This document shows positions 1 to 64,000 of a DNA stretch of 64,000 nt, piece by piece. The DNA is from Phytophthora colocasiae. Taxonomy: Eukaryota; Oomycota; Peronosporomycetes; Peronosporales; Peronosporaceae. The notes beneath the pieces are model-generated. The model saw nothing but the letters and a program-made list of their open reading frames with translations, had not been told where the DNA came from and did not search any database. Position 1 is the stretch's first letter; the number at the start of each line of letters is the position of its first letter. A program made the position numbers and the translations under genes. The stretch spans positions 806,001-870,000 of the forward strand of contig JAGKQI010000100.1 of assembly GCA_018806915.1 (NCBI GenBank), written 5' to 3'.

Positions 1-262
1 TCTAGTCCATGTCTTCCGTCCTTGGCATCAGCTCACACGCAACCTGGCGCACGCTCCACGCTCTTTCTTGGCTGCGCAGACCTCGTTTCCCTAGCAATAG
101 CGGCGCGCACTCACCCTCGTGCTGGCTGCGACCGGGGCCGGCTCGAACAACTCCTCGCCATACATATGGTCTTCCGCAATGCGACGGGTCGTGGATCGGG
201 TTTCAGAGGGGGAACGGTCGGGACCGTACCCGAGACGGTGGCCACCGTTCGCACTCGGGACA
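1..262 (-). repeat. Gypsy-1 3' LTR (partial)
   Basis: Direct repeat of 12168-12429. On the minus strand its 5' end is TGTCCCGAGTG at 262, next to a purine run at 263-270, as expected for the start of a 3' LTR. About 18 bp of the LTR are missing beyond the left window edge, judging from the proposed lower boundary of the other copy. Confidence 0.9.
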
Positions 263-1311
263 TCCTCCCTGACTGAAACTCGACGCCCACGTCGAGCGGC
301 TCGCTCTCGAGCAGCAGCAGTGAGCTCGTCCCTTTGCACTTGTTCCTTCAGCTCCTGTCTCTCTGCTTCCCACTTCCGACCGATATTCACGCGGGGTCTA
401 GGCCCTACGCAACCGTCTTGACGCCAGAACGCTTCACTCAGACGCTCGGCTTGCTCTTGATCCTTCAGATCTTTAACCCACTGGGCGTAACGGTCCCCAG
501 CCATTTCAAAAGGCGTCAGACCTCCTGAAGATGCTTCGTAATAACGGAGAGCCCTACTCGCAAAACCCACGACGACGACAGCACCGCTCACTCTTATTGT
601 ATCATAGTCGAACACGAACCCGTCCTCGGACGCTAAGCCACCGTCCGCCAATGCGTAGTTCAGGACGGTTAGTAACACTCCGACCCCCGACACTCCGTAG
701 CAGGCCCATTCCAACAGTTCATACACATACACTACCGTGTAGAATACCGCATATAGCGTTAGCGACGTAAACGCCCAGAAACCACGACCGGCACAGCACG
801 CCCTATCAACCGTCCTCCGGCACTCCACTTGCGAACCGTTCCAATATTTCACGGAGGAACGGCAGCCTAGTTCCAAGACGTCCGGTACGAACACGCACCA
901 CAGGGCATGGAAAGCCTCCAACCACTTGTACAGCAGGCGTCCCAGGCCGTGTAGATGTTCTTCTCTAACTTCCAGTATAGTCAATGGTGCCAGCCACAAT
1001 GCTTCGTACATCTTCCACCGACGCTCGGACGGAGAGTTGTGAAGAAGCACGCTCCGACTAACAACCCGACGGTAGCTCTTGATGCTTTCCTTGGCGATAT
1101 CTGCCCACTTGTACGAGAAACAGAAAGCCGTCCATCCCAACCGCGCCACTATGTTCCAAAGGGGCTTGGTAATCAACCAGAGGAGCACACCCCCGAGCGC
1201 CCACAGCAATCCTAACCAGTGGTAGCGAACGAGGTGCCACACCAGCACAGTAGACGAGCGTACCATCCATAGGCACCATTCCATAACTCCCTCAGCCGAG
1301 TCGTCCTCCAT
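91..1311 (-). CDS. Env-position membrane-protein ORF of Gypsy-1 (406 aa)
   Basis: An uninterrupted ATG-started ORF in the gag-pol sense between the rest of the element and the 3' LTR, its last codons inside the LTR. It has strongly hydrophobic stretches near residues 18-55, 175-230 and 238-255, separated by basic loops, and a hydrophilic Arg/Glu-rich C-terminal third. The position is that of env in errantivirus-like Gypsy elements, and a multi-pass membrane protein is the simplest reading. I recognise no known envelope family, no clear signal peptide and no furin-like site, so envelope function is inferred from position only. It could also be an acquired host membrane-protein fragment. It diverges from the antisense ORF starting at 1570. 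Confidence 0.55.
   Translation of the reverse strand: MEDDSAEGVMEWCLWMVRSSTVLVWHLVRYHWLGLLWALGGVLLWLITKPLWNIVARLGWTAFCFSYKWADIAKESIKSYRRVVSRSVLLHNSPSERRWKMYEALWLAPLTILEVREEHLHGLGRLLYKWLEAFHALWCVFVPDVLELGCRSSVKYWNGSQVECRRTVDRACCAGRGFWAFTSLTLYAVFYTVVYVYELLEWACYGVSGVGVLLTVLNYALADGGLASEDGFVFDYDTIRVSGAVVVVGFASRALRYYEASSGGLTPFEMAGDRYAQWVKDLKDQEQAERLSEAFWRQDGCVGPRPRVNIGRKWEAERQELKEQVQRDELTAAARERAARRGRRVSVREDVPSANGGHRLGYGPDRSPSETRSTTRRIAEDHMYGEELFEPAPVAASTRVSARRYC
263..271 (-). other. Gypsy-1 polypurine tract
   Basis: On the minus strand CAGGGAGGA directly precedes the LTR start TGTCCC. A short purine run touching the 3' LTR is the usual plus-strand primer of reverse transcription. Confidence 0.7.
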
Positions 1312-1569
1312 GCCAACACCAATTGCAAAGTGCTTAGCAGTTCCATATAGCTTCTCCGTCCCGCTAGTCCGTGGTCAACAATCTCCATTAGATGTGTACC
1401 GTGTCCCACATCACTCAACTGTCAGATCCGGTTCTTTCCTCTAAATTTCCTGGTCCCCAACTGGCGTATCAACCGCAGTCTCGCGACATCAATCACAGAG
1501 GCAGGGCATCAGGCGTCTCACTCGTCAGTCCCGCATTCGCCTCCAGTCTCCAAAGTTACCCCCGCCACC
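1312..1569. promoter_or_regulatory. Divergent intergenic region inside Gypsy-1
   Basis: These 258 bp separate the start codons of the env-position ORF (minus) and the antisense ORF (plus). Both would need transcription starts here if expressed independently of the LTR. The plus-strand ATG at 1570 sits in an excellent eukaryotic start context (GCCACCATG). Loose matches to the oomycete initiator core YCAYTYY occur, but none is convincing. The promoter role is inferred from geometry. Confidence 0.35.
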
Positions 1570-3222
1570 ATGCCGAAATCCCCAGAGTCAAACAAGAAAG
1601 CCATCGTTGGTCGTCTCCGCGCCCGCCTGGACTCCATGGCCAAGTCCAGCGACGCGGACAAGTCTCTCGCCGCCCAAGTGGACTTCTACACGCAGCTCCG
1701 TTCTCTCCTAGCCATTAACGACGCCTCCACAGGCCTTGAAGCCCTCGATAACCTCGCTCTCTCCATCGTCACTGCTGACGGGACGGTTCCTTCCGTTCTT
1801 AGTGAAGTAGTAACGCTCCTACCCGCTCCGGACTCCATGCGATCAGGCAGTCCTCCGCCACATTCCCTCTTCAATCCGTCCTCCTCTTCCAAGCGTCCAG
1901 CCACCCGAGACTCCTCCAAGTCCAGCCCTCTAGCCAAGAAGCAACGCACCAGCAGCTCGTCATCTCCATCTCCCGCGCCCAGCAAACTGGCTTACAAGTT
2001 TGAGTTGCCGCGCGATATTCCCAAGCCCATCAAGAACGACATCAACAAGATCCTCACGGAGGCCACCGAGCGAGGTAAGGCTCCGTTCCGTCTCGCGTAT
2101 CCATGGTCCCAGCAACGCGCCTGGTACGACCCCAGCGAGTATCCCGACCTCTACCTCTCGCACTACCGTTTCTGGATGAGACACCGCTCCGTCTTCTTCG
2201 ACTGCGCACTCTACGCGCCCACCGACAAGGCCGGCGCCCGGCGCAAGCAGAAATCCGCCGCCGTCCCAGCTCGGCTCCGATTCATCAGCAAGAACATCGA
2301 GACCTTCGGCTACTACGACTTTCTCGACCGTCTTGAGAACGGCACCCACGACACGCTCATGTGGTACGGGGGCAAGGCCGCCACTCACTCAGCTGCAGCC
2401 GCCAAGGCCCAGTCCGACTCCTCCGCCCCAGCTCAGTCCGACCTCGCAACACTATTCCGCCGTGACCGTTCGCGTTATGAGCGTACCGTGGCCCGCGCCC
2501 TCGACCCTCTCTCTGTGGACGAAGACGGCTACTCATCCGTCCCTGATCTTCTCGAGCAGACTCAAGCACTGGACCCCACTCGCCGACCCCATCTCCGCCT
2601 CTCCGACGTTGCTTTGGCTCGTATCGTGCTCGACGTCAACGGAGGATCCCCTCCGACCGCAAGTTGGGTTGGCAACCGGTCCAGCGGCGTCTGGAAGCGC
2701 CTCCTCTCCGACCGTACCCTCCGTCCCGTCCAGATCGACGTGGCCAAAAGCGTCCTGAACGGCACGCACACCGTGGACTTCGACGACAAGCCGTTCAAGC
2801 TCTCCGATCAAGGAGACGACGACTCCGATTACGAAGACGAAGACACGGGAGAGCCCACGATTCTTCCTCCGTCCCCGCCCATCGACGGAGCTTACCCAGC
2901 CGAAGACTCCGACCAAGAAGAAGACTCCGACGAAGAACAAGAAGACCCTTCTCAAGAAGATGAAGAAGAAGACGAAGACAAGGAGACCAGCGACGGCCCC
3001 GACGACGACAAGTCCAGCGATTACCACGGCTCCGACGAAGACAAGCCTCGCTCCACCAAGAAGGACGACAAGTCCAAGAAGACTTCCCCCGACAAGAAGG
3101 AAGACAAGCCCAAGAAGTCGTCCCCCGAAGACAAGAAGCCCTCGTCCGAGTCGAAGAAGACGGGCGGCTCACCATCTAGCACCACCGCCGCTTCTCCCGC
3201 AGCCTCGCCTTCCACCAAGTAA
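1570..3222 (+). CDS. Antisense ORF of Gypsy-1 (550 aa, acidic/lysine-rich C-terminus)
   Basis: A long ORF on the strand opposite to gag-pol, starting at an ATG with consensus context. No minus-strand ORF of comparable length overlaps it, so it is not a shadow of pol. The N-terminal 130 residues are Ser/Pro/Lys-rich with a possible nuclear localisation patch (LAKKQRT). Residues about 140-420 look globular, with aromatic-rich segments such as YPDLYLSHYRFW. The last 150 residues alternate Asp/Glu blocks with Lys/Ser repeats, as in many chromatin or nucleolar proteins. I recognise no family. It converges with pol; a large hairpin lies 42 bp after its stop. Confidence 0.7.
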   Translation: MPKSPESNKKAIVGRLRARLDSMAKSSDADKSLAAQVDFYTQLRSLLAINDASTGLEALDNLALSIVTADGTVPSVLSEVVTLLPAPDSMRSGSPPPHSLFNPSSSSKRPATRDSSKSSPLAKKQRTSSSSSPSPAPSKLAYKFELPRDIPKPIKNDINKILTEATERGKAPFRLAYPWSQQRAWYDPSEYPDLYLSHYRFWMRHRSVFFDCALYAPTDKAGARRKQKSAAVPARLRFISKNIETFGYYDFLDRLENGTHDTLMWYGGKAATHSAAAAKAQSDSSAPAQSDLATLFRRDRSRYERTVARALDPLSVDEDGYSSVPDLLEQTQALDPTRRPHLRLSDVALARIVLDVNGGSPPTASWVGNRSSGVWKRLLSDRTLRPVQIDVAKSVLNGTHTVDFDDKPFKLSDQGDDDSDYEDEDTGEPTILPPSPPIDGAYPAEDSDQEEDSDEEQEDPSQEDEEEDEDKETSDGPDDDKSSDYHGSDEDKPRSTKKDDKSKKTSPDKKEDKPKKSSPEDKKPSSESKKTGGSPSSTTAASPAASPSTK

Positions 3223-3263
3223 CATCTACCTTTCTCGCGCGTCAATCAGCTCTCTCTCTTTCC

Positions 3264-3310
3264 GGGTTCCTCTTTCGTAACAGCGCGTCACTGTTACGAA
3301 AGAGGAATCC
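3264..3310. terminator. Perfect long hairpin between convergent ORFs
   Basis: TTCCTCTTTCGTAACAG at 3267-3283 is exactly complementary to 3291-3307, with a 7-nt loop at 3284-3290. The stem extends through one G-T pair and two G-C pairs to 3264/3310, giving about 20 pairs. It lies between the stop of the antisense ORF (3222) and the end of the integrase tail (3413), so it would be formed by both transcripts. A termination, 3'-end processing or RNA-stability role is inference. Confidence 0.6.
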
Positions 3311-3412
3311 AACATGCAATTTCACATTCCAACCGTTCCCCTCAAGCGTTCCGTTCTCTTCACCGTTCTTTAGCTTCCATTTTAGCGTTGGGTATTGCAG
3401 GTACCAGGCCCG

Positions 3413-3999
3413 CTAAGCCAGCAGTAAGTCGTCCTCGTTGGCTTCAGCATTAGCCTCCTCCAACCGAGGACTCCGGCGCCACTCTGGCAAACCCTTCTTT
3501 CTTCGTTCCGCCTGCTCATAGGCGTCCACTAGGGGACGGTACTCAGGCATGAGCTCCGACCTAGGGACCCATAACGTCTCGTAGCTCGCCGTCAACACTA
3601 AGTACTCGACCACTCTGTCCACTGTACGCTTCGCCACCACTTCGAGTAACGGAGAGTCTACTCCTGCGAGAACGGTATCGCTCCCGGCGACAGTTAATCG
3701 TTCCGCGAAGCTAGAATGGGGCAAATCTTCTTCCTCCAAAGGTCCGTCCTCCGCAGGTTCTCCGTCCCTCCTATCCCTTCGGGGACCTCGTCCAGGAACG
3801 GACGCGTCCACTTGCCACGGTACTTCTTCATGCGGTTCACATTGACCGTGACTACCCGGCTCGGATGTGTAGGGATAGCAACCCGGTACGCATTGTCATT
3901 CACTTTCTCGACAACACGGTACGGTCCGTGCCATGCAAACGCTAGTTTCTTCGTCCGTGCCTCACCTCGCTTCGCCCTGAACAACTGGAACACCCACAC
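3413..3999 (-). pseudogene. Gypsy-1 integrase C-terminus with chromo-like segment
   Basis: Two overlapping frames (3694-3999 and 3413-3811) continue the integrase. The first carries the integrase C-terminal SH3-like region with FAWHGPYRVVEKV and a KKYRGKW motif before the tail. The second carries YLVLTASYETLWVPRSEL, which resembles the middle strands of a chromodomain, then a charged tail. A frame change near 4000 separates it from the integrase core and another near 3780 divides the two pieces. It probably belonged to one polyprotein and is broken here. Confidence 0.65.
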
Positions 4000-5248
4000 T
4001 GGGTCGCCGTCCTCGTAAAACCACCGGCACTTGACCGTCTAACCGACGCTCATGACGGTCCTGGGCCTTCACCAACTGACGCTCCACCAGGAGCCGCGAG
4101 TTTCTCAGGGAACGGTGGAGTTCCCGACGGTACAGTGCCACCTCGTCACTTTTCCATTTCTTCCCCAAATTCAAAAATGCCACATCCAAAGGCAACACAG
4201 GGTCACGACCATACAACGAGAAGAAAGGAGAGTCGCCCAACGCCTCATGGTAGGCCGTTCTATAGGCGAATAGCACTCTAGGGAGGTACAAATCCCAGTC
4301 CGTCTGTGCCTCGTTGACATGCATCCTTAGCATGCCCAGTAGTGTTCCGTTGAACCGTTCCACTAACCCCTGGGTCTGGGGATGGTACGCAGCCCCAAAC
4401 AACTTCTTAATCCCCAAGATCTGGTAGAAGGACTTCGCGATCTCCGACGTGAAATTCGACCCTTGGTCACTCAGCAACCGTGACGGCACACCGTGCCGCG
4501 CGACCACTCCATTAATCATTGCTTCCACAAAAGTCATGGAGTCCAACCGTTCTACCGCGAACGCTTCCGCCCAACGCGTGAAGTAGTCCACAAACACTAG
4601 GATATACTTGTTCCTTCTCTCGGTCCTTGGTAACGGTCCCACGGAGTCGACCACTAACAGCGAGAACGGTCCGTTAAGGTCCGTTACCGGCATCCTTTGC
4701 ATCTGGCCAGCTCTCCACGGTCTAGCCCCTTTACCGCTCCCACAAGTATTGCATTCCCGCACGTACTCCGCTACGTCCTTCCTCCATCCTGGCCAGAACG
4801 CGTGTCTCCTCACCTTCTCTAGCGTCTTCGTCAGGCCCAAGTGCGACGACAAGACGTCCGCATGACAGTAGTGGAGGACGGTTTCCATGTAAGGCACGGG
4901 GACCACTGGCACGGTCAACGACCGTGCTGGCCCCACCCGGGCGGGTAAATTAACACGCCGTGTCAACATGCCGTCCTCGACAGCGTATCTAGGCCCCATC
5001 TGTACTACACGAGCACGCAGGTACGGATCAAGCGGAAGCGCTCCGTCCTTCAGGTAGGCCACCAAAGCTCGCACCCACGAAATTTTCTGCTGTTCGGCCA
5101 CGAACTGGTCGCGGTTCAGACCGAACCTATCCAAAGAAGACCTCGCGCGTTCCCCATCCTGCTCAACCTCAGCTTCCTCCCTCAACTCCTCGTGCGGCGG
5201 ATCGTCTACGTGTCCGTCCGCCTGCTCTCCTACGGCCGCTCCGTCCAT
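3962..5248 (-). CDS. Gypsy-1 integrase
   Basis: Contains the zinc-binding HHCC region (CHADVLSSHLG ... ECNTCGSGKG) and the catalytic core with the D-D-E triad in VVDSVGPL, LLSDQGSNF and GLVERFNG. It inserts the cDNA into the host chromosome. The N-terminal part is a Glu-rich linker from RNase H. The frame differs from the protease-RT-RNase H frame, with the switch close to 5235-5245, and changes again near 4000, so this copy cannot make a continuous Pol without recoding or correction of the indels. Confidence 0.9.
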   Translation of the reverse strand: MDGAAVGEQADGHVDDPPHEELREEAEVEQDGERARSSLDRFGLNRDQFVAEQQKISWVRALVAYLKDGALPLDPYLRARVVQMGPRYAVEDGMLTRRVNLPARVGPARSLTVPVVPVPYMETVLHYCHADVLSSHLGLTKTLEKVRRHAFWPGWRKDVAEYVRECNTCGSGKGARPWRAGQMQRMPVTDLNGPFSLLVVDSVGPLPRTERRNKYILVFVDYFTRWAEAFAVERLDSMTFVEAMINGVVARHGVPSRLLSDQGSNFTSEIAKSFYQILGIKKLFGAAYHPQTQGLVERFNGTLLGMLRMHVNEAQTDWDLYLPRVLFAYRTAYHEALGDSPFFSLYGRDPVLPLDVAFLNLGKKWKSDEVALYRRELHRSLRNSRLLVERQLVKAQDRHERRLDGQVPVVLRGRRPSVGVPVVQGEAR

Positions 5249-8200
5249 TTCATCGAAATCCGGCTCACCGGCCTTCTGCCTCCGTCCTCTTTCCCCCCGT
5301 AGTCAACATCACCGTCCAATTCGTACGGCTCCCCGACTGAAGGCGGAAGCGCGTCTCCGTCTTTCGGATTCAGCAGGTCCTGTATCGTCAGAGCAGCCAC
5401 TCGTCCCCTTGGCAGCCTCGAGAGACCATCCACGTGACCTAGCGACGTCCCAGGCTTGTGATGAACCTGGAACTGCAGGCTCGACAGCTCCATCGCCCAC
5501 CGTGCCAACTTAGCGTTTGAGGTACGGTTCCCAGGACTGAAGATCCACTTCAGGGCCTGGTGGTCCCTGAACAGATCAAACTCGCGCCGATCCAGGTAGC
5601 AGCGGAACTTCCTAGTCGCCCACACTACTCCCCAGCACTCGATCTCAGAGATGCCATCTTGGTTGTTTATCCAGTTCTTTTGCGACCCCGTGAGCAACTT
5701 GCTCGCGTAGGAGACGGCACGGTCACGACCGTCCACTTCTTGCATGAGGCAAGCTCCAACAGCGTACCGTGACGAGTCGACATACAACTTGAACCGCTTC
5801 TGACTGTCCGGGTACACCAGAATCGGTGGCTTCATAAGGGCACGTTTGAGCTGCCTAAAGGCAGACTCACAGTCCTCCGTCCACACGAACGGTGCATCCT
5901 TTACTTTCAACCGTTCCAAGGGCGCCGAAATCGAGGCGTACCCCGGGATGTAGCGTCGAAAGTAGCTAGTCAGTCCGAGAAACGAGCGGATCCCATGTAA
6001 GCCCACGGGTCTCCTCACATTCAGCACGGCCTTCACCTTCTCGGGGTTAGGAAGGACGCCCGAGGGCGTGACGATGTGTCCTAGGAACGCCACTTGGCTC
6101 CGTCCCCAGTGACACTTCTTCATTTTGAGCTTGAAGCCCGCCTCCCTTAACCTCGTCAAGACTTGGCGAACGCGTAACAGGTGCGTCGGGAAGTCCTTGC
6201 TGAATACTACGCAATCGTCCAAATAAACTAGGCACACTCGCCACTTCAAATCCACTAGAACCGTCTCCATCAACCGTTCGAACGCGGGTACAGCGTTACA
6301 GAGGCCAAAAGGCATAACGAGCCATTCGAAGAGGCCGTATTTGCACGTGAAAGCCGTCTTTGATACACTGTCCAGCGCCATCGGTACGTTCCAATACCCG
6401 GATGCGATGTCCATGGTCGAAAACAACTGGGCACCCCCGAGCACGTCCAAAATATCATCGATCAACGGCATCGGGTAACAGTCCTTCACCGTTACTGCGT
6501 TCAACTTGCGATAATCTATACAGAATCGGATACCACCGTCCGGTTTCCTTATCATGAGAACAGGGCTAGCCCACGGACTGTTCGATGGACGGATCAGTCC
6601 CGCGTCCAAGTACTGCTGTATTTCCGCTTCCATCACCTCTCCTTCCGCTACTGATACACGGTACGGTTGCTGTTTGATAGGCCGACTATCGCCCGTGTCA
6701 ATCTCGAAGTGTAGCAGTTCCGTCCGTCCCGGCATCGCCGAAGACTCGACAAACAGGTCACTGAAGTTGTCCAGCTCTGCTTCAAATATTCGCTTCTGTT
6801 CCTCCGTCAACCTCGACTGCGAAAAGTCAGTCTTGATCGTGGCTTTGTCAGGCGGCACTTCCGGCCGAGATTTCCGTTCCTTCTCAGCAATCTGATCTTC
6901 AAGCGCTCCTGTCACGGACTGCACTCGATCGTCCGTTTCTGTTGTCTCCGGGTTCCTCGGTACCGCTCCATCCTTCGTCTGCATCTGGCCGAAAGCCGAC
7001 TCCGGAACGACCGAAGCGCACGCAACCGGCGTACCACGGCGAATCCACCGTTCCTCTGTAGATGCGTTACAGACTTCAACTATGACTTGACAGTCCTCCA
7101 CAGTACTCAACGAGTGCGCCACACACAGTGTAGGGGGAAGGGATACAGCGCCTTCAATGAGCACCGTAGCCTTTTCCTCCGGTGTCCCTACTAACTTTGC
7201 CATGACTAAAGCCTGTCCTTTAGGCGGCAGGCGTATTGACTTCACCATCGTCGCCATGTAAGCGTCCTGTACAACCATACCCCCAAGGGGCAACACCTCG
7301 CCTGAGTCCTTAAGCAGGAGCTGACGCTCAGCCACATCAATGACCGCTCCGAACGCTCCAAGAGCGTCTACCCCCAGGATGGCGTCTACATGCAACTGAT
7401 CCGCGACTACCAAACTCAGCGAAATCTCCGCACTTCCCATTCGTAACGACAAACTCGCCCACCCTCGGATCTTCAACTGATGCCCGGAGGAGCTCTTGAC
7501 CGATCCTTCGTACGGCTTCAGCGTCCTCGTTGACCGTCCTAGCCGCTTCAGCACACGGCTATCTACCAAACTCAGTGTAGCTCCCGTATCCACGAGTAAG
7601 CGAGAAGGCAAACACTCAATAAATCCACTTGATAACGCTTCGAAGTTCCCAACAGCACACACCACGCGTCGACCGTCTTCAACCACAGTACATACTTCCA
7701 TTTCATCCATGTCTCCCTTCGACACGCCGAAACCGTCCGGCATCTCTACCGTGACAACCTCAACAAGGCCCGGGCGAGGGGGAGGCGCAACCGTTCCAGG
7801 CGGCGGTCCCACCACGTCCACGTAGCTTACCACATCTTCATCACTCAGCAACAGTTCAGCATTCATCAACACCTCTGCGTACGGTCTAAACATAGCCTCG
7901 AAGTCAATCTCAGGACGCTGCCGACCTCGTCTCTTAGCAGCAATCTCCGGGTCCTCTCTTACTTCTCTCCGTTCTATCAGTTTCTCCCAAATGATCGTCG
8001 CGTTCTTGTCGTAATATTCCATAGTCGTCGCTTCTAACCGTCCCCAATCCAAATTCCGAACGCTCCTGGAGGCAGCGACCACCTTCGCTAGTTTCTCCAG
8101 TTTGATCAGGTCCGCCTTCGGAACTTTATCACGCAACGGAGTGATTTCCTGTTGGAAGGCTTCCTTCAGGAACAAGTACACTGCACGTTGGACCACGGTC

Positions 8201-9255
8201 CTCGCCAAAGTAGGTGAAACGACGACACGGTTCCTCAGGACGGACTCCGGCTTCGTAGCCACAGTCCCTGCACTCGGCACTTGGACGGACGCCGCGACGT
8301 CCTCTAGCTGCGACAAGATATTAGCACTGACTTCCTCTTCCGTAGTAGATCCTGCCTTTGGACTCGCGTCTCGCTCTCTAAATGGCTTAGGTTTCTGTGC
8401 GCTGGGTTCCTTTAACACCGTTCGTCCCACTACCTGCACGACTGACGACTTGAAATCGCGGTTAGCACGCTTGGCTTCTCCGGTCTTCTCGAGCGTCTCG
8501 CGGAACCATCCCTGCCAGTACTCAGGCGAATCACCGCCTTCAGGGGACGCTCGCCGAGTACGCTCGACTACGTCGAGCGGGACGTCCAATAGAGAGGACT
8601 GTTCCTCGGTAGAGGGCTCTCGTAAAGATGCTGCGTTCAACCGTATCCGTTCCATAGTATCAGCTTCATCCAAAGGGTGCAAACGATCCTCAATTTCTTT
8701 TTCGTATTCTTCTGACTCGCTGAAAATCTCCGTTCCATCCTGGTCACCAGGTGTCCCTTCACGATCCCTAGACTCGAGAGCCTCAAGCTCCGCGTCCGTG
8801 AACAAGCAGTCTGTAGGGTGTTCCGCGGTTGACACGACGTCCGCTCCGTCCCCTACCTCGGCCCGTTCCGTTACTGAATCCGCTCGCTCCTCAACTTCGG
8901 CACCAGAGGCGTCGAAGAGGTCGAATGACAACTCCTCCTCCGACAGCTCGCCATCCCCGAGCACTTCCTCTTCCAGTAGGCCGTCTTCGACAGCCTCTTC
9001 CAACGTGTAGGCGGGCTCCGCCGACTCACGGGTCGCTTTACCACCCGCTTCTACCTCATCGACGAACCGCACTGTCTTCTTTCGACGTTCACCGTTCTTT
9101 TCCACACGGGCGTCTTCCTTTCTCTCCGTTCCTTTTTCTTCAATCTTCATTTTCTTCTTTTGTCTCTTTTTCTCTGCATTCCGCGCGGTTTTCACCGTCC
9201 CTCGCGGCTTCTTCTTTTTCTTCTTTTTCTCGTTCATCTCACTCTCCGTCACCAC
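5230..9255 (-). CDS. Gypsy-1 Pol: protease, reverse transcriptase, RNase H
   Basis: A 1341-codon open frame. A Lys-rich then acidic N-terminal region of about 500 residues precedes an aspartic protease motif LLVDTGATLSLVD. The RT follows, with FCIDYRKLNAVTVKD, a STMDIASGYWNVPM motif and a VCLVYLDDCVVFS catalytic box. RNase H follows, starting KRFKLYVDSSRYAVGACL with the later DHQALKWIF motif. The listed start is a GTG; the frame opens just after the gag stop at 9371, so translation from gag needs recoding or re-initiation. It ends in a frame change before the integrase. Confidence 0.92.
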   Translation of the reverse strand: MVTESEMNEKKKKKKKPRGTVKTARNAEKKRQKKKMKIEEKGTERKEDARVEKNGERRKKTVRFVDEVEAGGKATRESAEPAYTLEEAVEDGLLEEEVLGDGELSEEELSFDLFDASGAEVEERADSVTERAEVGDGADVVSTAEHPTDCLFTDAELEALESRDREGTPGDQDGTEIFSESEEYEKEIEDRLHPLDEADTMERIRLNAASLREPSTEEQSSLLDVPLDVVERTRRASPEGGDSPEYWQGWFRETLEKTGEAKRANRDFKSSVVQVVGRTVLKEPSAQKPKPFRERDASPKAGSTTEEEVSANILSQLEDVAASVQVPSAGTVATKPESVLRNRVVVSPTLARTVVQRAVYLFLKEAFQQEITPLRDKVPKADLIKLEKLAKVVAASRSVRNLDWGRLEATTMEYYDKNATIIWEKLIERREVREDPEIAAKRRGRQRPEIDFEAMFRPYAEVLMNAELLLSDEDVVSYVDVVGPPPGTVAPPPRPGLVEVVTVEMPDGFGVSKGDMDEMEVCTVVEDGRRVVCAVGNFEALSSGFIECLPSRLLVDTGATLSLVDSRVLKRLGRSTRTLKPYEGSVKSSSGHQLKIRGWASLSLRMGSAEISLSLVVADQLHVDAILGVDALGAFGAVIDVAERQLLLKDSGEVLPLGGMVVQDAYMATMVKSIRLPPKGQALVMAKLVGTPEEKATVLIEGAVSLPPTLCVAHSLSTVEDCQVIVEVCNASTEERWIRRGTPVACASVVPESAFGQMQTKDGAVPRNPETTETDDRVQSVTGALEDQIAEKERKSRPEVPPDKATIKTDFSQSRLTEEQKRIFEAELDNFSDLFVESSAMPGRTELLHFEIDTGDSRPIKQQPYRVSVAEGEVMEAEIQQYLDAGLIRPSNSPWASPVLMIRKPDGGIRFCIDYRKLNAVTVKDCYPMPLIDDILDVLGGAQLFSTMDIASGYWNVPMALDSVSKTAFTCKYGLFEWLVMPFGLCNAVPAFERLMETVLVDLKWRVCLVYLDDCVVFSKDFPTHLLRVRQVLTRLREAGFKLKMKKCHWGRSQVAFLGHIVTPSGVLPNPEKVKAVLNVRRPVGLHGIRSFLGLTSYFRRYIPGYASISAPLERLKVKDAPFVWTEDCESAFRQLKRALMKPPILVYPDSQKRFKLYVDSSRYAVGACLMQEVDGRDRAVSYASKLLTGSQKNWINNQDGISEIECWGVVWATRKFRCYLDRREFDLFRDHQALKWIFSPGNRTSNAKLARWAMELSSLQFQVHHKPGTSLGHVDGLSRLPRGRVAALTIQDLLNPKDGDALPPSVGEPYELDGDVDYGGKEDGGRRPVSRISMKWTERP

Positions 9256-9370
9256 GGCAACCGTCTTCTCTTTCCCGAATTCCTCCTCAGCACGGTCACC
9301 GTTCGAGCCATTCGCCAGACAAGAGGAAGGAGTGGCTCGCTCCTCCCCTTCCTCACGTCCCCGTCAATTC

Positions 9371-10700
9371 CTAGGCCGCAGGCTGGGCCATCGATCCAGC
9401 CGCCAATCCTTTCAAGGCAGCGATCGTCGGACACTGGGCCACTGGATGACCGTTCTCTCCACAGAAGTAGCACCTGAACCCTTGAGCGTTAGAGGGAGCT
9501 CCGTTCCGTCCTCCTAGTTGACCTCCATTATAAGGGAGCTCACACTCAGCTGCAACGTGACCATACTGATTACACTTCCGGCAAGTCATCGTCCTTCTCA
9601 TACATGTAGCACGACCATGTCCCCTGTAGTAACATCGGCCACACACCGGTTCACCTTCCTGCGTACGGGTATCTTCCGCCATCCTGATTCCACGATAGCT
9701 TCTGTTTCCGTCCCCAGTCGCAGGAGCGTTCCCTGCGGTAGTGGCAGCTACGGTCAGTGACCGTCCTCGAGGTGACGAAGGTCTAGCCTTGCGCTCGTCC
9801 ATGAGTTGCTGCTGCCAAAGCTGCTGTTGGGCCATGAACGTCTGCAACTGCTGAGTTAATGCGTCCACCGCGGACGACGAATGACCGTTCTTGTTACTCT
9901 CTGGAGCTCCGTCCGAGAACTCCTCGTCTTCCTCACTAGGCCGATGCATGTCCTTCGACATCAACCACTCACACGCCTCGGGAATGTCGCGGGCTGGGCT
10001 TGAATCCAAGGCAGCCAGCATCCGACGGTTCCTGAGACCTCGACGGAACAGTTTGTACCGCATCTGCGGGTTCGGATAGTCGAGCGAGTCGCACAAGTCC
10101 GTGACTCGATCGCCCCACTCTTCCACCGATTCACCCTCTGTCTCTTGGTAGTGTGCAATCGATCCCATAGTTCGTCAGCCGTCCTACTCAGGAATTGGTT
10201 GTGAAAGCGAACCCTGAGGGTGGCGAACGTTTTGATCCTGGAGTTGCTCCACCACCGTTCCGCCTCTCTTCCTTTCAGCTTCTGACGGAACACCAACAAC
10301 CGTTCTCGGTCGGGCAACTGTCCTGTGTGCGCCTCGAACAGCTCCCAGAAGTCACGCGCCTTCTCCACCGTGGCCGTGTCTGAATAGAAAATAGGCAACA
10401 CCTTCATCACGTTCGACATCTTCTGCGTCAGGTCGTAGATCCTGGGCGGCGGAGGCGGTCTAGGAACGCCATACCCACCACCATACTGTCCATAAGCTCC
10501 AGGGGGAGGTCCAACTAACACTCTTTGCCCTCCCAGCACAGTCCTCGTCGGCACAGGAGGGACAGTAGGCTGTCTCCATCCTTGCGTCGGCGCAGCGTAC
10601 GCTGTCCGAGGGACGCTCGTCTGGGTTCCAGCCAGGATGGCCCCGAGACACGCTCGTACGAAGAGGCGCTTGTTCTAGGTGTACCCACTGGTTGGGTCGC
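9371..10700 (-). pseudogene. Gypsy-1 Gag, capsid and nucleocapsid part (frameshifted)
   Basis: The upstream frame (9961-10554, first codon GTG) carries the Gag capsid fold typical of Ty3 elements, including ARDFWELFEAHTGQLPD and AERWWSNSRIKTFATL. The correct frame then switches near 10,170 to 9371-10168, which continues the capsid (HYQETEGESVEEWGDRVTD) and ends with two zinc knuckles, CGRCYYRGHGRATC/CRKCNQYGHVAAEC, and a third, CYFCGENGHPVAQC. The overlap of the two frames with matching content shows a single indel rather than two genes. Confidence 0.85.
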
Positions 10701-10714
10701 AGGCGACTGAACGC

Positions 10715-11527
10715 CTATAGAGTCGTTACTCCGGGCAGCGGTTCGGTCATCGGCTGGGCCGACGACGCAGCAGTCACCGCAGACCGGGGCGGTACGCCTT
10801 GCTGATCCCACGCGAACGGCGCAGCCGTCTCCGTCTTCACCTCATACGGGTCCTCACTCAGTGTTCCCCAACCCCATCCAAGGGGACGGTCCGTGCGACG
10901 CTTCTCCGTTCCCGTGTATCTCGAGATAAACCCAGTAGGCGTCCTCATAGGGACTTCTTCGACCACTTCCTCCTTCATCATCAGTTCTTCCGTAGGGTAC
11001 ATCATGTGTGCACGTTCATAGGCGTCGTAGTCCGGGTAACCTTCATACATCTGCTGGCCAGCGTACAGAGCGGCCAGCCGTGCCGAACCGTACACCGGAT
11101 CCAGCAATGGAGCGCTCGGGACCGTGCTCTCCGCGGTCGGCTCCTCCGTCACTTCTTCCCTCTCGTCTTCCTCGTCGGCGGGTTCCGGCTCGTCCGGCTT
11201 CTCTTCCTCATCGCCGGCGTCAGCACCAGCCGTCAGGAGATCATCTCTCAACTCCTGCCTCAACGTCTCGCGACCAGCGGCCGTGCTGACTCCCACCGAC
11301 GGTTCATCATCTTCTTCTGCTTCTGCTCTCTTCTCCAGGCTAAGCGGGGCATCTCCACTGCCACTACGCGAAGCCTCTGCTTGGCGCGACCGTTCTTCCT
11401 CTTCTAATCGCTCCACTTCGGACAGGACCCGGACGGTCTTCTGACCTCCGGCCCGTCCACCCCCACGACCACTGTTCCCTCGGCCAGGGGTACCTTTCCC
11501 TCCATCTCTTCTTCCAATCCCGGACAT
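10715..11527 (-). pseudogene. Gypsy-1 Gag N-terminal region
   Basis: A 270-codon ATG frame: Gly/Arg-rich start (RGGGRAGGQ), acidic middle (EEKPDEPEPADEEDE), then a Tyr/Met-rich part (MYEGYPDYDAYERAHMMYP). It stops at 10715, after which proline/serine-rich coding-like sequence continues in a second frame to about 10,625 and a third to 10,170. This is probably the N-terminal part of Gag cut off by at least two further indels, but a separate short protein cannot be excluded. Confidence 0.6.
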
Positions 11528-12149
11528 TCTTCAAACTTCCAATACCTCCAAACTCCAATTCCTCAATACTTCAATTCCCCAATACTTCACTTCCAATACT
11601 TCAACGCTTCACTTCCAATTCTTCCGGACCGTCTTCTACTTCTGACCAATACTCCCGATACTCCAACTTCTGTTCCGTGGGAACTCACAAACTCGGAATT
11701 CCGCGCTCCCTGCGCCCCCGAGACTTTGCTTCTCAACCGTGACCGTCTGGACTCGATACCAGACCGCGTACACGCCGGGTTCTTCAACTCCACGGGCTCT
11801 TCCGACTTGCTCTTACTTGACAACGAATGCCGTACCCTGCTTCTCCACCACGTGTCGCGAGTCGGTCTTGGGCGGGACGGTAGACGCTGCGGGTTACAAG
11901 TAGAACGGAACGGTAGAGCGATAAAAGCGCACCACAAAAAGTAAAGAAAAATATAAAAAGCGATTATTCTTTGACTTGGGGCTTGTGCTGCGGTGCCCAA
12001 GGTAAATTCACGACTGACCTCCACCAGCACGCCCTTCCTTCACTGTTTTCCAACGTCTCACGTCCTCCAGAGTCCTCTTCCTTGTCCTTCCCGGGTCCGT
12101 ACCACCTCGACGGTACCACTCACCCCTTCCTCACACATACTCGGGGCGC
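11528..12149 (-). other. Gypsy-1 untranslated leader
   Basis: Between the 5' LTR and gag, with no convincing ORF. 11,528-11,650 is a degenerate array of short CTTC/CAATACTTC words. If the LTR ends at 12150, the adjacent minus-strand sequence is GCGCCCCGAGTAT, which lacks the usual TGG primer-binding start. So either the boundary or the primer type is atypical. Confidence 0.5.
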
Positions 12150-12429
12150 TGTTAAGCCCAGCGTAGCTCTAGTCCATGTCTTCCGTCCTTGGCATCAGCT
12201 CACACGCAACCTGGCGCACGCTCCACGCTCTTTCTTGGCTGCGCAGACCTCGTTTCCCTAGCAATAGCGGCGCGCACTCACCCTCGTGCTGGCTGCGACC
12301 GGGGCCGGCTCGAACAACTCCTCGCCATACATATGGTCTTCCGCAATGCGACGGGTCGTGGATCGGGTTTCAGAGGGGGAACGGTCGGGACCGTACCCGA
12401 GACGGTGGCCACCGTTCTCACTCGGGACA
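12150..12429 (-). repeat. Gypsy-1 5' LTR
   Basis: 12168-12429 is the duplicate of 1-262. I extend it to 12150 because the ends are then TGT...ACA (TGTCCC at 12429 and CTTAACA at 12150 on the minus strand). The 12429 end is secure; the 12150 end is inferred from the dinucleotide rule. Confidence 0.75.
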
Positions 12430-13137
12430 ACGGACACCAAGTGGGCGTTGACACGCGCCTACGACTGCACAACTGCTGAGCCTGGATGGAAGCACAAGAG
12501 AAGTTAGGTCGGCTCAGTTTGCCTGTTTGCATTTCAATCATTAATAAACTTTCCTCTTTGGAAACAAGCCCCGGGTAAACGCGACATCGGACAGCTGCGG
12601 CTATCCCGTCGTGTTAAGTGCTTTTCGTGATGGCGCGATTGACAGCTCAAAGTGCATCAACTGGATCACCTGCAAGTTCACGAAGCTCGTGGAAGCACAC
12701 TGCGTGCAGCTAGTCGTCAGTGTGTTGGTGGCGGACTACCGTCTTGGTGACAAGAAGCGCTGAATGCGAGTCGAGACAACACCACGAACTGTGTGGGGCG
12801 CGCGATACTTGTCGACAATACATCGTCGACGTGTCGACAATTGAGCACGGCTTTCAAAGCTAGCTGTGTTCTATTCTATCCATTCTAGCCAGGAATACTT
12901 TCGAACGAGTTTCCAAAGCGTCCATCCGCGATAGGCGATGGCGCGAACGGGGAGGAGCAGCCCATCGACAAAAGCTGACTCGTTGAGCGGCGCAAATGGA
13001 AGTGGACATCTGGTGAGGACAGCTTGGTCGCAGCTCATGTTGAAGCCGACGCTGCGGTTCGTCAGTGTGATCGCGCACAATTGGCCGAGCTTTTCAAACA
13101 GCTTCAACATGTCTAATCCTTGTCGATGGATATCTGA
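12430..13137. other. Intergenic, possible gene relic
   Basis: No recognisable gene. A 79-codon minus frame at 12871-13110 has a protein-like composition (MLKLFEKLGQLCAITLTN) and, together with coding-like sequence at 13997-14212, might be a gene broken by the transposon at 13140-14006. The reading frames do not join cleanly, so I do not call it. Confidence 0.3.
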
Positions 13138-13139
13138 TA

Positions 13140-14006
13140 CCGTAAATGACAGAAAGACACACTCAGCGACGTGCTCGAAAATGCTGTCATCGCAAATCGC
13201 CGAAAATGCTTCTTTGTGTCATGTCATGGCGTCGAAAATGCTTCTTTGTGTCATCTATCTAAATGGCTACACTTCTACTGCATTCAACGACTAAAACTCC
13301 TCATGTCTTTCTAAGTCTCTGTTGCACTGTTGAGAAATCAGCGAGCTGTAGATAGAATCCGTTGTAAGCTTCTCAAGGTGAGCGTAAAATGCGCTCAAGT
13401 CACCTGATCCAGTCCACGGATTCAGCCCACACACGTCAAACGACCTCTGAATGTACCTGTTCGAGATGTTTTCACAATTGATAGTCGCGTAGGCAGATTC
13501 AATGATTTGCATAAACAATCCCATTGTGCTTTATAGGACGCCCATTTTCGCATTAGTGTACAGCCAAATGTTCCCCGAAAAACTCTGAAGCGCTACAATA
13601 CCGGAGCTTGTTTGCCAGCATAATATCACAGTTAAAAAGCATACATCCACCTAGCCCAAACAGTAAGGTGTTCTGCTGAAGACAAGCTGAAAATGTGCGA
13701 GTTCATTATCACGTATGGCTGCCGTCGACAGCGACACACAAGTCCATTATCACGTACGGCCGCCAACGATAGTCACGTACGAGTCCACCGTCACGTACGG
13801 CGACAAATGGTACTTTTAAATTGAGATATCACTCAGGACCATGACACATCACCACGAAAATGCCATATGTGTTATGTCATCAGACTTTCGTGAAAATGCT
13901 TTCAAATGTCATCGCAACGCGCCGAAAATACTTTTATCTGTCATTTTTGACATAAAAAATACGAAAATGCTTCTTTTTGGCGGGTGTGTCTTTCTGTCAT
14001 TTACGG
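13140..14006. mobile_element. Pogo/Tc1-mariner-like DNA element with terminal inverted repeats
   Basis: The ends carry a perfect 23-bp inverted repeat beginning CCGTAAATGACAG at 13140 and its complement ending at 14006, flanked by TA on both sides (13138-13139, 14007-14008). A TA duplication is the mark of the Tc1/mariner/pogo superfamily. Subterminal repeats of the form CGAAAATGCTTCTTTGTG recur at both ends. The inside holds only a degraded transposase fragment, so it is non-autonomous. Confidence 0.8.
13291..13524 (-). pseudogene. Pogo-like transposase C-terminal relic
   Basis: A 77-codon frame inside the TA-flanked element. The segment YIQRSFDVCGLNPWTG resembles the region after the DDE core of pogo/Tigger-like transposases, where a helix is followed by an SF-x-x-x-G-hydrophobic-x-P motif. 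No catalytic domain remains. The assignment rests on that short motif and on the TA-flanked inverted repeats. Confidence 0.5.
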
Positions 14007-14008
14007 TA

Positions 14009-14384
14009 CTGTAAAACAGATCGCCATGCTTGTGCCGCCCACATGAGCAAACGGCTGCTGTCGGTACTGTAAAGCAGATCGACAGCTTGCTGCAGCGTGG
14101 AGCCAGCAACGAGCAACGTGTTTGCAGCAATTGCCTCCATCATGTGCGTTGGGTTTCGAGAACGAGAGGCGTCCTGCTTAAAGGATTGGAGTTCGAACGG
14201 AAAAGCACGCATTGCGTGACGGGCTCTTGCTGTCTGGGATCTTTAGCCTCGGATCCCAGGCTTTGAAGGGCTTAACTGAATTCCATCGGCCGAGTTCGTC
14301 GAATTCCGAGGTGAACAGATCGAAGGATACTTTGTAGCACAAGCTACAGGAGAATCGTGCAGGGGGGTGCTCTATGTGTGCACT
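14009..14384. other. Intergenic
   Basis: No gene recognised. A short direct repeat, GTACTGTAAARCAGATCG, occurs just after the transposon and again near 14,060. Confidence 0.4.
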
Positions 14385-15233
14385 TTAAAATAGTAGTTTA
14401 AGCAACTCCGTGGCGCATTCCTCTAGACTGGGACTCGAAATTAAGCCCTCAATGAGGTCGACCTCGAGCATTGTTGCGTCCGGATACACTGTTGACTCGG
14501 GGAAACTCCAAGGAGTAGCCTCGGATGAGAGTTCCGATTGAAAGGAATTCCTCTGGTACGACGCCGTTGTGGCGTAGCTGACTGGAATCGGCTCGCATCG
14601 GTAGTTGTTTTGCCCCATGGATCGAAGTCGCTCCTGCATGAGAGATTCCTCGCTTACATGGTGGCCAAAGTGCATGCGCATGAGCGCTTGCTTGGTACGT
14701 AGGCCGCGCAGTCTACGCGCAGCCTTTTGACGGTACTTTTGTGCGTGTGTCATGGTTTGGCGAACGGTGCGAGTGCCGACGTACGAAGCCACAAGCTTCC
14801 ACGGGCCATTGGCGTAAATCTTGATCGCCTCAAGGAATCTGGCGTGCTCTTCCTTGGTCCACACACCTGTACCCAATCCGTTCGGGCTTGACATTCCACG
14901 CGGAGACGCTTCATCGTCCGTGTATGAGGAGGAAGTGTTGGAATCCGTCTCAGTGTCCACCGACAATTGCTCGTCTTTCATTTTGGGCTCAACAGCGTTG
15001 GCAGTTGCAGTAGACAGGGCTTGGATCATCGTGGAGACAAATGGCGACTTTAACTGAGTCGGGAGGTTGTGGCGTGGTGGACTAGAAGATGAGTGCTTGA
15101 CACTAAGCAAATTGGAGAATGCATTCCACGTCGCACGGCCGACAAAGTCCTGGAACACACTATCGCTGCCGAGCTTACTGGCCTTTTGCCTGCGTGGCCC
15201 CTCGTGGAAAGCATCTCTGTGGCGTTTGGCCAT
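14385..15233 (-). CDS. Single-repeat Myb-like transcription factor (SHAQKY class)
   Basis: 282 residues, single exon, ATG start. Residues 123-170 form one Myb/SANT repeat, GVWTKEEHARFLEAIKIYANG followed by three spaced hydrophobics and a THAQKYRQK third helix. The last motif is a variant of the SHAQKYF signature of DNA-binding single-repeat Myb proteins, a class known from plants and oomycetes. The N-terminal 110 residues are Ser/Thr/Asp-rich and the C-terminal 100 are unstructured-looking. It is presumably a nuclear DNA-binding regulator; targets are unknown. The first 20 residues are rich in Lys/Arg and could hold a nuclear import signal. Confidence 0.85.
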   Translation of the reverse strand: MAKRHRDAFHEGPRRQKASKLGSDSVFQDFVGRATWNAFSNLLSVKHSSSSPPRHNLPTQLKSPFVSTMIQALSTATANAVEPKMKDEQLSVDTETDSNTSSSYTDDEASPRGMSSPNGLGTGVWTKEEHARFLEAIKIYANGPWKLVASYVGTRTVRQTMTHAQKYRQKAARRLRGLRTKQALMRMHFGHHVSEESLMQERLRSMGQNNYRCEPIPVSYATTASYQRNSFQSELSSEATPWSFPESTVYPDATMLEVDLIEGLISSPSLEECATELLKLLF

Positions 15234-17099
15234 GTACGCACATTTGATAGAGGGAAACCGTGGAAAACTTGCCAGCGTTTCATAACGCTTCCAAGTGGTC
15301 GAGTTTTGCAGACGAGGAACACTTTAAACGTGGCCAAGAGCGGTCATCCTCGGCTGCGTTGCAGCACATTTACCGAGCAAACTCTCAAGGTTTATCTTCT
15401 ATTCGTTGGTCTCAACGCAAGCTAAGCGGAAGAACTCCAGCCCGACGCGTGTTCTCAACAGTGGTTGCGATGTTGAGGACATTTATTGTAGCACGCGGTT
15501 TCCGGGGTTAAGTCTCGTGTTTTTGCAGCGCGACGGTTGTAAGTGACTGTCCGGTTGCTGGCGAATGAGGATGCCGTGCCGGCTCAAGAGACCCAAGACA
15601 TGATGTGTCCAGTTGAACGGCAAACGACGTCGCGGCCATTTGTACACTCAATGCTAAGCCGTGGAAACTGCCGCTCAAGAACACTTGGATAGCCCACTTT
15701 GTAGCGGACAATTCGTTTTAAGGCTTCTTGTTAGCACGAGTTCATATTAATCGATACGTGGTAGCTAGAGTTTTGTTCAAGTCAACTTCAAAAATGTTGT
15801 TGCGATCATAAAAAGATACCGTGTTGAAGACAATGCTGAAGTGCAGAAAACTCTTTACGCCAAGCAACCGGGCTCCTGAGCTGTTGAAGCGCTTCACAAA
15901 CAGTTGCAGTCTTCTTGATGTGGAATTGTGGCTTTGTATTGCTTTCGTCACCGGCGAGTCAGATCTTCTGCAGATAAGCCCACAACAGCACTGTCAGTGG
16001 AAGTCTTCATGGCTACTACATGTAGTATTTGGCAAGACGCTAACTCTGCACACCTGTATGAGATGCTCAGCGACAACACTGTACTGATCCTGGTCAAATG
16101 AGTGGCGACATCGCATTTATTCCTGTAGCACGTTAGAAGAGACCGACAAATCTTAGTCTGTTCTTTTTGCCGAGCTGCTTTCGAGCCACCCACATGGAGG
16201 GCATCTTTGCTCCTGCATCCGGGCTTTTCGGTTCTGCTGGCAGGGTATAGAGGTAGATAGACGATGACCGTTCTTGGTTGTGGTCAGGTGGAGCAGGAAG
16301 ACAGAATCAAAAATTGTGCTCGATTCGCCAGTAAAGATCAGTAAAACCTGCTCGCAGCCTTCACTTCCAACTGTGACCAGCATTCAAGGTGTAGTACAGT
16401 ATGTAGCGTGAGTAGTGAACGCCTGATATATATTCTGCGTCGTAGTCTATAAAGTGACGATGAGCGGTGCAAAAACGTACTGGATTTAGTCAGTAAGCTC
16501 AGTACCTTGGCCCATCTCCATCGACCTGGTTCCATGCTATATAGTAGGTTATAAGCTTACGACCCGTTCACTATTCACGCTACATACTGTACCAATCGGA
16601 CCAACGTGAATCTGCCAAGCTACACCGTGAGGTAATACAATACATTAGCTGTCGACCATTGATATAAATTAGGCATACAATGAGCAACAACGTGGCTAGT
16701 AAGTTTATAGACATTTGGGTCCTATAGGCCACAAATACTACGCCATTTCGCACGACCGCACTTGTCCGCCAGCGACAAGCTTTAGCCCTGTCTGTAGAAG
16801 TCGCTCCAAGTGAGACAGCTTCAACCGTTGAAGTTCAACACCAGCGCATGTATCATTCCTCCTGGCCAAGACCAGGAAAATATACCTGGCTTATCTCATG
16901 ACATGAAAGCATGTAAAATTAAAGTAAATTAGATTATAAATCAACCAGCATATTCAGTTCCATATAATATTTAAAAAAGAATTTAATTGACAATTTAAAT
17001 AAAGAGGTTTCTCATCCCTTGCACATCTCGTGTTGGTTACCGAACAAAATGCTTTGGCAGTATCGCTAGCAGCTCCTCAAGTCTCCCTCCCCGTGCATC
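15234..17099. other. Intergenic region with one MITE
   Basis: No coding region recognised in about 1.87 kb between the divergently placed Myb and lipase genes. It holds the 193-bp inverted-repeat element at 16397-16589. The 16,900-17,030 part is A/T-rich and lies just upstream of the lipase start. Confidence 0.5.
16397..16589. mobile_element. 193-bp MITE with TA duplication
   Basis: The ends are inverted repeats of about 25 bp starting CAGTATGTAGCGTGA, with one mismatch (G versus A). TA flanks both sides at 16395-16396 and 16590-16591. There is no coding capacity. CAGT-type ends and TA duplications suggest mobilisation by a pogo/Tc1-mariner transposase. Confidence 0.8.
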
Positions 17100-17964
17100 A
17101 TGAACGGGTTCTGGAGCTCTTCGCAGCTCCCTGATGCTGCCGACGACTCTGTCCGAGAAATTCCTTGCGAGCCGGCAGTTCCCCGTGCTCTGGGGGCTCC
17201 AGCCAAGACCAAACGCCGCCTGACGGAACTGCACGACGTGGCGCAATTAGGCTTCGGAGGTTGCGGCGGCATGTACAATTACTTCTTGGGCGTGGCGTCT
17301 GTCTTGCAAGAGGAATACGACCTCCAAGACGTGATATTTTCAGGTGTGTCAGCTGGATGCTTCCCAGCGTTGATATTGGCACTGGGTATGAATGTCAAGG
17401 AGTTTTTCTTCAAAGAGAACGTTCCCCTTATTGAGGAAGCTGCGAAATGCTCCTATGCTGGACTGGGCAAGTACGTGTTAATAAATCTACTAACTTAATT
17501 ATGAGAGAGTATAATACTCATATTTGCTTTGGTGTAGGTGGATCCCAATGGTCAAGGGCAATATGCTGAAGATGCTGCCTTCGAACGCGTACCAACATGT
17601 TGACAAGAAATTGTATTTTTCAGTCACGGAGGTTCCTGCACTACGTAACCATTTACTTACAACATGGACGAGTAACGAGGAAATGGTGGACTGTATGCTT
17701 TGCTCGGCTCACGTGCCTCTCTACACGACGTCGCTAGCGGCATCATACCGCGGAAAACGCTTCGTCGATGGAGGATTGAGCAACAACAACCCAGTGGTCC
17801 ACCCGGAGGCAGCGCACAAGGTGTTTCAGATCTGGAAATGGCGCTGGTTTGCACCCTCGTGGATTCTTGTTACGACAAATGCGGACTGGGCCGTGGAGCT
17901 CTTCCGTATGGGGCGGGAAGATGCAGCCAAGAACTTGCACGAAGTAGATGAAATCTTCTTCTAA
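17100..17964 (+). CDS. Patatin-like phospholipase, one intron
   Basis: Exons 17100-17470 and 17538-17964 join in phase to give 265 residues. The 67-bp intron has GTACGT and TGTAG ends and a CTAAC branch-like site. Protein motifs of the patatin family are all visible: the glycine-rich oxyanion loop GFGGCGGMYNYFLG (from 51), the nucleophile elbow GVSAG with Ser84, and DGG with Asp201, the catalytic dyad partner. Patatins hydrolyse fatty acyl esters of membrane or storage lipids. At 265 residues it is little more than the catalytic domain; no signal peptide or clear membrane anchor is seen. Substrate and location are unknown. Confidence 0.88.
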
Positions 17965-18661
17965 GACTCCTTTACAATCTGTACAGATCCTTTTAACCCT
18001 TTGGGCTTGCGTGAAACTCAACGAGTACTTCCTAGTTGTCGTGCCAACGACTTGTTGGTAAGGTCTGTGGTCAGTTTATCATCACGAGGATGCATTGCCA
18101 ATTCCGGCCAAATTTGGCGAAGTAGCTCGGCTAAACCGAGTAACATCCAGGTCTATATACCTGGGTGGAGACTTTCTCATCTCCACGATTCTCTCTACCT
18201 ACCGCACGAAGGGCTCCATACGTTCAGCAAACCTTCTCTTCCAACTATACTTCGGCTCGGTTGCGGGGGGAACCCACATCTTTTCTTTTTCGACGCTTGG
18301 GCAGCTTCGTGTGTACGGCCTACCGGATGAGCAAAAGAGACTGGTGATAACTGCGAGCAGAGCTTGCTCGTCCTGAATTCCGTCCACAATAATTTGTTCA
18401 ACTTGCTGTCACTCACGCTTCAGTAGAGTTTCCTTGTTGAAACACATACAGTACCATTTCGACGATAAGGAACCTGTTCACCATCGAGTTCTAGAATACA
18501 AACACCAGTTAAATCTCAGTCAACCGATATTCTCAAAGCCTTCGTCATCTATAAAGTGAATATATTAAATCCATTGCAGGTTTCGGTGCATGTTACTCCT
18601 TGGGGGAGGCAACGAAGAAAAACGACGAACATCCGTCTTTTTCTCCTAAGCTGCTCCCCCC
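17965..18661. other. Intergenic between lipase and small gene
   Basis: No gene supported. A 93-codon frame at 18095-18376 has an alternative start and no recognisable motif, and I leave it uncalled. Confidence 0.4.
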
Positions 18662-18907
18662 TCACTTCATTTTCTTCATGTCTCGAGCGACTTCCTCCCG
18701 GAATGCCTCACCGAACTCCTTGACCTTGGGCGCGTAGTTCTCGAACGAATTCTTGAGCGCATCGGCACCAGTGGATGCCATTGTCTTGGCGTCCTCCACG
18801 TGGTAGTGCGTTTTAAGTGCGAATCTCTGGAAGGCACGCGAGTTCGACAGCGCCTTGACAGCTACGTCGTTGATCACGTACGACACTAAGCGCTGGAAGA
18901 AGGACAT
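18662..18907 (-). CDS. Small conserved-looking protein, 81 aa
   Basis: I start at the ATG at 18907 (MSFFQRLVSYVINDVAVKAL) rather than the ATG 60 bp upstream, because the upstream 20 residues look like untranslated sequence. The N-terminus is amphipathic, with Arg/Lys and few acidic residues. The C-terminal half is a charged helix rich in Lys/Glu ending DMKKMK. No family recognised. The N-terminus would suit mitochondrial targeting, and the gene is divergent from the mitochondrial Rieske gene 422 bp away, so a mitochondrial role is possible but unproven. Confidence 0.6.
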   Translation of the reverse strand: MSFFQRLVSYVINDVAVKALSNSRAFQRFALKTHYHVEDAKTMASTGADALKNSFENYAPKVKEFGEAFREEVARDMKKMK

Positions 18908-19329
18908 TCTGATCACTTGCGGTTCACAGTGGAGCTTCTCGAATGGTCCTAAAAGTCTGCAGTGCATTTAACTTTGGTGTAGAATACACCAAGAAAAGAT
19001 AGTGGATAAAGACCTTCTATACAGAATTTACTTCTAATATCGCATAAATAGCTCTGTGTGGAGTTTCACATTTGGACTTACTTTGAAGAAGTCAATCATT
19101 GCGTGTTTATGTTTGATACGTACCTTAGAAATGGCATATCGTCTTCAAAGTGCTTGATCACAGTTCCTATCGGTGTTTCTGCCAATCGCGGTGGCTGGAC
19201 CCTCAGAATGTCACCCCTTCTTTCGCTGTACTTCCGTCCCGTGGGGGGCGCACGCAGACCGCACGTCTCGTTCAGCCACACAGAGACCGACCGACGCCTC
19301 CACAGCTCGTTCCTCCACTCCCCGCCATC
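18908..19329. promoter_or_regulatory. Shared divergent upstream region, small gene and Rieske gene
   Basis: 422 bp lie between the two divergent start codons, so the promoters of both genes must be here or in untranslated exons. No strong initiator or other motif stands out. Confidence 0.4.
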
Positions 19330-20121
19330 ATGATGCTGAAGAAGTTGAGCTCCTCTGTGGCCCCGCGCTGCATGCAGACCTTCCAGGGTACGTAGGCACT
19401 GTACTGTTGCATACCACTTGTGCGCAATGTATTGTAGCATTTTCCCCTTTTAAAAAAAATGCGCACCGGCGGAATTCATGAGAACTAAAGACTTCTTGGC
19501 TAATGATGATACTATAATGCATTATCAGGTCGCGCCGCCTTGAGCACGAAGGCTGTCGTGGACACGTACGAGTCACCCGACCACTACTTTGAGAAGGACC
19601 GCATTGACGCTGGAGACCCGAGCAAGCGCGCTTTCACGTACTTCATGCTGGGCGGAGCCCGTGTGGCGTACGCCACGGCCGCTCGTCTAGCTGTCGTTAA
19701 GTTCGTGGGAAGTATGAGCGCCTCGGCCGATGTGCTGGCCCTGGCTACCGCTGAGTTCGACCTGAGCAACATCAGCGAGGGATCAACCGTCACGGTCAAG
19801 TGGCGTGGCAAGCCCATCTTCATTAAGCACCGAACGGCCAAGGAGATCGATATCTCCAACCAGGTGGACGTGGGCAACTTGCGTGACCCGGAGACGGATG
19901 CTGTCCGTGTGCAGAAGCCCGAGTGGCTAGTGGTGCTTGGTGTGTGCACCCACCTGGGCTGTGTGCCCACGTCGGACGCTGGTGAATACGGTGGCTGGTT
20001 CTGCCCGTGCCACGGTTCCCACTACGACTTGTCGGGCCGCATCCGTAAGGGCCCCGCCCCGCTCAACCTCGAGATTCCTCCGTACAAGTTCATCGAGGAC
20101 GAGAAGATTCTTCTGGGTTAA
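19330..20121 (+). CDS. UQCRFS1: Rieske iron-sulfur subunit of mitochondrial complex III
   Basis: Exon 1 is 19330-19387 and exon 2 is 19529-20121, joined across a 141-bp GT-AG intron to give 216 residues. Box I is CTHLGC (Cys159, His161, Cys164) and box II CPCHGS (Cys178, Cys180, His181). By family precedent Cys159, His161, Cys178 and His181 bind the 2Fe-2S cluster, and Cys164-Cys180 form the disulfide. The N-terminus [22 protein letters not shown] is a typical mitochondrial presequence, followed by a tether helix ([20 protein letters not shown]). The protein carries electrons from ubiquinol to cytochrome c1 in the inner membrane. Two adjacent ATGs could start it; I use the first. Confidence 0.96.
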
Positions 20122-20795
20122 GTAGTGCAATGGTTACGTCAGTTGCTGCTGCCGAGGGCGGATGGAGATTTCATCACGAAAGAGACGTGGTGGCATTGCT
20201 ACAATCAGAGAGGACGCAGCAACTGGAACAGATCTACAGTAAATACCAAAAACACTTTGAAACCTTGACGGGTTGATGCGAGTTTTGGATGCCAATTGAT
20301 CGAGGTAAGTTACTGACTACGGTTCGAATCGCGGGTCGTAAGGTGCGCTTCATATGTGCCCCTCGAATTCTCACTTACCTTGAGAACAGATAGTCGTGAT
20401 TGTCAACAAACCAACGTGGCTAAATCAGTTGCTAGAATGCCGTTCATGAGCCTCAACGTGTCTCCAAGCAGTGGTCAACGGCCTTATCCAGCTGCAGATT
20501 TCCGTCACAATTTTGATACTAAATGCAATTGAGATAGAGAGAAACAGCAATCCTAGACAAGAAGCTCAAACATTAAGCATTAACTCATGCGTAGATCCAA
20601 ATCATAGATAGCACTTGATTATTGTGTGTGCTCAATGAGTTGTAGCCAACTTAATTGCGCCTTCAGAATTCAATTCTGTACCATCTGTACCTTTCCATCA
20701 CCAAGCCATCACATCTTATTCCACCCTGTCAAACTCTATTATCAAACGTTCCTTCACTTTTCTATCTCATTCCGCATCCGTCGCACAAGAGGATC
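20122..20795. other. Intergenic between Rieske and anoctamin-like genes
   Basis: About 670 bp with no coding region. The last 50 bp hold the initiator-like motifs described separately. Confidence 0.5.
20749..20773 (+). promoter_or_regulatory. Oomycete initiator-like motifs before the anoctamin-like gene
   Basis: TTCACTTTTC near 20750 and TCATTCC at 20767-20773 match the oomycete initiator core YCAYTYY. They lie 25-45 bp before the ATG at 20796, a normal distance for short oomycete 5' leaders. No transcript evidence is available. Confidence 0.35.
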
Positions 20796-23700
20796 ATGCA
20801 GGACGCAGACTCTGACGCCCGTAAGAAGCCCAAGACGAGAGCGAAAGGCCCCAATCGACGCCCCGACAAGATCCGACACACACAGCAGAAGCGTGAGGAC
20901 CCCAGCGCGCATCTCGTGGGCTCTTCCTCGTCGTCTGGGGACTCGGACGAGCGCCATTCAAGCTCCAGCAGCAAAAGTAGCGAAACAGAGAGCGGCGTAA
21001 CGCGTCGTAGGGTCAAAAGAAACCCTAAATCAAACCCTAAAACTACTGTATCATCCTCGCTCAAGGCATCTCCAGTGGCGATTGAGCCTGGTAAATTCCG
21101 ATATTTGAAGCCTGACGAGATCCAGAGCGGACAATTGCCAGATTACGACTTTGCAGTCATTGTGAACCGTAAAGTGCAGCTTCCAGGGTGTTTTAGAAGA
21201 GCAATTCATTGTTTTTGCTGCTGTTCCGCACCGGCACAGTCGCCATCAGCTTTGGGGACGCCGAAAAGAGGATGTATGGACAGCATTGCGGACGTTTCTC
21301 ATGAACGTTCGGGATTTAGAAGACTGTGCATGGCTAACTCTCCAATGGTAAATGAGAGCGAAGATGAACATCGCAGGATCGTCAATAAGCTCTGTAGTCA
21401 AGGACTACTGGTGGATATTATAGACGGAGGGGATTCCAAGGGAGAAATGCACTCCGGGTATCTGATTCTACTGGTTCGAGCGCCAGATCCTGTGGTTCTA
21501 TCACTGGTGAAGCTGTTTCGCACCCAGATGTGGATGGAACATGGAGCTGTGGTGGATATGGAGCAGGATGTGGCCCAAAGACGTGATGAACCAACGACTC
21601 CAGCCGAACGCATCGAGATTGTGGACTATATCATCGAACAACGTGCTAGGCTGTCCAAGAGCGACATCTGGATCCACGACCTCTTCCCAATGCACAACCA
21701 AAGCGTGACGAACACGTTGATCCACAGATGGGTTACATCTTGGAGACTACATGAACTGGACGACAAGAAGGTGTTGCTCTCATTACGCTACAACTTTGGG
21801 GAGAAGGTAGCATACTATTTCGCATTTCTCAAGTACTATAACACGTGGCTCATCCCACTTGCAGCAATTGGCATTTTACTGGAGCTTTTACGTGGTGTGA
21901 TCTCCATGACGACGTACATGAGATTACTGCCGTTCTGGGGGCTGGGTGTGTCGGTGTTGTGGGGTTTTGGCTTTATCAAGTCTTGGGAGCGTGAAAATGC
22001 CTGCATGCAGTATGACTGGACGGGCAAGTTGCACGTAAGGCAGATTGAGTACCGAAACAAGCAGTTCTATGGCGAAACACGTGTGAACGCTCTTACAGGG
22101 GATGTAGAACTGGTGTATCCTGCCTGGAGACGACTGCCCAAATACTTTTGCGTGTTTCTTTTTATGCTGTGGCAGATGGCGATTATGCTGGTGCTGGTGG
22201 CTAGTTGGGTTACGATTTACGAGATTCTCAAGGCCACGTACAAGGAGAGCTACATCTTTTCAACTCAGTGGTTACTGATCTTATTGGAAGGCTGCATTTT
22301 CGGTTTTTTCGTGGATGTGGTTCAATGGAACATGGTGGTCACGAAGATGGGCCGCTTATTCACGCATTGGGAGAACTACCGGACTGAAGAGCAGTACGAG
22401 AAGGCATTGATCCGCAAACTCTTCTTGCTTGATTTCCTGAATTACTACACATGGTTCTTCTCGCTTGCGTTCATCTTTGTGATCCCGGGGCTCGGCAATT
22501 ACTTAACGAACACATTCAACCACATGTTCTTCGGTGACGAGATGAACTGTTGCTTCGGTCCTTACGTGGGTCAAGATGGCTCGTGTATTACATGTCCCGT
22601 GGGTGACAAGGATGCCACTTGTATCGAGTGCGTGGGATTCTTCACTTTTGATCGCCGCCACGTTGACCTGAGTGCCATGTTTGTTACTCCAATTATCATC
22701 ACGCAGTCGCTGAATATTTTACTGAGGTTGGTAGCGCCCATTATGGTGCGTAAGCGCCGTGAAAAGGCACAGGCTCGAGCTGATGCACGGGCACAGAAGC
22801 GCGTTCGTGAGGCCGGGTCAATGAAGATATTAGGATCATTGGACTACGAGGATCACAAGGAGTCCCAGTTCGGGAACAAGTCAAGTTCGCGATACCTTGA
22901 GTATACTCCGTCGGAGATTGAAGTACTCAACAAGAAGGCCCGCGAGATTTTATTCGACAGTGAGCAGGACACGTACGATCCGTACGACGATTTCCACGTA
23001 CTGACGGTGCAATATGGCTTTACAGTCATGTTCTCCATGTTGTGGCCATTGATGCCGTTCGCTTGCTTCCTGATCAACAGCGTTAAGGGGCGTACAGATG
23101 GCTATCGGCTGTGTAAAACATTGAAACGACCGATTCCTCGACGAGCAAATGGCATTGGCGCTTGGAAAGGAATATTGACTTCTTTCGCGTACATCGCAGT
23201 CATCGTCAACGTTTTACTCATTTGCATTTCTACCGGGGTGCTGGAATTCTTCGATGAAACGTGTATAAGTGACATCGAGTACCAACTCGAGAAGCAAGGG
23301 AAAACTCTGGACGATTTCGTCTTTGGTCCGGACTTTGGGTGTCTCCACATTGCCTGGCGTCTGCTCTTTATCCTTCTTCTGGAACACTTTTTCGTGGCAA
23401 TTGCTTACGTGAGCATGCAGCGAATTCCACAAGTGCCAAGCTGGATTAAGGAACTGATGAGATCGCGGGAAAACAAGTTTAAGGAGCTGCTACGTGCGCA
23501 CGAACTGGAACTGTTTCCTCCTAACGCTGAAGGTAGCGACAAAATTATTAGTGACGATAATTCGGTCACTTCTGAGTCATTCCGACTTGATATCAAGCGT
23601 CTTGTAGGGTTCGGAGGCAACACAACAAGTTTGTCGAGTCGAAGTACGCGCGCATCTTCCACTCAGTTATCAGCTCCTGCGTCCACGACATCGGCCCCTC

Positions 23701-23837
23701 CTCGTTCCATTGTTATTGATCCGATGACGCCGCTTTCCCGTGCTCCAAGCGACCTGGAATTCCCCACCAGCACTGGCGTCCGTACCAAAGCTCGTGAAAA
23801 GCTAGCGCGTCAGTGGTCGGACGGTTCGGATCACTAA
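20796..23837 (+). CDS. Anoctamin (TMEM16)-like membrane protein
   Basis: I start at the ATG at 20796 (MQDADSDARKKPK), giving 1013 residues; the open frame extends upstream, but that part looks untranslated. An N-terminal Lys/Ser-rich cytosolic tail leads to a dimerisation-type region, then FGEKVAYYFAFLKYYNTWLI near 344, the hallmark entry to TM1 of anoctamins. The loop with SWERENACMQYDW and NALTGDVELVYPAWRR follows. About eight to ten hydrophobic segments continue to residue 860, with a cysteine-rich extracellular loop (CCFGPYVGQDGSCITC). The C-terminal tail is Ser-rich. Family members are calcium-activated chloride channels or lipid scramblases; which applies here cannot be told. Single exon. 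Confidence 0.85.
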   Translation: MQDADSDARKKPKTRAKGPNRRPDKIRHTQQKREDPSAHLVGSSSSSGDSDERHSSSSSKSSETESGVTRRRVKRNPKSNPKTTVSSSLKASPVAIEPGKFRYLKPDEIQSGQLPDYDFAVIVNRKVQLPGCFRRAIHCFCCCSAPAQSPSALGTPKRGCMDSIADVSHERSGFRRLCMANSPMVNESEDEHRRIVNKLCSQGLLVDIIDGGDSKGEMHSGYLILLVRAPDPVVLSLVKLFRTQMWMEHGAVVDMEQDVAQRRDEPTTPAERIEIVDYIIEQRARLSKSDIWIHDLFPMHNQSVTNTLIHRWVTSWRLHELDDKKVLLSLRYNFGEKVAYYFAFLKYYNTWLIPLAAIGILLELLRGVISMTTYMRLLPFWGLGVSVLWGFGFIKSWERENACMQYDWTGKLHVRQIEYRNKQFYGETRVNALTGDVELVYPAWRRLPKYFCVFLFMLWQMAIMLVLVASWVTIYEILKATYKESYIFSTQWLLILLEGCIFGFFVDVVQWNMVVTKMGRLFTHWENYRTEEQYEKALIRKLFLLDFLNYYTWFFSLAFIFVIPGLGNYLTNTFNHMFFGDEMNCCFGPYVGQDGSCITCPVGDKDATCIECVGFFTFDRRHVDLSAMFVTPIIITQSLNILLRLVAPIMVRKRREKAQARADARAQKRVREAGSMKILGSLDYEDHKESQFGNKSSSRYLEYTPSEIEVLNKKAREILFDSEQDTYDPYDDFHVLTVQYGFTVMFSMLWPLMPFACFLINSVKGRTDGYRLCKTLKRPIPRRANGIGAWKGILTSFAYIAVIVNVLLICISTGVLEFFDETCISDIEYQLEKQGKTLDDFVFGPDFGCLHIAWRLLFILLLEHFFVAIAYVSMQRIPQVPSWIKELMRSRENKFKELLRAHELELFPPNAEGSDKIISDDNSVTSESFRLDIKRLVGFGGNTTSLSSRSTRASSTQLSAPASTTSAPPRSIVIDPMTPLSRAPSDLEFPTSTGVRTKAREKLARQWSDGSDH

Positions 23838-23923
23838 ATCTTGTGTGTTTCTAGCTGGAGGTGCACGGTGAATGAATATGTATTGACCACAAGCTAACTC
23901 AGATTTATGACAGATTATTCCGC

Positions 23924-25846
23924 TTACTTGTTGATGATGTAGTTTCCTGGGGTGTCGAAGCGGAATTCCTTAACTTCAATCTGCTTCAAACGGTAGCCAC
24001 GCATGGCATCCACTGGATCGCTCTCTGCTGCCACCGGTTCATATTCAACCCCCGCGTTTTTTACAAACAAAGACTTGACCTCCACTTTGGCACCTTGGCA
24101 AGCCACAATGCGTACAGCTCCATCCAGCTCGAGAGCATCAAACGTGATGTCTGTACCTTGAACAATCAGCGTCGAACGAGACGAGATACTGACGGCAGAC
24201 GGATTCGTGAACTTCTTAGCCAATGTCGTCTGACTGAGTGCGAAGCCCGATCCAAACACGATCTGTGGGCCAGTGCAGTCAACAGGGATATCCAACCACG
24301 AAACCTGCTTGGCTTCCTTCGGTAATGTCACCCCCAGAGTGTTCAACTTCAATCGGTTGATCGCAAATACTTCATGCTCGGCTGAACTGGCGCATTGTGG
24401 TGGAATATCGTTCTTCACTTTCTCACTGGCACTAGCAGCGTCATTCTTGCATGGAGAGTAAACCACAGACGACGGGAACTGCACAAGACCCACTCCGCTT
24501 TTGCCACTCTCTTGGTGCGAGATCTGGTACTCCACTAGCAGCTTCGGGTAGTCCTGCATCATACATTCCAGACGAGCAGGTGACTTGAAAGCGCATTTGT
24601 TGGTGTTGGTACGGAATTTCGGGTTGAAAACTTCGGGAACGAAGCCTTTCGATTTCTCCAGCACCGGCACGTACGAGTCCAACGCAGCTACGATGCCGTT
24701 GATGTTTCCTGGGAACGGAGAGAAGCCTGTATTCGGGTCATTCACGTCACCATCAGGAAATTCTTCCTTGGCTCGCGTACGAAGGAATTGGTCCAGTTCA
24801 TGGTATTCAACATTGAACAATGTTGAATGCTTTTCTGATGGGGAAGTAAAGCGCACAATACCCCCAGACGCATCTTTTGCCTTACGTGGAACCGTGGTAA
24901 ATGCAAAGCCCCACTTGTGCTTCACACAAGCGCCCAGCATCGGCAAGACGCCATTGAGAATCAAGTAGTTCGTGTCCTGGATGAAATGCACGTACTTCTT
25001 GCCTTGTTGTTGCCATTTAACTGCCAATCCAGAAGTATGAAGTAGCGTGTGGACGTCTCCGTGTCCATGGGGTTTCATCACCAGCAGTTCGTCCTTCATC
25101 ACGAGCTTGAGCTTCGGCGTTCCGTCCGCGGATCCTTCGATCACATCGACACACGGCACTTTCTCCTGCTTAATGAGCACCAATTGGCCGTCTGCCATGC
25201 CAAAGTTCTTGTTTTCCTTCAAGAAACTCTGCGTAGCTTCATGCGTCGAGTCCGACGTCATAATGGCCAACGGAATCTCGATCGGTTCATCCAATTGAGC
25301 ATTTGCAAGGGTCTGCATCGCCAACAAATGCTGCACGTACGCCTCAAGGTAACTCGTACGGGTCAACGTCTCCACTGGAAGCCGCAGTTTAATCCCTTGG
25401 TACCCCAGACGTTCCCCCAATCCACCAGCTACGATGACAAAGCAGCATTTGTCCAAGTTCTCAAGTCCCGTTTGCTCCAGATCAGCGAACAACTTGGAGT
25501 CGAGATCTGCAACAGCCGCCAATTCCGACGACGCTGCTGGATTCGACGGTCTCCAATCCGCCCACACATCCCCTTCATCTTCTTCAATAGATTCACCACG
25601 TAGTGCCGCATACAGTTTGGTAGCTGTGGACAAGTATCCATCCACACCACCTTTGTACCAGCCGTCAAAGTGCAGAATTTGGTGCCACAAAGGACTGTCC
25701 GTCTTGTCGATTAGTAGACTAAGCAGCTCTGTTTGATCCCATAACTGCAATGCAGTTAACACACGTGCACGTGCGTCTTGCACCGTCTTGTTGTCGTCGT
25801 TGGAGTCCTTGTAGCCCATGGCAAATTGCGTTCTGAACGACATCAT
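23924..25846 (-). CDS. USP: UDP-sugar pyrophosphorylase
   Basis: 640 residues in one exon. Residues 134-153 contain FVIVAGGLGERLGYQGIK, the nucleotide-binding loop of the UDP-sugar pyrophosphorylase branch of UDPGP transferases, which differs from classical UGP by the GYQGIK extension. Further family segments include IMTSDSTHEATQSFL, KLVMKDELLVMKPHGHGDVH and FIQDTNYLILNGVLPMLGAC. The C-terminal 120 residues form the beta-helical domain. The enzyme makes UDP-glucose, UDP-galactose or related sugars from UTP and sugar-1-phosphate in the cytosol, feeding cell-wall and glycan synthesis. Length is close to plant and protist USPs (about 600). It converges with the anoctamin-like gene, 86 bp between stop codons. 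Confidence 0.92.
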   Translation of the reverse strand: MMSFRTQFAMGYKDSNDDNKTVQDARARVLTALQLWDQTELLSLLIDKTDSPLWHQILHFDGWYKGGVDGYLSTATKLYAALRGESIEEDEGDVWADWRPSNPAASSELAAVADLDSKLFADLEQTGLENLDKCCFVIVAGGLGERLGYQGIKLRLPVETLTRTSYLEAYVQHLLAMQTLANAQLDEPIEIPLAIMTSDSTHEATQSFLKENKNFGMADGQLVLIKQEKVPCVDVIEGSADGTPKLKLVMKDELLVMKPHGHGDVHTLLHTSGLAVKWQQQGKKYVHFIQDTNYLILNGVLPMLGACVKHKWGFAFTTVPRKAKDASGGIVRFTSPSEKHSTLFNVEYHELDQFLRTRAKEEFPDGDVNDPNTGFSPFPGNINGIVAALDSYVPVLEKSKGFVPEVFNPKFRTNTNKCAFKSPARLECMMQDYPKLLVEYQISHQESGKSGVGLVQFPSSVVYSPCKNDAASASEKVKNDIPPQCASSAEHEVFAINRLKLNTLGVTLPKEAKQVSWLDIPVDCTGPQIVFGSGFALSQTTLAKKFTNPSAVSISSRSTLIVQGTDITFDALELDGAVRIVACQGAKVEVKSLFVKNAGVEYEPVAAESDPVDAMRGYRLKQIEVKEFRFDTPGNYIINK

Positions 25847-26399
25847 GGACGAGCAGCTCCGATAACCAGTTTGTGGCAGGGTCTTGCGGATTTAAGAAAA
25901 CGAATTAGGCAACTATTTGAGAAAATAATGTTAAATTTGTATTGGGTTGTGCGAATTAGTGCGGACTTATATGATAGTTGTGAGGGCGTACGTCAGCACC
26001 TCGAGGACAGTGATTGAAGTTGAGGTGAGAGATCCTGTAGGCGTCATAGACAACTCGCCGGCGAATGCAAGCAGCTTTTGTCTAGGTGTTACGCAGCATA
26101 GACTACAGAATGCGTTCTCCTGTGGTAGCTATCTAGGCAAACGAGCTGCTTGTTACAGTACAAGCCGCCTGTATCTGTGCGAGCATGCCAGCAAGTTTAT
26201 GCTGGAGAGAATGGAAGCAGGCATAAGAGCGTGTTCGCTTTGTACCTCGGGTAGAGATCGCAGTAGAATCGTCTTGAGCTGCGTTCGCTACAGCTCCATC
26301 CCCACATAAAACTTTTGACCAATTACACACCAGAGTTGTCCAGCACCTCGACAGCCAGACAAAGACAGCTCCATCGCGATGGCCCCCCGCAACCAAGCC
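25847..26399. other. Intergenic
   Basis: Upstream region of the UDP-sugar pyrophosphorylase gene and downstream flank of a Harbinger relic; no gene seen. Confidence 0.4.
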
Positions 26400-27094
26400 T
26401 CACAGCACAATGGTGCTGTGCTGCCAGCACTTGCGATTGGACCACGACCCGGGGCGCACCTCAACACTTAAAAAATAACTGTCCATTGTCACGACTGCTT
26501 GCACATTTAGAGCAGGATACCCTTTTCGGCAATAAAAACCATCAAAATCATTTGGCCGTTCAATTTCAATTAGCGATCCATCAATGGCCCCAACAACTCC
26601 AGGATAGCGATGGGGCAACTCAAAGCTCTCCTCAATTGCACTCCATCCTTCACGATCACGGGGAAACGAGATAACTAGACATGCCACTGATTTTAACACG
26701 CGAATCACCTCCGCCGTAATCTCCTTAACATAGCTTCTTGACATTCCCATAGCGCCACCTACCTCACGATAGCCAGCAGGTGACCCCAAAAAGTAGAGAG
26801 CTGCTGCAACCTTTTTCTCATAAGAGTGTCGTCGAACTTTAGTATTCGCAAACCGAATTCCGCGCTCCTGAAAGAATCGTGCAAGACGTAAAAATTATCT
26901 TTCGTGCAGCGCAAATTGTCCTCGAACCAGCTAGCGCACGCCGCCGACTGCAGCATCTCGTCAAAATGCAGGGATGTCACGGTGAGAATCTGTGAAGGAC
27001 TCCTTCGCGGAAACGGCGCTCTATCAGCTCCAATCGATGCCATGGCGTGACCTACAGCCGCGCAAACAGCCAGCACCAAGTCTTCGTCGCTCAT
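26400..27094 (-). pseudogene. PIF/Harbinger transposase relic (copy A)
   Basis: N-terminal frame 26759-27094 (ATG) with NLRCTKDNFYVLHDSFR and downstream frame 26400-26789 with GSPAGYREVGGAMGMSRSY and the DDE_Tnp_4 motif GVVGAIDGSLIEIERP, then GFYCRKGYPALNVQAVV. The frames switch between about 26,825 and 26,890, near an A5 run. The protein ends abruptly after RKCWQHS, so the third catalytic residue and the C-terminus are missing. Sequence differs clearly from the Harbinger at 28408-56110, so it is another family. Confidence 0.75.
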
Positions 27095-28084
27095 GAATGT
27101 TGTTTTGTTCTAGAAGTTTTGTGTTTGTGGATGCTGTCTCCAGCTCTCTCTCTCCTTCTCCACCTCCGGGAGGTGGAGAGGAATGGTACATAAAACGTTG
27201 AAACGTCTCCAGATGCGTTGTTGAAACCTGCCGTCTTTTAGCCAATCAAAACCAACCTAATCGGGGCTAGGTATGCCGTCTCCATCTCCAGCAGTGAAGC
27301 GAACAGGCTCTAACGAGTGACCTGTGGTCAGCTGACTTTACCGCCTTGAACCTCAAGAGCGCTTGCTGACAGTGAAACTTCAGTTTATTCGTCAGCAGTG
27401 CCACCACGTGCAGTTGATTGCAGGTTCTCTCTCACCACTCCAGACAAGAGCTATCCTTGCAAGACAAATGACCTCTATTATTTTTATCGATTGAAGGTCG
27501 TTCAAACCGTTCTGTTAGCGTGAACAAGTTCCTACTCCAACATGAACACGCAAAATAGATCAATCCACCGGTCCAAACTCGCTTTGAAGCCCTCAACGGA
27601 GGTTGTGCAACTTTCGCCTTGGTGTTTTACTCTTGCAGCCAGGGATTCATAGTCGAAAAAATATTAATACTTTTTTTCAAATATTAATACAATATTATTC
27701 AGACAGCGCATTTGCTATTGTTTCTGTTGCTATGTATGGTGGGGAGTCCCCACGCTTGTAGTGCTCCCGATTATGTCATGGTCGTTAGCTCGGACACCGT
27801 TTATCCCAAATAATTTATTGGCTTTGGGAATCATCTTCCATAATTTATGAGCTAAACCTCTTTACCATTATGTCCACTTCTCAACCAGCCAGACTTGCTT
27901 GGGAAGGAAATCGTCACGCAGCGTCGTTCCGTTCGGACAAGCATATTTTTACATTAGAATTCGACGATACGATTTTATCAAATGAAAGTACATTATCGCG
28001 TTTTTTCTGCCAATCAGCCACTGGACACTTTTTATTTATTGGAAGGAGTTGTCCGACATCGCGATATATTTTGTAAGATATTAG
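27095..28084. other. Intergenic, upstream of the Crypton
   Basis: No clear gene. A perfect 11-bp-arm palindrome centred at about 27168 (CTCCACCTCC and complement) lies 74 bp upstream of the Harbinger relic start. 27,650-27,710 is A/T-rich. A 68-codon frame at 27870-28076 could be a 5' Crypton exon, but I see no proof. Confidence 0.35.
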
Positions 28085-28407
28085 CATAGTCAACTCAAGC
28101 TATCTGAAAAATATCGTATTAATTCGGACAATTATCGAATAAGAGAGGGTCTAACAGACGAGGAGCACCAGCCATTCACCAAAAGGAACATGTCAACGAA
28201 GGCATTGATTCCAGGCAACTCGCAGAGGGCCCGATTGAAAGCTCTAAATGCGTTTGAGCGCTTTGCAACTGCAGAGGATCTTACAGTGAAGACAATACGC
28301 GAGTTTATAGGCAAGGATGAGTCCGGCAACATGCTCTATCTTATACTCGACAAATTTTCGATGTTTCTAGAGTTTACAGAAACCTCGAAAGGTTTGTCGC
28401 TATCTAA
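28085..28407 (+). pseudogene. Crypton tyrosine recombinase, N-terminal part (interrupted)
   Basis: An open frame including RIREGLTDEEHQPF, MSTKALIPGNSQRARLKAL (ATG at 28190) and ILDKFSMFLEF, the SAM-like DNA-binding N-terminus of Crypton-type tyrosine recombinases known from oomycetes. It breaks off at 28407 in a TAA target duplication. Removing the Harbinger and one TAA joins it in frame to 56114 (SLS-K-HSVASYLG), so both parts are one gene split by the insertion. Confidence 0.75.
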
Positions 28408-28424
28408 GGGGGTGTTTGGATCCG
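28408..28424 (+). repeat. Harbinger left terminal inverted repeat
   Basis: GGGGGTGTTTGGATCCG next to TAA at 28405-28407. A related inverted word, GTATCCAAACGGG, lies a little further in at about 28,476. Confidence 0.8.
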
Positions 28425-28661
28425 AAAATAAATATCTCGCGACTTCCACCAGATCGTGATTTTTCGACTGATTGCGTATCCAAACGGGAGGACAATCTCA
28501 ATAAAACAAATTGCAACTCTTACATCGCAATCTACGTCCGAACATTACACATCCACACGCCTCCTAAACGATCTCGACCCCCGCCAAAGATCGCGATTCC
28601 AAAGTTTCTACTCCGACCAGAAACTTTTATCGTCATTTTCCTCCGTCGTGGGCACCAAAAC

Positions 28662-29645
28662 ATGGCCTCCCAAAACCAGGAGCGCGCGTCCTGGAACAGC
28701 GAGAAGGATGCTTTCCTTGTGGAAGCCATGACGCAACAAGCGCAAGCAGGAAAACGGGCTGACAGTGGCTTCAAGAAGGAGGCGTGGTCTGAGGTGCTTG
28801 TTGCGATTAACTCCCGCTTCGATACGAAGCTAGGGAAGCAGCAAATCAAGTCAAGACTGGCGGTACGTGCAGTATCTTCGCTACAAACATTGCGAATATT
28901 AACTGAGTTTCCAACCTTCTGCAGCTGAAGGGAATCTATACATCGATCAAGGCAATGCTAGACGCGTCGGGTTTTGGCTGGGATGACGAGCGCCATGTCG
29001 TACTGGTTCACGACTCTGTTTGGGACGACTACGTTAAGGTATCTTTCTCTTTATCTGCCATTTTCAGATTTTTAACGATAGTTTATACGCAGTGTCATCC
29101 AAAAGTTGTTGATTATCGTAGAAAAGCTATGTCATTGTACGACAAGCTTCAGTATCTCTTTGATGGCACGTATGCTACTGGAGAATTTGCGCTGGCCTCG
29201 GAAGAGCCATGCCCACAAGACTTTGTCACGCGGCCGCTTGCTCCGCAGCTAACGTTTCTATCCACCCCCTCGGAGCAGGAATCGCTTAACGAGTCTCCAT
29301 CCTAACAAAATCCAGCCGTACCATCCCAGCAACCGGAGCCAAGAGCTGAGCCAAGAATCGCTTCTGATAACAGGACATCCAACGCCGCAACTACAAAAAA
29401 AGGCCCAGCGAAAGTGGGGGAGTATTGATTGCTGAAGCAATTAGTGAGGTCGCTGCGGAAATGCGCCATAGGACGTCCAAAATGAAAGCACTGTCGCCAT
29501 CGCAGCGAGCCGTCAAGTTGCTCCAGAAGGATTATGCCGATCTCTCAACGGAAAGCCTCGTTCATGCGTTTGGTGTAATGCTGGACGAAAAAAGGCAATG
29601 GTCTTTTTGGTTCTGGAGGCAGGACCGACCCGCGATGCCTGGTTG
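28662..29645 (+). pseudogene. Harbinger SANT/Myb-like accessory protein
   Basis: ATG at 28662. Exon 1 to 28862 encodes a trihelix/SANT domain (ASWNSEKDAFLVEAMTQQA ... KQQIKSRLA). Introns at 28863-28924 and 29039-29092 have GT-AG ends. Exons 2-3 give LKGIYTSIKAMLDASGFGW and YDKLQYLFDGTYATGEFALAS, typical of the Myb_DNA-bind_3 proteins of Harbinger elements, which bind the ends and recruit the transposase to the nucleus. A TAA at 29303-29305 interrupts it; coding-like sequence continues (AEMRHRTSKMKALSPSQ) after a frame change, and an A6 run at 29588 breaks the last part, where seven A would restore a WLNKQL end. Confidence 0.75.
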
Positions 29646-29715
29646 AACAAGCAGCTTAGTGATACTCACTAAGAGAGTGTTCCGAATGCCAGAAAAGCTG
29701 TTGTATTAAAAATGA

Positions 29716-30365
29716 CTAACGACGTTGAAAAGCTACATACGAATTCCACATATTCTTAGCTATTTGGTCGCAAAAATTGCTCGCTTGCTGATAGCTTCCA
29801 CTGGAATCGCTTTCCGAGTAGCTCACTCTGAAGACATCTGGTTCATCGTCGTCAAGCTCTTCTTCAAGCTCACCATCGGGGTCATCTGGTAAATCTTTCT
29901 AAAGCCTGATGAAATTATGCAGTACACAGCATGTACGGACAACTTTTGCCTGTGTCTCTACTGGGTATTCGGTGGCTGCTTTAAGATGGAGAATCGCCAC
30001 TTTAAAACTCCAAAAGCCCTCTCAATGACATTACGGGCTTGAGCATGCCGAAGGTTATACAGTTCCTTATAGTTTTGTGGCCTGTGGTAGTCAGTTACCA
30101 TTTGTTTTAGAGTAAAAATTGAAAAATGAATAGGTACCATCCTTACCGCTCGTTTGTTTGGCCCCACTCCTTTAAATGATACCTGACTCCACGATATGGA
30201 GTCATCACCTCAGTGGTAAGGCCGTAGCCTGCATCCCCCAGGTCGAATAAGCCAGAAAACCCCTTTAATCTAGCATCTGCGAGCACCGTTGAATCTGCTG
30301 CTGAACCTGCATAAAGTCTGTAAGTAAATGCACTTAGTGATGGCAAAGCTAGTGTACATACCTTC
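29716..30365 (-). pseudogene. Harbinger transposase, C-terminal half
   Basis: Continues the part at 55223-55919 once Gypsy-2 is removed. An intron with GTATGT and ATGCAG ends starts 6 bp from the insertion point. The next exon reads GSAADSTVLADARLKGFSG and FDLGDAGYGLTTEVMTPYRG (second catalytic Asp in LGDAGY). Another GT-AG intron follows, then ELYNLRHAQARNVIERAFGV (catalytic Glu in ERAFG). A T3 run at 29980 shifts the frame; with four T it would continue to the conserved CCVLHNFI. An acidic tail ends in TAG at 29716-29718. Confidence 0.8.
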
Positions 30366-30369
30366 CCAA
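30366..30369. repeat. Gypsy-2 target-site duplication, left
   Basis: CCAA here and at 55219-55222 flank the outer LTR ends TGTCGCG and CATGTCA. Joining the flanks restores the Harbinger codons SGWEG. Confidence 0.8.
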
Positions 30370-30621
30370 TGTCGCGAAGTCGGTGAAACTTTGGTCGCGG
30401 AGCAGGGGCGTATAGTGAACCCTAGTTATATGACTACTGAAAGGGGGTTTTCAGAGCCGTATAACGGTAGGTTGGCGTGTGGTACCTTGCGGTATCCTCG
30501 TGGGTTCGTTGTCTTCGGAAATATGACCCTCGCTGGAGTCTGAGAATGTGTTTGTGAAGAGAAGTTGGGGTTCCCTTGGAGTCTGGTGTCGGTATTCAGG
30601 AAATCCTTCCAGGAGCGTTCG
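30370..30621 (-). repeat. Gypsy-2 3' LTR, distal fragment
   Basis: Matches 53531-53782 with two mismatches. It is cut at 30621 by Gypsy-3 and resumes at 38324. Confidence 0.93.
30617..30621. repeat. Gypsy-3 target-site duplication, left
   Basis: GTTCG here and at 38319-38323; the uninterrupted LTR copy at 53778-53782 has it once, which proves the insertion. Confidence 0.95.
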
Positions 30622-31033
30622 TGCAGCGGGGCTGCGTAGGTGTGCACGGCACAGAGGAAGTTGGGTTGACTCGTAGAGTCCTGCTTGCAAGGCACTAGCC
30701 TTCGGTTCTATACAAGAACCAAGTAGTCCACTAAATACGGGACTCTCACAATCAGTGTCCCTATAATAAAGGAACTAACACTAATTATGTAAAATGCAAA
30801 CTGATTTTTATTTATTTTATTGCCCTAATCCTGAATGTAACGGATTTAGTATCTAACATACTAAATCCTAATCAAATGTAATGTGTGGCTCTGAGCTAAC
30901 AGCCAGCAACTGGCTACATGTGTGACGTGTGAGAAACACTATGTGTTGTACACGGATCTGTGACTTGTGACCTGGATGGTGTATACCACACCTATTGTAG
31001 CCAAGGCGCGCAGCGCCGTGTAACCCCGTTACA
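30622..31033 (-). repeat. Gypsy-3 3' LTR
   Basis: 412 bp, same length and apparently same sequence as 37907-38318. On the minus strand it runs TGTAACGGGG to CCGCTGCA. Confidence 0.95.
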
Positions 31034-31046
31034 CCCCCCCCCCACC
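31034..31046 (-). other. Gypsy-3 polypurine tract
   Basis: Ten C then ACC on the plus strand, read as GGTGGGGGGGGGG on the minus strand, touching the LTR start TGTAACG. Confidence 0.9.
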
Positions 31047-31089
31047 AAACCGTGGATACGGAGTATCTACAACTGTAGACATAACTGCC

Positions 31090-33103
31090 TTGTCAAGGCC
31101 TGTCACCGGCAACTTTCCGATAAAAGAAATCTCTCAACGAGAGTGCGCGGGTGCGCTGGCTCAACGAGCACATTCTTCAATTCTCCCCAGCGGGCCAACC
31201 GCTCCTGAGGTGTCCAGTGACCAGGCGTCTACGCCCCAGCGCCTCAGCGCTTTCCGGTCTGAGCCCTCGGCTCCTCTCACGCTCTCCGATTCGGAGTATT
31301 TCGCGGCGTCTCGCCTTCGCTACGGAGCGATGTTCAAGGCCAGCCCGACGTCAAGTGGTAGCGGTGGCTCACCCTTCGAGTACACGACAGCGTCGCCGAC
31401 GCGCGACCCACGTCGCTCTCCTACAGAGGAAGGCGAGGTCGAAGTGGACTACGAGGAGTCCGAACAGGGCGATGCCCATGCGTCTCCTGCTCCTGCGAGC
31501 CCTCGGACGACCCGATCTGAGCTGCGCTCTCCACGCGATCCGCGTCGGTACTCAATTCCTCGGCAGCTGCGGCAGCCCAATCCGTTCCCGGAGGGACCTT
31601 CGAGCCTCGTGCTCAACGCGTTGCGCAACGCACCACCGCTTCCTGCTCGCGATGAGCCAGAGTCACTCAAGGGAGTCGAAGACGCGATCACCAACCCTCT
31701 GGATGAGGCACAGGAGGCTTCCCTGAGCGGTGCTCCAGAGTCACGTCGACCGGTCCAACGGGACATCGTGGGGACTTCGTCGCGGCGCGACTACGGCTTC
31801 GAGCCTCGCGACCCTGCCGAGCAGGTGAAGCAGTTGATGGCGCAGCCAAACCTGCATGGTTACGCCATAGGCAATCCTCCACGTACGGTGGCTGAGACTC
31901 AGCAGCGACAGGGGCTCCATGAGCGTTTCCTGACCCCGCAGGTGTGCACACTCGCCGAGTATCGGCAACGCTTAGATAAGCAACGGCGACGGGAGTCTGT
32001 GCCTCAGATGAGGACTTATCCACTCCTGCTCCAAACCGGAGAGACCACCCGGGACTACATGGTCCATGTGGCCACCTGGGCCGAGGCTTCACGGAAGCTC
32101 GCGTCGTTTGACCGGCTCATGGAGAGCTGCGCCGAGGTGGACGTCCGCCTCGCCCGAGGTCTACTCTTCCAGTACGCGAAGATACGCGTGCGGCCCGGCC
32201 GCTTTCCTCGTCACACGACGGCAGTGGCTCCCGCCTCTCAGGCCACTATCCCTGCTTCGCAGGATGCTCCTTCAGTCTCCGAGGGAGACTCGCTGGCTGT
32301 GCCAGCCACGGACCAGAGCCTGAGCTCGGCTGCTAGTCCGTCAGCTTCTCACACTAGTGGTGAGAAGCGGGTGTCGACCGAGTGGTCGACCTCGAGCCCT
32401 TCGGGCGCCCCCGATCTTCGCGATCAAAAGCGTCCACGACGTCAGGGCAGTCCTGCCTCAGGGACCCTTCAAACTCCACGAGTTTTGGGAATGAGGATAT
32501 CCACGCCACTTCACCAGATACTGGTTTTGACTACGGTGGCGACGCCGCGCCATCAGGCGCTCCACGTGGTAGTGGGGAGTCCCCTGCTCATCGAGCAACG
32601 GCGGAGGAGGCCGATTCGCTGCGGAACGCCGTACTCGATGAGTGTGACGAGCGCTATTTGTCGCATCGCGCCTGGTACCAACTCGATCACTCGATCGGTA
32701 CTCTCCGAGTCAGACTCAGTCCCTTCAAGGGAACGTCGAGAGTGTTTGGCATTCGCATGCCCGTCTCGCTCATGACATGGAGGAGATTGAAAGCCGGATG
32801 GCTTGGCTCGAAGGTCCTCAGTCCCTGACTGCTCGCCTGCACCAGCAGGAGCTTCAGCTCGCTGAGTTGCGAGGTCAGGTGACGTTGCTGCTGCAGATGA
32901 CGCAGCCTGGGCACGTGTCGTCGGTGCCAGCGCCTCCGCGCTCACCCCGCGGGGTCCCGATATGGCTTAAGCAAGCCGACGTAGAACACCGGGTGTGTTC
33001 GCATCCGCTTTGGCAAGTCAAGCGTGTATGCCAGGCCCTTCTTGGCCACGACCGTAAATGGTCCGATGAAACGCGGACGCAATTTCGTCTTAAAGACATT
33101 TGA
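31090..33103 (+). CDS. Antisense ORF of Gypsy-3 (561 aa plus shifted tail)
   Basis: Starts 57 bp from the inner LTR edge on the strand opposite to gag-pol. The main frame 31090-32775 is Ser/Pro/Arg-rich (DPRRSPTEEGEVEVDYEESE) with a more folded part near residues 255-370 (YMVHVATWAEASRKLASFDR). Coding-like sequence shifts frame near 32,455 (DECDERYLSHRAWYQLDH) and again near 32,775, where IESRMAWLEG and LHQQELQLAELRGQVTLLLQ suggest a coiled coil. The last part overlaps the integrase C-terminus on the other strand. No family recognised. A minus frame at 32553-32945 competes for part of this stretch. Confidence 0.55.
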
Positions 33104-33260
33104 CACTGCATGTGTAGGTAGGTTCTTAGCGTTTAATAAAACCTGGTCACCGACCTTAAATTCCCATACATTGCTTCTACCTTTTGTATCCGCTTGTTCC
33201 TTCTGAACGTCTTGGCTTTCAGCCATCGCGTCACGTACACGGCGTAATACGCTCCAATCT
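32942..33260 (-). pseudogene. Gypsy-3 integrase C-terminal domain
   Basis: Separate frame after the integrase core: RDAMAESQDVQKEQADTKGR, FKVGDQVLLNAKNL, LRPRFIGPFTVV and HPVFYVGLLKPYRDP, the GPF/GPY module typical of Ty3/Gypsy integrases. A one-base frame change near 33,245 disconnects it from the core. Unlike Gypsy-2, no chromodomain follows. Confidence 0.85.
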
Positions 33261-35600
33261 CACCGAGAGGAAGTCATCGACTTGTTTACGCACAGCAGAA
33301 GGGCTGATATCAGCAAGCTCGGAGTCGAGCGACGGCACAGCCTCTCCCCCACCAAGCCCAAGGCTACCGCGTGGCGGAGTGAGCGGAACGCGCGGGTGCG
33401 CAAGGCCGTTCACGTAGAACGGGGTGAAGCCTGTCGAGGCATGCACCGCATTGTTCATGGAGAACTCAACGAGAGGGAGCATAGCGCTCCAACGCTTCGG
33501 CGTTTCAGCGCATACGCTGCGGAGGATGTCCTCCAGAACGCGGTTCACGCGTTCGGTCTGACCGTCGGTCTGCGGATGGTCCGCCGTGGACATGTCCAGT
33601 CGAGTGCCCAGCACCTTGAAGACGGACGTCCAGAAGTGACCCGTGAAACGGGGATCTCGATCCGAGACAATGGTCTCAGGCAGCCCATGCTGGCGGAAGA
33701 CCCGATCGATGAAGATCGTCGCTGTACCAGCACCATCGACGGTGTCCGGCACAGCCGCTAGATGAGCCATCTTGCTCAGACGGTCAACAAAGACCACCAC
33801 GCCCGTGTTGCCTGCCGAGTCCTTCGGCAGGCCAAACACAAAGTCCATACTTATGGACTGCCAACACCCAGAGGGTACAGGTAAGCTCGCCAAAGGCGCA
33901 GCCGCATGCGGCGAGGGTTTAACCCGCTGACACGTCTCGCACGTGCGCACATATGTGCTGACCCACTTGTACATCTTCGGCCACCAGTACATGGAGCTCA
34001 CCGAGCCGTACGTCTTCTCGCGACCGAGGTGGCCGCCTGTGGGTGTGTCGTGAGCCTCATAGAGGATACGGTACTTCAGATCCTCATCGTGAGGAACTAC
34101 CACTCGTGGTGGGTCATCCTGACCCGTGCTGTAGTACAGCAGACCGCCTTCCAGGCTGTAGCGTTGGAGTCTCGCCTTTAGGCGTCGTGACAGAGTCACC
34201 TTTGAGTCTTCAAACTCATCGCTCCCCAGAGCTTGGAGCAACGCGACACAAGAGTCGTCCTGAGCGTACGCTGCTCGAACCATGTCCGTCACGGACGACG
34301 TCACCGAGGTGACATGAGATAACTCATAGTCCGGGCGACGTGATAACGCGTCAGCGAGGACGTTCTGCCTGCCAGGCTTGTACTTCACCTCGAAGTTATA
34401 CTCCGCAAAGAAGGAGAGCCATCGGGCCATCCTCTGCGAGAGGTGAGGCGACTGCGTCGCTGTGCGTAGTGACGCATGATCCGTGTAGATCACAAACGGC
34501 TTGGAGCCGAGCAGGTGAACCCTGAATTTGACGAGAGCGTACTTCATCGCAAGTAGCTCCTTGTCATGAACTGGATAGTTCTTCTCAGCAGCCTTGAGCT
34601 GTCGCGACTCAAACGCAATGACGCGTTCGCGCCCTTCGGCGTCCGCTTGTAGCAAAGCACTGCCGATGGCAAAGTCAGAGGCGTCACAGACGACAATAAA
34701 CGGACGAGCGGGGTCTGGCAGCGCCAGTATCGGTGCCTGAAGCAGGCTATCCTTGATACAAGTGAACGCATTCTCGTGCTCGGCACGCCATACCCACTCG
34801 GCATCCTTCTTAAGGAGATCCGTCAGTGGCCGAGCCAACTCAGCGTAGTTCTCGCTGTACTTGTGCAAGTAGTTGGCCAAACCCAGCCACTTACGCAAGT
34901 CCTTCTGGTTCAAGGGAACCGGCCAATCCACAATGGCCTTGACCTTTGCTGGATCAGCACGAAGGCCATGCTTCCCAATGAAGCACCCTAGGAAGGGGAT
35001 TTCTTCCGCGCCAAAGACGCACTTGTCTGCGTTGGCGTACAGCTTGTTCGTGCGCATGCACTCGAGCACAGCTCTCACGTGTTCCACGTGCACCTCAACG
35101 TCAGTCTTGCCGTGTTCGGCCTGACTGTGGACGAACACGTCGTCAAAGTACGTTTGTGCGAATGCCCGTAGGGGCCTGAACAGCTGCGTCACTAGACGAT
35201 TGAACGTTGCGGGCGCGTTCGAGAGCCCTTGGGGCATGACGAGCCACTCCCAGAGCATACCGCTCGGGGTGCTCACCGCTGTAAGCGGAATATCACTGGC
35301 TCGCATGAGCAGCTGATAGTACCCATCGACTAAGTCGAGTGCACTGTACATGGTGCAACCCACCATGTTGTTCTGAAGAACATCCTTCCTAGGAATCGGC
35401 GTCTGCGCCGGAATCGTGGCAGTGTTGAGCTTGTTAAAAGCGTGAACGATACGCCACTTGCCATTCGGCTTTCTGACACAGAACGTTGGCGCAGAATGCG
35501 GAGACTTGCTCTCGCGCACGAGACCCGCCGCGTGCTTCGCACGGAAGAAGGCGTCAATGACGTCGCATTGCTCTTTAGGAAGAGGCCACTGTCGGGTCAC
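33231..35600 (-). CDS. Gypsy-3 Pol: reverse transcriptase, RNase H, integrase core
   Basis: 789 codons. RT begins PLPKEQCDVIDAFF, with WRIVHAFNKLNT, SALDLVDGYYQLLM, WLVMPQGLSNAPATFNRL and a YFDD catalytic box (TYFDDVFVHS). RNase H has RPFIVVCDASDFAIGSALLQ and YTDHASLR. Integrase has HHCC (HDTPTGGHLG ... CETCQRVK), Asp in SMDFVFGLP, Asp in VSDRDPRFTG and Glu in DGQTERVNRV. It copies element RNA to DNA and inserts it. The start of RT lies in the next frame 5' of 35600; the protease frame ends at 35621. Confidence 0.95.
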   Translation of the reverse strand: MTRQWPLPKEQCDVIDAFFRAKHAAGLVRESKSPHSAPTFCVRKPNGKWRIVHAFNKLNTATIPAQTPIPRKDVLQNNMVGCTMYSALDLVDGYYQLLMRASDIPLTAVSTPSGMLWEWLVMPQGLSNAPATFNRLVTQLFRPLRAFAQTYFDDVFVHSQAEHGKTDVEVHVEHVRAVLECMRTNKLYANADKCVFGAEEIPFLGCFIGKHGLRADPAKVKAIVDWPVPLNQKDLRKWLGLANYLHKYSENYAELARPLTDLLKKDAEWVWRAEHENAFTCIKDSLLQAPILALPDPARPFIVVCDASDFAIGSALLQADAEGRERVIAFESRQLKAAEKNYPVHDKELLAMKYALVKFRVHLLGSKPFVIYTDHASLRTATQSPHLSQRMARWLSFFAEYNFEVKYKPGRQNVLADALSRRPDYELSHVTSVTSSVTDMVRAAYAQDDSCVALLQALGSDEFEDSKVTLSRRLKARLQRYSLEGGLLYYSTGQDDPPRVVVPHDEDLKYRILYEAHDTPTGGHLGREKTYGSVSSMYWWPKMYKWVSTYVRTCETCQRVKPSPHAAAPLASLPVPSGCWQSISMDFVFGLPKDSAGNTGVVVFVDRLSKMAHLAAVPDTVDGAGTATIFIDRVFRQHGLPETIVSDRDPRFTGHFWTSVFKVLGTRLDMSTADHPQTDGQTERVNRVLEDILRSVCAETPKRWSAMLPLVEFSMNNAVHASTGFTPFYVNGLAHPRVPLTPPRGSLGLGGGEAVPSLDSELADISPSAVRKQVDDFLSVRLERITPCT

Positions 35601-35620
35601 GCAGTACTTAGTTCCGGGAA

Positions 35621-36943
35621 CTAAGTCGATCTCATGACGAACGCCTCGGTCGGGAGGCAGGCCACCTCGGCGAATTCGCCAGCCTTCAAGGCATCGCCAA
35701 AGTCGGCGAAGGACATCTCTTCTAGCTCAAGGAGCTTGTCAACACTTGGCAAGTCGTCCAGCAGGACACTGCCTTCGGCACTACCGCCCACTCCATCAAC
35801 CAGAGTGTATAGCTGCCCACAGCCCTCCGGTGCGTCGGCACTTGACGTCACGGATGACTCAGACGCAGAGCGTCTCGCCCGAAGGGCCTTACGACGTCTT
35901 CGCCTAGCCGAAGATCGTCTACTCGACGGAGTACGTGCCGTCGCACAAGTTTCGGCCTCTCTCGGCCCAGTGTCAGGGACACTCAGCGATCCACTCGGTC
36001 GACGACCGATGCCGCTCAGCGGAGTACGTGCCGCTGCACAATCAATGACCGTAACAGGTCCAGTGTCAGAGACACTCAGCGATCGACTTGGTCCACGACC
36101 AGTATCACTCGACGGAGTACGTGCCGCCCCACAGTTCACGGCCTGGTAAGGCCCGATGCCATCGGCATCCAGTGACGGTCCATGACCGGCGTCACTCGGG
36201 TTACGTGAGCTTTGCCCACACGTTGACTCACTGCCAACCAGCGCTATGCGCTCAACAGGGCTGCGATCCTCGCACTCGGTGCTGTCCACTAACTCGGACA
36301 CACCGACTTCCAGCATCATTGCCGACTCGGCTCGATGCTCGCGCCAATAGCGCTTCTGCTTCCTAGCAGAGGTGGGTTCATGACTCGCCAAAGCTCCACT
36401 AGGAGAGAAGTGCGTAGCACCTAAGGTCTTCGACCTCCAGTCGATCCATGGCTCGTGGCGCTCCAGCCACGCCATACCAAGGATGAGGTCGTACCTCGAA
36501 TCCAGGTCCAAGACCAAGCAGCGTTCCACGCTGTCGAAGTCCAGGAACTTCAGCCGTAGGTCCATCGGGACCTTGGCTGCCGTGACACGGACGCCCGTCG
36601 CTAGACGGACAGTGACGGTGTCACCTCTTCGCGCTCGAAGCGCCTCAGCATATTGCTGACTACCCTCAACGGTGGAGCGTCTGACGTAGTTGCCAGACGC
36701 TCCTGAATCGATCAACACGATCCACGGCTTCTCGAAGCCCTTCACGTCCACATGGACGACCAGCAAGCCCTGCTTGCTCACACGTTCCGTGTTCAAGAGC
36801 ACGGAGCTCTTCGGGGCTGAGCCCCAGTGCCTCTCACGCACTGCAGAACTCAGTTCTTCCCAGTAGACCGCCCCGCGTCTACTGGGAGCCGTCGTTTCCC
36901 TGGGCAGAGCCCAAAGCGGGACCCGCGACAGGGTTGCGGCCAT
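35621..36943 (-). CDS. Gypsy-3 protease region
   Basis: 440 codons. The aspartic protease motif is VLIDSGASGNYVRRS, about 80 residues in, with a hydrophobic second half (DLILGMAWLERHEPWIDW). A long Ser/Thr-rich linker contains three imperfect repeats of about 20-25 residues near residues 260-335 (such as ARTPSSDTGRGPS, ARTPLSGIGRRPS). It overlaps the knuckle frame by 65 bp and changes frame before the RT near 35,640, where the other frame reads HEIDLVPGTKYCVTRQWPL. Confidence 0.85.
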   Translation of the reverse strand: MAATLSRVPLWALPRETTAPSRRGAVYWEELSSAVRERHWGSAPKSSVLLNTERVSKQGLLVVHVDVKGFEKPWIVLIDSGASGNYVRRSTVEGSQQYAEALRARRGDTVTVRLATGVRVTAAKVPMDLRLKFLDFDSVERCLVLDLDSRYDLILGMAWLERHEPWIDWRSKTLGATHFSPSGALASHEPTSARKQKRYWREHRAESAMMLEVGVSELVDSTECEDRSPVERIALVGSESTCGQSSRNPSDAGHGPSLDADGIGPYQAVNCGAARTPSSDTGRGPSRSLSVSDTGPVTVIDCAAARTPLSGIGRRPSGSLSVPDTGPREAETCATARTPSSRRSSARRRRRKALRARRSASESSVTSSADAPEGCGQLYTLVDGVGGSAEGSVLLDDLPSVDKLLELEEMSFADFGDALKAGEFAEVACLPTEAFVMRST

Positions 36944-37085
36944 TCTGGCCGGCGCGCTCTTTGCGCAGAGGGCAGTTGGGCCTCAGGTGTGTGGGACTAC
37001 CACACGTGTAGCACCGACGAGTGCTCATACGCTGCACCGCAGCTCGTAGCTCGGCTACTTCATCTTCAGCATAGCTGAGGTCCAT
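36879..37085 (-). pseudogene. Gypsy-3 Gag nucleocapsid (zinc knuckle)
   Basis: CYTCGSPTHLRPNC is a C-x2-C-x4-H-x4-C knuckle, preceded by [19 protein letters not shown], the usual Gag spacer. It belongs C-terminal to the capsid ORF but in the next frame; a one-base change near the GGGG run at about 37,095 explains this. Confidence 0.85.
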
Positions 37086-37855
37086 GGGTTCGGGTCCCCG
37101 GACCCTGTGCTATTAGCACCGACCCTCGACAACTTAAAGTTGTGTTCAGCATTCAATGCCACGCTAACAGCGTCCTCGAAGGTGCGAGGATTCTGACGGA
37201 ATGCCTCCGTCCTGGCCACGCCAGCTCTCAGACCTTCCATGAAGATAGTCACAGTGACCACCTCAGGTAGAGGATCGGCAGCCATGCCGGCAATGAGCGT
37301 GCGCAGCTCTTGGACATAGTCCACCAGGTCCTTCTTGCCCTGTCGGCAAGCGAGGAAGCGTGACCGCACGCGATACGCCTGGTTAGGTGGAGCAAATACT
37401 TGCGTAAGTTTGGCCTTAAGCTCACCCCAAGTGGGGAAGGCCATTTCTACCGACGTCCCAGACGTCAAGGCCCATTCTCGTGCTCGACCTTCGAGCTTAG
37501 AGATGGCGAACGCCACGCGTTGGCCTTCCAACTGGAGCATAGCGGCCCCCATGGCCATCTCGACCTCTCGGGTCCACAATAGGAGGTTCTCTCCTTCGTG
37601 CCCGTGAAAGGTCTTCACGCTGAGCGTGACGGGCTTAGCTCTCGGAGCGGGATTAACTCCTTTTACATTCCGCTGAATGTGCTCAACGAGAGCGTTCTCG
37701 TACGAGGCAAATGCCTCCAGGCGCGCGTTGACGGCCTCCGGCCCTTGAGACGCAAGGTGCGCCATACCTTCAGGGCCCAGCAAGGACGTAAGCTTGTTAA
37801 GCGTGTCCCGCTGACTCGGAGTCAAGTGAGCGTATGCTTCTGGCTCCATTCTCAC
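37055..37855 (-). CDS. Gypsy-3 Gag capsid
   Basis: 266 codons. The capsid region includes [31 protein letters not shown], and [20 protein letters not shown], the retrotransposon Gag pattern. It would form the particle shell. The natural C-terminus with the knuckle is lost by a frame change; this frame stops at 37055. Confidence 0.9.
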
Positions 37856-37889
37856 AGAGAAACAGTCTTCAACTCAGGAGTTGGATTGA

Positions 37890-37904
37890 CTACAAGTGCT
37901 ACCA
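37890..37904 (-). other. Gypsy-3 primer-binding site
   Basis: Minus-strand TGGTAGCACTTGTAG begins two bases inside the 5' LTR. The TGG start fits a tRNA CCA end, and the first eight bases fit an initiator-methionine type (TGGTAGCA). Confidence 0.75.
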
Positions 37905-37906
37905 GA

Positions 37907-38318
37907 TGCAGCGGGGCTGCGTAGGTGTGCACGGCACAGAGGAAGTTGGGTTGACTCGTAGAGTCCTGCTTGCAAGGCACTAGCCTTCGGTTCTATACAA
38001 GAACCAAGTAGTCCACTAAATACGGGACTCTCACAATCAGTGTCCCTATAATAAAGGAACTAACACTAATTATGTAAAATGCAAACTGATTTTTATTTAT
38101 TTTATTGCCCTAATCCTGAATGTAACGGATTTAGTATCTAACATACTAAATCCTAATCAAATGTAATGTGTGGCTCTGAGCTAACAGCCAGCAACTGGCT
38201 ACATGTGTGACGTGTGAGAAACACTATGTGTTGTACACGGATCTGTGACTTGTGACCTGGATGGTGTATACCACACCTATTGTAGCCAAGGCGCGCAGCG
38301 CCGTGTAACCCCGTTACA
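37907..38318 (-). repeat. Gypsy-3 5' LTR
   Basis: 412 bp, twin of 30622-31033; followed by GTTCG at 38319-38323. Confidence 0.95.
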
Positions 38319-39755
38319 GTTCGGGAGTCGGAATCTCTGGGAACCAAGATGGTTTCCAGGAAGTCGGCGGTCGAAAAGAGGTTAATATACCAGAGAAAGT
38401 CTGAAATCGGTGTCTGAATATCACAAATCCAGAACCGAGATACCTGACCTTCAGAGATAAACAACCAATACACAGAGTTCGAAAATATACAAATATATAC
38501 AGCCGTTCTTATTCTTTCTAGGCCCTTGAACGGTGGGCTAACACTCCAGGTCAACTAGGGACTCGCTACCAGACACCTGGTCTGTCTGGTATCCCTTTAC
38601 GTTCGCGCACCACCCTCTAGTATAGAGGGAAAATATGAACCAATACAATCGGCTATATATAACAGTCTACCTTGCACTCTGAAAACGACTGTCTAGTTTC
38701 CAGAGCCTGTCCAAACGAGCAATATGAAATGGGCTACCGCTAGAGACAAAACAAACGACCCAACTAGGATATGGAATAGGCGGGTCCTTTCAGGTCTCTA
38801 CGTTACCTGATCTCCACCTAAGGGGATTGAATTTGGTGGAGATCACACGACGTACGTGATGACGCAGTGGCTTGGATACCTCTCAAGCGGACTTGTACAG
38901 TAGCAAGCAAATTGAACTCTGTTTATCGTTTATCTTCCTCATAACTATCATATATGGTAACTCTCTTCTTCTTGTCGTCTTTTGCGTCCTTTATGCAGTC
39001 AGTCTTCATATCTCAGGTACTCTTGGTCTTTGTATACATCTGGTATTTTGACTTGGTCTCAGTATGCAGTCTGTGCAGCCGATCTCGATGGGTTGACAGG
39101 TAGAGACGTCATTACGGGGGATGTGCAGGTCAGTAATCACTTGAATGCGTGACTTGAACTTGGGTTCACTTGGTTTCAGTATGGTCTTGGATCTTCGGTG
39201 GTTTCAACATCTGGTATCCTGGTTTTCAGAGTCTGATGTCACTTGCTTTTCAGAGTCTTAGTCACTCAGAGTTAGAGATACCAGAGTCTTGAGTACGAAA
39301 CCAGAGTACGGAGCACCAATGCTTCAACGTACATGAAGATCTTGAGGGTTGCGCGGGTGCGCGGCGTCCGGCGCGCGATACTTGGTCTTTGCGGGTATAT
39401 ATATTGTGAATCCTTGAACCATCCATCGTCGCGCTGGACGGTAACGGGATGAGGTCTCTCAGAGATACGTTCTTCTGAGAGACTTTCCGCCAGAACTTAA
39501 GCACTCATCGTCGGGGAAAGTCCGGTGACCAGACAGAGTGTAGTTGACCTTCAGAGTTGTGCACACTCTGAAGTACACTTCTGGTCCTTTGGGCCCCTTT
39601 ACAGTCAGGCGAAGGTTTATCCACAATCTTCCACAGATGTCGCACGGGTACGGCCACGTCCCAAAGTCCCTTTCGCTTATAACCCATAGTATAACCAATC
39701 ACATCATAACGTAATATCCACCTGTCGCTCGAAAATCGGAATTAACATCATGTCA
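38319..39755 (-). repeat. Gypsy-2 3' LTR, main fragment
   Basis: Matches 53778-55218. Includes the second GTTCG. Differences include a missing CTCT relative to the other LTR near 38,956. The minus-strand LTR start TGACATGATG is at 39755. Confidence 0.95.
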
Positions 39756-39767
39756 ACCGCCCCTCCT
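39756..39767 (-). other. Gypsy-2 polypurine tract
   Basis: AGGAGGGGCGGT on the minus strand, directly before the LTR start TGACATG. Confidence 0.85.
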
Positions 39768-39810
39768 GGTCACGATCCATCAGTGCGGAACTTACTCCAA
39801 GCTGTGTATC

Positions 39811-42800
39811 ATGGCCAGGCCTATCAAACATTCTGATAGACGGTTTTCAGAGCGTAGCGTAGCTGCAACTCTTTGCCAGTTGCCTGGTTTTCAGAGTCCC
39901 TGGTGTCTTGTCGCACAATCTGATTCTCTCAGACTCAGAAACTTGAACTTGACTCGCCCAACAGGCGATCATTTTCAAACCTCCGTCCTTTCGCTCATGA
40001 CTGAGGAAACAAACACTTCCCTGAGCTCAAACGCCCCAGCGAGTGGGGTGGCAGGCGACGCCACAGGCACTTGTCCTGCTTCGGCAACTGCCAGTATATC
40101 GCGGGGTGGAGATGTTGGTTCGGCCACGTCGCCAGGTGGCAGCCCTAGCGCCCCAGCCCATGTATCCAAGCCTACAGACCCACAGGTCGATGGCCCGATT
40201 GAGGACCTCCCTGGTGGTGACATGAACGCGGCCGGTTCTGGTGATCTCTCGCCACCAGTGGTCTCACGTGGGGAATCTCGCTCTGAATTCTCTGAGGGAA
40301 CTCCTGGGGTCTTCAGACCGCGAGCCTTTAGTGCCCCACGGCTTTTGTCCACGGAGGAGGTCGATCGGCTGTTTCGTCAGGGTCTGGTGACACCCACAGG
40401 AGACCAAGTCACGGCGTTGGGGGACTCTGATGTTCCCCAGAATTATGTCGCTCCCAACGTGAAACCGGAGGGACGTGCCTTTCTGGTGAGTACCCCGGCG
40501 CGAGCTGAGGACTTCAGAAGAGGGCGCCACATAGCGAATGCGTATGGGGGCCCCTGTGTACTCGTGGGTTATGAGGCACTCACTGATGAAGACCTCCGGG
40601 AGCTGGAGCGAGTGATCCCAAGCTTCGATCCCGACGAGGTTGTGTCTCCATGTGCCCAAACTCCGGATGTACGCACGCTAGATGCTCTGACGTCATCTGT
40701 GGATGTTCGCCGGGAACTGGGATCTCTGGTTTCTCACGTCTCCCCCACCCGACTTGCCGAGAAGGTTTTTCGGACGGCTGGATGCTTGAAACTCATGGCT
40801 GCTGCTCACCGCCGCCTTCGAGAACGTGTTGGTTCTCAGAACGGCGTCGCCTTGATCGATGCGGCCGCAGCGCGCTCCGAGTGTGAAGAAATCAAGCGCG
40901 AGTGGGTACTCCACTGCCAATACTGGAAACACGAGCTCAAGTGTGCTCAACAAGACGCCGGTGTGGTAGAAGAACGCAAGGCTTCGGAGATTCAGGACCT
41001 CAAGGCTCACTACCAGGACCAAGTGGAAGCTCTGAAGTCAGACAAGGCGGCTCTGAAGTCCCAAGTCGCTGATCTTCAAGCGCAGGTCTCGATTCTGAAG
41101 TCGCGTCCTGAGGTCAAGCCCACAGATCCGTGGGGATTCTCAGAGTTCTTACAAGAGAATTCTGAAATCTCTGGTAATTGGGATCGGCTTCATGACCTTC
41201 TGGTGTCATACCAAGAGGACACCATCGTCCCTGAAAACTGGACGACTATCATCAATGTGACAGCCTTGGACGCGCGGAAGAAGCCCGCTCCTGACTTCAA
41301 GAAACGGCTCTCTGAAGAACGAGCTCGTCAGGCTGCCGAGTAAGCTGCGAAGGATACCAGGGTTCTGGATCTCACCCGCCCAAGTGCTACGGCCTCGGAG
41401 TCCAAGAGCGAGAGCCCACGGTATCTGTCATACCCGCCGAAGTCCCAGGTTCTGAAATCATCTCCTAAGCGGCCGTTCAAGTGGGACCTCAAGAATTTGC
41501 AGCGTCGTCCTTCCGGACACAAGCCCGTCGAAGACTCGGTGCTTTCGGCGAATGCAGGTTCCAAGGTGGCAAAGTCTGAAGTGCACAAGAGGCTCCCTGG
41601 TGACGTGGTCTGGAAAGAAGTCCGCCCTGACCTCCGCCAAGCTCTGCTGTCAGGGATCAAGTATGATAAGGCCATGGAGTGGTTAGCGTCTGACAAGGAA
41701 GCTCACAGTCTCTTTAGCAGTCCGGTTCTCGTCCAGACGTTGGTGAGTCTGGTATTTTCCCGTCGTCTGGATTCCACTCCTTGGGCCAAATATGTCCCTG
41801 AGGTCTACTACCAGATGGCTGATGAGGTGGTGGATCGTCACATCTCGGCTGGTACTGAGCCTGCGGCCTGGGGTGACCTGGATGGTCACGTGAATTACCC
41901 GGAGAGTGACGTTGAGTCCACTGCCGATGACCCCAAGGACGACCCTGATTACAAAGAATTTGGTGTGGTCGAATCTGGAGACGAAGATGACGACGGGAGC
42001 TCAGATGACGGTGCGTCTGACGACAGCGATTCCGAGAGCGACAAGTCTGAAGACAAGAAGTCTCAAGATAAGAAGTCTGGGAGCAAGAAGTCTGGAGACA
42101 AGAAGTCTGATGACCACCCACGTCCTGGCTCCAAACGTCCCCGGGACTCTGATGACGACTCAGACTCTGACGATGGACCTATCATCCCCACCAAGAAGTC
42201 CAAGAGAAGTATCGCATCCGTGAAAGCCCATACCAGTCCCAAATCTCGCCCGAAATCCACCAGTGGAAGTGGGTCGAAGTCCAAGGGTTCTTCAGGGAAG
42301 GCACGTAGTCTGGTATCCAAGCCCTACAATTCTCTGACGGTCAAGGAGCTCCAGGTGGTGAAAACACCAGACTGTGAGGCATCCTCCTGGTTGTACTATG
42401 GCATCAGAGTACAGCGAGTGAGCTCCACTAGGACCACCACGGGCCAGACATTGGGTTTCCCAGACTACGAGGTACACAAGCACTCATGTGCCATCCTCAA
42501 GAAGCGCTGGGACTCTGAGCGGTACTGTGCGGTCATTCGCAAGAAGCGCGCCCCTTGGGAAGTTATGTTCGACAACAGATTCTCAGAATTTTACTTCCAC
42601 AAGCGGGACGAACTGGGACCCATGGTGTTGGCTGACGTAGAAGACATTGTGCGCAGCATGAAGAAGCACGCTCAAGCCTTCTGGGAACGAACGCATTGGG
42701 TGACCATGGATGTTGAGGCTGACGACAAGTCTGCGGAGCTTCACAAGTACCGGTCCATGCGTCGAGCCGCCATGATTCGTCAACACAACGCCCTCATCCG

Positions 42801-43102
42801 AAAGGTCCTGGGGCACAAAGATTTCCCAGAGTCGTTGCTTTCAGAGCCTGGCATCTGGGTTGTCCCAGACAAGTCCTGCCCTTGGATCTGGCAAAATCCC
42901 AGAGTCACAGAGCTGGGGGGGGCCCAAGTGTCTGAGTCTGGAGACGCAACTGGGTGACTTGGATGCGATTGAGCCTGCTCGGATGCAATGGGCCACGGTG
43001 AATGTGGACGAAGAGTGGCTCCAATACGTCCCTGCTGACGTCAAGAAGGATCGTTTGACACCTACGGAGCGTTCCGAGAACCCGATCTCCCTTCGCTACT
43101 GA
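39811..43102 (+). CDS. Antisense ORF of Gypsy-2 (about 1,050 codons, one TAA inside)
   Basis: On the strand opposite to gag-pol, starting 55 bp from the LTR (or at the ATG at 39997, MTEETNTSLSS). The frame is open to 42957 except for one TAA at 41341-41343, and coding-like sequence shifts at a G8 run (42915-42922) to end at 43102 (NPISLRY). N-terminal 130 residues are Ser/Gly/Pro-rich. A coiled coil covers about residues 365-425 (EEIKREWVLHCQYWKHELK to LKSQVADLQAQVSILKS). An acidic block is followed by repeated DKKS/SKKS units and basic patches (KRPRDSDDDSD). A folded-looking C-terminal domain follows (SERYCAVIRKKRAPWEVMFD). No family recognised. Confidence 0.7.
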
Positions 43103-43488
43103 AGCTCAGGTGTCCACCATGGTGCCCACGGGAAGGCTGCATTTCCGAGAAGCCAAATAGTTGTCTGCATTTGTGACGTAAACCCCTGGCCTCAGTGTAG
43201 CTTCCTAATCCCTTAATCTTTCAATATCATTCCACGTAATCACACTTTTTTTCTCATCATCTCATTGTTCATAACTTCGTATCCTCCAGCACTTAATTCT
43301 CCACAAACTCACTCCCATATTCACATTCACACAGTCGTTTTCATATAAGCAGTAACATGGTTGATCACATATCCAAACGCACGAATTTCAGAAATAGGTC
43401 TCTGAAAACACGCACTCAGACTACCACACTCTAAAAGTCAATGTCTGAAATCCTTCAGATCAGACTTCCAGATGTGTTTTCAGAGTTA
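43103..43488. other. Gypsy-2 region between convergent ORFs
   Basis: 386 bp, A/T-richer, between the antisense ORF and pol. Many CAGAG/CTCTG words. Unlike Gypsy-1, I see no long perfect hairpin. Confidence 0.5.
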
Positions 43489-46400
43489 TTAGACTCTGGG
43501 GTGATCGTCTCCAGCCTGCATCGCCTGAAAACGGGCTCGTGCTCGTGCACTCTGGTTGAATTCGTAAAGTAATGCTCCACAGTTTAACTTCGACAACGGT
43601 AACCACTCAGTTTCATCGTAACCTTTCCACTTAATCAGATATTCGCGCAGGCGTCTGGACGTCCTGGTACGCTTGTTCCAGCGGGTATCCAGAATCTTCT
43701 CCACTTCATACTCGTTGTTTTCAGTATCAGGTTCCCAACTATCTTCTGGTAACAGGGCGGCGTCAAAGTCATCATCTTCTGGAATCTGGAGTTCCACCGT
43801 GGGTCGTCTGGGGAACAGAGCCCTTGGCTTCAGACGGCTCACATGCACCCAGGGGTTCACGCGGTAGCCGGTATCTTCAACCTTGAGTCGTACTCTGAAA
43901 TCGTCCAGCATCTCCTCGATCCTGAAGGGTCCGTGCCACATGTGTGCTAGTTTTCTGCTCAATCCCGTTTGTACCTTAGGGATGTAGAGCCACACGGCGT
44001 CGCCTATAGCGAAACCTGACTTCAGACGCTCTGATAACTCGTTCCATTTTCTGGTCTGTTCTTCAGACCGGTCACGCTTTGCCTTCTTCTGGAGATCTTC
44101 GGCACATGCCAGAGCATAGCTATAGTCTCGTTGCATCTTCCTTCTCCATTCGTACGCAGTTCGCTCCTGAGTCGTCGATGGCTTGGGTCCAAGCATAGCG
44201 GACACTGTCCCGTGAGCATCCCAACCATGTACCAGGTAGAAAGGCGTTTCTTGACGGGTGGCATCGAATGACGTATTCAGGGCGAACATCAGACGTTCGG
44301 CGTGATCATCCCAGTCACTTTGATCAGCTTCAGAGATATATGCCTTAATCGCGCGCACCACAGTCTGTACTGATCTCTCTTGCTGGCCGTTGGCTTGAGG
44401 CCGGTATCCTAGAGTAGCTCGTTGTCTGCTACCCAAAAGTTCCCTGAAACACTTGAACACCTCACTCATAAAGCGAGGATCTTGATCATGACGAATCAGA
44501 GAGCTAGCTCCAAAGTTTCTGAAAACGCGTTCCTCATAAGCCTCTGCTACATCCTGAGCAGTGGTGACACTCATTGGCTTGCACATCACGTATCCTGAAA
44601 ACATGTCCTGGAACAGCAAGAGAAATGTGTTTCCACGTGCTGATTTCGGCATGTGGGTCACAAAATCCATAGACACCACTTCAAATGGCCGGCCGGGCTC
44701 AATATTTCCAGGGGACGGTCCAGGATTTGGGGGTCGCCCCTTGCCACTGGCACAGTCTACCCATTCCTTCACAAATCTCTCCACATCGGCATACATACCC
44801 AACCAGTAAAATTCCGAACTCAACTTCTCAAAGGTTCTCCTGATTCCTTGATGTCCACCTTGGTAGTCTTCATGAGCATAGTGTAACAAGTCTGGATACA
44901 AGACTCTGGGAACCACCAGTCTGAGTTCGTCAACATTGTCCCGGGGCCGCTCTCGAGTAGCGCGACTCAGGCGATATAGTACATCTCTAGAATCCAGAAC
45001 GAAGTCCTCAGCAACTCTGGCAAGCTTCCTGACTCGGGGTCGTGGTAAATCTCCCACGTCACCTGTCAGAAACTTCATGAGTTCAACCAAGTACGGGTCC
45101 TGGATCTGATGCGCCTTGATCCGTCGCCAGCGTTCTGCCTGGAACTCCAAAGGCCCCAAAGGTTCTCGTTCGTCATCACCCTCAGGCAGATCAGCGTCAG
45201 GCGGAGCTTGGGCACGGGTTACAGCAATCAACACTCTGACTGATCGAGGTAGGGGTGCGGATTCCGGATCAAAAACATTCTCAGACTCTGGTGACGCATT
45301 ATGATTTTCAGAGTCTGATATTTTTGACTCTTGAGCTTCCATGTCCGGGGTTGAGCAAGGCTTCATCAGTCTCTCATGAACTTTGGATACCAGTCGCAGG
45401 TGCATAAGTTCATCCTCATCTTGTACTCGCCAAGCTTCCCCAAGAGTCAAAGTCTTCGAGGTCAGGTAATCCGCTGCTTGGTTAAACTCGCGCTTCACAT
45501 GCACCAACTTCAGAGTCTGAAACTTGGTTTTCAGAGACTCAAATTCGGCTAACCTCCGTTGCAAGTTAGGCTGATTGCAGTTGATCAGTCCCTGAGCCTG
45601 TTGTATCGCGATGCGTGAGTCTCCCACAACCACCAGCTCCTGTATTTCGTGCTCGAGCGCCATCTTCAGACCATAATTCAGGCCACAGTACTCTGAATCG
45701 TTCACGGTGACGTCCGTCAGGGGGAATCCTCGGGCGTCAAGAACACTCCACCCCGGGAGTTCCCAGAGTATACACCCACAGCTTCCTAGACGAGTAGACG
45801 TCTTTGCGGCACCATCAAAACTCAGAACATAACCCTGATAATCTGCTTCCAACATTTCCACACTGATAGGAACTGGCGGCTTGACTCGCCCCTTGACTGG
45901 GATCAGATTTTCAGAGACTTCGTCCAGATGCTCCCTGGGGGTAATGCCTGCGCCGAGTATAGCTGGGAGTCCATCTTCATCACGCTGGATCCGGCGGATC
46001 TCCAAGTTCCACTGCGACAGCTTCAGACCCCACTTGACGTTTCTGCCGTCGGTGGAACTCGATGTCAGCAACCATTTCAGGACAGAGTATCTGGTATAAA
46101 CCACAATCACCAGACTCGACTCCACCAGAGCTCTGAAGTTTTCCAAAACTCTGAGGATTGCAATCACCTCCTTCTCAGCGATATGATACCTGAGTTCGGC
46201 GTCATTCAGGACACGACCTGTGAACCGGACCGGGTGTATTATTCCCTCATATTCTTGTCCCAAGACTGCCGAAGCAGCCCAAGGGTTCGCATGCGGAATA
46301 ACAACAAACGGTCTGGTTCGGTCTGGATGTCTGAGTAGTGGAGTAGAGACTATCTTGCGTTTCAGAATCTCGAATGCCTCTTTCGCACGAGTCAGGTCTC

Positions 46401-48900
46401 GTCCAGCACGAATCTGCTCGTCTGTCAGCTCATAGAGAGTAGCAGCGATCACCGGTAAATCCTCAATAAACTTGTTGTAATAATTGAGGCTTCCCATGAA
46501 ACTCTGTACTCCCTTCAACGTAGACGGAAATGGCAGTTCTTCAACTCCTTTGACGATCTTGGGTGTTGCCTTCAGACCCTCGGCACTGATTTCGTGGGAT
46601 AGGTACGGTATCGACAACTTCCCGAACTCGCTCTTGGGCAAACTCACAGAAATGTTCCAATAGCGAAGTCTGAAAAGCAGGGCGTTCAAGTCGTCACATA
46701 ATTGGTCCCAAGTCGGTGCTCCATGTGCGATGTCGTCGATGTATGAACTCCTCCCCAGGACTGGGCCCATGCATGTGGGGACGGGAATATTCCTCTGAAA
46801 GACGGTCATCTGACTTGTGAGTGCTGGCATCTCTGAAATCGGAGTATGGTTCTCAGAGTCTGAAAGATGCTTCTCAGAGTCCTGAGGCTGGTGTTGTAGG
46901 AATTCCAGAACCTCCGCATCAACTTCAGCTTCTTCTTCTGGTGACAGTCTCACGAATCCCCACAGGCAATTGTCCAACATAGCCTGATACACAAGAGGGG
47001 CGTTCTTCAGACCAAACGGCATCCTTACCCATTGAAAATGTCCAAACGGGCAAATGAAGGCTGATATCAGTCGTGCACGCTCCGTCATCCTGATCGCCCA
47101 GAAACCGCTAGCCATATCCAGACTCATGAACCACATAGCAGCTTCAAAACCGATTAGGAGGTCGTCAATAAGAGGTAGAGGGTAGCGCGACAATTGAATG
47201 AAGCCATTCACAATGCGATAGTCGATGCACATTCGTATGTCAACACCATTCTTCTTGAGAACGATCACAATAGGAGATGCCCACGGGGAGTTAGAGTACT
47301 CGATCAAACCAGTTTCCAGAAGTTTCTTGAGAAGCTCGTACACCTTCAGCATGAGATGGGGAGCGACGGACCTCGGACGTTGAGCTACCGGCTTGGCATC
47401 TCCCACATCCAGATCACAGACCACGCCCCTTGCTGGTGCGGGCGCCGCGTTACCGTCTCCCAGGAATATTTTTCTGTGGCGTTTCAGAATATCACGCAGT
47501 CTCTTCTCCATTTCTGGGGTCGTCTTTCCCGGTTCCCCAACATCAGCGCTATCAATATCACACTCTGGTGTCAACTCTTCCAGCTCTGGTAGCATGACCA
47601 ATTGATCGCGTAATTGGGCAAGGAGTTCCGTGCCTTCTCGCATATACACACCTGGCTCTAAGTCTAATTCTTCGCTCGAAACGTTCATACACCGCTCGTA
47701 TTCCACTCGTAACTTTTCCATCGGCGTTCCAGGCATTCCCTGAATGGGGATATCCCAAGATTCATCCATTAAGTCGAAATCATCCGCGGGAAACTCAGGA
47801 GTCTGAGGATCCTCTAGGAGACACTCAGGTTTTGAGTCAAGGACATCATCGTCGAAAGCAACAGACGTGTCACCAGGGTCGGTAGGCGAAGTACTTTCAG
47901 AGAATGTTTCCAAATCTCTGGTATCTGTACTGATGTCCACACTCCCCGTCGATTCACTGTGGCAACCATCCTCTGTCTGGGTGGATGCATCCAGGGCGAA
48001 GCGCACTCGCTTCACGGTCGGTGGTGAATCTGGTTTCACGAACTGCACTCGAGCGTTGTCGAACCTTGGACGTTGCAGTATTTCAGTAGGCCATGGGTAG
48101 TCTGGGCGATCTACACACGGGGGTTGCGGCATCAGAGCTTCCAACTCCGCCTCTCTCTTCATACGTTTCTTAGTCTCTGGTGACGGGGTGCTTTCCAGAA
48201 TCAGAACTTCCCAGTCACGATAAGCAGCGGAACCAGGACGCACGAAACGTCCATGCCTTGGGAAGAAACCATATTCCACGATCCTCGCAACATCGGAGAG
48301 TTCATTGACCCACGTGTTCTTATCAGAGATATTTACCACGCGAACGGCCACAGGCCAAGATCGAGCCGCATAGATCAGCTGGGTAACCCAGCGATCACCG
48401 CGTCCGGCCCACACGACTTCCCTCTGGGGGTTCGTTGGGCCATAGTCAATTCGGACAATAAACTCCTCACCCGGACTCAGAAGGACAGCCTCGCTTGGTC
48501 TAACCGACCTGTTACGACCAATGTGATCACCAGGTTCCCAATTACACATCATCACCACTACCTCGTCTGGTAACGACACCAGACCTTCACGAGCGCTAAT
48601 TCTCACTCCAGCAGCAAACATAAAACCCATTCCCAGAAGCACGTCAATTCCTTCACCGATATTCGCGACCCAAACATCCACAATATATACCACTCTTGGC
48701 CCAAGTGTCAATTTGATCTCAGCGCTGGCACCAATATATGTTGGAACACCACCCATTCCTGACACCTTGGTCTGCTTGTGCGACTTAAGTCTGAGTCCGA
48801 GCTTACGCGCAAAGTCGTAACTCAGAATATTTATGGTCGCACCAGTATCCAAGAGAATCTTGGTCCGATGGTCATTCACAGCACCATACACCATCACCAC
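43489..48900 (-). CDS. Gypsy-2 Pol: protease, RT, two RNase H domains, integrase, chromodomain
   Basis: 1803 codons. Protease KILLDTGATINILSYD (Asp18). RT with MCIDYRIVNGFIQLSRYPLP, SLDMASGFWAIRM, WVRMPFGLKNAP and YIDD. A degenerate retroviral RNase H follows (RPFVVIPHANPWAASAVLGQ). A second RNase H of cellular/archaeal type comes next: SFDGAAKTSTRLG, NDSEYCGLNYGLKMALEH and VVVGDSRIAIQQAQG. Integrase has Asp in SMDFVTHMP, Asp in RHDQDPRFM and Glu in GQQERSVQT; the HHCC site reads WVDC where C-x-x-C is expected. The C-terminus is a chromodomain (YEVEKILDTRW, YLIKWKGYDETEWLPLSKL). The frame continues upstream past a TAG to the slip site at 49194. Confidence 0.95.
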   Translation of the reverse strand: MVMVYGAVNDHRTKILLDTGATINILSYDFARKLGLRLKSHKQTKVSGMGGVPTYIGASAEIKLTLGPRVVYIVDVWVANIGEGIDVLLGMGFMFAAGVRISAREGLVSLPDEVVVMMCNWEPGDHIGRNRSVRPSEAVLLSPGEEFIVRIDYGPTNPQREVVWAGRGDRWVTQLIYAARSWPVAVRVVNISDKNTWVNELSDVARIVEYGFFPRHGRFVRPGSAAYRDWEVLILESTPSPETKKRMKREAELEALMPQPPCVDRPDYPWPTEILQRPRFDNARVQFVKPDSPPTVKRVRFALDASTQTEDGCHSESTGSVDISTDTRDLETFSESTSPTDPGDTSVAFDDDVLDSKPECLLEDPQTPEFPADDFDLMDESWDIPIQGMPGTPMEKLRVEYERCMNVSSEELDLEPGVYMREGTELLAQLRDQLVMLPELEELTPECDIDSADVGEPGKTTPEMEKRLRDILKRHRKIFLGDGNAAPAPARGVVCDLDVGDAKPVAQRPRSVAPHLMLKVYELLKKLLETGLIEYSNSPWASPIVIVLKKNGVDIRMCIDYRIVNGFIQLSRYPLPLIDDLLIGFEAAMWFMSLDMASGFWAIRMTERARLISAFICPFGHFQWVRMPFGLKNAPLVYQAMLDNCLWGFVRLSPEEEAEVDAEVLEFLQHQPQDSEKHLSDSENHTPISEMPALTSQMTVFQRNIPVPTCMGPVLGRSSYIDDIAHGAPTWDQLCDDLNALLFRLRYWNISVSLPKSEFGKLSIPYLSHEISAEGLKATPKIVKGVEELPFPSTLKGVQSFMGSLNYYNKFIEDLPVIAATLYELTDEQIRAGRDLTRAKEAFEILKRKIVSTPLLRHPDRTRPFVVIPHANPWAASAVLGQEYEGIIHPVRFTGRVLNDAELRYHIAEKEVIAILRVLENFRALVESSLVIVVYTRYSVLKWLLTSSSTDGRNVKWGLKLSQWNLEIRRIQRDEDGLPAILGAGITPREHLDEVSENLIPVKGRVKPPVPISVEMLEADYQGYVLSFDGAAKTSTRLGSCGCILWELPGWSVLDARGFPLTDVTVNDSEYCGLNYGLKMALEHEIQELVVVGDSRIAIQQAQGLINCNQPNLQRRLAEFESLKTKFQTLKLVHVKREFNQAADYLTSKTLTLGEAWRVQDEDELMHLRLVSKVHERLMKPCSTPDMEAQESKISDSENHNASPESENVFDPESAPLPRSVRVLIAVTRAQAPPDADLPEGDDEREPLGPLEFQAERWRRIKAHQIQDPYLVELMKFLTGDVGDLPRPRVRKLARVAEDFVLDSRDVLYRLSRATRERPRDNVDELRLVVPRVLYPDLLHYAHEDYQGGHQGIRRTFEKLSSEFYWLGMYADVERFVKEWVDCASGKGRPPNPGPSPGNIEPGRPFEVVSMDFVTHMPKSARGNTFLLLFQDMFSGYVMCKPMSVTTAQDVAEAYEERVFRNFGASSLIRHDQDPRFMSEVFKCFRELLGSRQRATLGYRPQANGQQERSVQTVVRAIKAYISEADQSDWDDHAERLMFALNTSFDATRQETPFYLVHGWDAHGTVSAMLGPKPSTTQERTAYEWRRKMQRDYSYALACAEDLQKKAKRDRSEEQTRKWNELSERLKSGFAIGDAVWLYIPKVQTGLSRKLAHMWHGPFRIEEMLDDFRVRLKVEDTGYRVNPWVHVSRLKPRALFPRRPTVELQIPEDDDFDAALLPEDSWEPDTENNEYEVEKILDTRWNKRTRTSRRLREYLIKWKGYDETEWLPLSKLNCGALLYEFNQSARARARFQAMQAGDDHPRV

Positions 48901-48933
48901 ATCCCTCTTTGACCGATCAGGATAGTTGTCCTC

Positions 48934-49193
48934 CTACCAGCCATAACACTCGCCATCCTTCAACCTGAACGACACTGTGTCGTCTGGTGTCTGGTCGGTG
49001 TTTTCGGTGATCTCAGGTAACTCGTTCCCTGAGTTCCCAGAAGGTATGGTCGATTCTTGGGCAAAAGTAGTCATGCATTGTTGAATGTTATCTTGAGTCT
49101 TTCTCAGCTCTGGTCCTACACACACTAGAACACACAACTCTGGGGTAACGCCATGCCCGGCGCGTTTCGGATCCCCATCCGACGGGCATATTA
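48934..49193 (-). CDS. Gypsy-2 trans-frame segment between gag and pol
   Basis: The pol frame is open from the slip site to a TAG at 48934-48936 (GECYGW then stop), then continues as EDNYPDRSKRDVV into the protease. So 86 codons would be translated only after a -1 shift, and the TAG must be a mutation, an error, or read through. TGG to TAG is one base change. Confidence 0.6.
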
Positions 49194-49200
49194 GTTTAAC
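49141..49200 (-). promoter_or_regulatory. Putative -1 ribosomal frameshift signal of Gypsy-2
   Basis: Minus strand: slippery heptamer GTTAAAC (49194-49200, read G-TTA-AAC in the gag frame) is followed at once by the gag stop TAA (49191-49193). Four bases after the heptamer, ATGCCCG (49183-49189) pairs exactly with CGGGCAT (49153-49159). Inside, TCGGAT (49177-49182) pairs with ATCCGA (49167-49172) around a GGGG loop. CCCC at 49142-49145 could pair with the loop as a pseudoknot. A shift of -1 enters the pol frame precisely. Confidence 0.8.
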
Positions 49201-52200
49201 GGCTTCCCAGAGTCTGCCTCATCACCCAGGAGTTTTTCCCGTAGGTGGTTCGGCATGTCCTTGAGTGCACCTTGTCGAGCGAGTTGCTTGAGTGCTTCCA
49301 GAGTTTTCAAATCTTCACAGGGTTTTCCAGGGTGTATTTTTCCGCATACTTCACAGGGTGGCATCCGACACATTCGACTCGGGTGTCCCTTTTCCTGACA
49401 TCGGTCACATGTGACGTCTCTCCAGCAATCTTCCTCTGAGTGTCCTGAGCGTTGACATTTTTCACAGAACTTGTTCCAGTAGCCACTATTCTCATGACGC
49501 CTCTGGTGGAATCCTTGACCTGACGATCCAGACGGGGACTGGGGCGGCGGACGCCATCCCATGTTATCCATCACTCGATATACCTCATTCGTCAGAGCCT
49601 GCGTCCAATCTGCACTTGGTGGAGCCTTTGAATTGTTCGAAGATGCCTGCGCAGTACTCTCATCACGGGTAGACTCTGAAGTCGCACTTGGAGGTCTGGA
49701 ATCACCCGTCTGATCTCTGGTATCCTGATTGGATTTCAGGGATTCCTTATGATTTTCAGAGTTTTCAGAGTCATAGTCTTCAGAATCCATATCTCTTGCG
49801 ACATAAGTCCGATGCACACGCTTGGGCTTGAACTGTCCTCGCGGAATATTGTCAGCCCGGAAATCTCGAGACTTGGCAGAGGTCATCTCTTGGTCACCAG
49901 TTCGCCACACATCTTCATCTTGCTGCAACGCATATTCCAAGTCTGAAATTCGTCGAAATCTCTGACCTTGCAGCGACGTTTTCAGGCGTGCATCCTTAAG
50001 CTTCGTGATGAATCGCAGTACATGCTTCTCAAGACGCTTGGACGACTTCCGGAAATCGATGTCAGCTTTGCCAGCGGCAGAATTAAGTCGGTAGAAAAAT
50101 TCAAGCGGAGTCTCAGAGTCTTTCATAGCCATAGTGAAGTATCTCTCAGAATACGATGACCGAGCTTTGCAATAACGTTTCTTGAACTCTGAAGACAGCT
50201 CTTTCCAGTCACGAGATACACTTTTGGGAAGCTGGTTAAACCAGTCTCGCGGAGACACAGGGAGCTTCAACTTAAGTTCCTGGATGCGCGTCTTAGTCGA
50301 CCAACCTCCTTGAGAAGCCATATTCGTAAACCGCTCCCACCAGTGGACTCGTTCCCTGAGGGTAGCTCTGGGGTCGAATTCTCCAAGGTTGTTCGAGTTC
50401 ATGAACGGCCTTAGCGTCAGAAATGTGGTCCCGGCTTGCGCTTGAGTTGCTGCCGTCAAATCCACCACTTCACCTGGCTCCGAGTTCTCCGATGACGAGC
50501 TCGCAGAGTCTGAACTTGAATCGTCAGAGTCTCCACCAGAGTCTGGTGCTCTATCATGACGTTTCGCTCTACGAGACGTTCTCCGATCTCCATTAGGCCG
50601 TCTAGCTTCAGTTCTCTGCGGCGGATCTCGTCTCGGAGTAGGCGCACGTCTAGTATCACCCTTGGTCTCTGTCGCCGAAGTCGCTTGAGTTACCTGGGTG
50701 GTCGTAGCAGTAGTAGCGCCGCCATTCCTCTCGGCCTTCACTCGCTTCGTCCCCGTACTCCGTGCAGGGGTGTCTTGCTGGAAGGTTGCAACCTCTCGAG
50801 ATTCCGTCTTGAGAGCCGGTGAATGTGACATGGGTTCAACCCCAACCCTTCTTGCGTCACTTCTGATTTCTGACTCTGATACTGGATACATAGTTGCAAC
50901 TTCAGGGTTGCCTGTTTGTAACACTTGGTTTGAAGTTGCTGAATCAGGGTGACCGACCCTTCGCGCTCCTTGAACTTGGGATAATGTCGCTCGAAGGTTT
51001 CTCAACTGACCGGCTTGAAACCGTTGCATGTTCTGAGAACTTTCTTTCTCCCTGTCGCGCTCGGCTTCCATGACTCTCATTCGCTGCTGTAAGGCTTCCA
51101 TTTGAGAAATCCAGTCTCGTTTCATCTCGTCAGTCGCACGCGCACGTTCGGCTTCGGTCTCGGCCTCTCTCTGTCGCCAGCGTTCAGCAAACACTGATTC
51201 CAGACGTTGGTTTTCAGAGTTCTGGAGCTCCGTTTTCAGAGTTTCCAACTCTGCCACGCTGCGGTTCCTGAGCTTGTCTTCAGACGCCAGACTTCTGCGT
51301 TCTTCAGCGTCGTCGGCACGTCTCTCAGCCTCCAGCCTCGCGTTTTCCGACTTCAACAAGCGCTCGGTGAGCGTCTGAATTTCGCGTCTTGCCTCCAAGT
51401 CACGTTGCTCTCGACGACGATCGCGTTCCATGGACTCCAAGCGTTCTCGGGCCAAGAACTCCATCTGCGCTTGCTCCATCTGGCTTTGCCACTCCTGCTG
51501 TTGCCTCATGACGTTCAACTCGATCTGGGCAGGCCCTGATCTCTGAGAACTTCGAGCTTCAGACTTCGTACGACTCGACGCGATGGAACTCAAGCGTCGG
51601 GACGGTGGTCTCGGAAGGTCTTCACTCTTCACACTTTGGCGGTGGCTCGGGTGACTTTCGCTTCGGGTGGAGACAGATACAGGCGGAATCTCCGGAGTCA
51701 ATTGTCTGAAATCCCGTGAAGAACTTCCGACAGACACCTGGTTTCCAGACTTCGCGTCCGGCACCTTTGGTTTCTCTTCCGGCATGTCGACATCTTCGAA
51801 CTCTGGTTTCACTGGTAACAGCGTTCGCGTCACTTGGATCCCCATTCCTTCAGAGACTGTTCCTCCTACGTCAGCGCCTTGAGCGATTAACGCCAGATTT
51901 CCTGTGGACAGCGGCATGTGTGATGCCGCCCCTCGACTCATGGACATCAAGGAGGAGTCCGTAGAGCTTCCGCGTGAAGTCTGGAATCCCGACGACTGAT
52001 CATCCGATGTCCCAATGACACTGGGAATTGGTACATCCGACATCCGAGTCTGAGAGATGCTGTGATCTTCGGACATTGGATTTTCAGACTCCGGTCGCGT
52101 GTTATCAGAGCGACTCTCGTACTGCGGCAGTGAAGACAGCGACGGCGTCGATAAAGCTGACGGTGTCGACGGGGTTTGTGGGCGCGGCGGTCTCTGCTGT

Positions 52201-52676
52201 AAGCGCTTGGACTGCGGCGGCTCGTCACTGCTGGAACCATCAGAACTGTGCGTCACTCGGAGTCCGGTCACCCGGAGTCGCATGATCAGTCGTTGTCCTT
52301 GTAGGTTAGCATCTTTGTCAGGTAATACACTGTCTGCTTCGTTCTTGCTTGTTGTGTCTTCTTGCTTCATGCTTTCTGGGAGTCGGCAAACTTGTAACCT
52401 GGCGGTCACTGTGGCCCACTCAACCAATTCCACTGCGAGTCGACTCTGAAGTTCGGACGCCACACTGCGTACTTGAGACCCAATGACGGCTGACGCCTGC
52501 GTCTGAGGCCAGGTTGGGAGGAGGTTCTGGAATTCAAAACCTGCCTCGTACAACATTGTCTGAAGAACAGCCACACACTCCGGTGCTGTCAACGTGCTCA
52601 TCGGAATCTCAACATAAGATAGGTCTTGGATCCAACCAAAACCACGACGCCTCACGTGAAACTCTGAGATCCACAT
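49191..52676 (-). CDS. Gypsy-2 Gag, main part
   Basis: 1161 codons in this frame. The middle is a very long Arg/Glu coiled coil (about residues 400-560). The capsid domain follows near residues 750-900 (HWWERFTNMASQGGWS, FKKRYCKARSSYSERYF). Knuckles CEKCQRSGHSEEDC and CDRCQEKGHPSRMC come next, then a shorter CEVCGKIHPGKPC. The gag stop TAA lies in the frameshift signal. The frame continues upstream through a TAG at 52755-52757 (DDET-stop-ADAFQ) to a frame change near 52,795. Confidence 0.92.
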   Translation of the reverse strand: MWISEFHVRRRGFGWIQDLSYVEIPMSTLTAPECVAVLQTMLYEAGFEFQNLLPTWPQTQASAVIGSQVRSVASELQSRLAVELVEWATVTARLQVCRLPESMKQEDTTSKNEADSVLPDKDANLQGQRLIMRLRVTGLRVTHSSDGSSSDEPPQSKRLQQRPPRPQTPSTPSALSTPSLSSLPQYESRSDNTRPESENPMSEDHSISQTRMSDVPIPSVIGTSDDQSSGFQTSRGSSTDSSLMSMSRGAASHMPLSTGNLALIAQGADVGGTVSEGMGIQVTRTLLPVKPEFEDVDMPEEKPKVPDAKSGNQVSVGSSSRDFRQLTPEIPPVSVSTRSESHPSHRQSVKSEDLPRPPSRRLSSIASSRTKSEARSSQRSGPAQIELNVMRQQQEWQSQMEQAQMEFLARERLESMERDRRREQRDLEARREIQTLTERLLKSENARLEAERRADDAEERRSLASEDKLRNRSVAELETLKTELQNSENQRLESVFAERWRQREAETEAERARATDEMKRDWISQMEALQQRMRVMEAERDREKESSQNMQRFQAGQLRNLRATLSQVQGARRVGHPDSATSNQVLQTGNPEVATMYPVSESEIRSDARRVGVEPMSHSPALKTESREVATFQQDTPARSTGTKRVKAERNGGATTATTTQVTQATSATETKGDTRRAPTPRRDPPQRTEARRPNGDRRTSRRAKRHDRAPDSGGDSDDSSSDSASSSSENSEPGEVVDLTAATQAQAGTTFLTLRPFMNSNNLGEFDPRATLRERVHWWERFTNMASQGGWSTKTRIQELKLKLPVSPRDWFNQLPKSVSRDWKELSSEFKKRYCKARSSYSERYFTMAMKDSETPLEFFYRLNSAAGKADIDFRKSSKRLEKHVLRFITKLKDARLKTSLQGQRFRRISDLEYALQQDEDVWRTGDQEMTSAKSRDFRADNIPRGQFKPKRVHRTYVARDMDSEDYDSENSENHKESLKSNQDTRDQTGDSRPPSATSESTRDESTAQASSNNSKAPPSADWTQALTNEVYRVMDNMGWRPPPQSPSGSSGQGFHQRRHENSGYWNKFCEKCQRSGHSEEDCWRDVTCDRCQEKGHPSRMCRMPPCEVCGKIHPGKPCEDLKTLEALKQLARQGALKDMPNHLREKLLGDEADSGKPLN

Positions 52677-53437
52677 ATCCTCAGGGAAGACGGAGGAACA
52701 TCGCCATTTGATGTAGTCGCCGGTCGCTGCAGCAGCCTTCTGAAAAGCATCAGCCTAGGTTTCATCGTCGGCCACATATACTCGACGCTTGACGGGACGA
52801 CCTTGCCTGTGTCCATATCTCTCCAACGGCGGAACTCACGGCGCACATACTTCAGAGCTCGTTCCCCGTCAAGCGAATCAGCCCTCCCAGACTCATCAGA
52901 CGGTGTCTTCAGAGACTCTTCAGACTTGATCGCCATGCCATCAGACATTGGTGTGTCTTCAGACTTTGGGGACTGTGGAATATGTTCTTCAGAGAGTCCG
53001 GGTTCTGGTTTCACTTCATCCACGGACTGGCCGGAAGTTGCCGAATCTGAACACAGATCAATCACTTCCGGGGACTCAACCATATCAGCGCCTCCCTCAG
53101 ACGCCTCATCACCACCCTCGCGGGCAGTGGTCACCTCGTCACCAGAAGCTTCGACTTCTGACGGGCCTTCAGAACCTTGTTCACCAGGGACAGCAGGTGT
53201 CTCTTGAGCTTCTGGTTCCTCAGCAGGCTGGTCTTCGACCGCCGGTTCTGGGACGCTCACATTCTCAGCTGCCTTCTTCTCTCGCGCAGCTTTCCTCTTC
53301 TCGCGGGCCGCCTTCTGGATAGCATCCAAGTCTGGTTGCTCTTCAGGCGACAAACCTTGTAGACGCTTGGACTGACGTGTCGGAATACTCCGACCACGAC
53401 CACGGCGTCCTCCTCTCGTAGATCCTGGTGTAGCCAT
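52652..53437 (-). pseudogene. Gypsy-2 Gag N-terminal region
   Basis: ATG at 53437 (MATPGSTRGGRRGRGRSIPT), 94 bp inside the 5' LTR. The protein begins basic, then has a Lys/Glu/Ala helix (AREKRKAAREKKAAENV) and a long acidic linker. The frame departs from the main gag frame near 52,795, where an extra C in the CCC run would join it to RRVYVADDET in the main frame. It then runs out at 52652. Confidence 0.8.
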
Positions 53438-53511
53438 CTTGAATATAGACGCTTGACAGGAAACTTTCTCTTCTTGTATTCTCAAATGCGGTGATATCAC
53501 GATTCCAAAGA

Positions 53512-53528
53512 TCCGGGCACGCGCACCA
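53512..53528 (-). other. Gypsy-2 primer-binding site
   Basis: Minus-strand TGGTGCGCGTGCCCGGA, two bases inside the LTR end, the reverse complement of a tRNA-like CCA terminus. I do not assign the tRNA. Confidence 0.7.
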
Positions 53529-53530
53529 GT

Positions 53531-55218
53531 TGTCGCGAAGTCGGTGAAACTTTGGTCGCGGAGCAGGGGCGTATAGTGAACCCTAGTTATACGACTACTG
53601 AAAGGGGGTTTTCAGAGCCGTACAACGGTAGGTTGGCGTGTGGTACCTTGCGGTATCCTCGTGGGTTCGTTGTCTTCGGAAATATGACCCTCGCTGGAGT
53701 CTGAGAATGTGTTTGTGAAGAGAAGTTGGGGTTCCCTTGGAGTCTGGTGTCGGTATTCAGGAAATCCTTCCAGGAGCGTTCGGGAGTCGGAATCTCTGGG
53801 AACCAAGATGGTTTCCAGGAAGTCGGCGGTCCAAAAGAGGTTAATATACCAGAGAAAGTCTGAAATCGGTGTCTGAATATCACAAATCCAGAACCGAGAT
53901 ACCTGACCTTCAGAGATAAACAACCAATACACAGAGTTCGAAAATATACAAATATATACAGCCGTTCTTATTCTTTCTAGGCCCTTGAACGGTGGGCTAA
54001 CACTCCAGGTCAACTAGGGACTCGCTACCAGACACCTGGTCTGTCTGGTATCCCTTTACGTTCGCGCACCACCCTCTAGTATAGAGGGAAAATATGAACC
54101 AATACAATCGGCTATATATAACAGTCTACCTTGCACTCTGAAAACGACTGTCTAGTTTCCAGAGCCTGTCCAAACGAGCAATATGAAATGGGCTACCGCT
54201 AGAGACAAAACAAACGACCCAACTAGGATATGGAATAGGCGGGTCCTTTCAGGTCTCTACGTTACCTGATCTCCACCTAAGGGGATTGAATTTGGTGGAG
54301 ATCACACGACGTACGTGATGACGCAGTGGCTTGGATACCTCTCAAGCGGACTTGTGCAGTAGCAAGCAAATTGAACTCTGTTTATCGTTTATCTTCCTCA
54401 TAACTATCATATATCTCTGGTAACTCTCTTCTTCTTGTCGTCTTTTGCGTCCTTTATGCAGTCAGTCTTCATATCTCAGGTACTCTTGGTCTTTGTATAC
54501 ATCTGGTATTTTGACTTGGTCTCAGTATGCAGTCTGTGCAGCCGATCTCGATGGGTTGACAGGTAGAGACGTCATTACGGGGGATGTGCAGGTCAGTAAT
54601 CACTTGAATGCGTGACTTGAACTTGGGTTCACTTGGTTTCAGTATGGTCTTGGATCTTCGGTGGTTTCAACATCTGGTATCCTGGTTTTCAGAGTCTGAT
54701 GTCACTTGCTTTTCAGAGTCTTAGTCACTCAGAGTTAGAGATACCAGAGTCTTGAGTACGAAACCAGAGTACGGAGCACCAATGCTTCAACGTACATGAA
54801 GATCTTGAGGGTTGCGCGGGTGCGCGGCGTCCGGCGCGCGATACTTGGTCTTCGCGGGTATATATATTGTGAATCCTTGAACCATCCATCGTCGCGCTGG
54901 ACGGTAACGGGATGAGGTCTCTCAGAGATACGTTCTTCTGAGAGACTTTCCGCCAGAACTTAAGCACTCATCGTCGGGGAAAGTCCGGTGACCAGACAGA
55001 GTGTAGTTGACCTTCAGAGTTGTGCACACTCTGAAGTACACTTCTGGTCCTTTGGGCCCCTTTACAGTCAGGCGAAGGTTTATCCACAATCTTCCACAGA
55101 TGTCGCACGGGTACGGCCACGTCCCAAAGTCCCTTTCGCTTATAACCCATAGTATAACCAATCACATCATAACGTAATATCCACCTGTCGCTCGAAAATC
55201 GGAATTAACATCATGTCA
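53531..55218 (-). repeat. Gypsy-2 5' LTR
   Basis: Complete 1688-bp LTR, ends TGTCGCG and CATGTCA on the plus strand, followed by CCAA. Rich in CAGAGT words, for example at 54690-54775. Confidence 0.95.
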
Positions 55219-55919
55219 CCAACCAGACAGAACGTATACAAACTGCATGTCAAACGTGCACGCAGCAAACACGTTCTGACTGAGCTTACCCGTTCTATCA
55301 CGAAATGGTTTCGCTTTTTCACTCGGTACGTAGGCAGGTATGTGCGTGCCATTAAAGGCAAGACGACATTGATCGAACTGACCGGCATATTTTGGCTCAC
55401 TTCGTAGTAGATGTGATGGGGCGTTTGGTTGGACGAGATATTTGCTAGTTGCACACTACATTAAGGACTCGGTAGAAATGCATGTGCAACAATTTCCATA
55501 CACTTGGTTGGTGTGAATAAGCACAATAGCAACCCAAACAAACCGTACCGGTGGATTGTTTCGCCGCTGTGTTGAAAACGCTCTTGCAGATCACTGTTCG
55601 AGGCGTTCTTTGAAACGCAATAAAGAAATATGGCAGCCTTCTCCTCCAGCCTGACTCGGGACCAGGGCGTGTCTGGGTCTGCGCGACTAAGAGCAGTGCA
55701 AAATCGCCTGGAAACTGGCTTCGTCATTCGGTAGCTGCTGAACATTCGCGTCGGGTTCCCTTCCATGAGCTCAGCAACCTAGTCAGACCCTTGAAGCATG
55801 GAGGTGTGCAGGGGCTGCTTGTCAAAGTGCAAGCCCCCGTAGTATCCAGCTACGAGAGTCAGAACACGGGTGACGGCTTCATCTTCATCAGAGAGCAGAG
55901 CGTCAGCGTCTTCACTCAT
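55219..55919 (-). pseudogene. Harbinger transposase, N-terminal half
   Basis: ATG at 55919 (MSEDADALLSDEDEAV). The first exon has the helix-turn-helix part RMFSSYRMTKPVSRRFC, LEEKAAIFLYCVSKNASNSD and ERFQHSGETIHRY. After an intron-like stretch the DDE domain begins: GQFDQCRLAFNGTHIPAYVP, KPFRDRTGKLSQNVFAACTF and FVYVLSGW, where Gypsy-2 cuts it. Lesions: TAG at 55779-55781 and Asn where the first catalytic Asp (GA-x-DGTHIP in the family) is expected. Confidence 0.82.
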
Positions 55920-56093
55920 CGATAATGGCAAATGCGAAAGGTCACCGTACCTACCGGATTGCGAAGCAGTGGATAATCGTGATCTCTTGGCCTTTGCGAT
56001 CTTCAGCGTGTGGTACCAAACGCGTCAAAATACGATTTTCGTCCAACAAAAAGAGTTCCCAAATCGACAATAGTTCGTGATAAAAAGTGGCGG

Positions 56094-56110
56094 CGGATCC
56101 AAACAGGCCC
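56094..56110 (-). repeat. Harbinger right terminal inverted repeat
   Basis: Complement reads GGGCCTGTTTGGATCCG, matching the left end at 15 of 17 positions, followed by TAA. Confidence 0.8.
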
Positions 56111-58029
56111 TAAACACTCGGTGGCGAGCTATTTGGGCAATGTCAAAAACCACCTTCTCGAGCTTTTTCCTGCTCTTAATGCTGTTTCTGGGAGAAGACT
56201 GCAAAAAATTGCCTCCGTTCTCGACAAATATTGCGCCAAACGAGGCTCAGATTACACGCAGCAAGCGCCACCGTGTACTAAACTCGACCTACGATCACTA
56301 TGCATGCCTATTGGCAAGTGTGCGACTTCGAGAGACGACTACAAGGACGTCGCGCTACTTAATCTGCTGTGGTATCTACTAGGGCGGTCCTCAGATACCC
56401 TATTATTGATGACAAACCAGGTTGCAGTTTACCCAGGTAAGTGGTTTTACTTTATTATTCTTTGGATTAATAGCTAATGGAAAGTTGCTGTAACAAGGTG
56501 ACTGTTTGTACATCAGCTTCAAGAGGATGAAGTCTGCATCTAGCCAAGGCGCTTCTCTATTTTACGATCCCGATGATATTTCGTCCTGTTCAATTCACGC
56601 TCTTGCAGTCGCCACGATCATGCAAACATCACCAAGTGAGTTTTTGCTGGATCAATTGCCTCGAGGAACGCAGTACGCACCAGCGGTCGCAATACCGCTT
56701 CGTGAACTTCTTAAAGCTTCTATACAATCACCTTCAAGAAAGGATGATCTTGCCGCTGTGACAGAAGTAAACGACAAAGTTGTGAGCGTTCCTGGGATTC
56801 ATGTCTACGTCAATCGTGTTCTTCAGAAGTGGGGTCCTAAATGCGTGGGAAATAATTTCCGACTACCCAAGGGGCTGACATCGCATTCCTTTCGCAGAGG
56901 CGCTGCGCAAAATGCCAACGGAAACAGCGGTATTAGCAGGCCTTGGATAATTGATAGGGCGGCTGGACCATGACTGCTGTAAGTAAATCTTTCAACTACA
57001 TTGTTAGTACAACGCACGAAGATCAGCAAGTTGGCAAAACTTTGGCAGGCTGGAACTTGAAAGCGACACCACAACTTTCTACCTTGCGCTGCTTTGATGC
57101 AATGCTGCTCCACAAAATCGGCAAGCTTCAGCAGATTCTCTTTACAATGGCACGCGGGATTTCGGATGCTTTCAACTTCCACGAGGATGTCATCGAAGTT
57201 TTGACGGCCGTTGCGATACTCCGCTACCACGACATGCTAAAGCTTGCCCCTGCTTCTCCCTGTATCAAACGGTTCCGTCAAGCTCTGAATCACCTGCAAT
57301 TGAGTGAGGCAGAAGTCGCTGCTTGGGCACTTACGATTAACGCTGCTTTACGTAAGTGAAATGCTGTCGACGCAGCCACCGTCGGGGCGAAGAGCGGAAA
57401 CTCGTGTCCAGAGATGGCGGGTACAGATGAACTTATGCAGAATCAATCCGTACTGATTGAGCAACAAACACAGCTTATTGCTAGCCTGAGCTCAGAAGTA
57501 AAATTGCTCAGCAAACGAGTGGAGAGCTTAGAAGAACCTGGCGCGAATACAAGAGTTGCATAAGTGATGAGTACCGCGGGAATAGGAGAGTCGAATGAGG
57601 CACATTCTGTCTTACCGACAAGGATGCACGCGAGGTCGAAACGACTAGCGTCCGTCTGGTACGAATGGGTTTGCGGTCTACAACCTTTTTGCACACGCAG
57701 ACAGAAGCCGTTATCACGAGTGCAAAGTTGTTGTGGCATACTTGAAGGTATTCTTACCGAATGGCTTCGACACAACGGGAAGCGATGGTACTTAATAGGC
57801 TCGAATTCTGGTGTTGGGTCAGGCAGCGGAGAAAGGCATCTGCTCGTTTCTTCTTGACAACAACATCAAGGCCAAGTCAATGGGGACAGTTGTCAAAATT
57901 CTTGAGCGGTTTCATCACCAGGGGAAGCTGAACGTACATATCGAGCGGTATCTTCACCTCGCTGAGGAAGGCCACGTCGTAGACACTCCTCCAAAGTGTG
58001 TCCATGTTCTCCTTCCACGCGGCAGTTAA
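56111..58029 (+). pseudogene. Crypton tyrosine recombinase, catalytic and C-terminal part
   Basis: Resumes the gene from 28407: HSVASYLGNVKNHLLELFP, then LLWYLLGRSSDT with the first catalytic Arg. A 61-bp intron (56437-56497) joins P-G-DCLYISFKRMK. LTSHSFRRGAAQ carries the H-x-x-R motif, and SFNYIVSTT carries the catalytic Tyr. The frame breaks at a GGG run (56957-56959); one more G would read DRGGWTMTAVSKS. A further part (KRLASVWYEW ... AEKGICSFLLDNNIKAKSMG) extends to 58029 with additional breaks. The enzyme would cut and rejoin DNA through a covalent tyrosine link. Confidence 0.8.
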
Positions 58030-58754
58030 TCTCCTTGAGCTTCAATTAATCTCCTTGAGCTGGACGATAACACCCTAGAGAATACATATTACATGTCCTC
58101 CATTGTCAACATTTTCCATCCCTCTTCGATGCTGTTGCTACCAACCTCATGTTGCCCCACGAGTCCGACGCCGCGAACCACTTCCTGTAGCTGCTGCTGC
58201 TTCATGTCTCCGACGCCACGCACGTCCTCCTGCAGCTGCTGCTGCTCCACGGCTCCAACGCCGCCCACGACCTCCTGCAGCTGCTGCCACGCACGACCTC
58301 CTCCTTCTCTCCTCTTTCTCGTGTCTATTCTCGGCTCTGCGCATTTCCTCCTCCGGCGGCTGCTGCTGTTCCTCCATGGCTCAACCTCCTGCTCATCTAC
58401 CCGCAGCTGCTGCTGCCCGCGTTCTCGTGGGCAGCGCGAGATCCTGGTCGTGTCGAGTACACTCTTCTCCTCGTGGTGGTGTACATCCCAGCCAACGTGC
58501 CCGTATTCCCACAGCTAGAGAGCCTCTGGTCCTTCTCCTCCCTTGCGGGTGTCTTCAGAAATGTTATATTACTGTTTTCCGAAGGTTGTCCGAACCTGCA
58601 CGGTATGGCACGATTCTGCCCAGGCATTCCGAAAAAATGATTGTATTGGAAGGTCAATACAATTTTTCAACCATAATTCATTATTTTTACAAATTGGATT
58701 TTTAGACAAATATATTATTTTTACAGAAAATATGATCTTAGTGGCAGCCTCGCA
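58030..58754. other. Region between Crypton and hAT element
   Basis: Contains a TAATCTCCTTGAGCT doublet near 58,030, the 45-bp tandem repeat, and A/T-rich sequence around 58,640-58,740. The long plus frame at 58103-58705 is Ala/Pro/Ser low complexity and not called. Confidence 0.4.
58165..58290 (+). repeat. 45-bp tandem repeat, about 2.8 copies
   Basis: Units start at 58165, 58210 and 58255 (CCGACGCC or CCAACGCC), each with a CTCCTGCAGCTGCTGC-like core. Confidence 0.7.
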
Positions 58755-60462
58755 GTGGACGTAATTACCAATCCACCAGATCAATGGTTGAGATCTGTTG
58801 GAGCGAAAGTGAACGTTGCCAGAGAAATCCTCATTCCAACATCAACCATGGCCCCACCAACAGCAACAACCCTTCAGTACCAAGCAAATCTGCTCCTACT
58901 TTTTTACGCCGGTGCTAGACAGTCAAGACGAGCCAACGGAGTATTTCCGTTGCCAGTGCACTACCGTGCGCAAACAAGACCCCAAGACTGGCTACTCCAA
59001 CCTCATCACTCACGTGCTCAAACAGCATCCTGATTTTGTGGCAACGATGACGAACAGTGGGTTCAACTCGGGCACTCGAGTGACATTTGTCGACCAGAAA
59101 AGCCAGACCATTTACAGTTGGTTGCACTGGGTCATCCAGTGCAATTTGCCGTTCTCATTTTGCGAGAATCCCGCTGTCGCTAAGTACGTGACTATGAAGC
59201 CAATCGCCACTCTTAAGTACGCGGACTTAGTGACACGCGAGGTGGAGGACGCACTGAGCGAGGCTCTACCTGCAACATTTGGTGTCATCATTGATGGCTG
59301 GAGCTTCCGGTCAGAGCACTATGTGGCCGTCTTTGCGGTCTACGAACACGACCGACGCTCCGAGAAGGCACTACTAGCTCTAGCCCCTCTCATTGATGAG
59401 GGTGCGTCTGACCATTCCGCCGAGAGCCACGTAGCGTTTTTGGATGGTGTGCTGCCCTTTTAAAAGCAAAGCGTCGAGGATGTCACCTTCTTGGTCGCTG
59501 ACAACTGTTCAGTGAACACGCGCTTGCCGATTTGCTGCACGTCCCGTTTGTCGGGTGAGCAAGCCATCGCTTGAAATTGGCACTCAATGCAATCATTGCC
59601 GACCACGAAGCCCAGCTTGACGAAGTGAAAGTCATGAGGAAACTGCGCTGCCTCAAGAACGCTGCAAAACTCAGGTAAATTGTGCATTCAGTACGTGGTG
59701 ATGTGGTGGTATTCTCAAAATGTGATTTATAATGTTTATATTTGTTTCGTTTTTTGTATTAGGAGGAAAACTTCTCTTCGCCCTGTTCTCAACCAAGTGA
59801 CGAGGTGGGGCTCGACTTTTAAGATGCTAAAGCGCTACTTTGAGCTTCGTCCTTTCCTGGATGTTGTCGATGATGACATTGCGGCTTCGATGCCATCACG
59901 ACGGGACGAGAACCGCCTCAAGGCGCTTTTGGCGGAATTGGGGGACTTCCAGTCCGCTACCAAGAAGCTGCAAGAAGACAGCATCACGCTACTCGTCGCG
60001 CGAGATATTTTCGACGCTCTCGTCGAAACCCACCCGACGACTGAGCACTATCTGGCAGCTGATGCCCGTATAGTGAAGGACGTCGTCTTCGAGGAGGCGT
60101 GCGTTCTTGCGCTGTCCGGTAGGACCGAATAGCTATCATCGGATCAGCAGCTGATGCTACAGCCATTTGAGACGGTGCGTGCCCGGGACTGTGACCACCG
60201 GAAAAGAGGTTCAAGCAAACGGTTTCGCGGAAAGGAACTTGCTGCGCGGAAGAAGTAGCGGACGACCAAGAAGAAGTTCGGTGGTGTGCGCCTCATCCCT
60301 CCAACGTCCAACAGCGTGGAAAGACTCTTCAGAGTTGCGAAGCACACGCTGTCGCACCACCGCCAGCGCATGCTTCCGATTCACCTTGAGACGGCGCTGT
60401 TTCTCAAAAAGAACCGTCGATTCTGGAGCGCCAGCACGGTTGCGAAGGCGGTCAACGCGTAG
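58755..60462 (+). pseudogene. hAT-family transposase, broken
   Basis: The BED zinc finger is visible (EYFRCQCTTVRKQ, then TGYSNLITHVLKQHP) from about 58,930. The catalytic region follows (FGVIIDGWSFRSEHYVAVFA) to a TAA at 59461. Coding-like sequence continues with frame changes to a GT-AG intron at 59675-59762, then RRKTSLRPVLNQVTRWGSTF. TAG codons occur at 60130 and about 60,256, before the C-terminal hAT dimerisation segment (NSVERLFRVAKHTLSHHRQR). The intended start codon is unclear. The AT-rich word ATTGTATTGGAAGG near 58640 has a near-complement at 60467-60487, perhaps part of the element ends. Confidence 0.75.
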
Positions 60463-60670
60463 TTGTGTATTGATTTTCCAATACAATACCAATGCCCACA
60501 ATAAATGACTTTCCGTTCGCTCTCGTTCTAATCAATATCTTTCTTTGGTAAAGGTCTCTAGTAAGATTTCAATGATATTATCAGAATGCCTGATTCTGCC
60601 ACGTCTGACAGGCGCTTTAACTTCTCAATTTGAGCCAATCCTAATCTCACTCCTCCGCCCCCAAACCGCC

Positions 60671-61012
60671 ATGTTGCTCGCCCCACGCCCCCACCACTCC
60701 ACTTTCACCCCAGCTCAAGTTGCGTGGTTCTATTTCCGTCCGTGCCGTTACGACATGGACGACATCATGCTGGAGTACTTTCGCTGTCGTTGCGGCACTG
60801 TGCGGAAGCAGACCCGACGCAACGGTTACACGAACCTCGTGCAGCACGTGCGTCGAGAGCACCCGGTTTACGAAGCTGCGATGATGGCTGCTCCTACGCT
60901 GTCGCACCACCGCCAGCGCATGCTTCCGATTCACCTTGAGACGGCGCTGTTTCTCAAAAAGAACCGTCGATTCTGGAGCGCCAGCACGGTTGCGAAGGCG
61001 GTCAACGCGTAG
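60671..61012 (+). CDS. BED finger fused to hAT C-terminal segment, unit 1
   Basis: 113 residues from the ATG at 60671; an earlier in-frame ATG at 60571 would add 33. EYFRCRCGTVRKQ and NGYTNLVQHVRREHP form a BED-type finger (C-x-C ... H-x4-H). Immediately after AAMMAAP it joins TLSHHRQRMLPIHLETALFL, the hAT C-terminal helix. The RNase H-like catalytic domain is absent, so it could bind DNA and perhaps dimerise but not transpose. Confidence 0.6.
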   Translation: MLLAPRPHHSTFTPAQVAWFYFRPCRYDMDDIMLEYFRCRCGTVRKQTRRNGYTNLVQHVRREHPVYEAAMMAAPTLSHHRQRMLPIHLETALFLKKNRRFWSASTVAKAVNA

Positions 61013-61220
61013 TTGTGTATTGATTTTCCAATACAATACCAATGCCCACAATAAATGACTTTCCGTTCGCTCTCGTTCTAATCAATATCTTTCTTTGGTA
61101 AAGGTCTCTAGTAAGATTTCAATGATATTATCAGAATGCCTGATTCTGCCACGTCTGACAGGCGCTTTAACTTCTCAATTTGAGCCAATCCTAATCTCAC
61201 TCCTCCGCCCCCAAACCGCC

Positions 61221-61574
61221 ATGTTGCTCGCCCCACGCCCCCACCACTCCACTTTCACCCCAGCTCAAGTTGCGTGGTTCTATTTCCGTCCGTGCCGTTA
61301 CGACATGGACGACATCATGCTGGAGTACTTTCGCTGTCGTTGCGGCACTGTGCGGAAGCAGACCCGACGCAACGGTTACACGAACCTCGTGCAGCACGTG
61401 CGTCGAGAGCACCCGGTTTACGAAGCTGCGATGATGGCTGCTCCTACGCTGTCGCACCACCGCCAGCGCATGCTTCCGATTCACCTTGAGACGGCGCTGT
61501 TTCTCAAAAAAGAACCGTCGATTCTGGAGCGCCAGCACGGTTGCGAAGGCGGTCAACGCGTAGTTGTGTATTGA
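61221..61574 (+). pseudogene. BED-hAT fusion, unit 2 (frameshifted)
   Basis: Same as unit 1, but an A6 run at 61506-61511 (A5 in the others) changes the last 22 residues to KEPSILERQHG and onward. Confidence 0.7.
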
Positions 61575-61771
61575 TTTTCCAATACAATACCAATGCCCAC
61601 AATAAATGACTTTCCGTTCGCTCTCGTTCTAATCAATATCTTTCTTTGGTAAAGGTCTCTAGTAAGATTTCAATGATATTATCAGAATGCCTGATTCTGC
61701 CACGTCTGACAGGCGCTTTAACTTCTCAATTTGAGCCAATCCTAATCTCACTCCTCCGCCCCCAAACCGCC

Positions 61772-62113
61772 ATGTTGCTCGCCCCACGCCCCCACCACTC
61801 CACTTTCACCCCAGCTCAAGTTGCGTGGTTCTATTTCCGTCCGTGCCGTTACGACATGGACGACATCATGCTGGAGTACTTTCGCTGTCGTTGCGGCACT
61901 GTGCGGAAGCAGACCCGACGCAACGGTTACACGAACCTCGTGCAGCACGTGCGTCGAGAGCACCCGGTTTACGAAGCTGCGATGATGGCTGCTCCTACGC
62001 TGTCGCACCACCGCCAGCGCATGCTTCCGATTCACCTTGAGACGGCGCTGTTTCTCAAAAAGAACCGTCGATTCTGGAGCGCCAGCACGGTTGCGAAGGC
62101 GGTCAACGCGTAG
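61772..62113 (+). CDS. BED-hAT fusion, unit 3
   Basis: Same length and reading as unit 1, intact. Confidence 0.6.
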   Translation: MLLAPRPHHSTFTPAQVAWFYFRPCRYDMDDIMLEYFRCRCGTVRKQTRRNGYTNLVQHVRREHPVYEAAMMAAPTLSHHRQRMLPIHLETALFLKKNRRFWSASTVAKAVNA

Positions 62114-62401
62114 TTGTGTATTGATTTTCCAATACAATACCAATGCCCACAATAAATGACTTTCCGTTCGCTCTCGTTCTAATCAATATCTTTCTTTGGT
62201 AAAGGTCTCTAGTAAGATTTCAATGATATTATCAGAATGCCTGATTCTGCCACGTCTGACAGGCGCTTTAACTTCTCAATTTGAGCCAATCCTAATCTCC
62301 TCCTCCGCCCCAAACCGCCATGTTGCTCGCCCCACGCCCCCACCACTCCACTTTCACCCCAGCCTGCTGCGTGGTTCTATTTCCGTCCGTGCCGTTACGA
62401 C

Positions 62402-62659
62402 ATGGACGACATCATGCTGGAGTACTTTCGCTGTCGTTGCGGCACTGTGCGGAAGCAGACCCGACGCAACGGTTACACGAACCTCGTGCAGCACGTGCGT
62501 CGAGAGCACCCGGTTTACGAAGCTGCGATGATGGCTGCTCCTACGCTGTCGCACCACCGCCAGCGCATGCTTCCGATTCACCTTGAGACGGCGCTGTTTC
62601 TCAAAAAGAACCGTCGATTCTGGAGCGCCAGCACGGTTGCGAAGGCGGTCAACGCGTAG
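62402..62659 (+). pseudogene. BED-hAT fusion, unit 4 (altered N-terminus)
   Basis: Short deletions near 62,300 and 62,365 remove the normal upstream frame. From the ATG at 62402 (MDDIMLEYFRC) the BED finger and hAT end remain intact. Confidence 0.6.
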
Positions 62660-62952
62660 TTGTGTATTGATTTTCCAATACAATACCAATGCCCACAATA
62701 AATGACTTTCCGTTCGCTCTCGTTCTAATCAATATCTTTCTTTGGTAAAGGTCTCTAGTAAGATTTCAATGATATTATCAGAATGCCTGATTCTGCCACG
62801 TCTGACAGGCGCTTTAACTTCTCAATTTGAGCCAATCCTAATCTCACTCCTCCGCCCCCAAACCGCCATGTTGCTCGGCCCCACGCCCCCACCACTCCAC
62901 TTTCACCCCAGCTCAAGTTGCGTGGTTCTATTTCCGTCCGTGCCGTTACGAC

Positions 62953-63222
62953 ATGGACGACATCATGCTGGAGTACTTTCGCTGTCGTTGCGGCACTGTG
63001 CGGAAGCAGACCCGACGCAACGGTTACACGAACCTCGTGCAGCACGTGCGTCGAGAGCACCCGGTTTACGAAGCTGCGATGATGGCTGCTCCTACGCTGT
63101 CGCACCACCGCCAGCGCATGCTTCCGATTCACCTTGAGACGGCGCTGTTTCTCAAAAAGAACCGTCGATTCTGGAGCCACCAGCACGGTTGCGAAGGCGG
63201 TCAACGCGTAGTTGTGTATTGA
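62953..63222 (+). pseudogene. BED-hAT fusion, unit 5 (both ends altered)
   Basis: An extra G after the usual ATG (near 62,877) and a change near 63,178 alter both termini; the last residues read WSHQHGCEGGQ instead of WSASTVAKAVNA. Confidence 0.6.
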
Positions 63223-63418
63223 TTTTCCAATACAATACCAATGCCCACAATAAATGACTTTCCGTTCGCTCTCGTTCTAATCAATATCTTTCTTTGGTAA
63301 AGGTCTCAGTAAGATTTCAATGATATTATCAGAATGCCTGATTCTGCCACGTCTGACAGGCGCTTTAACTTCTCAATTTGAGCCAATCCTAATCTCACTC
63401 CTCCGCCCCCAAACCGCC

Positions 63419-63760
63419 ATGTTGCTCGCCCCACGCCCCCACCACTCCACTTTCACCCCAGCTCAAGTTGCGTGGTTCTATTTCCGTCCGTGCCGTTACG
63501 ACATGGACGACATCATGCTGGAGTACTTTCGCTGTCGTTGCGGCACTGTGCGGAAGCAGACCCGACGCAACGGTTACACGAACCTCGTGCAGCACGTGCG
63601 TCGAGAGCACCCGGTTTACGAAGCTGCGATGATGGCTGCTCCTACGCTGTCGCACCACCGCCAGCGCATGCTTCCGATTCACCTTGAGACGGCGCTGTTT
63701 CTCAAAAAGAACCGTCGATTCTGGAGCGCCAGCACGGTTGCGAAGGCGGTCAACGCGTAG
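63419..63760 (+). CDS. BED-hAT fusion, unit 6
   Basis: Intact, same 113 residues as units 1 and 3 as far as I can see. Confidence 0.6.
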   Translation: MLLAPRPHHSTFTPAQVAWFYFRPCRYDMDDIMLEYFRCRCGTVRKQTRRNGYTNLVQHVRREHPVYEAAMMAAPTLSHHRQRMLPIHLETALFLKKNRRFWSASTVAKAVNA

Positions 63761-63968
63761 TTGTGTATTGATTTTCCAATACAATACCAATGCCCACAAT
63801 AAATGACTTTCCGTTCGCTCTCGTTCTAATCAATATCTTTCTTTGGTAAAGGTCTCTAGTAAGATTTCAATGATATTATCAGAATGCCTGATTCTGCCAC
63901 GTCTGACAGGCGCTTTAACTTCTCAATTTGAGCCAATCCTAATCTCACTCCTCCGCCCCCAAACCGCC

Positions 63969-64000
63969 ATGTTGCTCGCCCCACGCCCCCACCACTCCAC
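63969..64000 (+). CDS. BED-hAT fusion, unit 7 (cut by window edge)
   Basis: ATG at 63969 starts the same reading (MLLAPRPHH) and continues beyond the window. Confidence 0.5.
   Translation, partial: MLLAPRPHHS

Follow-up and report, generated by a model that had tools for sequence, protein, structure and literature searches.

Antisense genes under purifying selection in three Gypsy elements of Phytophthora colocasiae

Do the long open reading frames that lie opposite gag-pol in three Gypsy elements of Phytophthora colocasiae encode proteins, and what might such proteins do for the elements? The sequence analysed, referred to here as the window, is a 64,000-nt stretch of assembly GCA_018806915.1 (JAGKQI010000100.1, positions 806,001-870,000, forward strand). 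An earlier note on this DNA had reported one such ORF in each of Gypsy-1, Gypsy-2 and Gypsy-3, here named E1, E2 and E3. Open frames are indeed present on the plus strand at 1351-3222 (E1), 31024-32775 (E2) and 39715-42957 (E3, with one internal stop), with gag-pol on the minus strand; the longest ORF opposite the antisense coding parts is 211 aa, in line with the claim that nothing comparable faces them. LTR pairs were found for all three elements, placing each ORF between pol and the 3' LTR as proposed, in the position and on the strand of the antisense extra ORFs termed aORF-3R, but the E1 ORF is not LTR-adjacent, a second gene intervening. The features are as follows.

1..262, minus strand: E1 3' LTR, extending left beyond the window (5' LTR at about 12016-12429; 99.5% identity over 412 bp).
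91..1311, minus strand: E1 sense-strand extra gene in the env position, 406 aa, encoding a predicted multi-pass membrane protein (pN/pS, hydropathy, distant relatives).
1312..1569, no strand: E1 head-to-head intergenic region, 258 bp between two start codons (coordinates).
1570..3222, plus strand: E1 antisense gene, 550 aa from the ATG at 1570 (pN/pS, stop count, codon signature, model).
3962..9363, minus strand: E1 pol, with protease, RT and RNase H at 5230-9363 and integrase at 3962-5302 (Pfam).
30622..31033, minus strand: E2 3' LTR, identical to the 5' LTR at 37907-38318.
31330..32775, plus strand: E2 antisense gene from the first in-frame ATG (30 copies, start and end analysis).
33231..36982, minus strand: E2 pol, in two frames (Pfam).
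38319..39755, minus strand: inner part of the E3 3' LTR (outer part at 30370-30621, past the E2 insert; 5' LTR at 53531-55218).
39997..43102, plus strand: E3 antisense gene from the Met used by most relatives, with the end given in the earlier note (pN/pS, relatives).
43489..48933, minus strand: E3 pol, comprising its native RNase H plus another one (RVT_3), integrase and a chromodomain (Pfam).

The antisense ORFs were compared among copies in the same 92.5-Mb genome (E1, n = 10; E2, n = 30; E3, n = 3). Changes in the antisense frame were concentrated at third codon positions in all three sets, with chi-square p values of 6e-19 for E1 (calculated from 11 copies, L018 included, where pN/pS used 10), 1e-7 for E2 and 7e-39 for E3, in which third positions account for 202 of 288 variable columns. 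The test for selection across copies that the earlier note had suggested yielded pN/pS values of 0.137 for E1 (10 copies), 0.281 for E2 (30 copies, 413-codon core) and 0.139 for E3 (3 copies), so that synonymous change outpaces non-synonymous change 3.6- to 7.3-fold in the compared copies. The codon signature of E1 runs from about 1570-1650 to about 3150-3222. The pol end of the same E1 copies gave 0.0070/0.0337 = 0.21, indicating that the antisense gene is constrained at least as strongly; the first ~150 codons of E3 are under weak constraint.

Stop codons at neutral frequency, which the note had taken as grounds for abandoning the idea, were not observed in the copies scored. The antisense frame contained 0 stops in the 10 E1 copies and in the E2 core of all 30 copies, and each other frame contained 5-18 stops per copy; a random-mutation control gave means of 10.3 (E1) and 10.6 (E2) stops, with 0 of 500 runs reaching zero. 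Stops were counted at the columns occupied by the window copy, where a frameshift does not register as a stop, and intact copies are favoured in these counts because the copies were chosen as best protein matches. Indels with a net change of frame affect 2 of 10 E1 copies, distally in the ORF; of the other 29 E2 copies, 6 carry them close to where the core ends. Conservation at the protein level and retention in most copies hold among the copies scored, which were picked starting from the ORF. Among the matches listed genome-wide, 32 of 42 distant E1-type ones (31-39% identity) and 53 of 76 for E2 were stop-free, the remaining 23 E2 matches carrying stops. The window copies of E2 and E3 are themselves damaged, the former by a distal frame break with a shifted tail that reaches about 32970, the latter by an in-frame stop and, towards the end of the ORF, a break of frame; intact E2 frames are present at other loci, and at least 19 loci outside the window carry intact E3 frames (1123-1148 aa).

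Among the best ~8000 candidates scored, relatives were identified for the antisense products of E1 (at least 53 proteins, 11 named species), E2 (at least 16 proteins, 6 named species) and E3 (at least 6 proteins, 2 named species). All named relatives among the matches listed belong to Phytophthora, no second genus being represented; one E1 match is nameless. The view of the earlier note, in which these ORFs are genes and not shadows of pol, is strongly supported by purifying selection, frames without stops and relatives in other species; all three are protein-coding genes under selection, and on this point we have next to no doubt.

No known domain or fold was recognised in the products. Searches gave no Pfam match at the curated cut-off, no Foldseek match with E ≤ 0.001 (the E3 model being poor) and only weak blastp matches to gag or other window proteins (best E 0.035); none of the three products has a hydrophobic segment exceeding the cut-off. 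No pair among them is detectably homologous, and the plan said to be common to the Gypsy-1 and Gypsy-2 products was not borne out, the acidic block and Lys/Ser repeats occurring in E1 and E3 and being absent from E2. The E1 product is modelled as a mostly helical body of ~410 residues followed by a disordered acidic and Lys/Ser tail.

The arrangement with integrase is recurrent. At 53 of 64 E1-type loci an integrase lies tail-to-tail with the antisense ORF and no more than 5 kb away, and at none is it on the ORF's 5' side; for the other 11 loci no integrase is listed within 5 kb. The distant E1-type integrases are 54-77%, mostly 65-70%, identical to that of E1. Tail-to-tail pairs number at least 21 among the 76 E2 matches listed, with 2 pairs otherwise arranged, and at least 41 among the 81 listed for E3. 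In one E1 copy, integrase (97%) and the membrane ORF (99%) are separated by just 855 bp, so the antisense gene appears to be absent from an element that was nonetheless copied at some time.

The E1 gene at 91..1311 had been missed in the earlier note, and its end extends into the 3' LTR. Its pN/pS is 0.18 (9 copies), with 27, 25 and 59 variable columns at codon positions 1, 2 and 3. Hydropathy, the sole basis for the membrane prediction, gives two segments over the usual cut and five at a looser cut, and E1 thus has a sense ORF with predicted transmembrane segments between pol and the 3' LTR, as expected of env. A search of Pfam to E 0.1 gave no match for this protein, nor did one of PDB to E 1. 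The membrane and antisense genes are divergent (head-to-head), an arrangement repeated in the same genome at 15 of 23 distant membrane-ORF matches, each facing a distant antisense match. The 258 bp between the two start codons are a candidate bidirectional promoter.

E2 is nested within the 3' LTR of E3, flanked by a 5-bp target duplication, and the E3 LTR pair shows 9 differences in 1688 columns, gaps included. The pol of E3 contains RT_RNaseH, RVT_3 and Chromo domains within 43489-48933, and by this domain content E3 appears Chronos-like.

The anatomy gives no backing to the proposal that the antisense genes are transcribed from the 3' LTR. The E2 ORF was said to start 57 bp from the LTR, but 31090 holds a TTG codon, and the frame has no ATG before 31330, which lies 297 bp inside. 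For E3, an ATG does exist at 39811, 55 bp from the LTR as stated, but in 5 of 6 relatives the annotated protein begins at the Met of 39997, 242 bp inside. The E1 start codon is 1.3 kb inside. The starts are thus 242-297 bp (E2, E3, with the earlier E3 ATG at 39811 possible) or 1.3 kb (E1) from the LTR. A scan for core promoter motifs, run with a more restrictive INR pattern than the YCAYTYY of the literature, lent no clear support to a promoter in these regions: a single INR-type match lies close to the start of E3, and the leaders of E1 and E2 are without any.

We propose, as the probable account taken as a whole, that the selected antisense genes would be expressed as mRNAs of their own and supply a nuclear accessory regulator. 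Each mRNA would arise from a promoter inside the element, in the 258 bp between start codons in E1 and in the 240-300 bp from LTR edge to start in E2 and E3, and would be convergent with the genomic RNA; we regard the chances of such an internal promoter as evenly balanced. The product may enter the nucleus and act on the element's own chromatin or transcription, by regulation or relief of silencing. This nuclear role, suggested by analogy, by the absence of hydrophobic segments above the cut-off and by the acidic, Lys/Ser-rich tails of the E1 and E3 products (that of E1 being modelled as disordered), is put forward tentatively as the likeliest one, and a single role for all three products is a guess because E2 has no such tail. 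Points that count against the account are the failure to match a known domain or fold, the E1 copy that appears to have no antisense gene, the frame-changing indels in some copies, the 11 E1-type loci with no listed integrase nearby and the 2 E2 pairs in a different arrangement.

The analogy is with the aORF-3R of plant Gypsy elements, of which accounts in PMC7264820 and PMC11963269 include Grande gene23, RIRE2 and Retand/TRP28. As far as those accounts go, the plant ORFs share position and orientation with those described here, are present in most copies and are conserved like other element proteins; the Grande antisense protein was localised to the nucleus (PMC7264820; PMC11963269), and nuclear action on element chromatin or transcription has been proposed for plant antisense proteins. 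Here, in contrast, the hosts are oomycetes and the three products are not detectably inter-related. Unlike Retand, E1, E2 and E3 show no TRP28 (PF04195) match in Pfam scans reaching E 0.1, or E 0.01 where the E1 alignment was used, and E1 has a divergent membrane-protein gene between antisense gene and LTR; in the Retand paper, sense ORFs of that region are without a putative transmembrane region. Boty (Botrytis cinerea / Sclerotinia sclerotiorum) is cited in the relevant part of PMC7264820 as a non-plant element with an aORF-3R; likened by description alone, it shares the occurrence outside plants and differs in its fungal host.

HBZ of HTLV-1 carries a bZIP domain, whereas no bZIP family is among the Pfam matches listed for the products described here, E3 giving a weak homeobox-associated leucine-zipper (HALZ) match below its cut-off. 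As outlined in PMC11963269, HBZ is likewise an antisense accessory gene near a retroelement 3' end; its promoter is placed in the 3' LTR in the corresponding part of PMC7264820, whereas the E1-E3 starts are 242 bp to 1.3 kb inside. Chronos is convergent with plant Tat elements (second RNase H) and with chromoviruses (chromodomain). These two marks, noted for Chronos in part of PMC5348765, recur in E3, where the native RNase H is followed by another of archaeal-like type and a chromodomain stands at the pol end; E3 additionally has an antisense gene of >1000 codons, and the word "antisense" is absent from the main text of that paper (PMC5348765). Relative to known antisense extra genes, the oomycete hosts, the unrelated proteins and the divergent membrane/antisense pair of E1 are new.

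Other explanations were weighed against this account. It is rather unlikely that the antisense proteins work in particles, assembly or transfer, with the E1 pair as an env-like module whose antisense product is a matrix-like helical partner. The E1 genes do adjoin head-to-head, together at the 15 of 23 distant loci mentioned, and a helical body plus tail is predicted for the antisense product, but E2 and E3 have an antisense gene and no sense ORF ≥200 aa between pol and LTR, resemblance to gag or window proteins stops at the weak blastp matches, and the E1 membrane protein is unmatched in Pfam and PDB. We consider improbable a role for the antisense RNA rather than the protein, pairing with genomic RNA, feeding small-RNA silencing and limiting copy number. 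Any antisense mRNA here would be complementary to the genomic RNA, both-orientation small RNAs from P. infestans LTR elements are described in part of PMC3522703, and a dsRNA role for plant elements is discussed in part of PMC7264820; selection acting on amino acids, at the 3.6- to 7.3-fold synonymous excess, is not predicted by an RNA-only role and disfavours it.

Host genes, or remnants of another nested element, may have been captured as passive riders, given that no convincing similarity to retroelement proteins was found. Against it, the matches listed contain uncharacterised Phytophthora proteins and no named host-gene relative, and the antisense ORF keeps one orientation relative to integrase at the 53 of 64 E1-type loci with an integrase listed, across relatives with mostly 65-70% integrase identity. 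We give passive riders very little credence, purifying selection ruling out passive cargo, and capture as an ancient origin is compatible with the preferred account. That the frames are open by chance, or shadow a coding frame on the opposite strand, has practically no chance of being right. GC-rich frames are sometimes open by chance, and a low ratio is also seen in frame -1 (E1, E2) or -2 (E3), but this opposite-strand frame holds 12-28 stops per copy and is therefore the shadow. The ratio is lower in the antisense frame, whose scored copies are stop-free except for one stop in the E3 window copy. Stop counts and ratios rule this reading out.

The account of selected antisense genes encoding nuclear accessory regulators can be extended to a broader claim, which we regard as speculative and on balance unlikely: oomycete Gypsy elements would have gained antisense genes repeatedly and independently in the slot used by plant Tat-type elements, the E1 slot being a two-way membrane/nuclear-regulator module and E1 itself a retrovirus-like element whose HBZ-type antisense regulator is of independent origin. 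At the level of annotation, the listed relatives, now hypothetical or uncharacterised proteins, could be renamed as retroelement genes, and the E1 gene pair contributes a membrane protein unmatched in Pfam or PDB. Small RNAs against LTR elements have been described in Phytophthora (P. infestans, in part of PMC3522703), and a single genome offers three unrelated proteins together with numerous stop-free copies, so that Phytophthora is a good test ground. If such gains recur in unrelated lineages and hosts, a gene convergent with the genomic RNA must offer a general benefit, which, if real, would probably be control over the element's own silencing or expression.

Three Gypsy lineages, represented in the window by elements E1, E2 and E3, each carry a selected antisense gene convergent with pol, and in E1 it has as its partner a sense membrane gene that is likewise under selection. 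All gag-pol domains detected in the three elements by Pfam lie on the minus strand. The non-transposon genes of the window (Rieske protein, anoctamin, UDPGP family and Myb) are long single open frames. The features of the elements are as follows.

1-262 (extending leftwards beyond the window) and about 12016-12429: E1 LTRs, 99.5% identity across 412 bp
91-1311, minus strand: E1 sense membrane ORF, in the env position, with the 3' LTR on one side and the head-to-head antisense gene on the other
1570-3222, plus strand: E1 antisense gene
30622-31033 and 37907-38318: E2 LTRs, identical pair with a 5-bp duplication
31330-32775, plus strand: E2 antisense gene
53531-55218, and 30370-30621 plus 38319-39755: E3 LTRs, 9 differences in 1688 columns
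39997-43102, plus strand: E3 antisense gene, counted from the second of two candidate start codons
49191-53611, minus strand: E3 ORFs upstream of pol, 1187 aa and 319 aa, no Pfam match up to E 0.01

E2 is nested within the 3' LTR of E3 (30370-39755), flanked by its 5-bp duplication, and E3 seems to be bordered by a 4-bp duplication. By Pfam, the E3 pol has RVT_3, a second RNase H, as well as a chromodomain, both given as marks of oomycete Chronos elements (PMC5348765), and the two ORFs upstream of it are probably an unusually long gag. A direct-repeat array at 60346-64000 (period near 550 bp, 7 copies) extends to the right end of the window.

Selection was scored on aligned copies in all six frames, counted in columns of a reference copy; the scored copies were the best-scoring protein matches, so that intact copies are favoured. 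The per-family dN/dS-type comparison proposed in the earlier note revealed purifying selection on each antisense frame, with pN/pS ratios of 0.137 for E1 (10 copies; pS 0.0763, pN 0.0105), 0.281 for E2 (30 copies, 413 core codons; pS 0.0315, pN 0.0088) and 0.139 for E3 (window copy and genomic copies L069 and L070; pS 0.188, pN 0.026). Variable columns at codon positions 1/2/3 numbered 45/41/202 in the E3 set. The third-position excess gave p values of 6e-19 (E1, 11 copies including L018), 1e-7 (E2) and 7e-39 (E3), which are guides only, as the copies share ancestry.

No stop was present in the antisense frames of the scored E1 and E2 copies, compared with 5-18 per copy in the remaining five E1 frames and 7-16 in the remaining E2 frames. 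Stops at neutral frequency, which the earlier note held would speak against genes, were simulated by mutating the reference at random to as many differences as were observed, a difference common to several copies being counted once per copy; the mean was 10.3 stops for E1 and 10.6 for E2, and none of 500 runs reached zero. The single E3 stop is in the window copy, with none in L069 or L070. Among all E2 rows 53/76 were stop-free, as were 32/42 distant E1-type rows. Frameshifts are invisible as stops in this scoring: frame-changing indels were found in the distal ORF part of 2/10 E1 copies, and single-base indels in the core of 9/29 other E2 copies, cancelling in three and changing the frame near the core end in six. 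E3 frames of 1123-1148 aa are open at 19 other loci, one with a stop inside the match.

The convergent layout recurs across the genome searched (92.5 Mb, 105 contigs). Among the matches listed, integrase lies tail-to-tail within 5 kb at 53 of 64 E1-type antisense loci, and no locus has it within that distance on its 5' side; the other 11 have no integrase listed. At least 21 tail-to-tail integrase pairs within 4 kb were found among the 76 best-scoring E2 rows, with two other placements among the matches listed, and at least 41 among the 81 best-scoring E3 rows, with no other placement among the matches listed.

The E1 minus-strand frame 91-1311 is also under selection (9 copies; pS 0.0934, pN 0.0167, ratio 0.18; variable columns 27/25/59), with 0 or 1 stop per copy versus 8-20 in other frames. 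Copy L011 was excluded because of an insertion; its inclusion gives a ratio of 0.48. Hydropathy analysis indicated two hydrophobic segments clearly, or five when the cut was relaxed; the C-terminal part is charged, and no match was found in Pfam or PDB. Relatives in the same genome (23 rows) share 21-26% identity; 15 form a head-to-head pair with a distant antisense row, and five of the remaining eight have an E1-type integrase 1.0-3.5 kb away on their own strand. To judge from these comparisons, the divergent pair is part of an old lineage, since distant pairs recur in the genome and the lineage's distant integrases share 54-77% identity with that of E1, in most cases 65-70%. In one E1 copy on another contig (C100:3200850-3204139), integrase (97%) and membrane ORF (99%) are separated by just 855 bp, and this copy apparently lacks the antisense gene though both neighbours are kept.

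The codon signature of E1 begins at about ATG 1570 and fades after about 3150-3222; most gene models shown for its relatives in other species begin at the same Met, and a few begin earlier. The E2 frame is open from within the LTR, and the sole in-frame ATG of the leader is at 31330. Constraint is absent from the 120-base segment before it (ratio near 0.9, copy L061 1642-1761) and present to some degree in two segments further upstream. E3 has ATGs at 39811 and 39997; the gene models of five of six relatives (from P. citrophthora and P. palmivora), which are predictions, use the second, and the frame is only weakly constrained before about 40465. A match to an INR-type core promoter, possibly by chance, occurs at 39969, 28 bp before Met 39997. 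The short start-to-LTR distance described earlier for E2 and E3 is not a shared feature because of these start positions, the E2 codon at 31090 being TTG.

The three antisense proteins matched no Pfam family at its cut-off and show no detectable similarity to one another, and the common plan suggested for the E1 and E2 products was not confirmed, E2 having neither acidic block nor Lys/Ser repeats. Among the matches listed, their named relatives are from Phytophthora; the best match is to P. capsici for E1 and to P. citrophthora for both E2 and E3. A 52-residue motif is common to P0030 (E1-type, P. idaei) and P0072 (E3-type, P. citrophthora; pair E 3e-6). The E1 AlphaFold model (38 sequences; mean pLDDT 65.2, several blocks >80) shows mainly helices in the body, over residues 1-100 and about 145-410, and its acidic and Lys/Ser tail, modelled with low confidence, is presumably disordered. 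A fold search with this model gave no convincing match. The E3 model is unusable, perhaps apart from a long helix at 288-368.

Antisense extra genes between pol and the 3' LTR are reported for plant Gypsy elements (PMC7264820, PMC11963269) and for Boty of fungi (PMC7264820). The literature searched yielded no report of such genes in oomycete elements, and the Chronos paper (PMC5348765) does not use the word "antisense" in its main text. As far as that literature goes, what is new is the occurrence in oomycete hosts, the set of three proteins unrelated to one another, and the divergent arrangement of the two E1 genes.

A role of the antisense transcript as RNA only is opposed by the selection, which acts on amino acids. 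Transcription from an antisense promoter within the LTR appears less likely given the distance of the start codons from it, above all in E1. We propose instead that the antisense gene is transcribed from its own promoter inside the element. The published parallel is the plant aORF-3R: gene23 of Grande has its promoter upstream, and its product is nuclear (PMC7264820). By analogy, the antisense protein would act in the nucleus, as a regulator or protector of the element.
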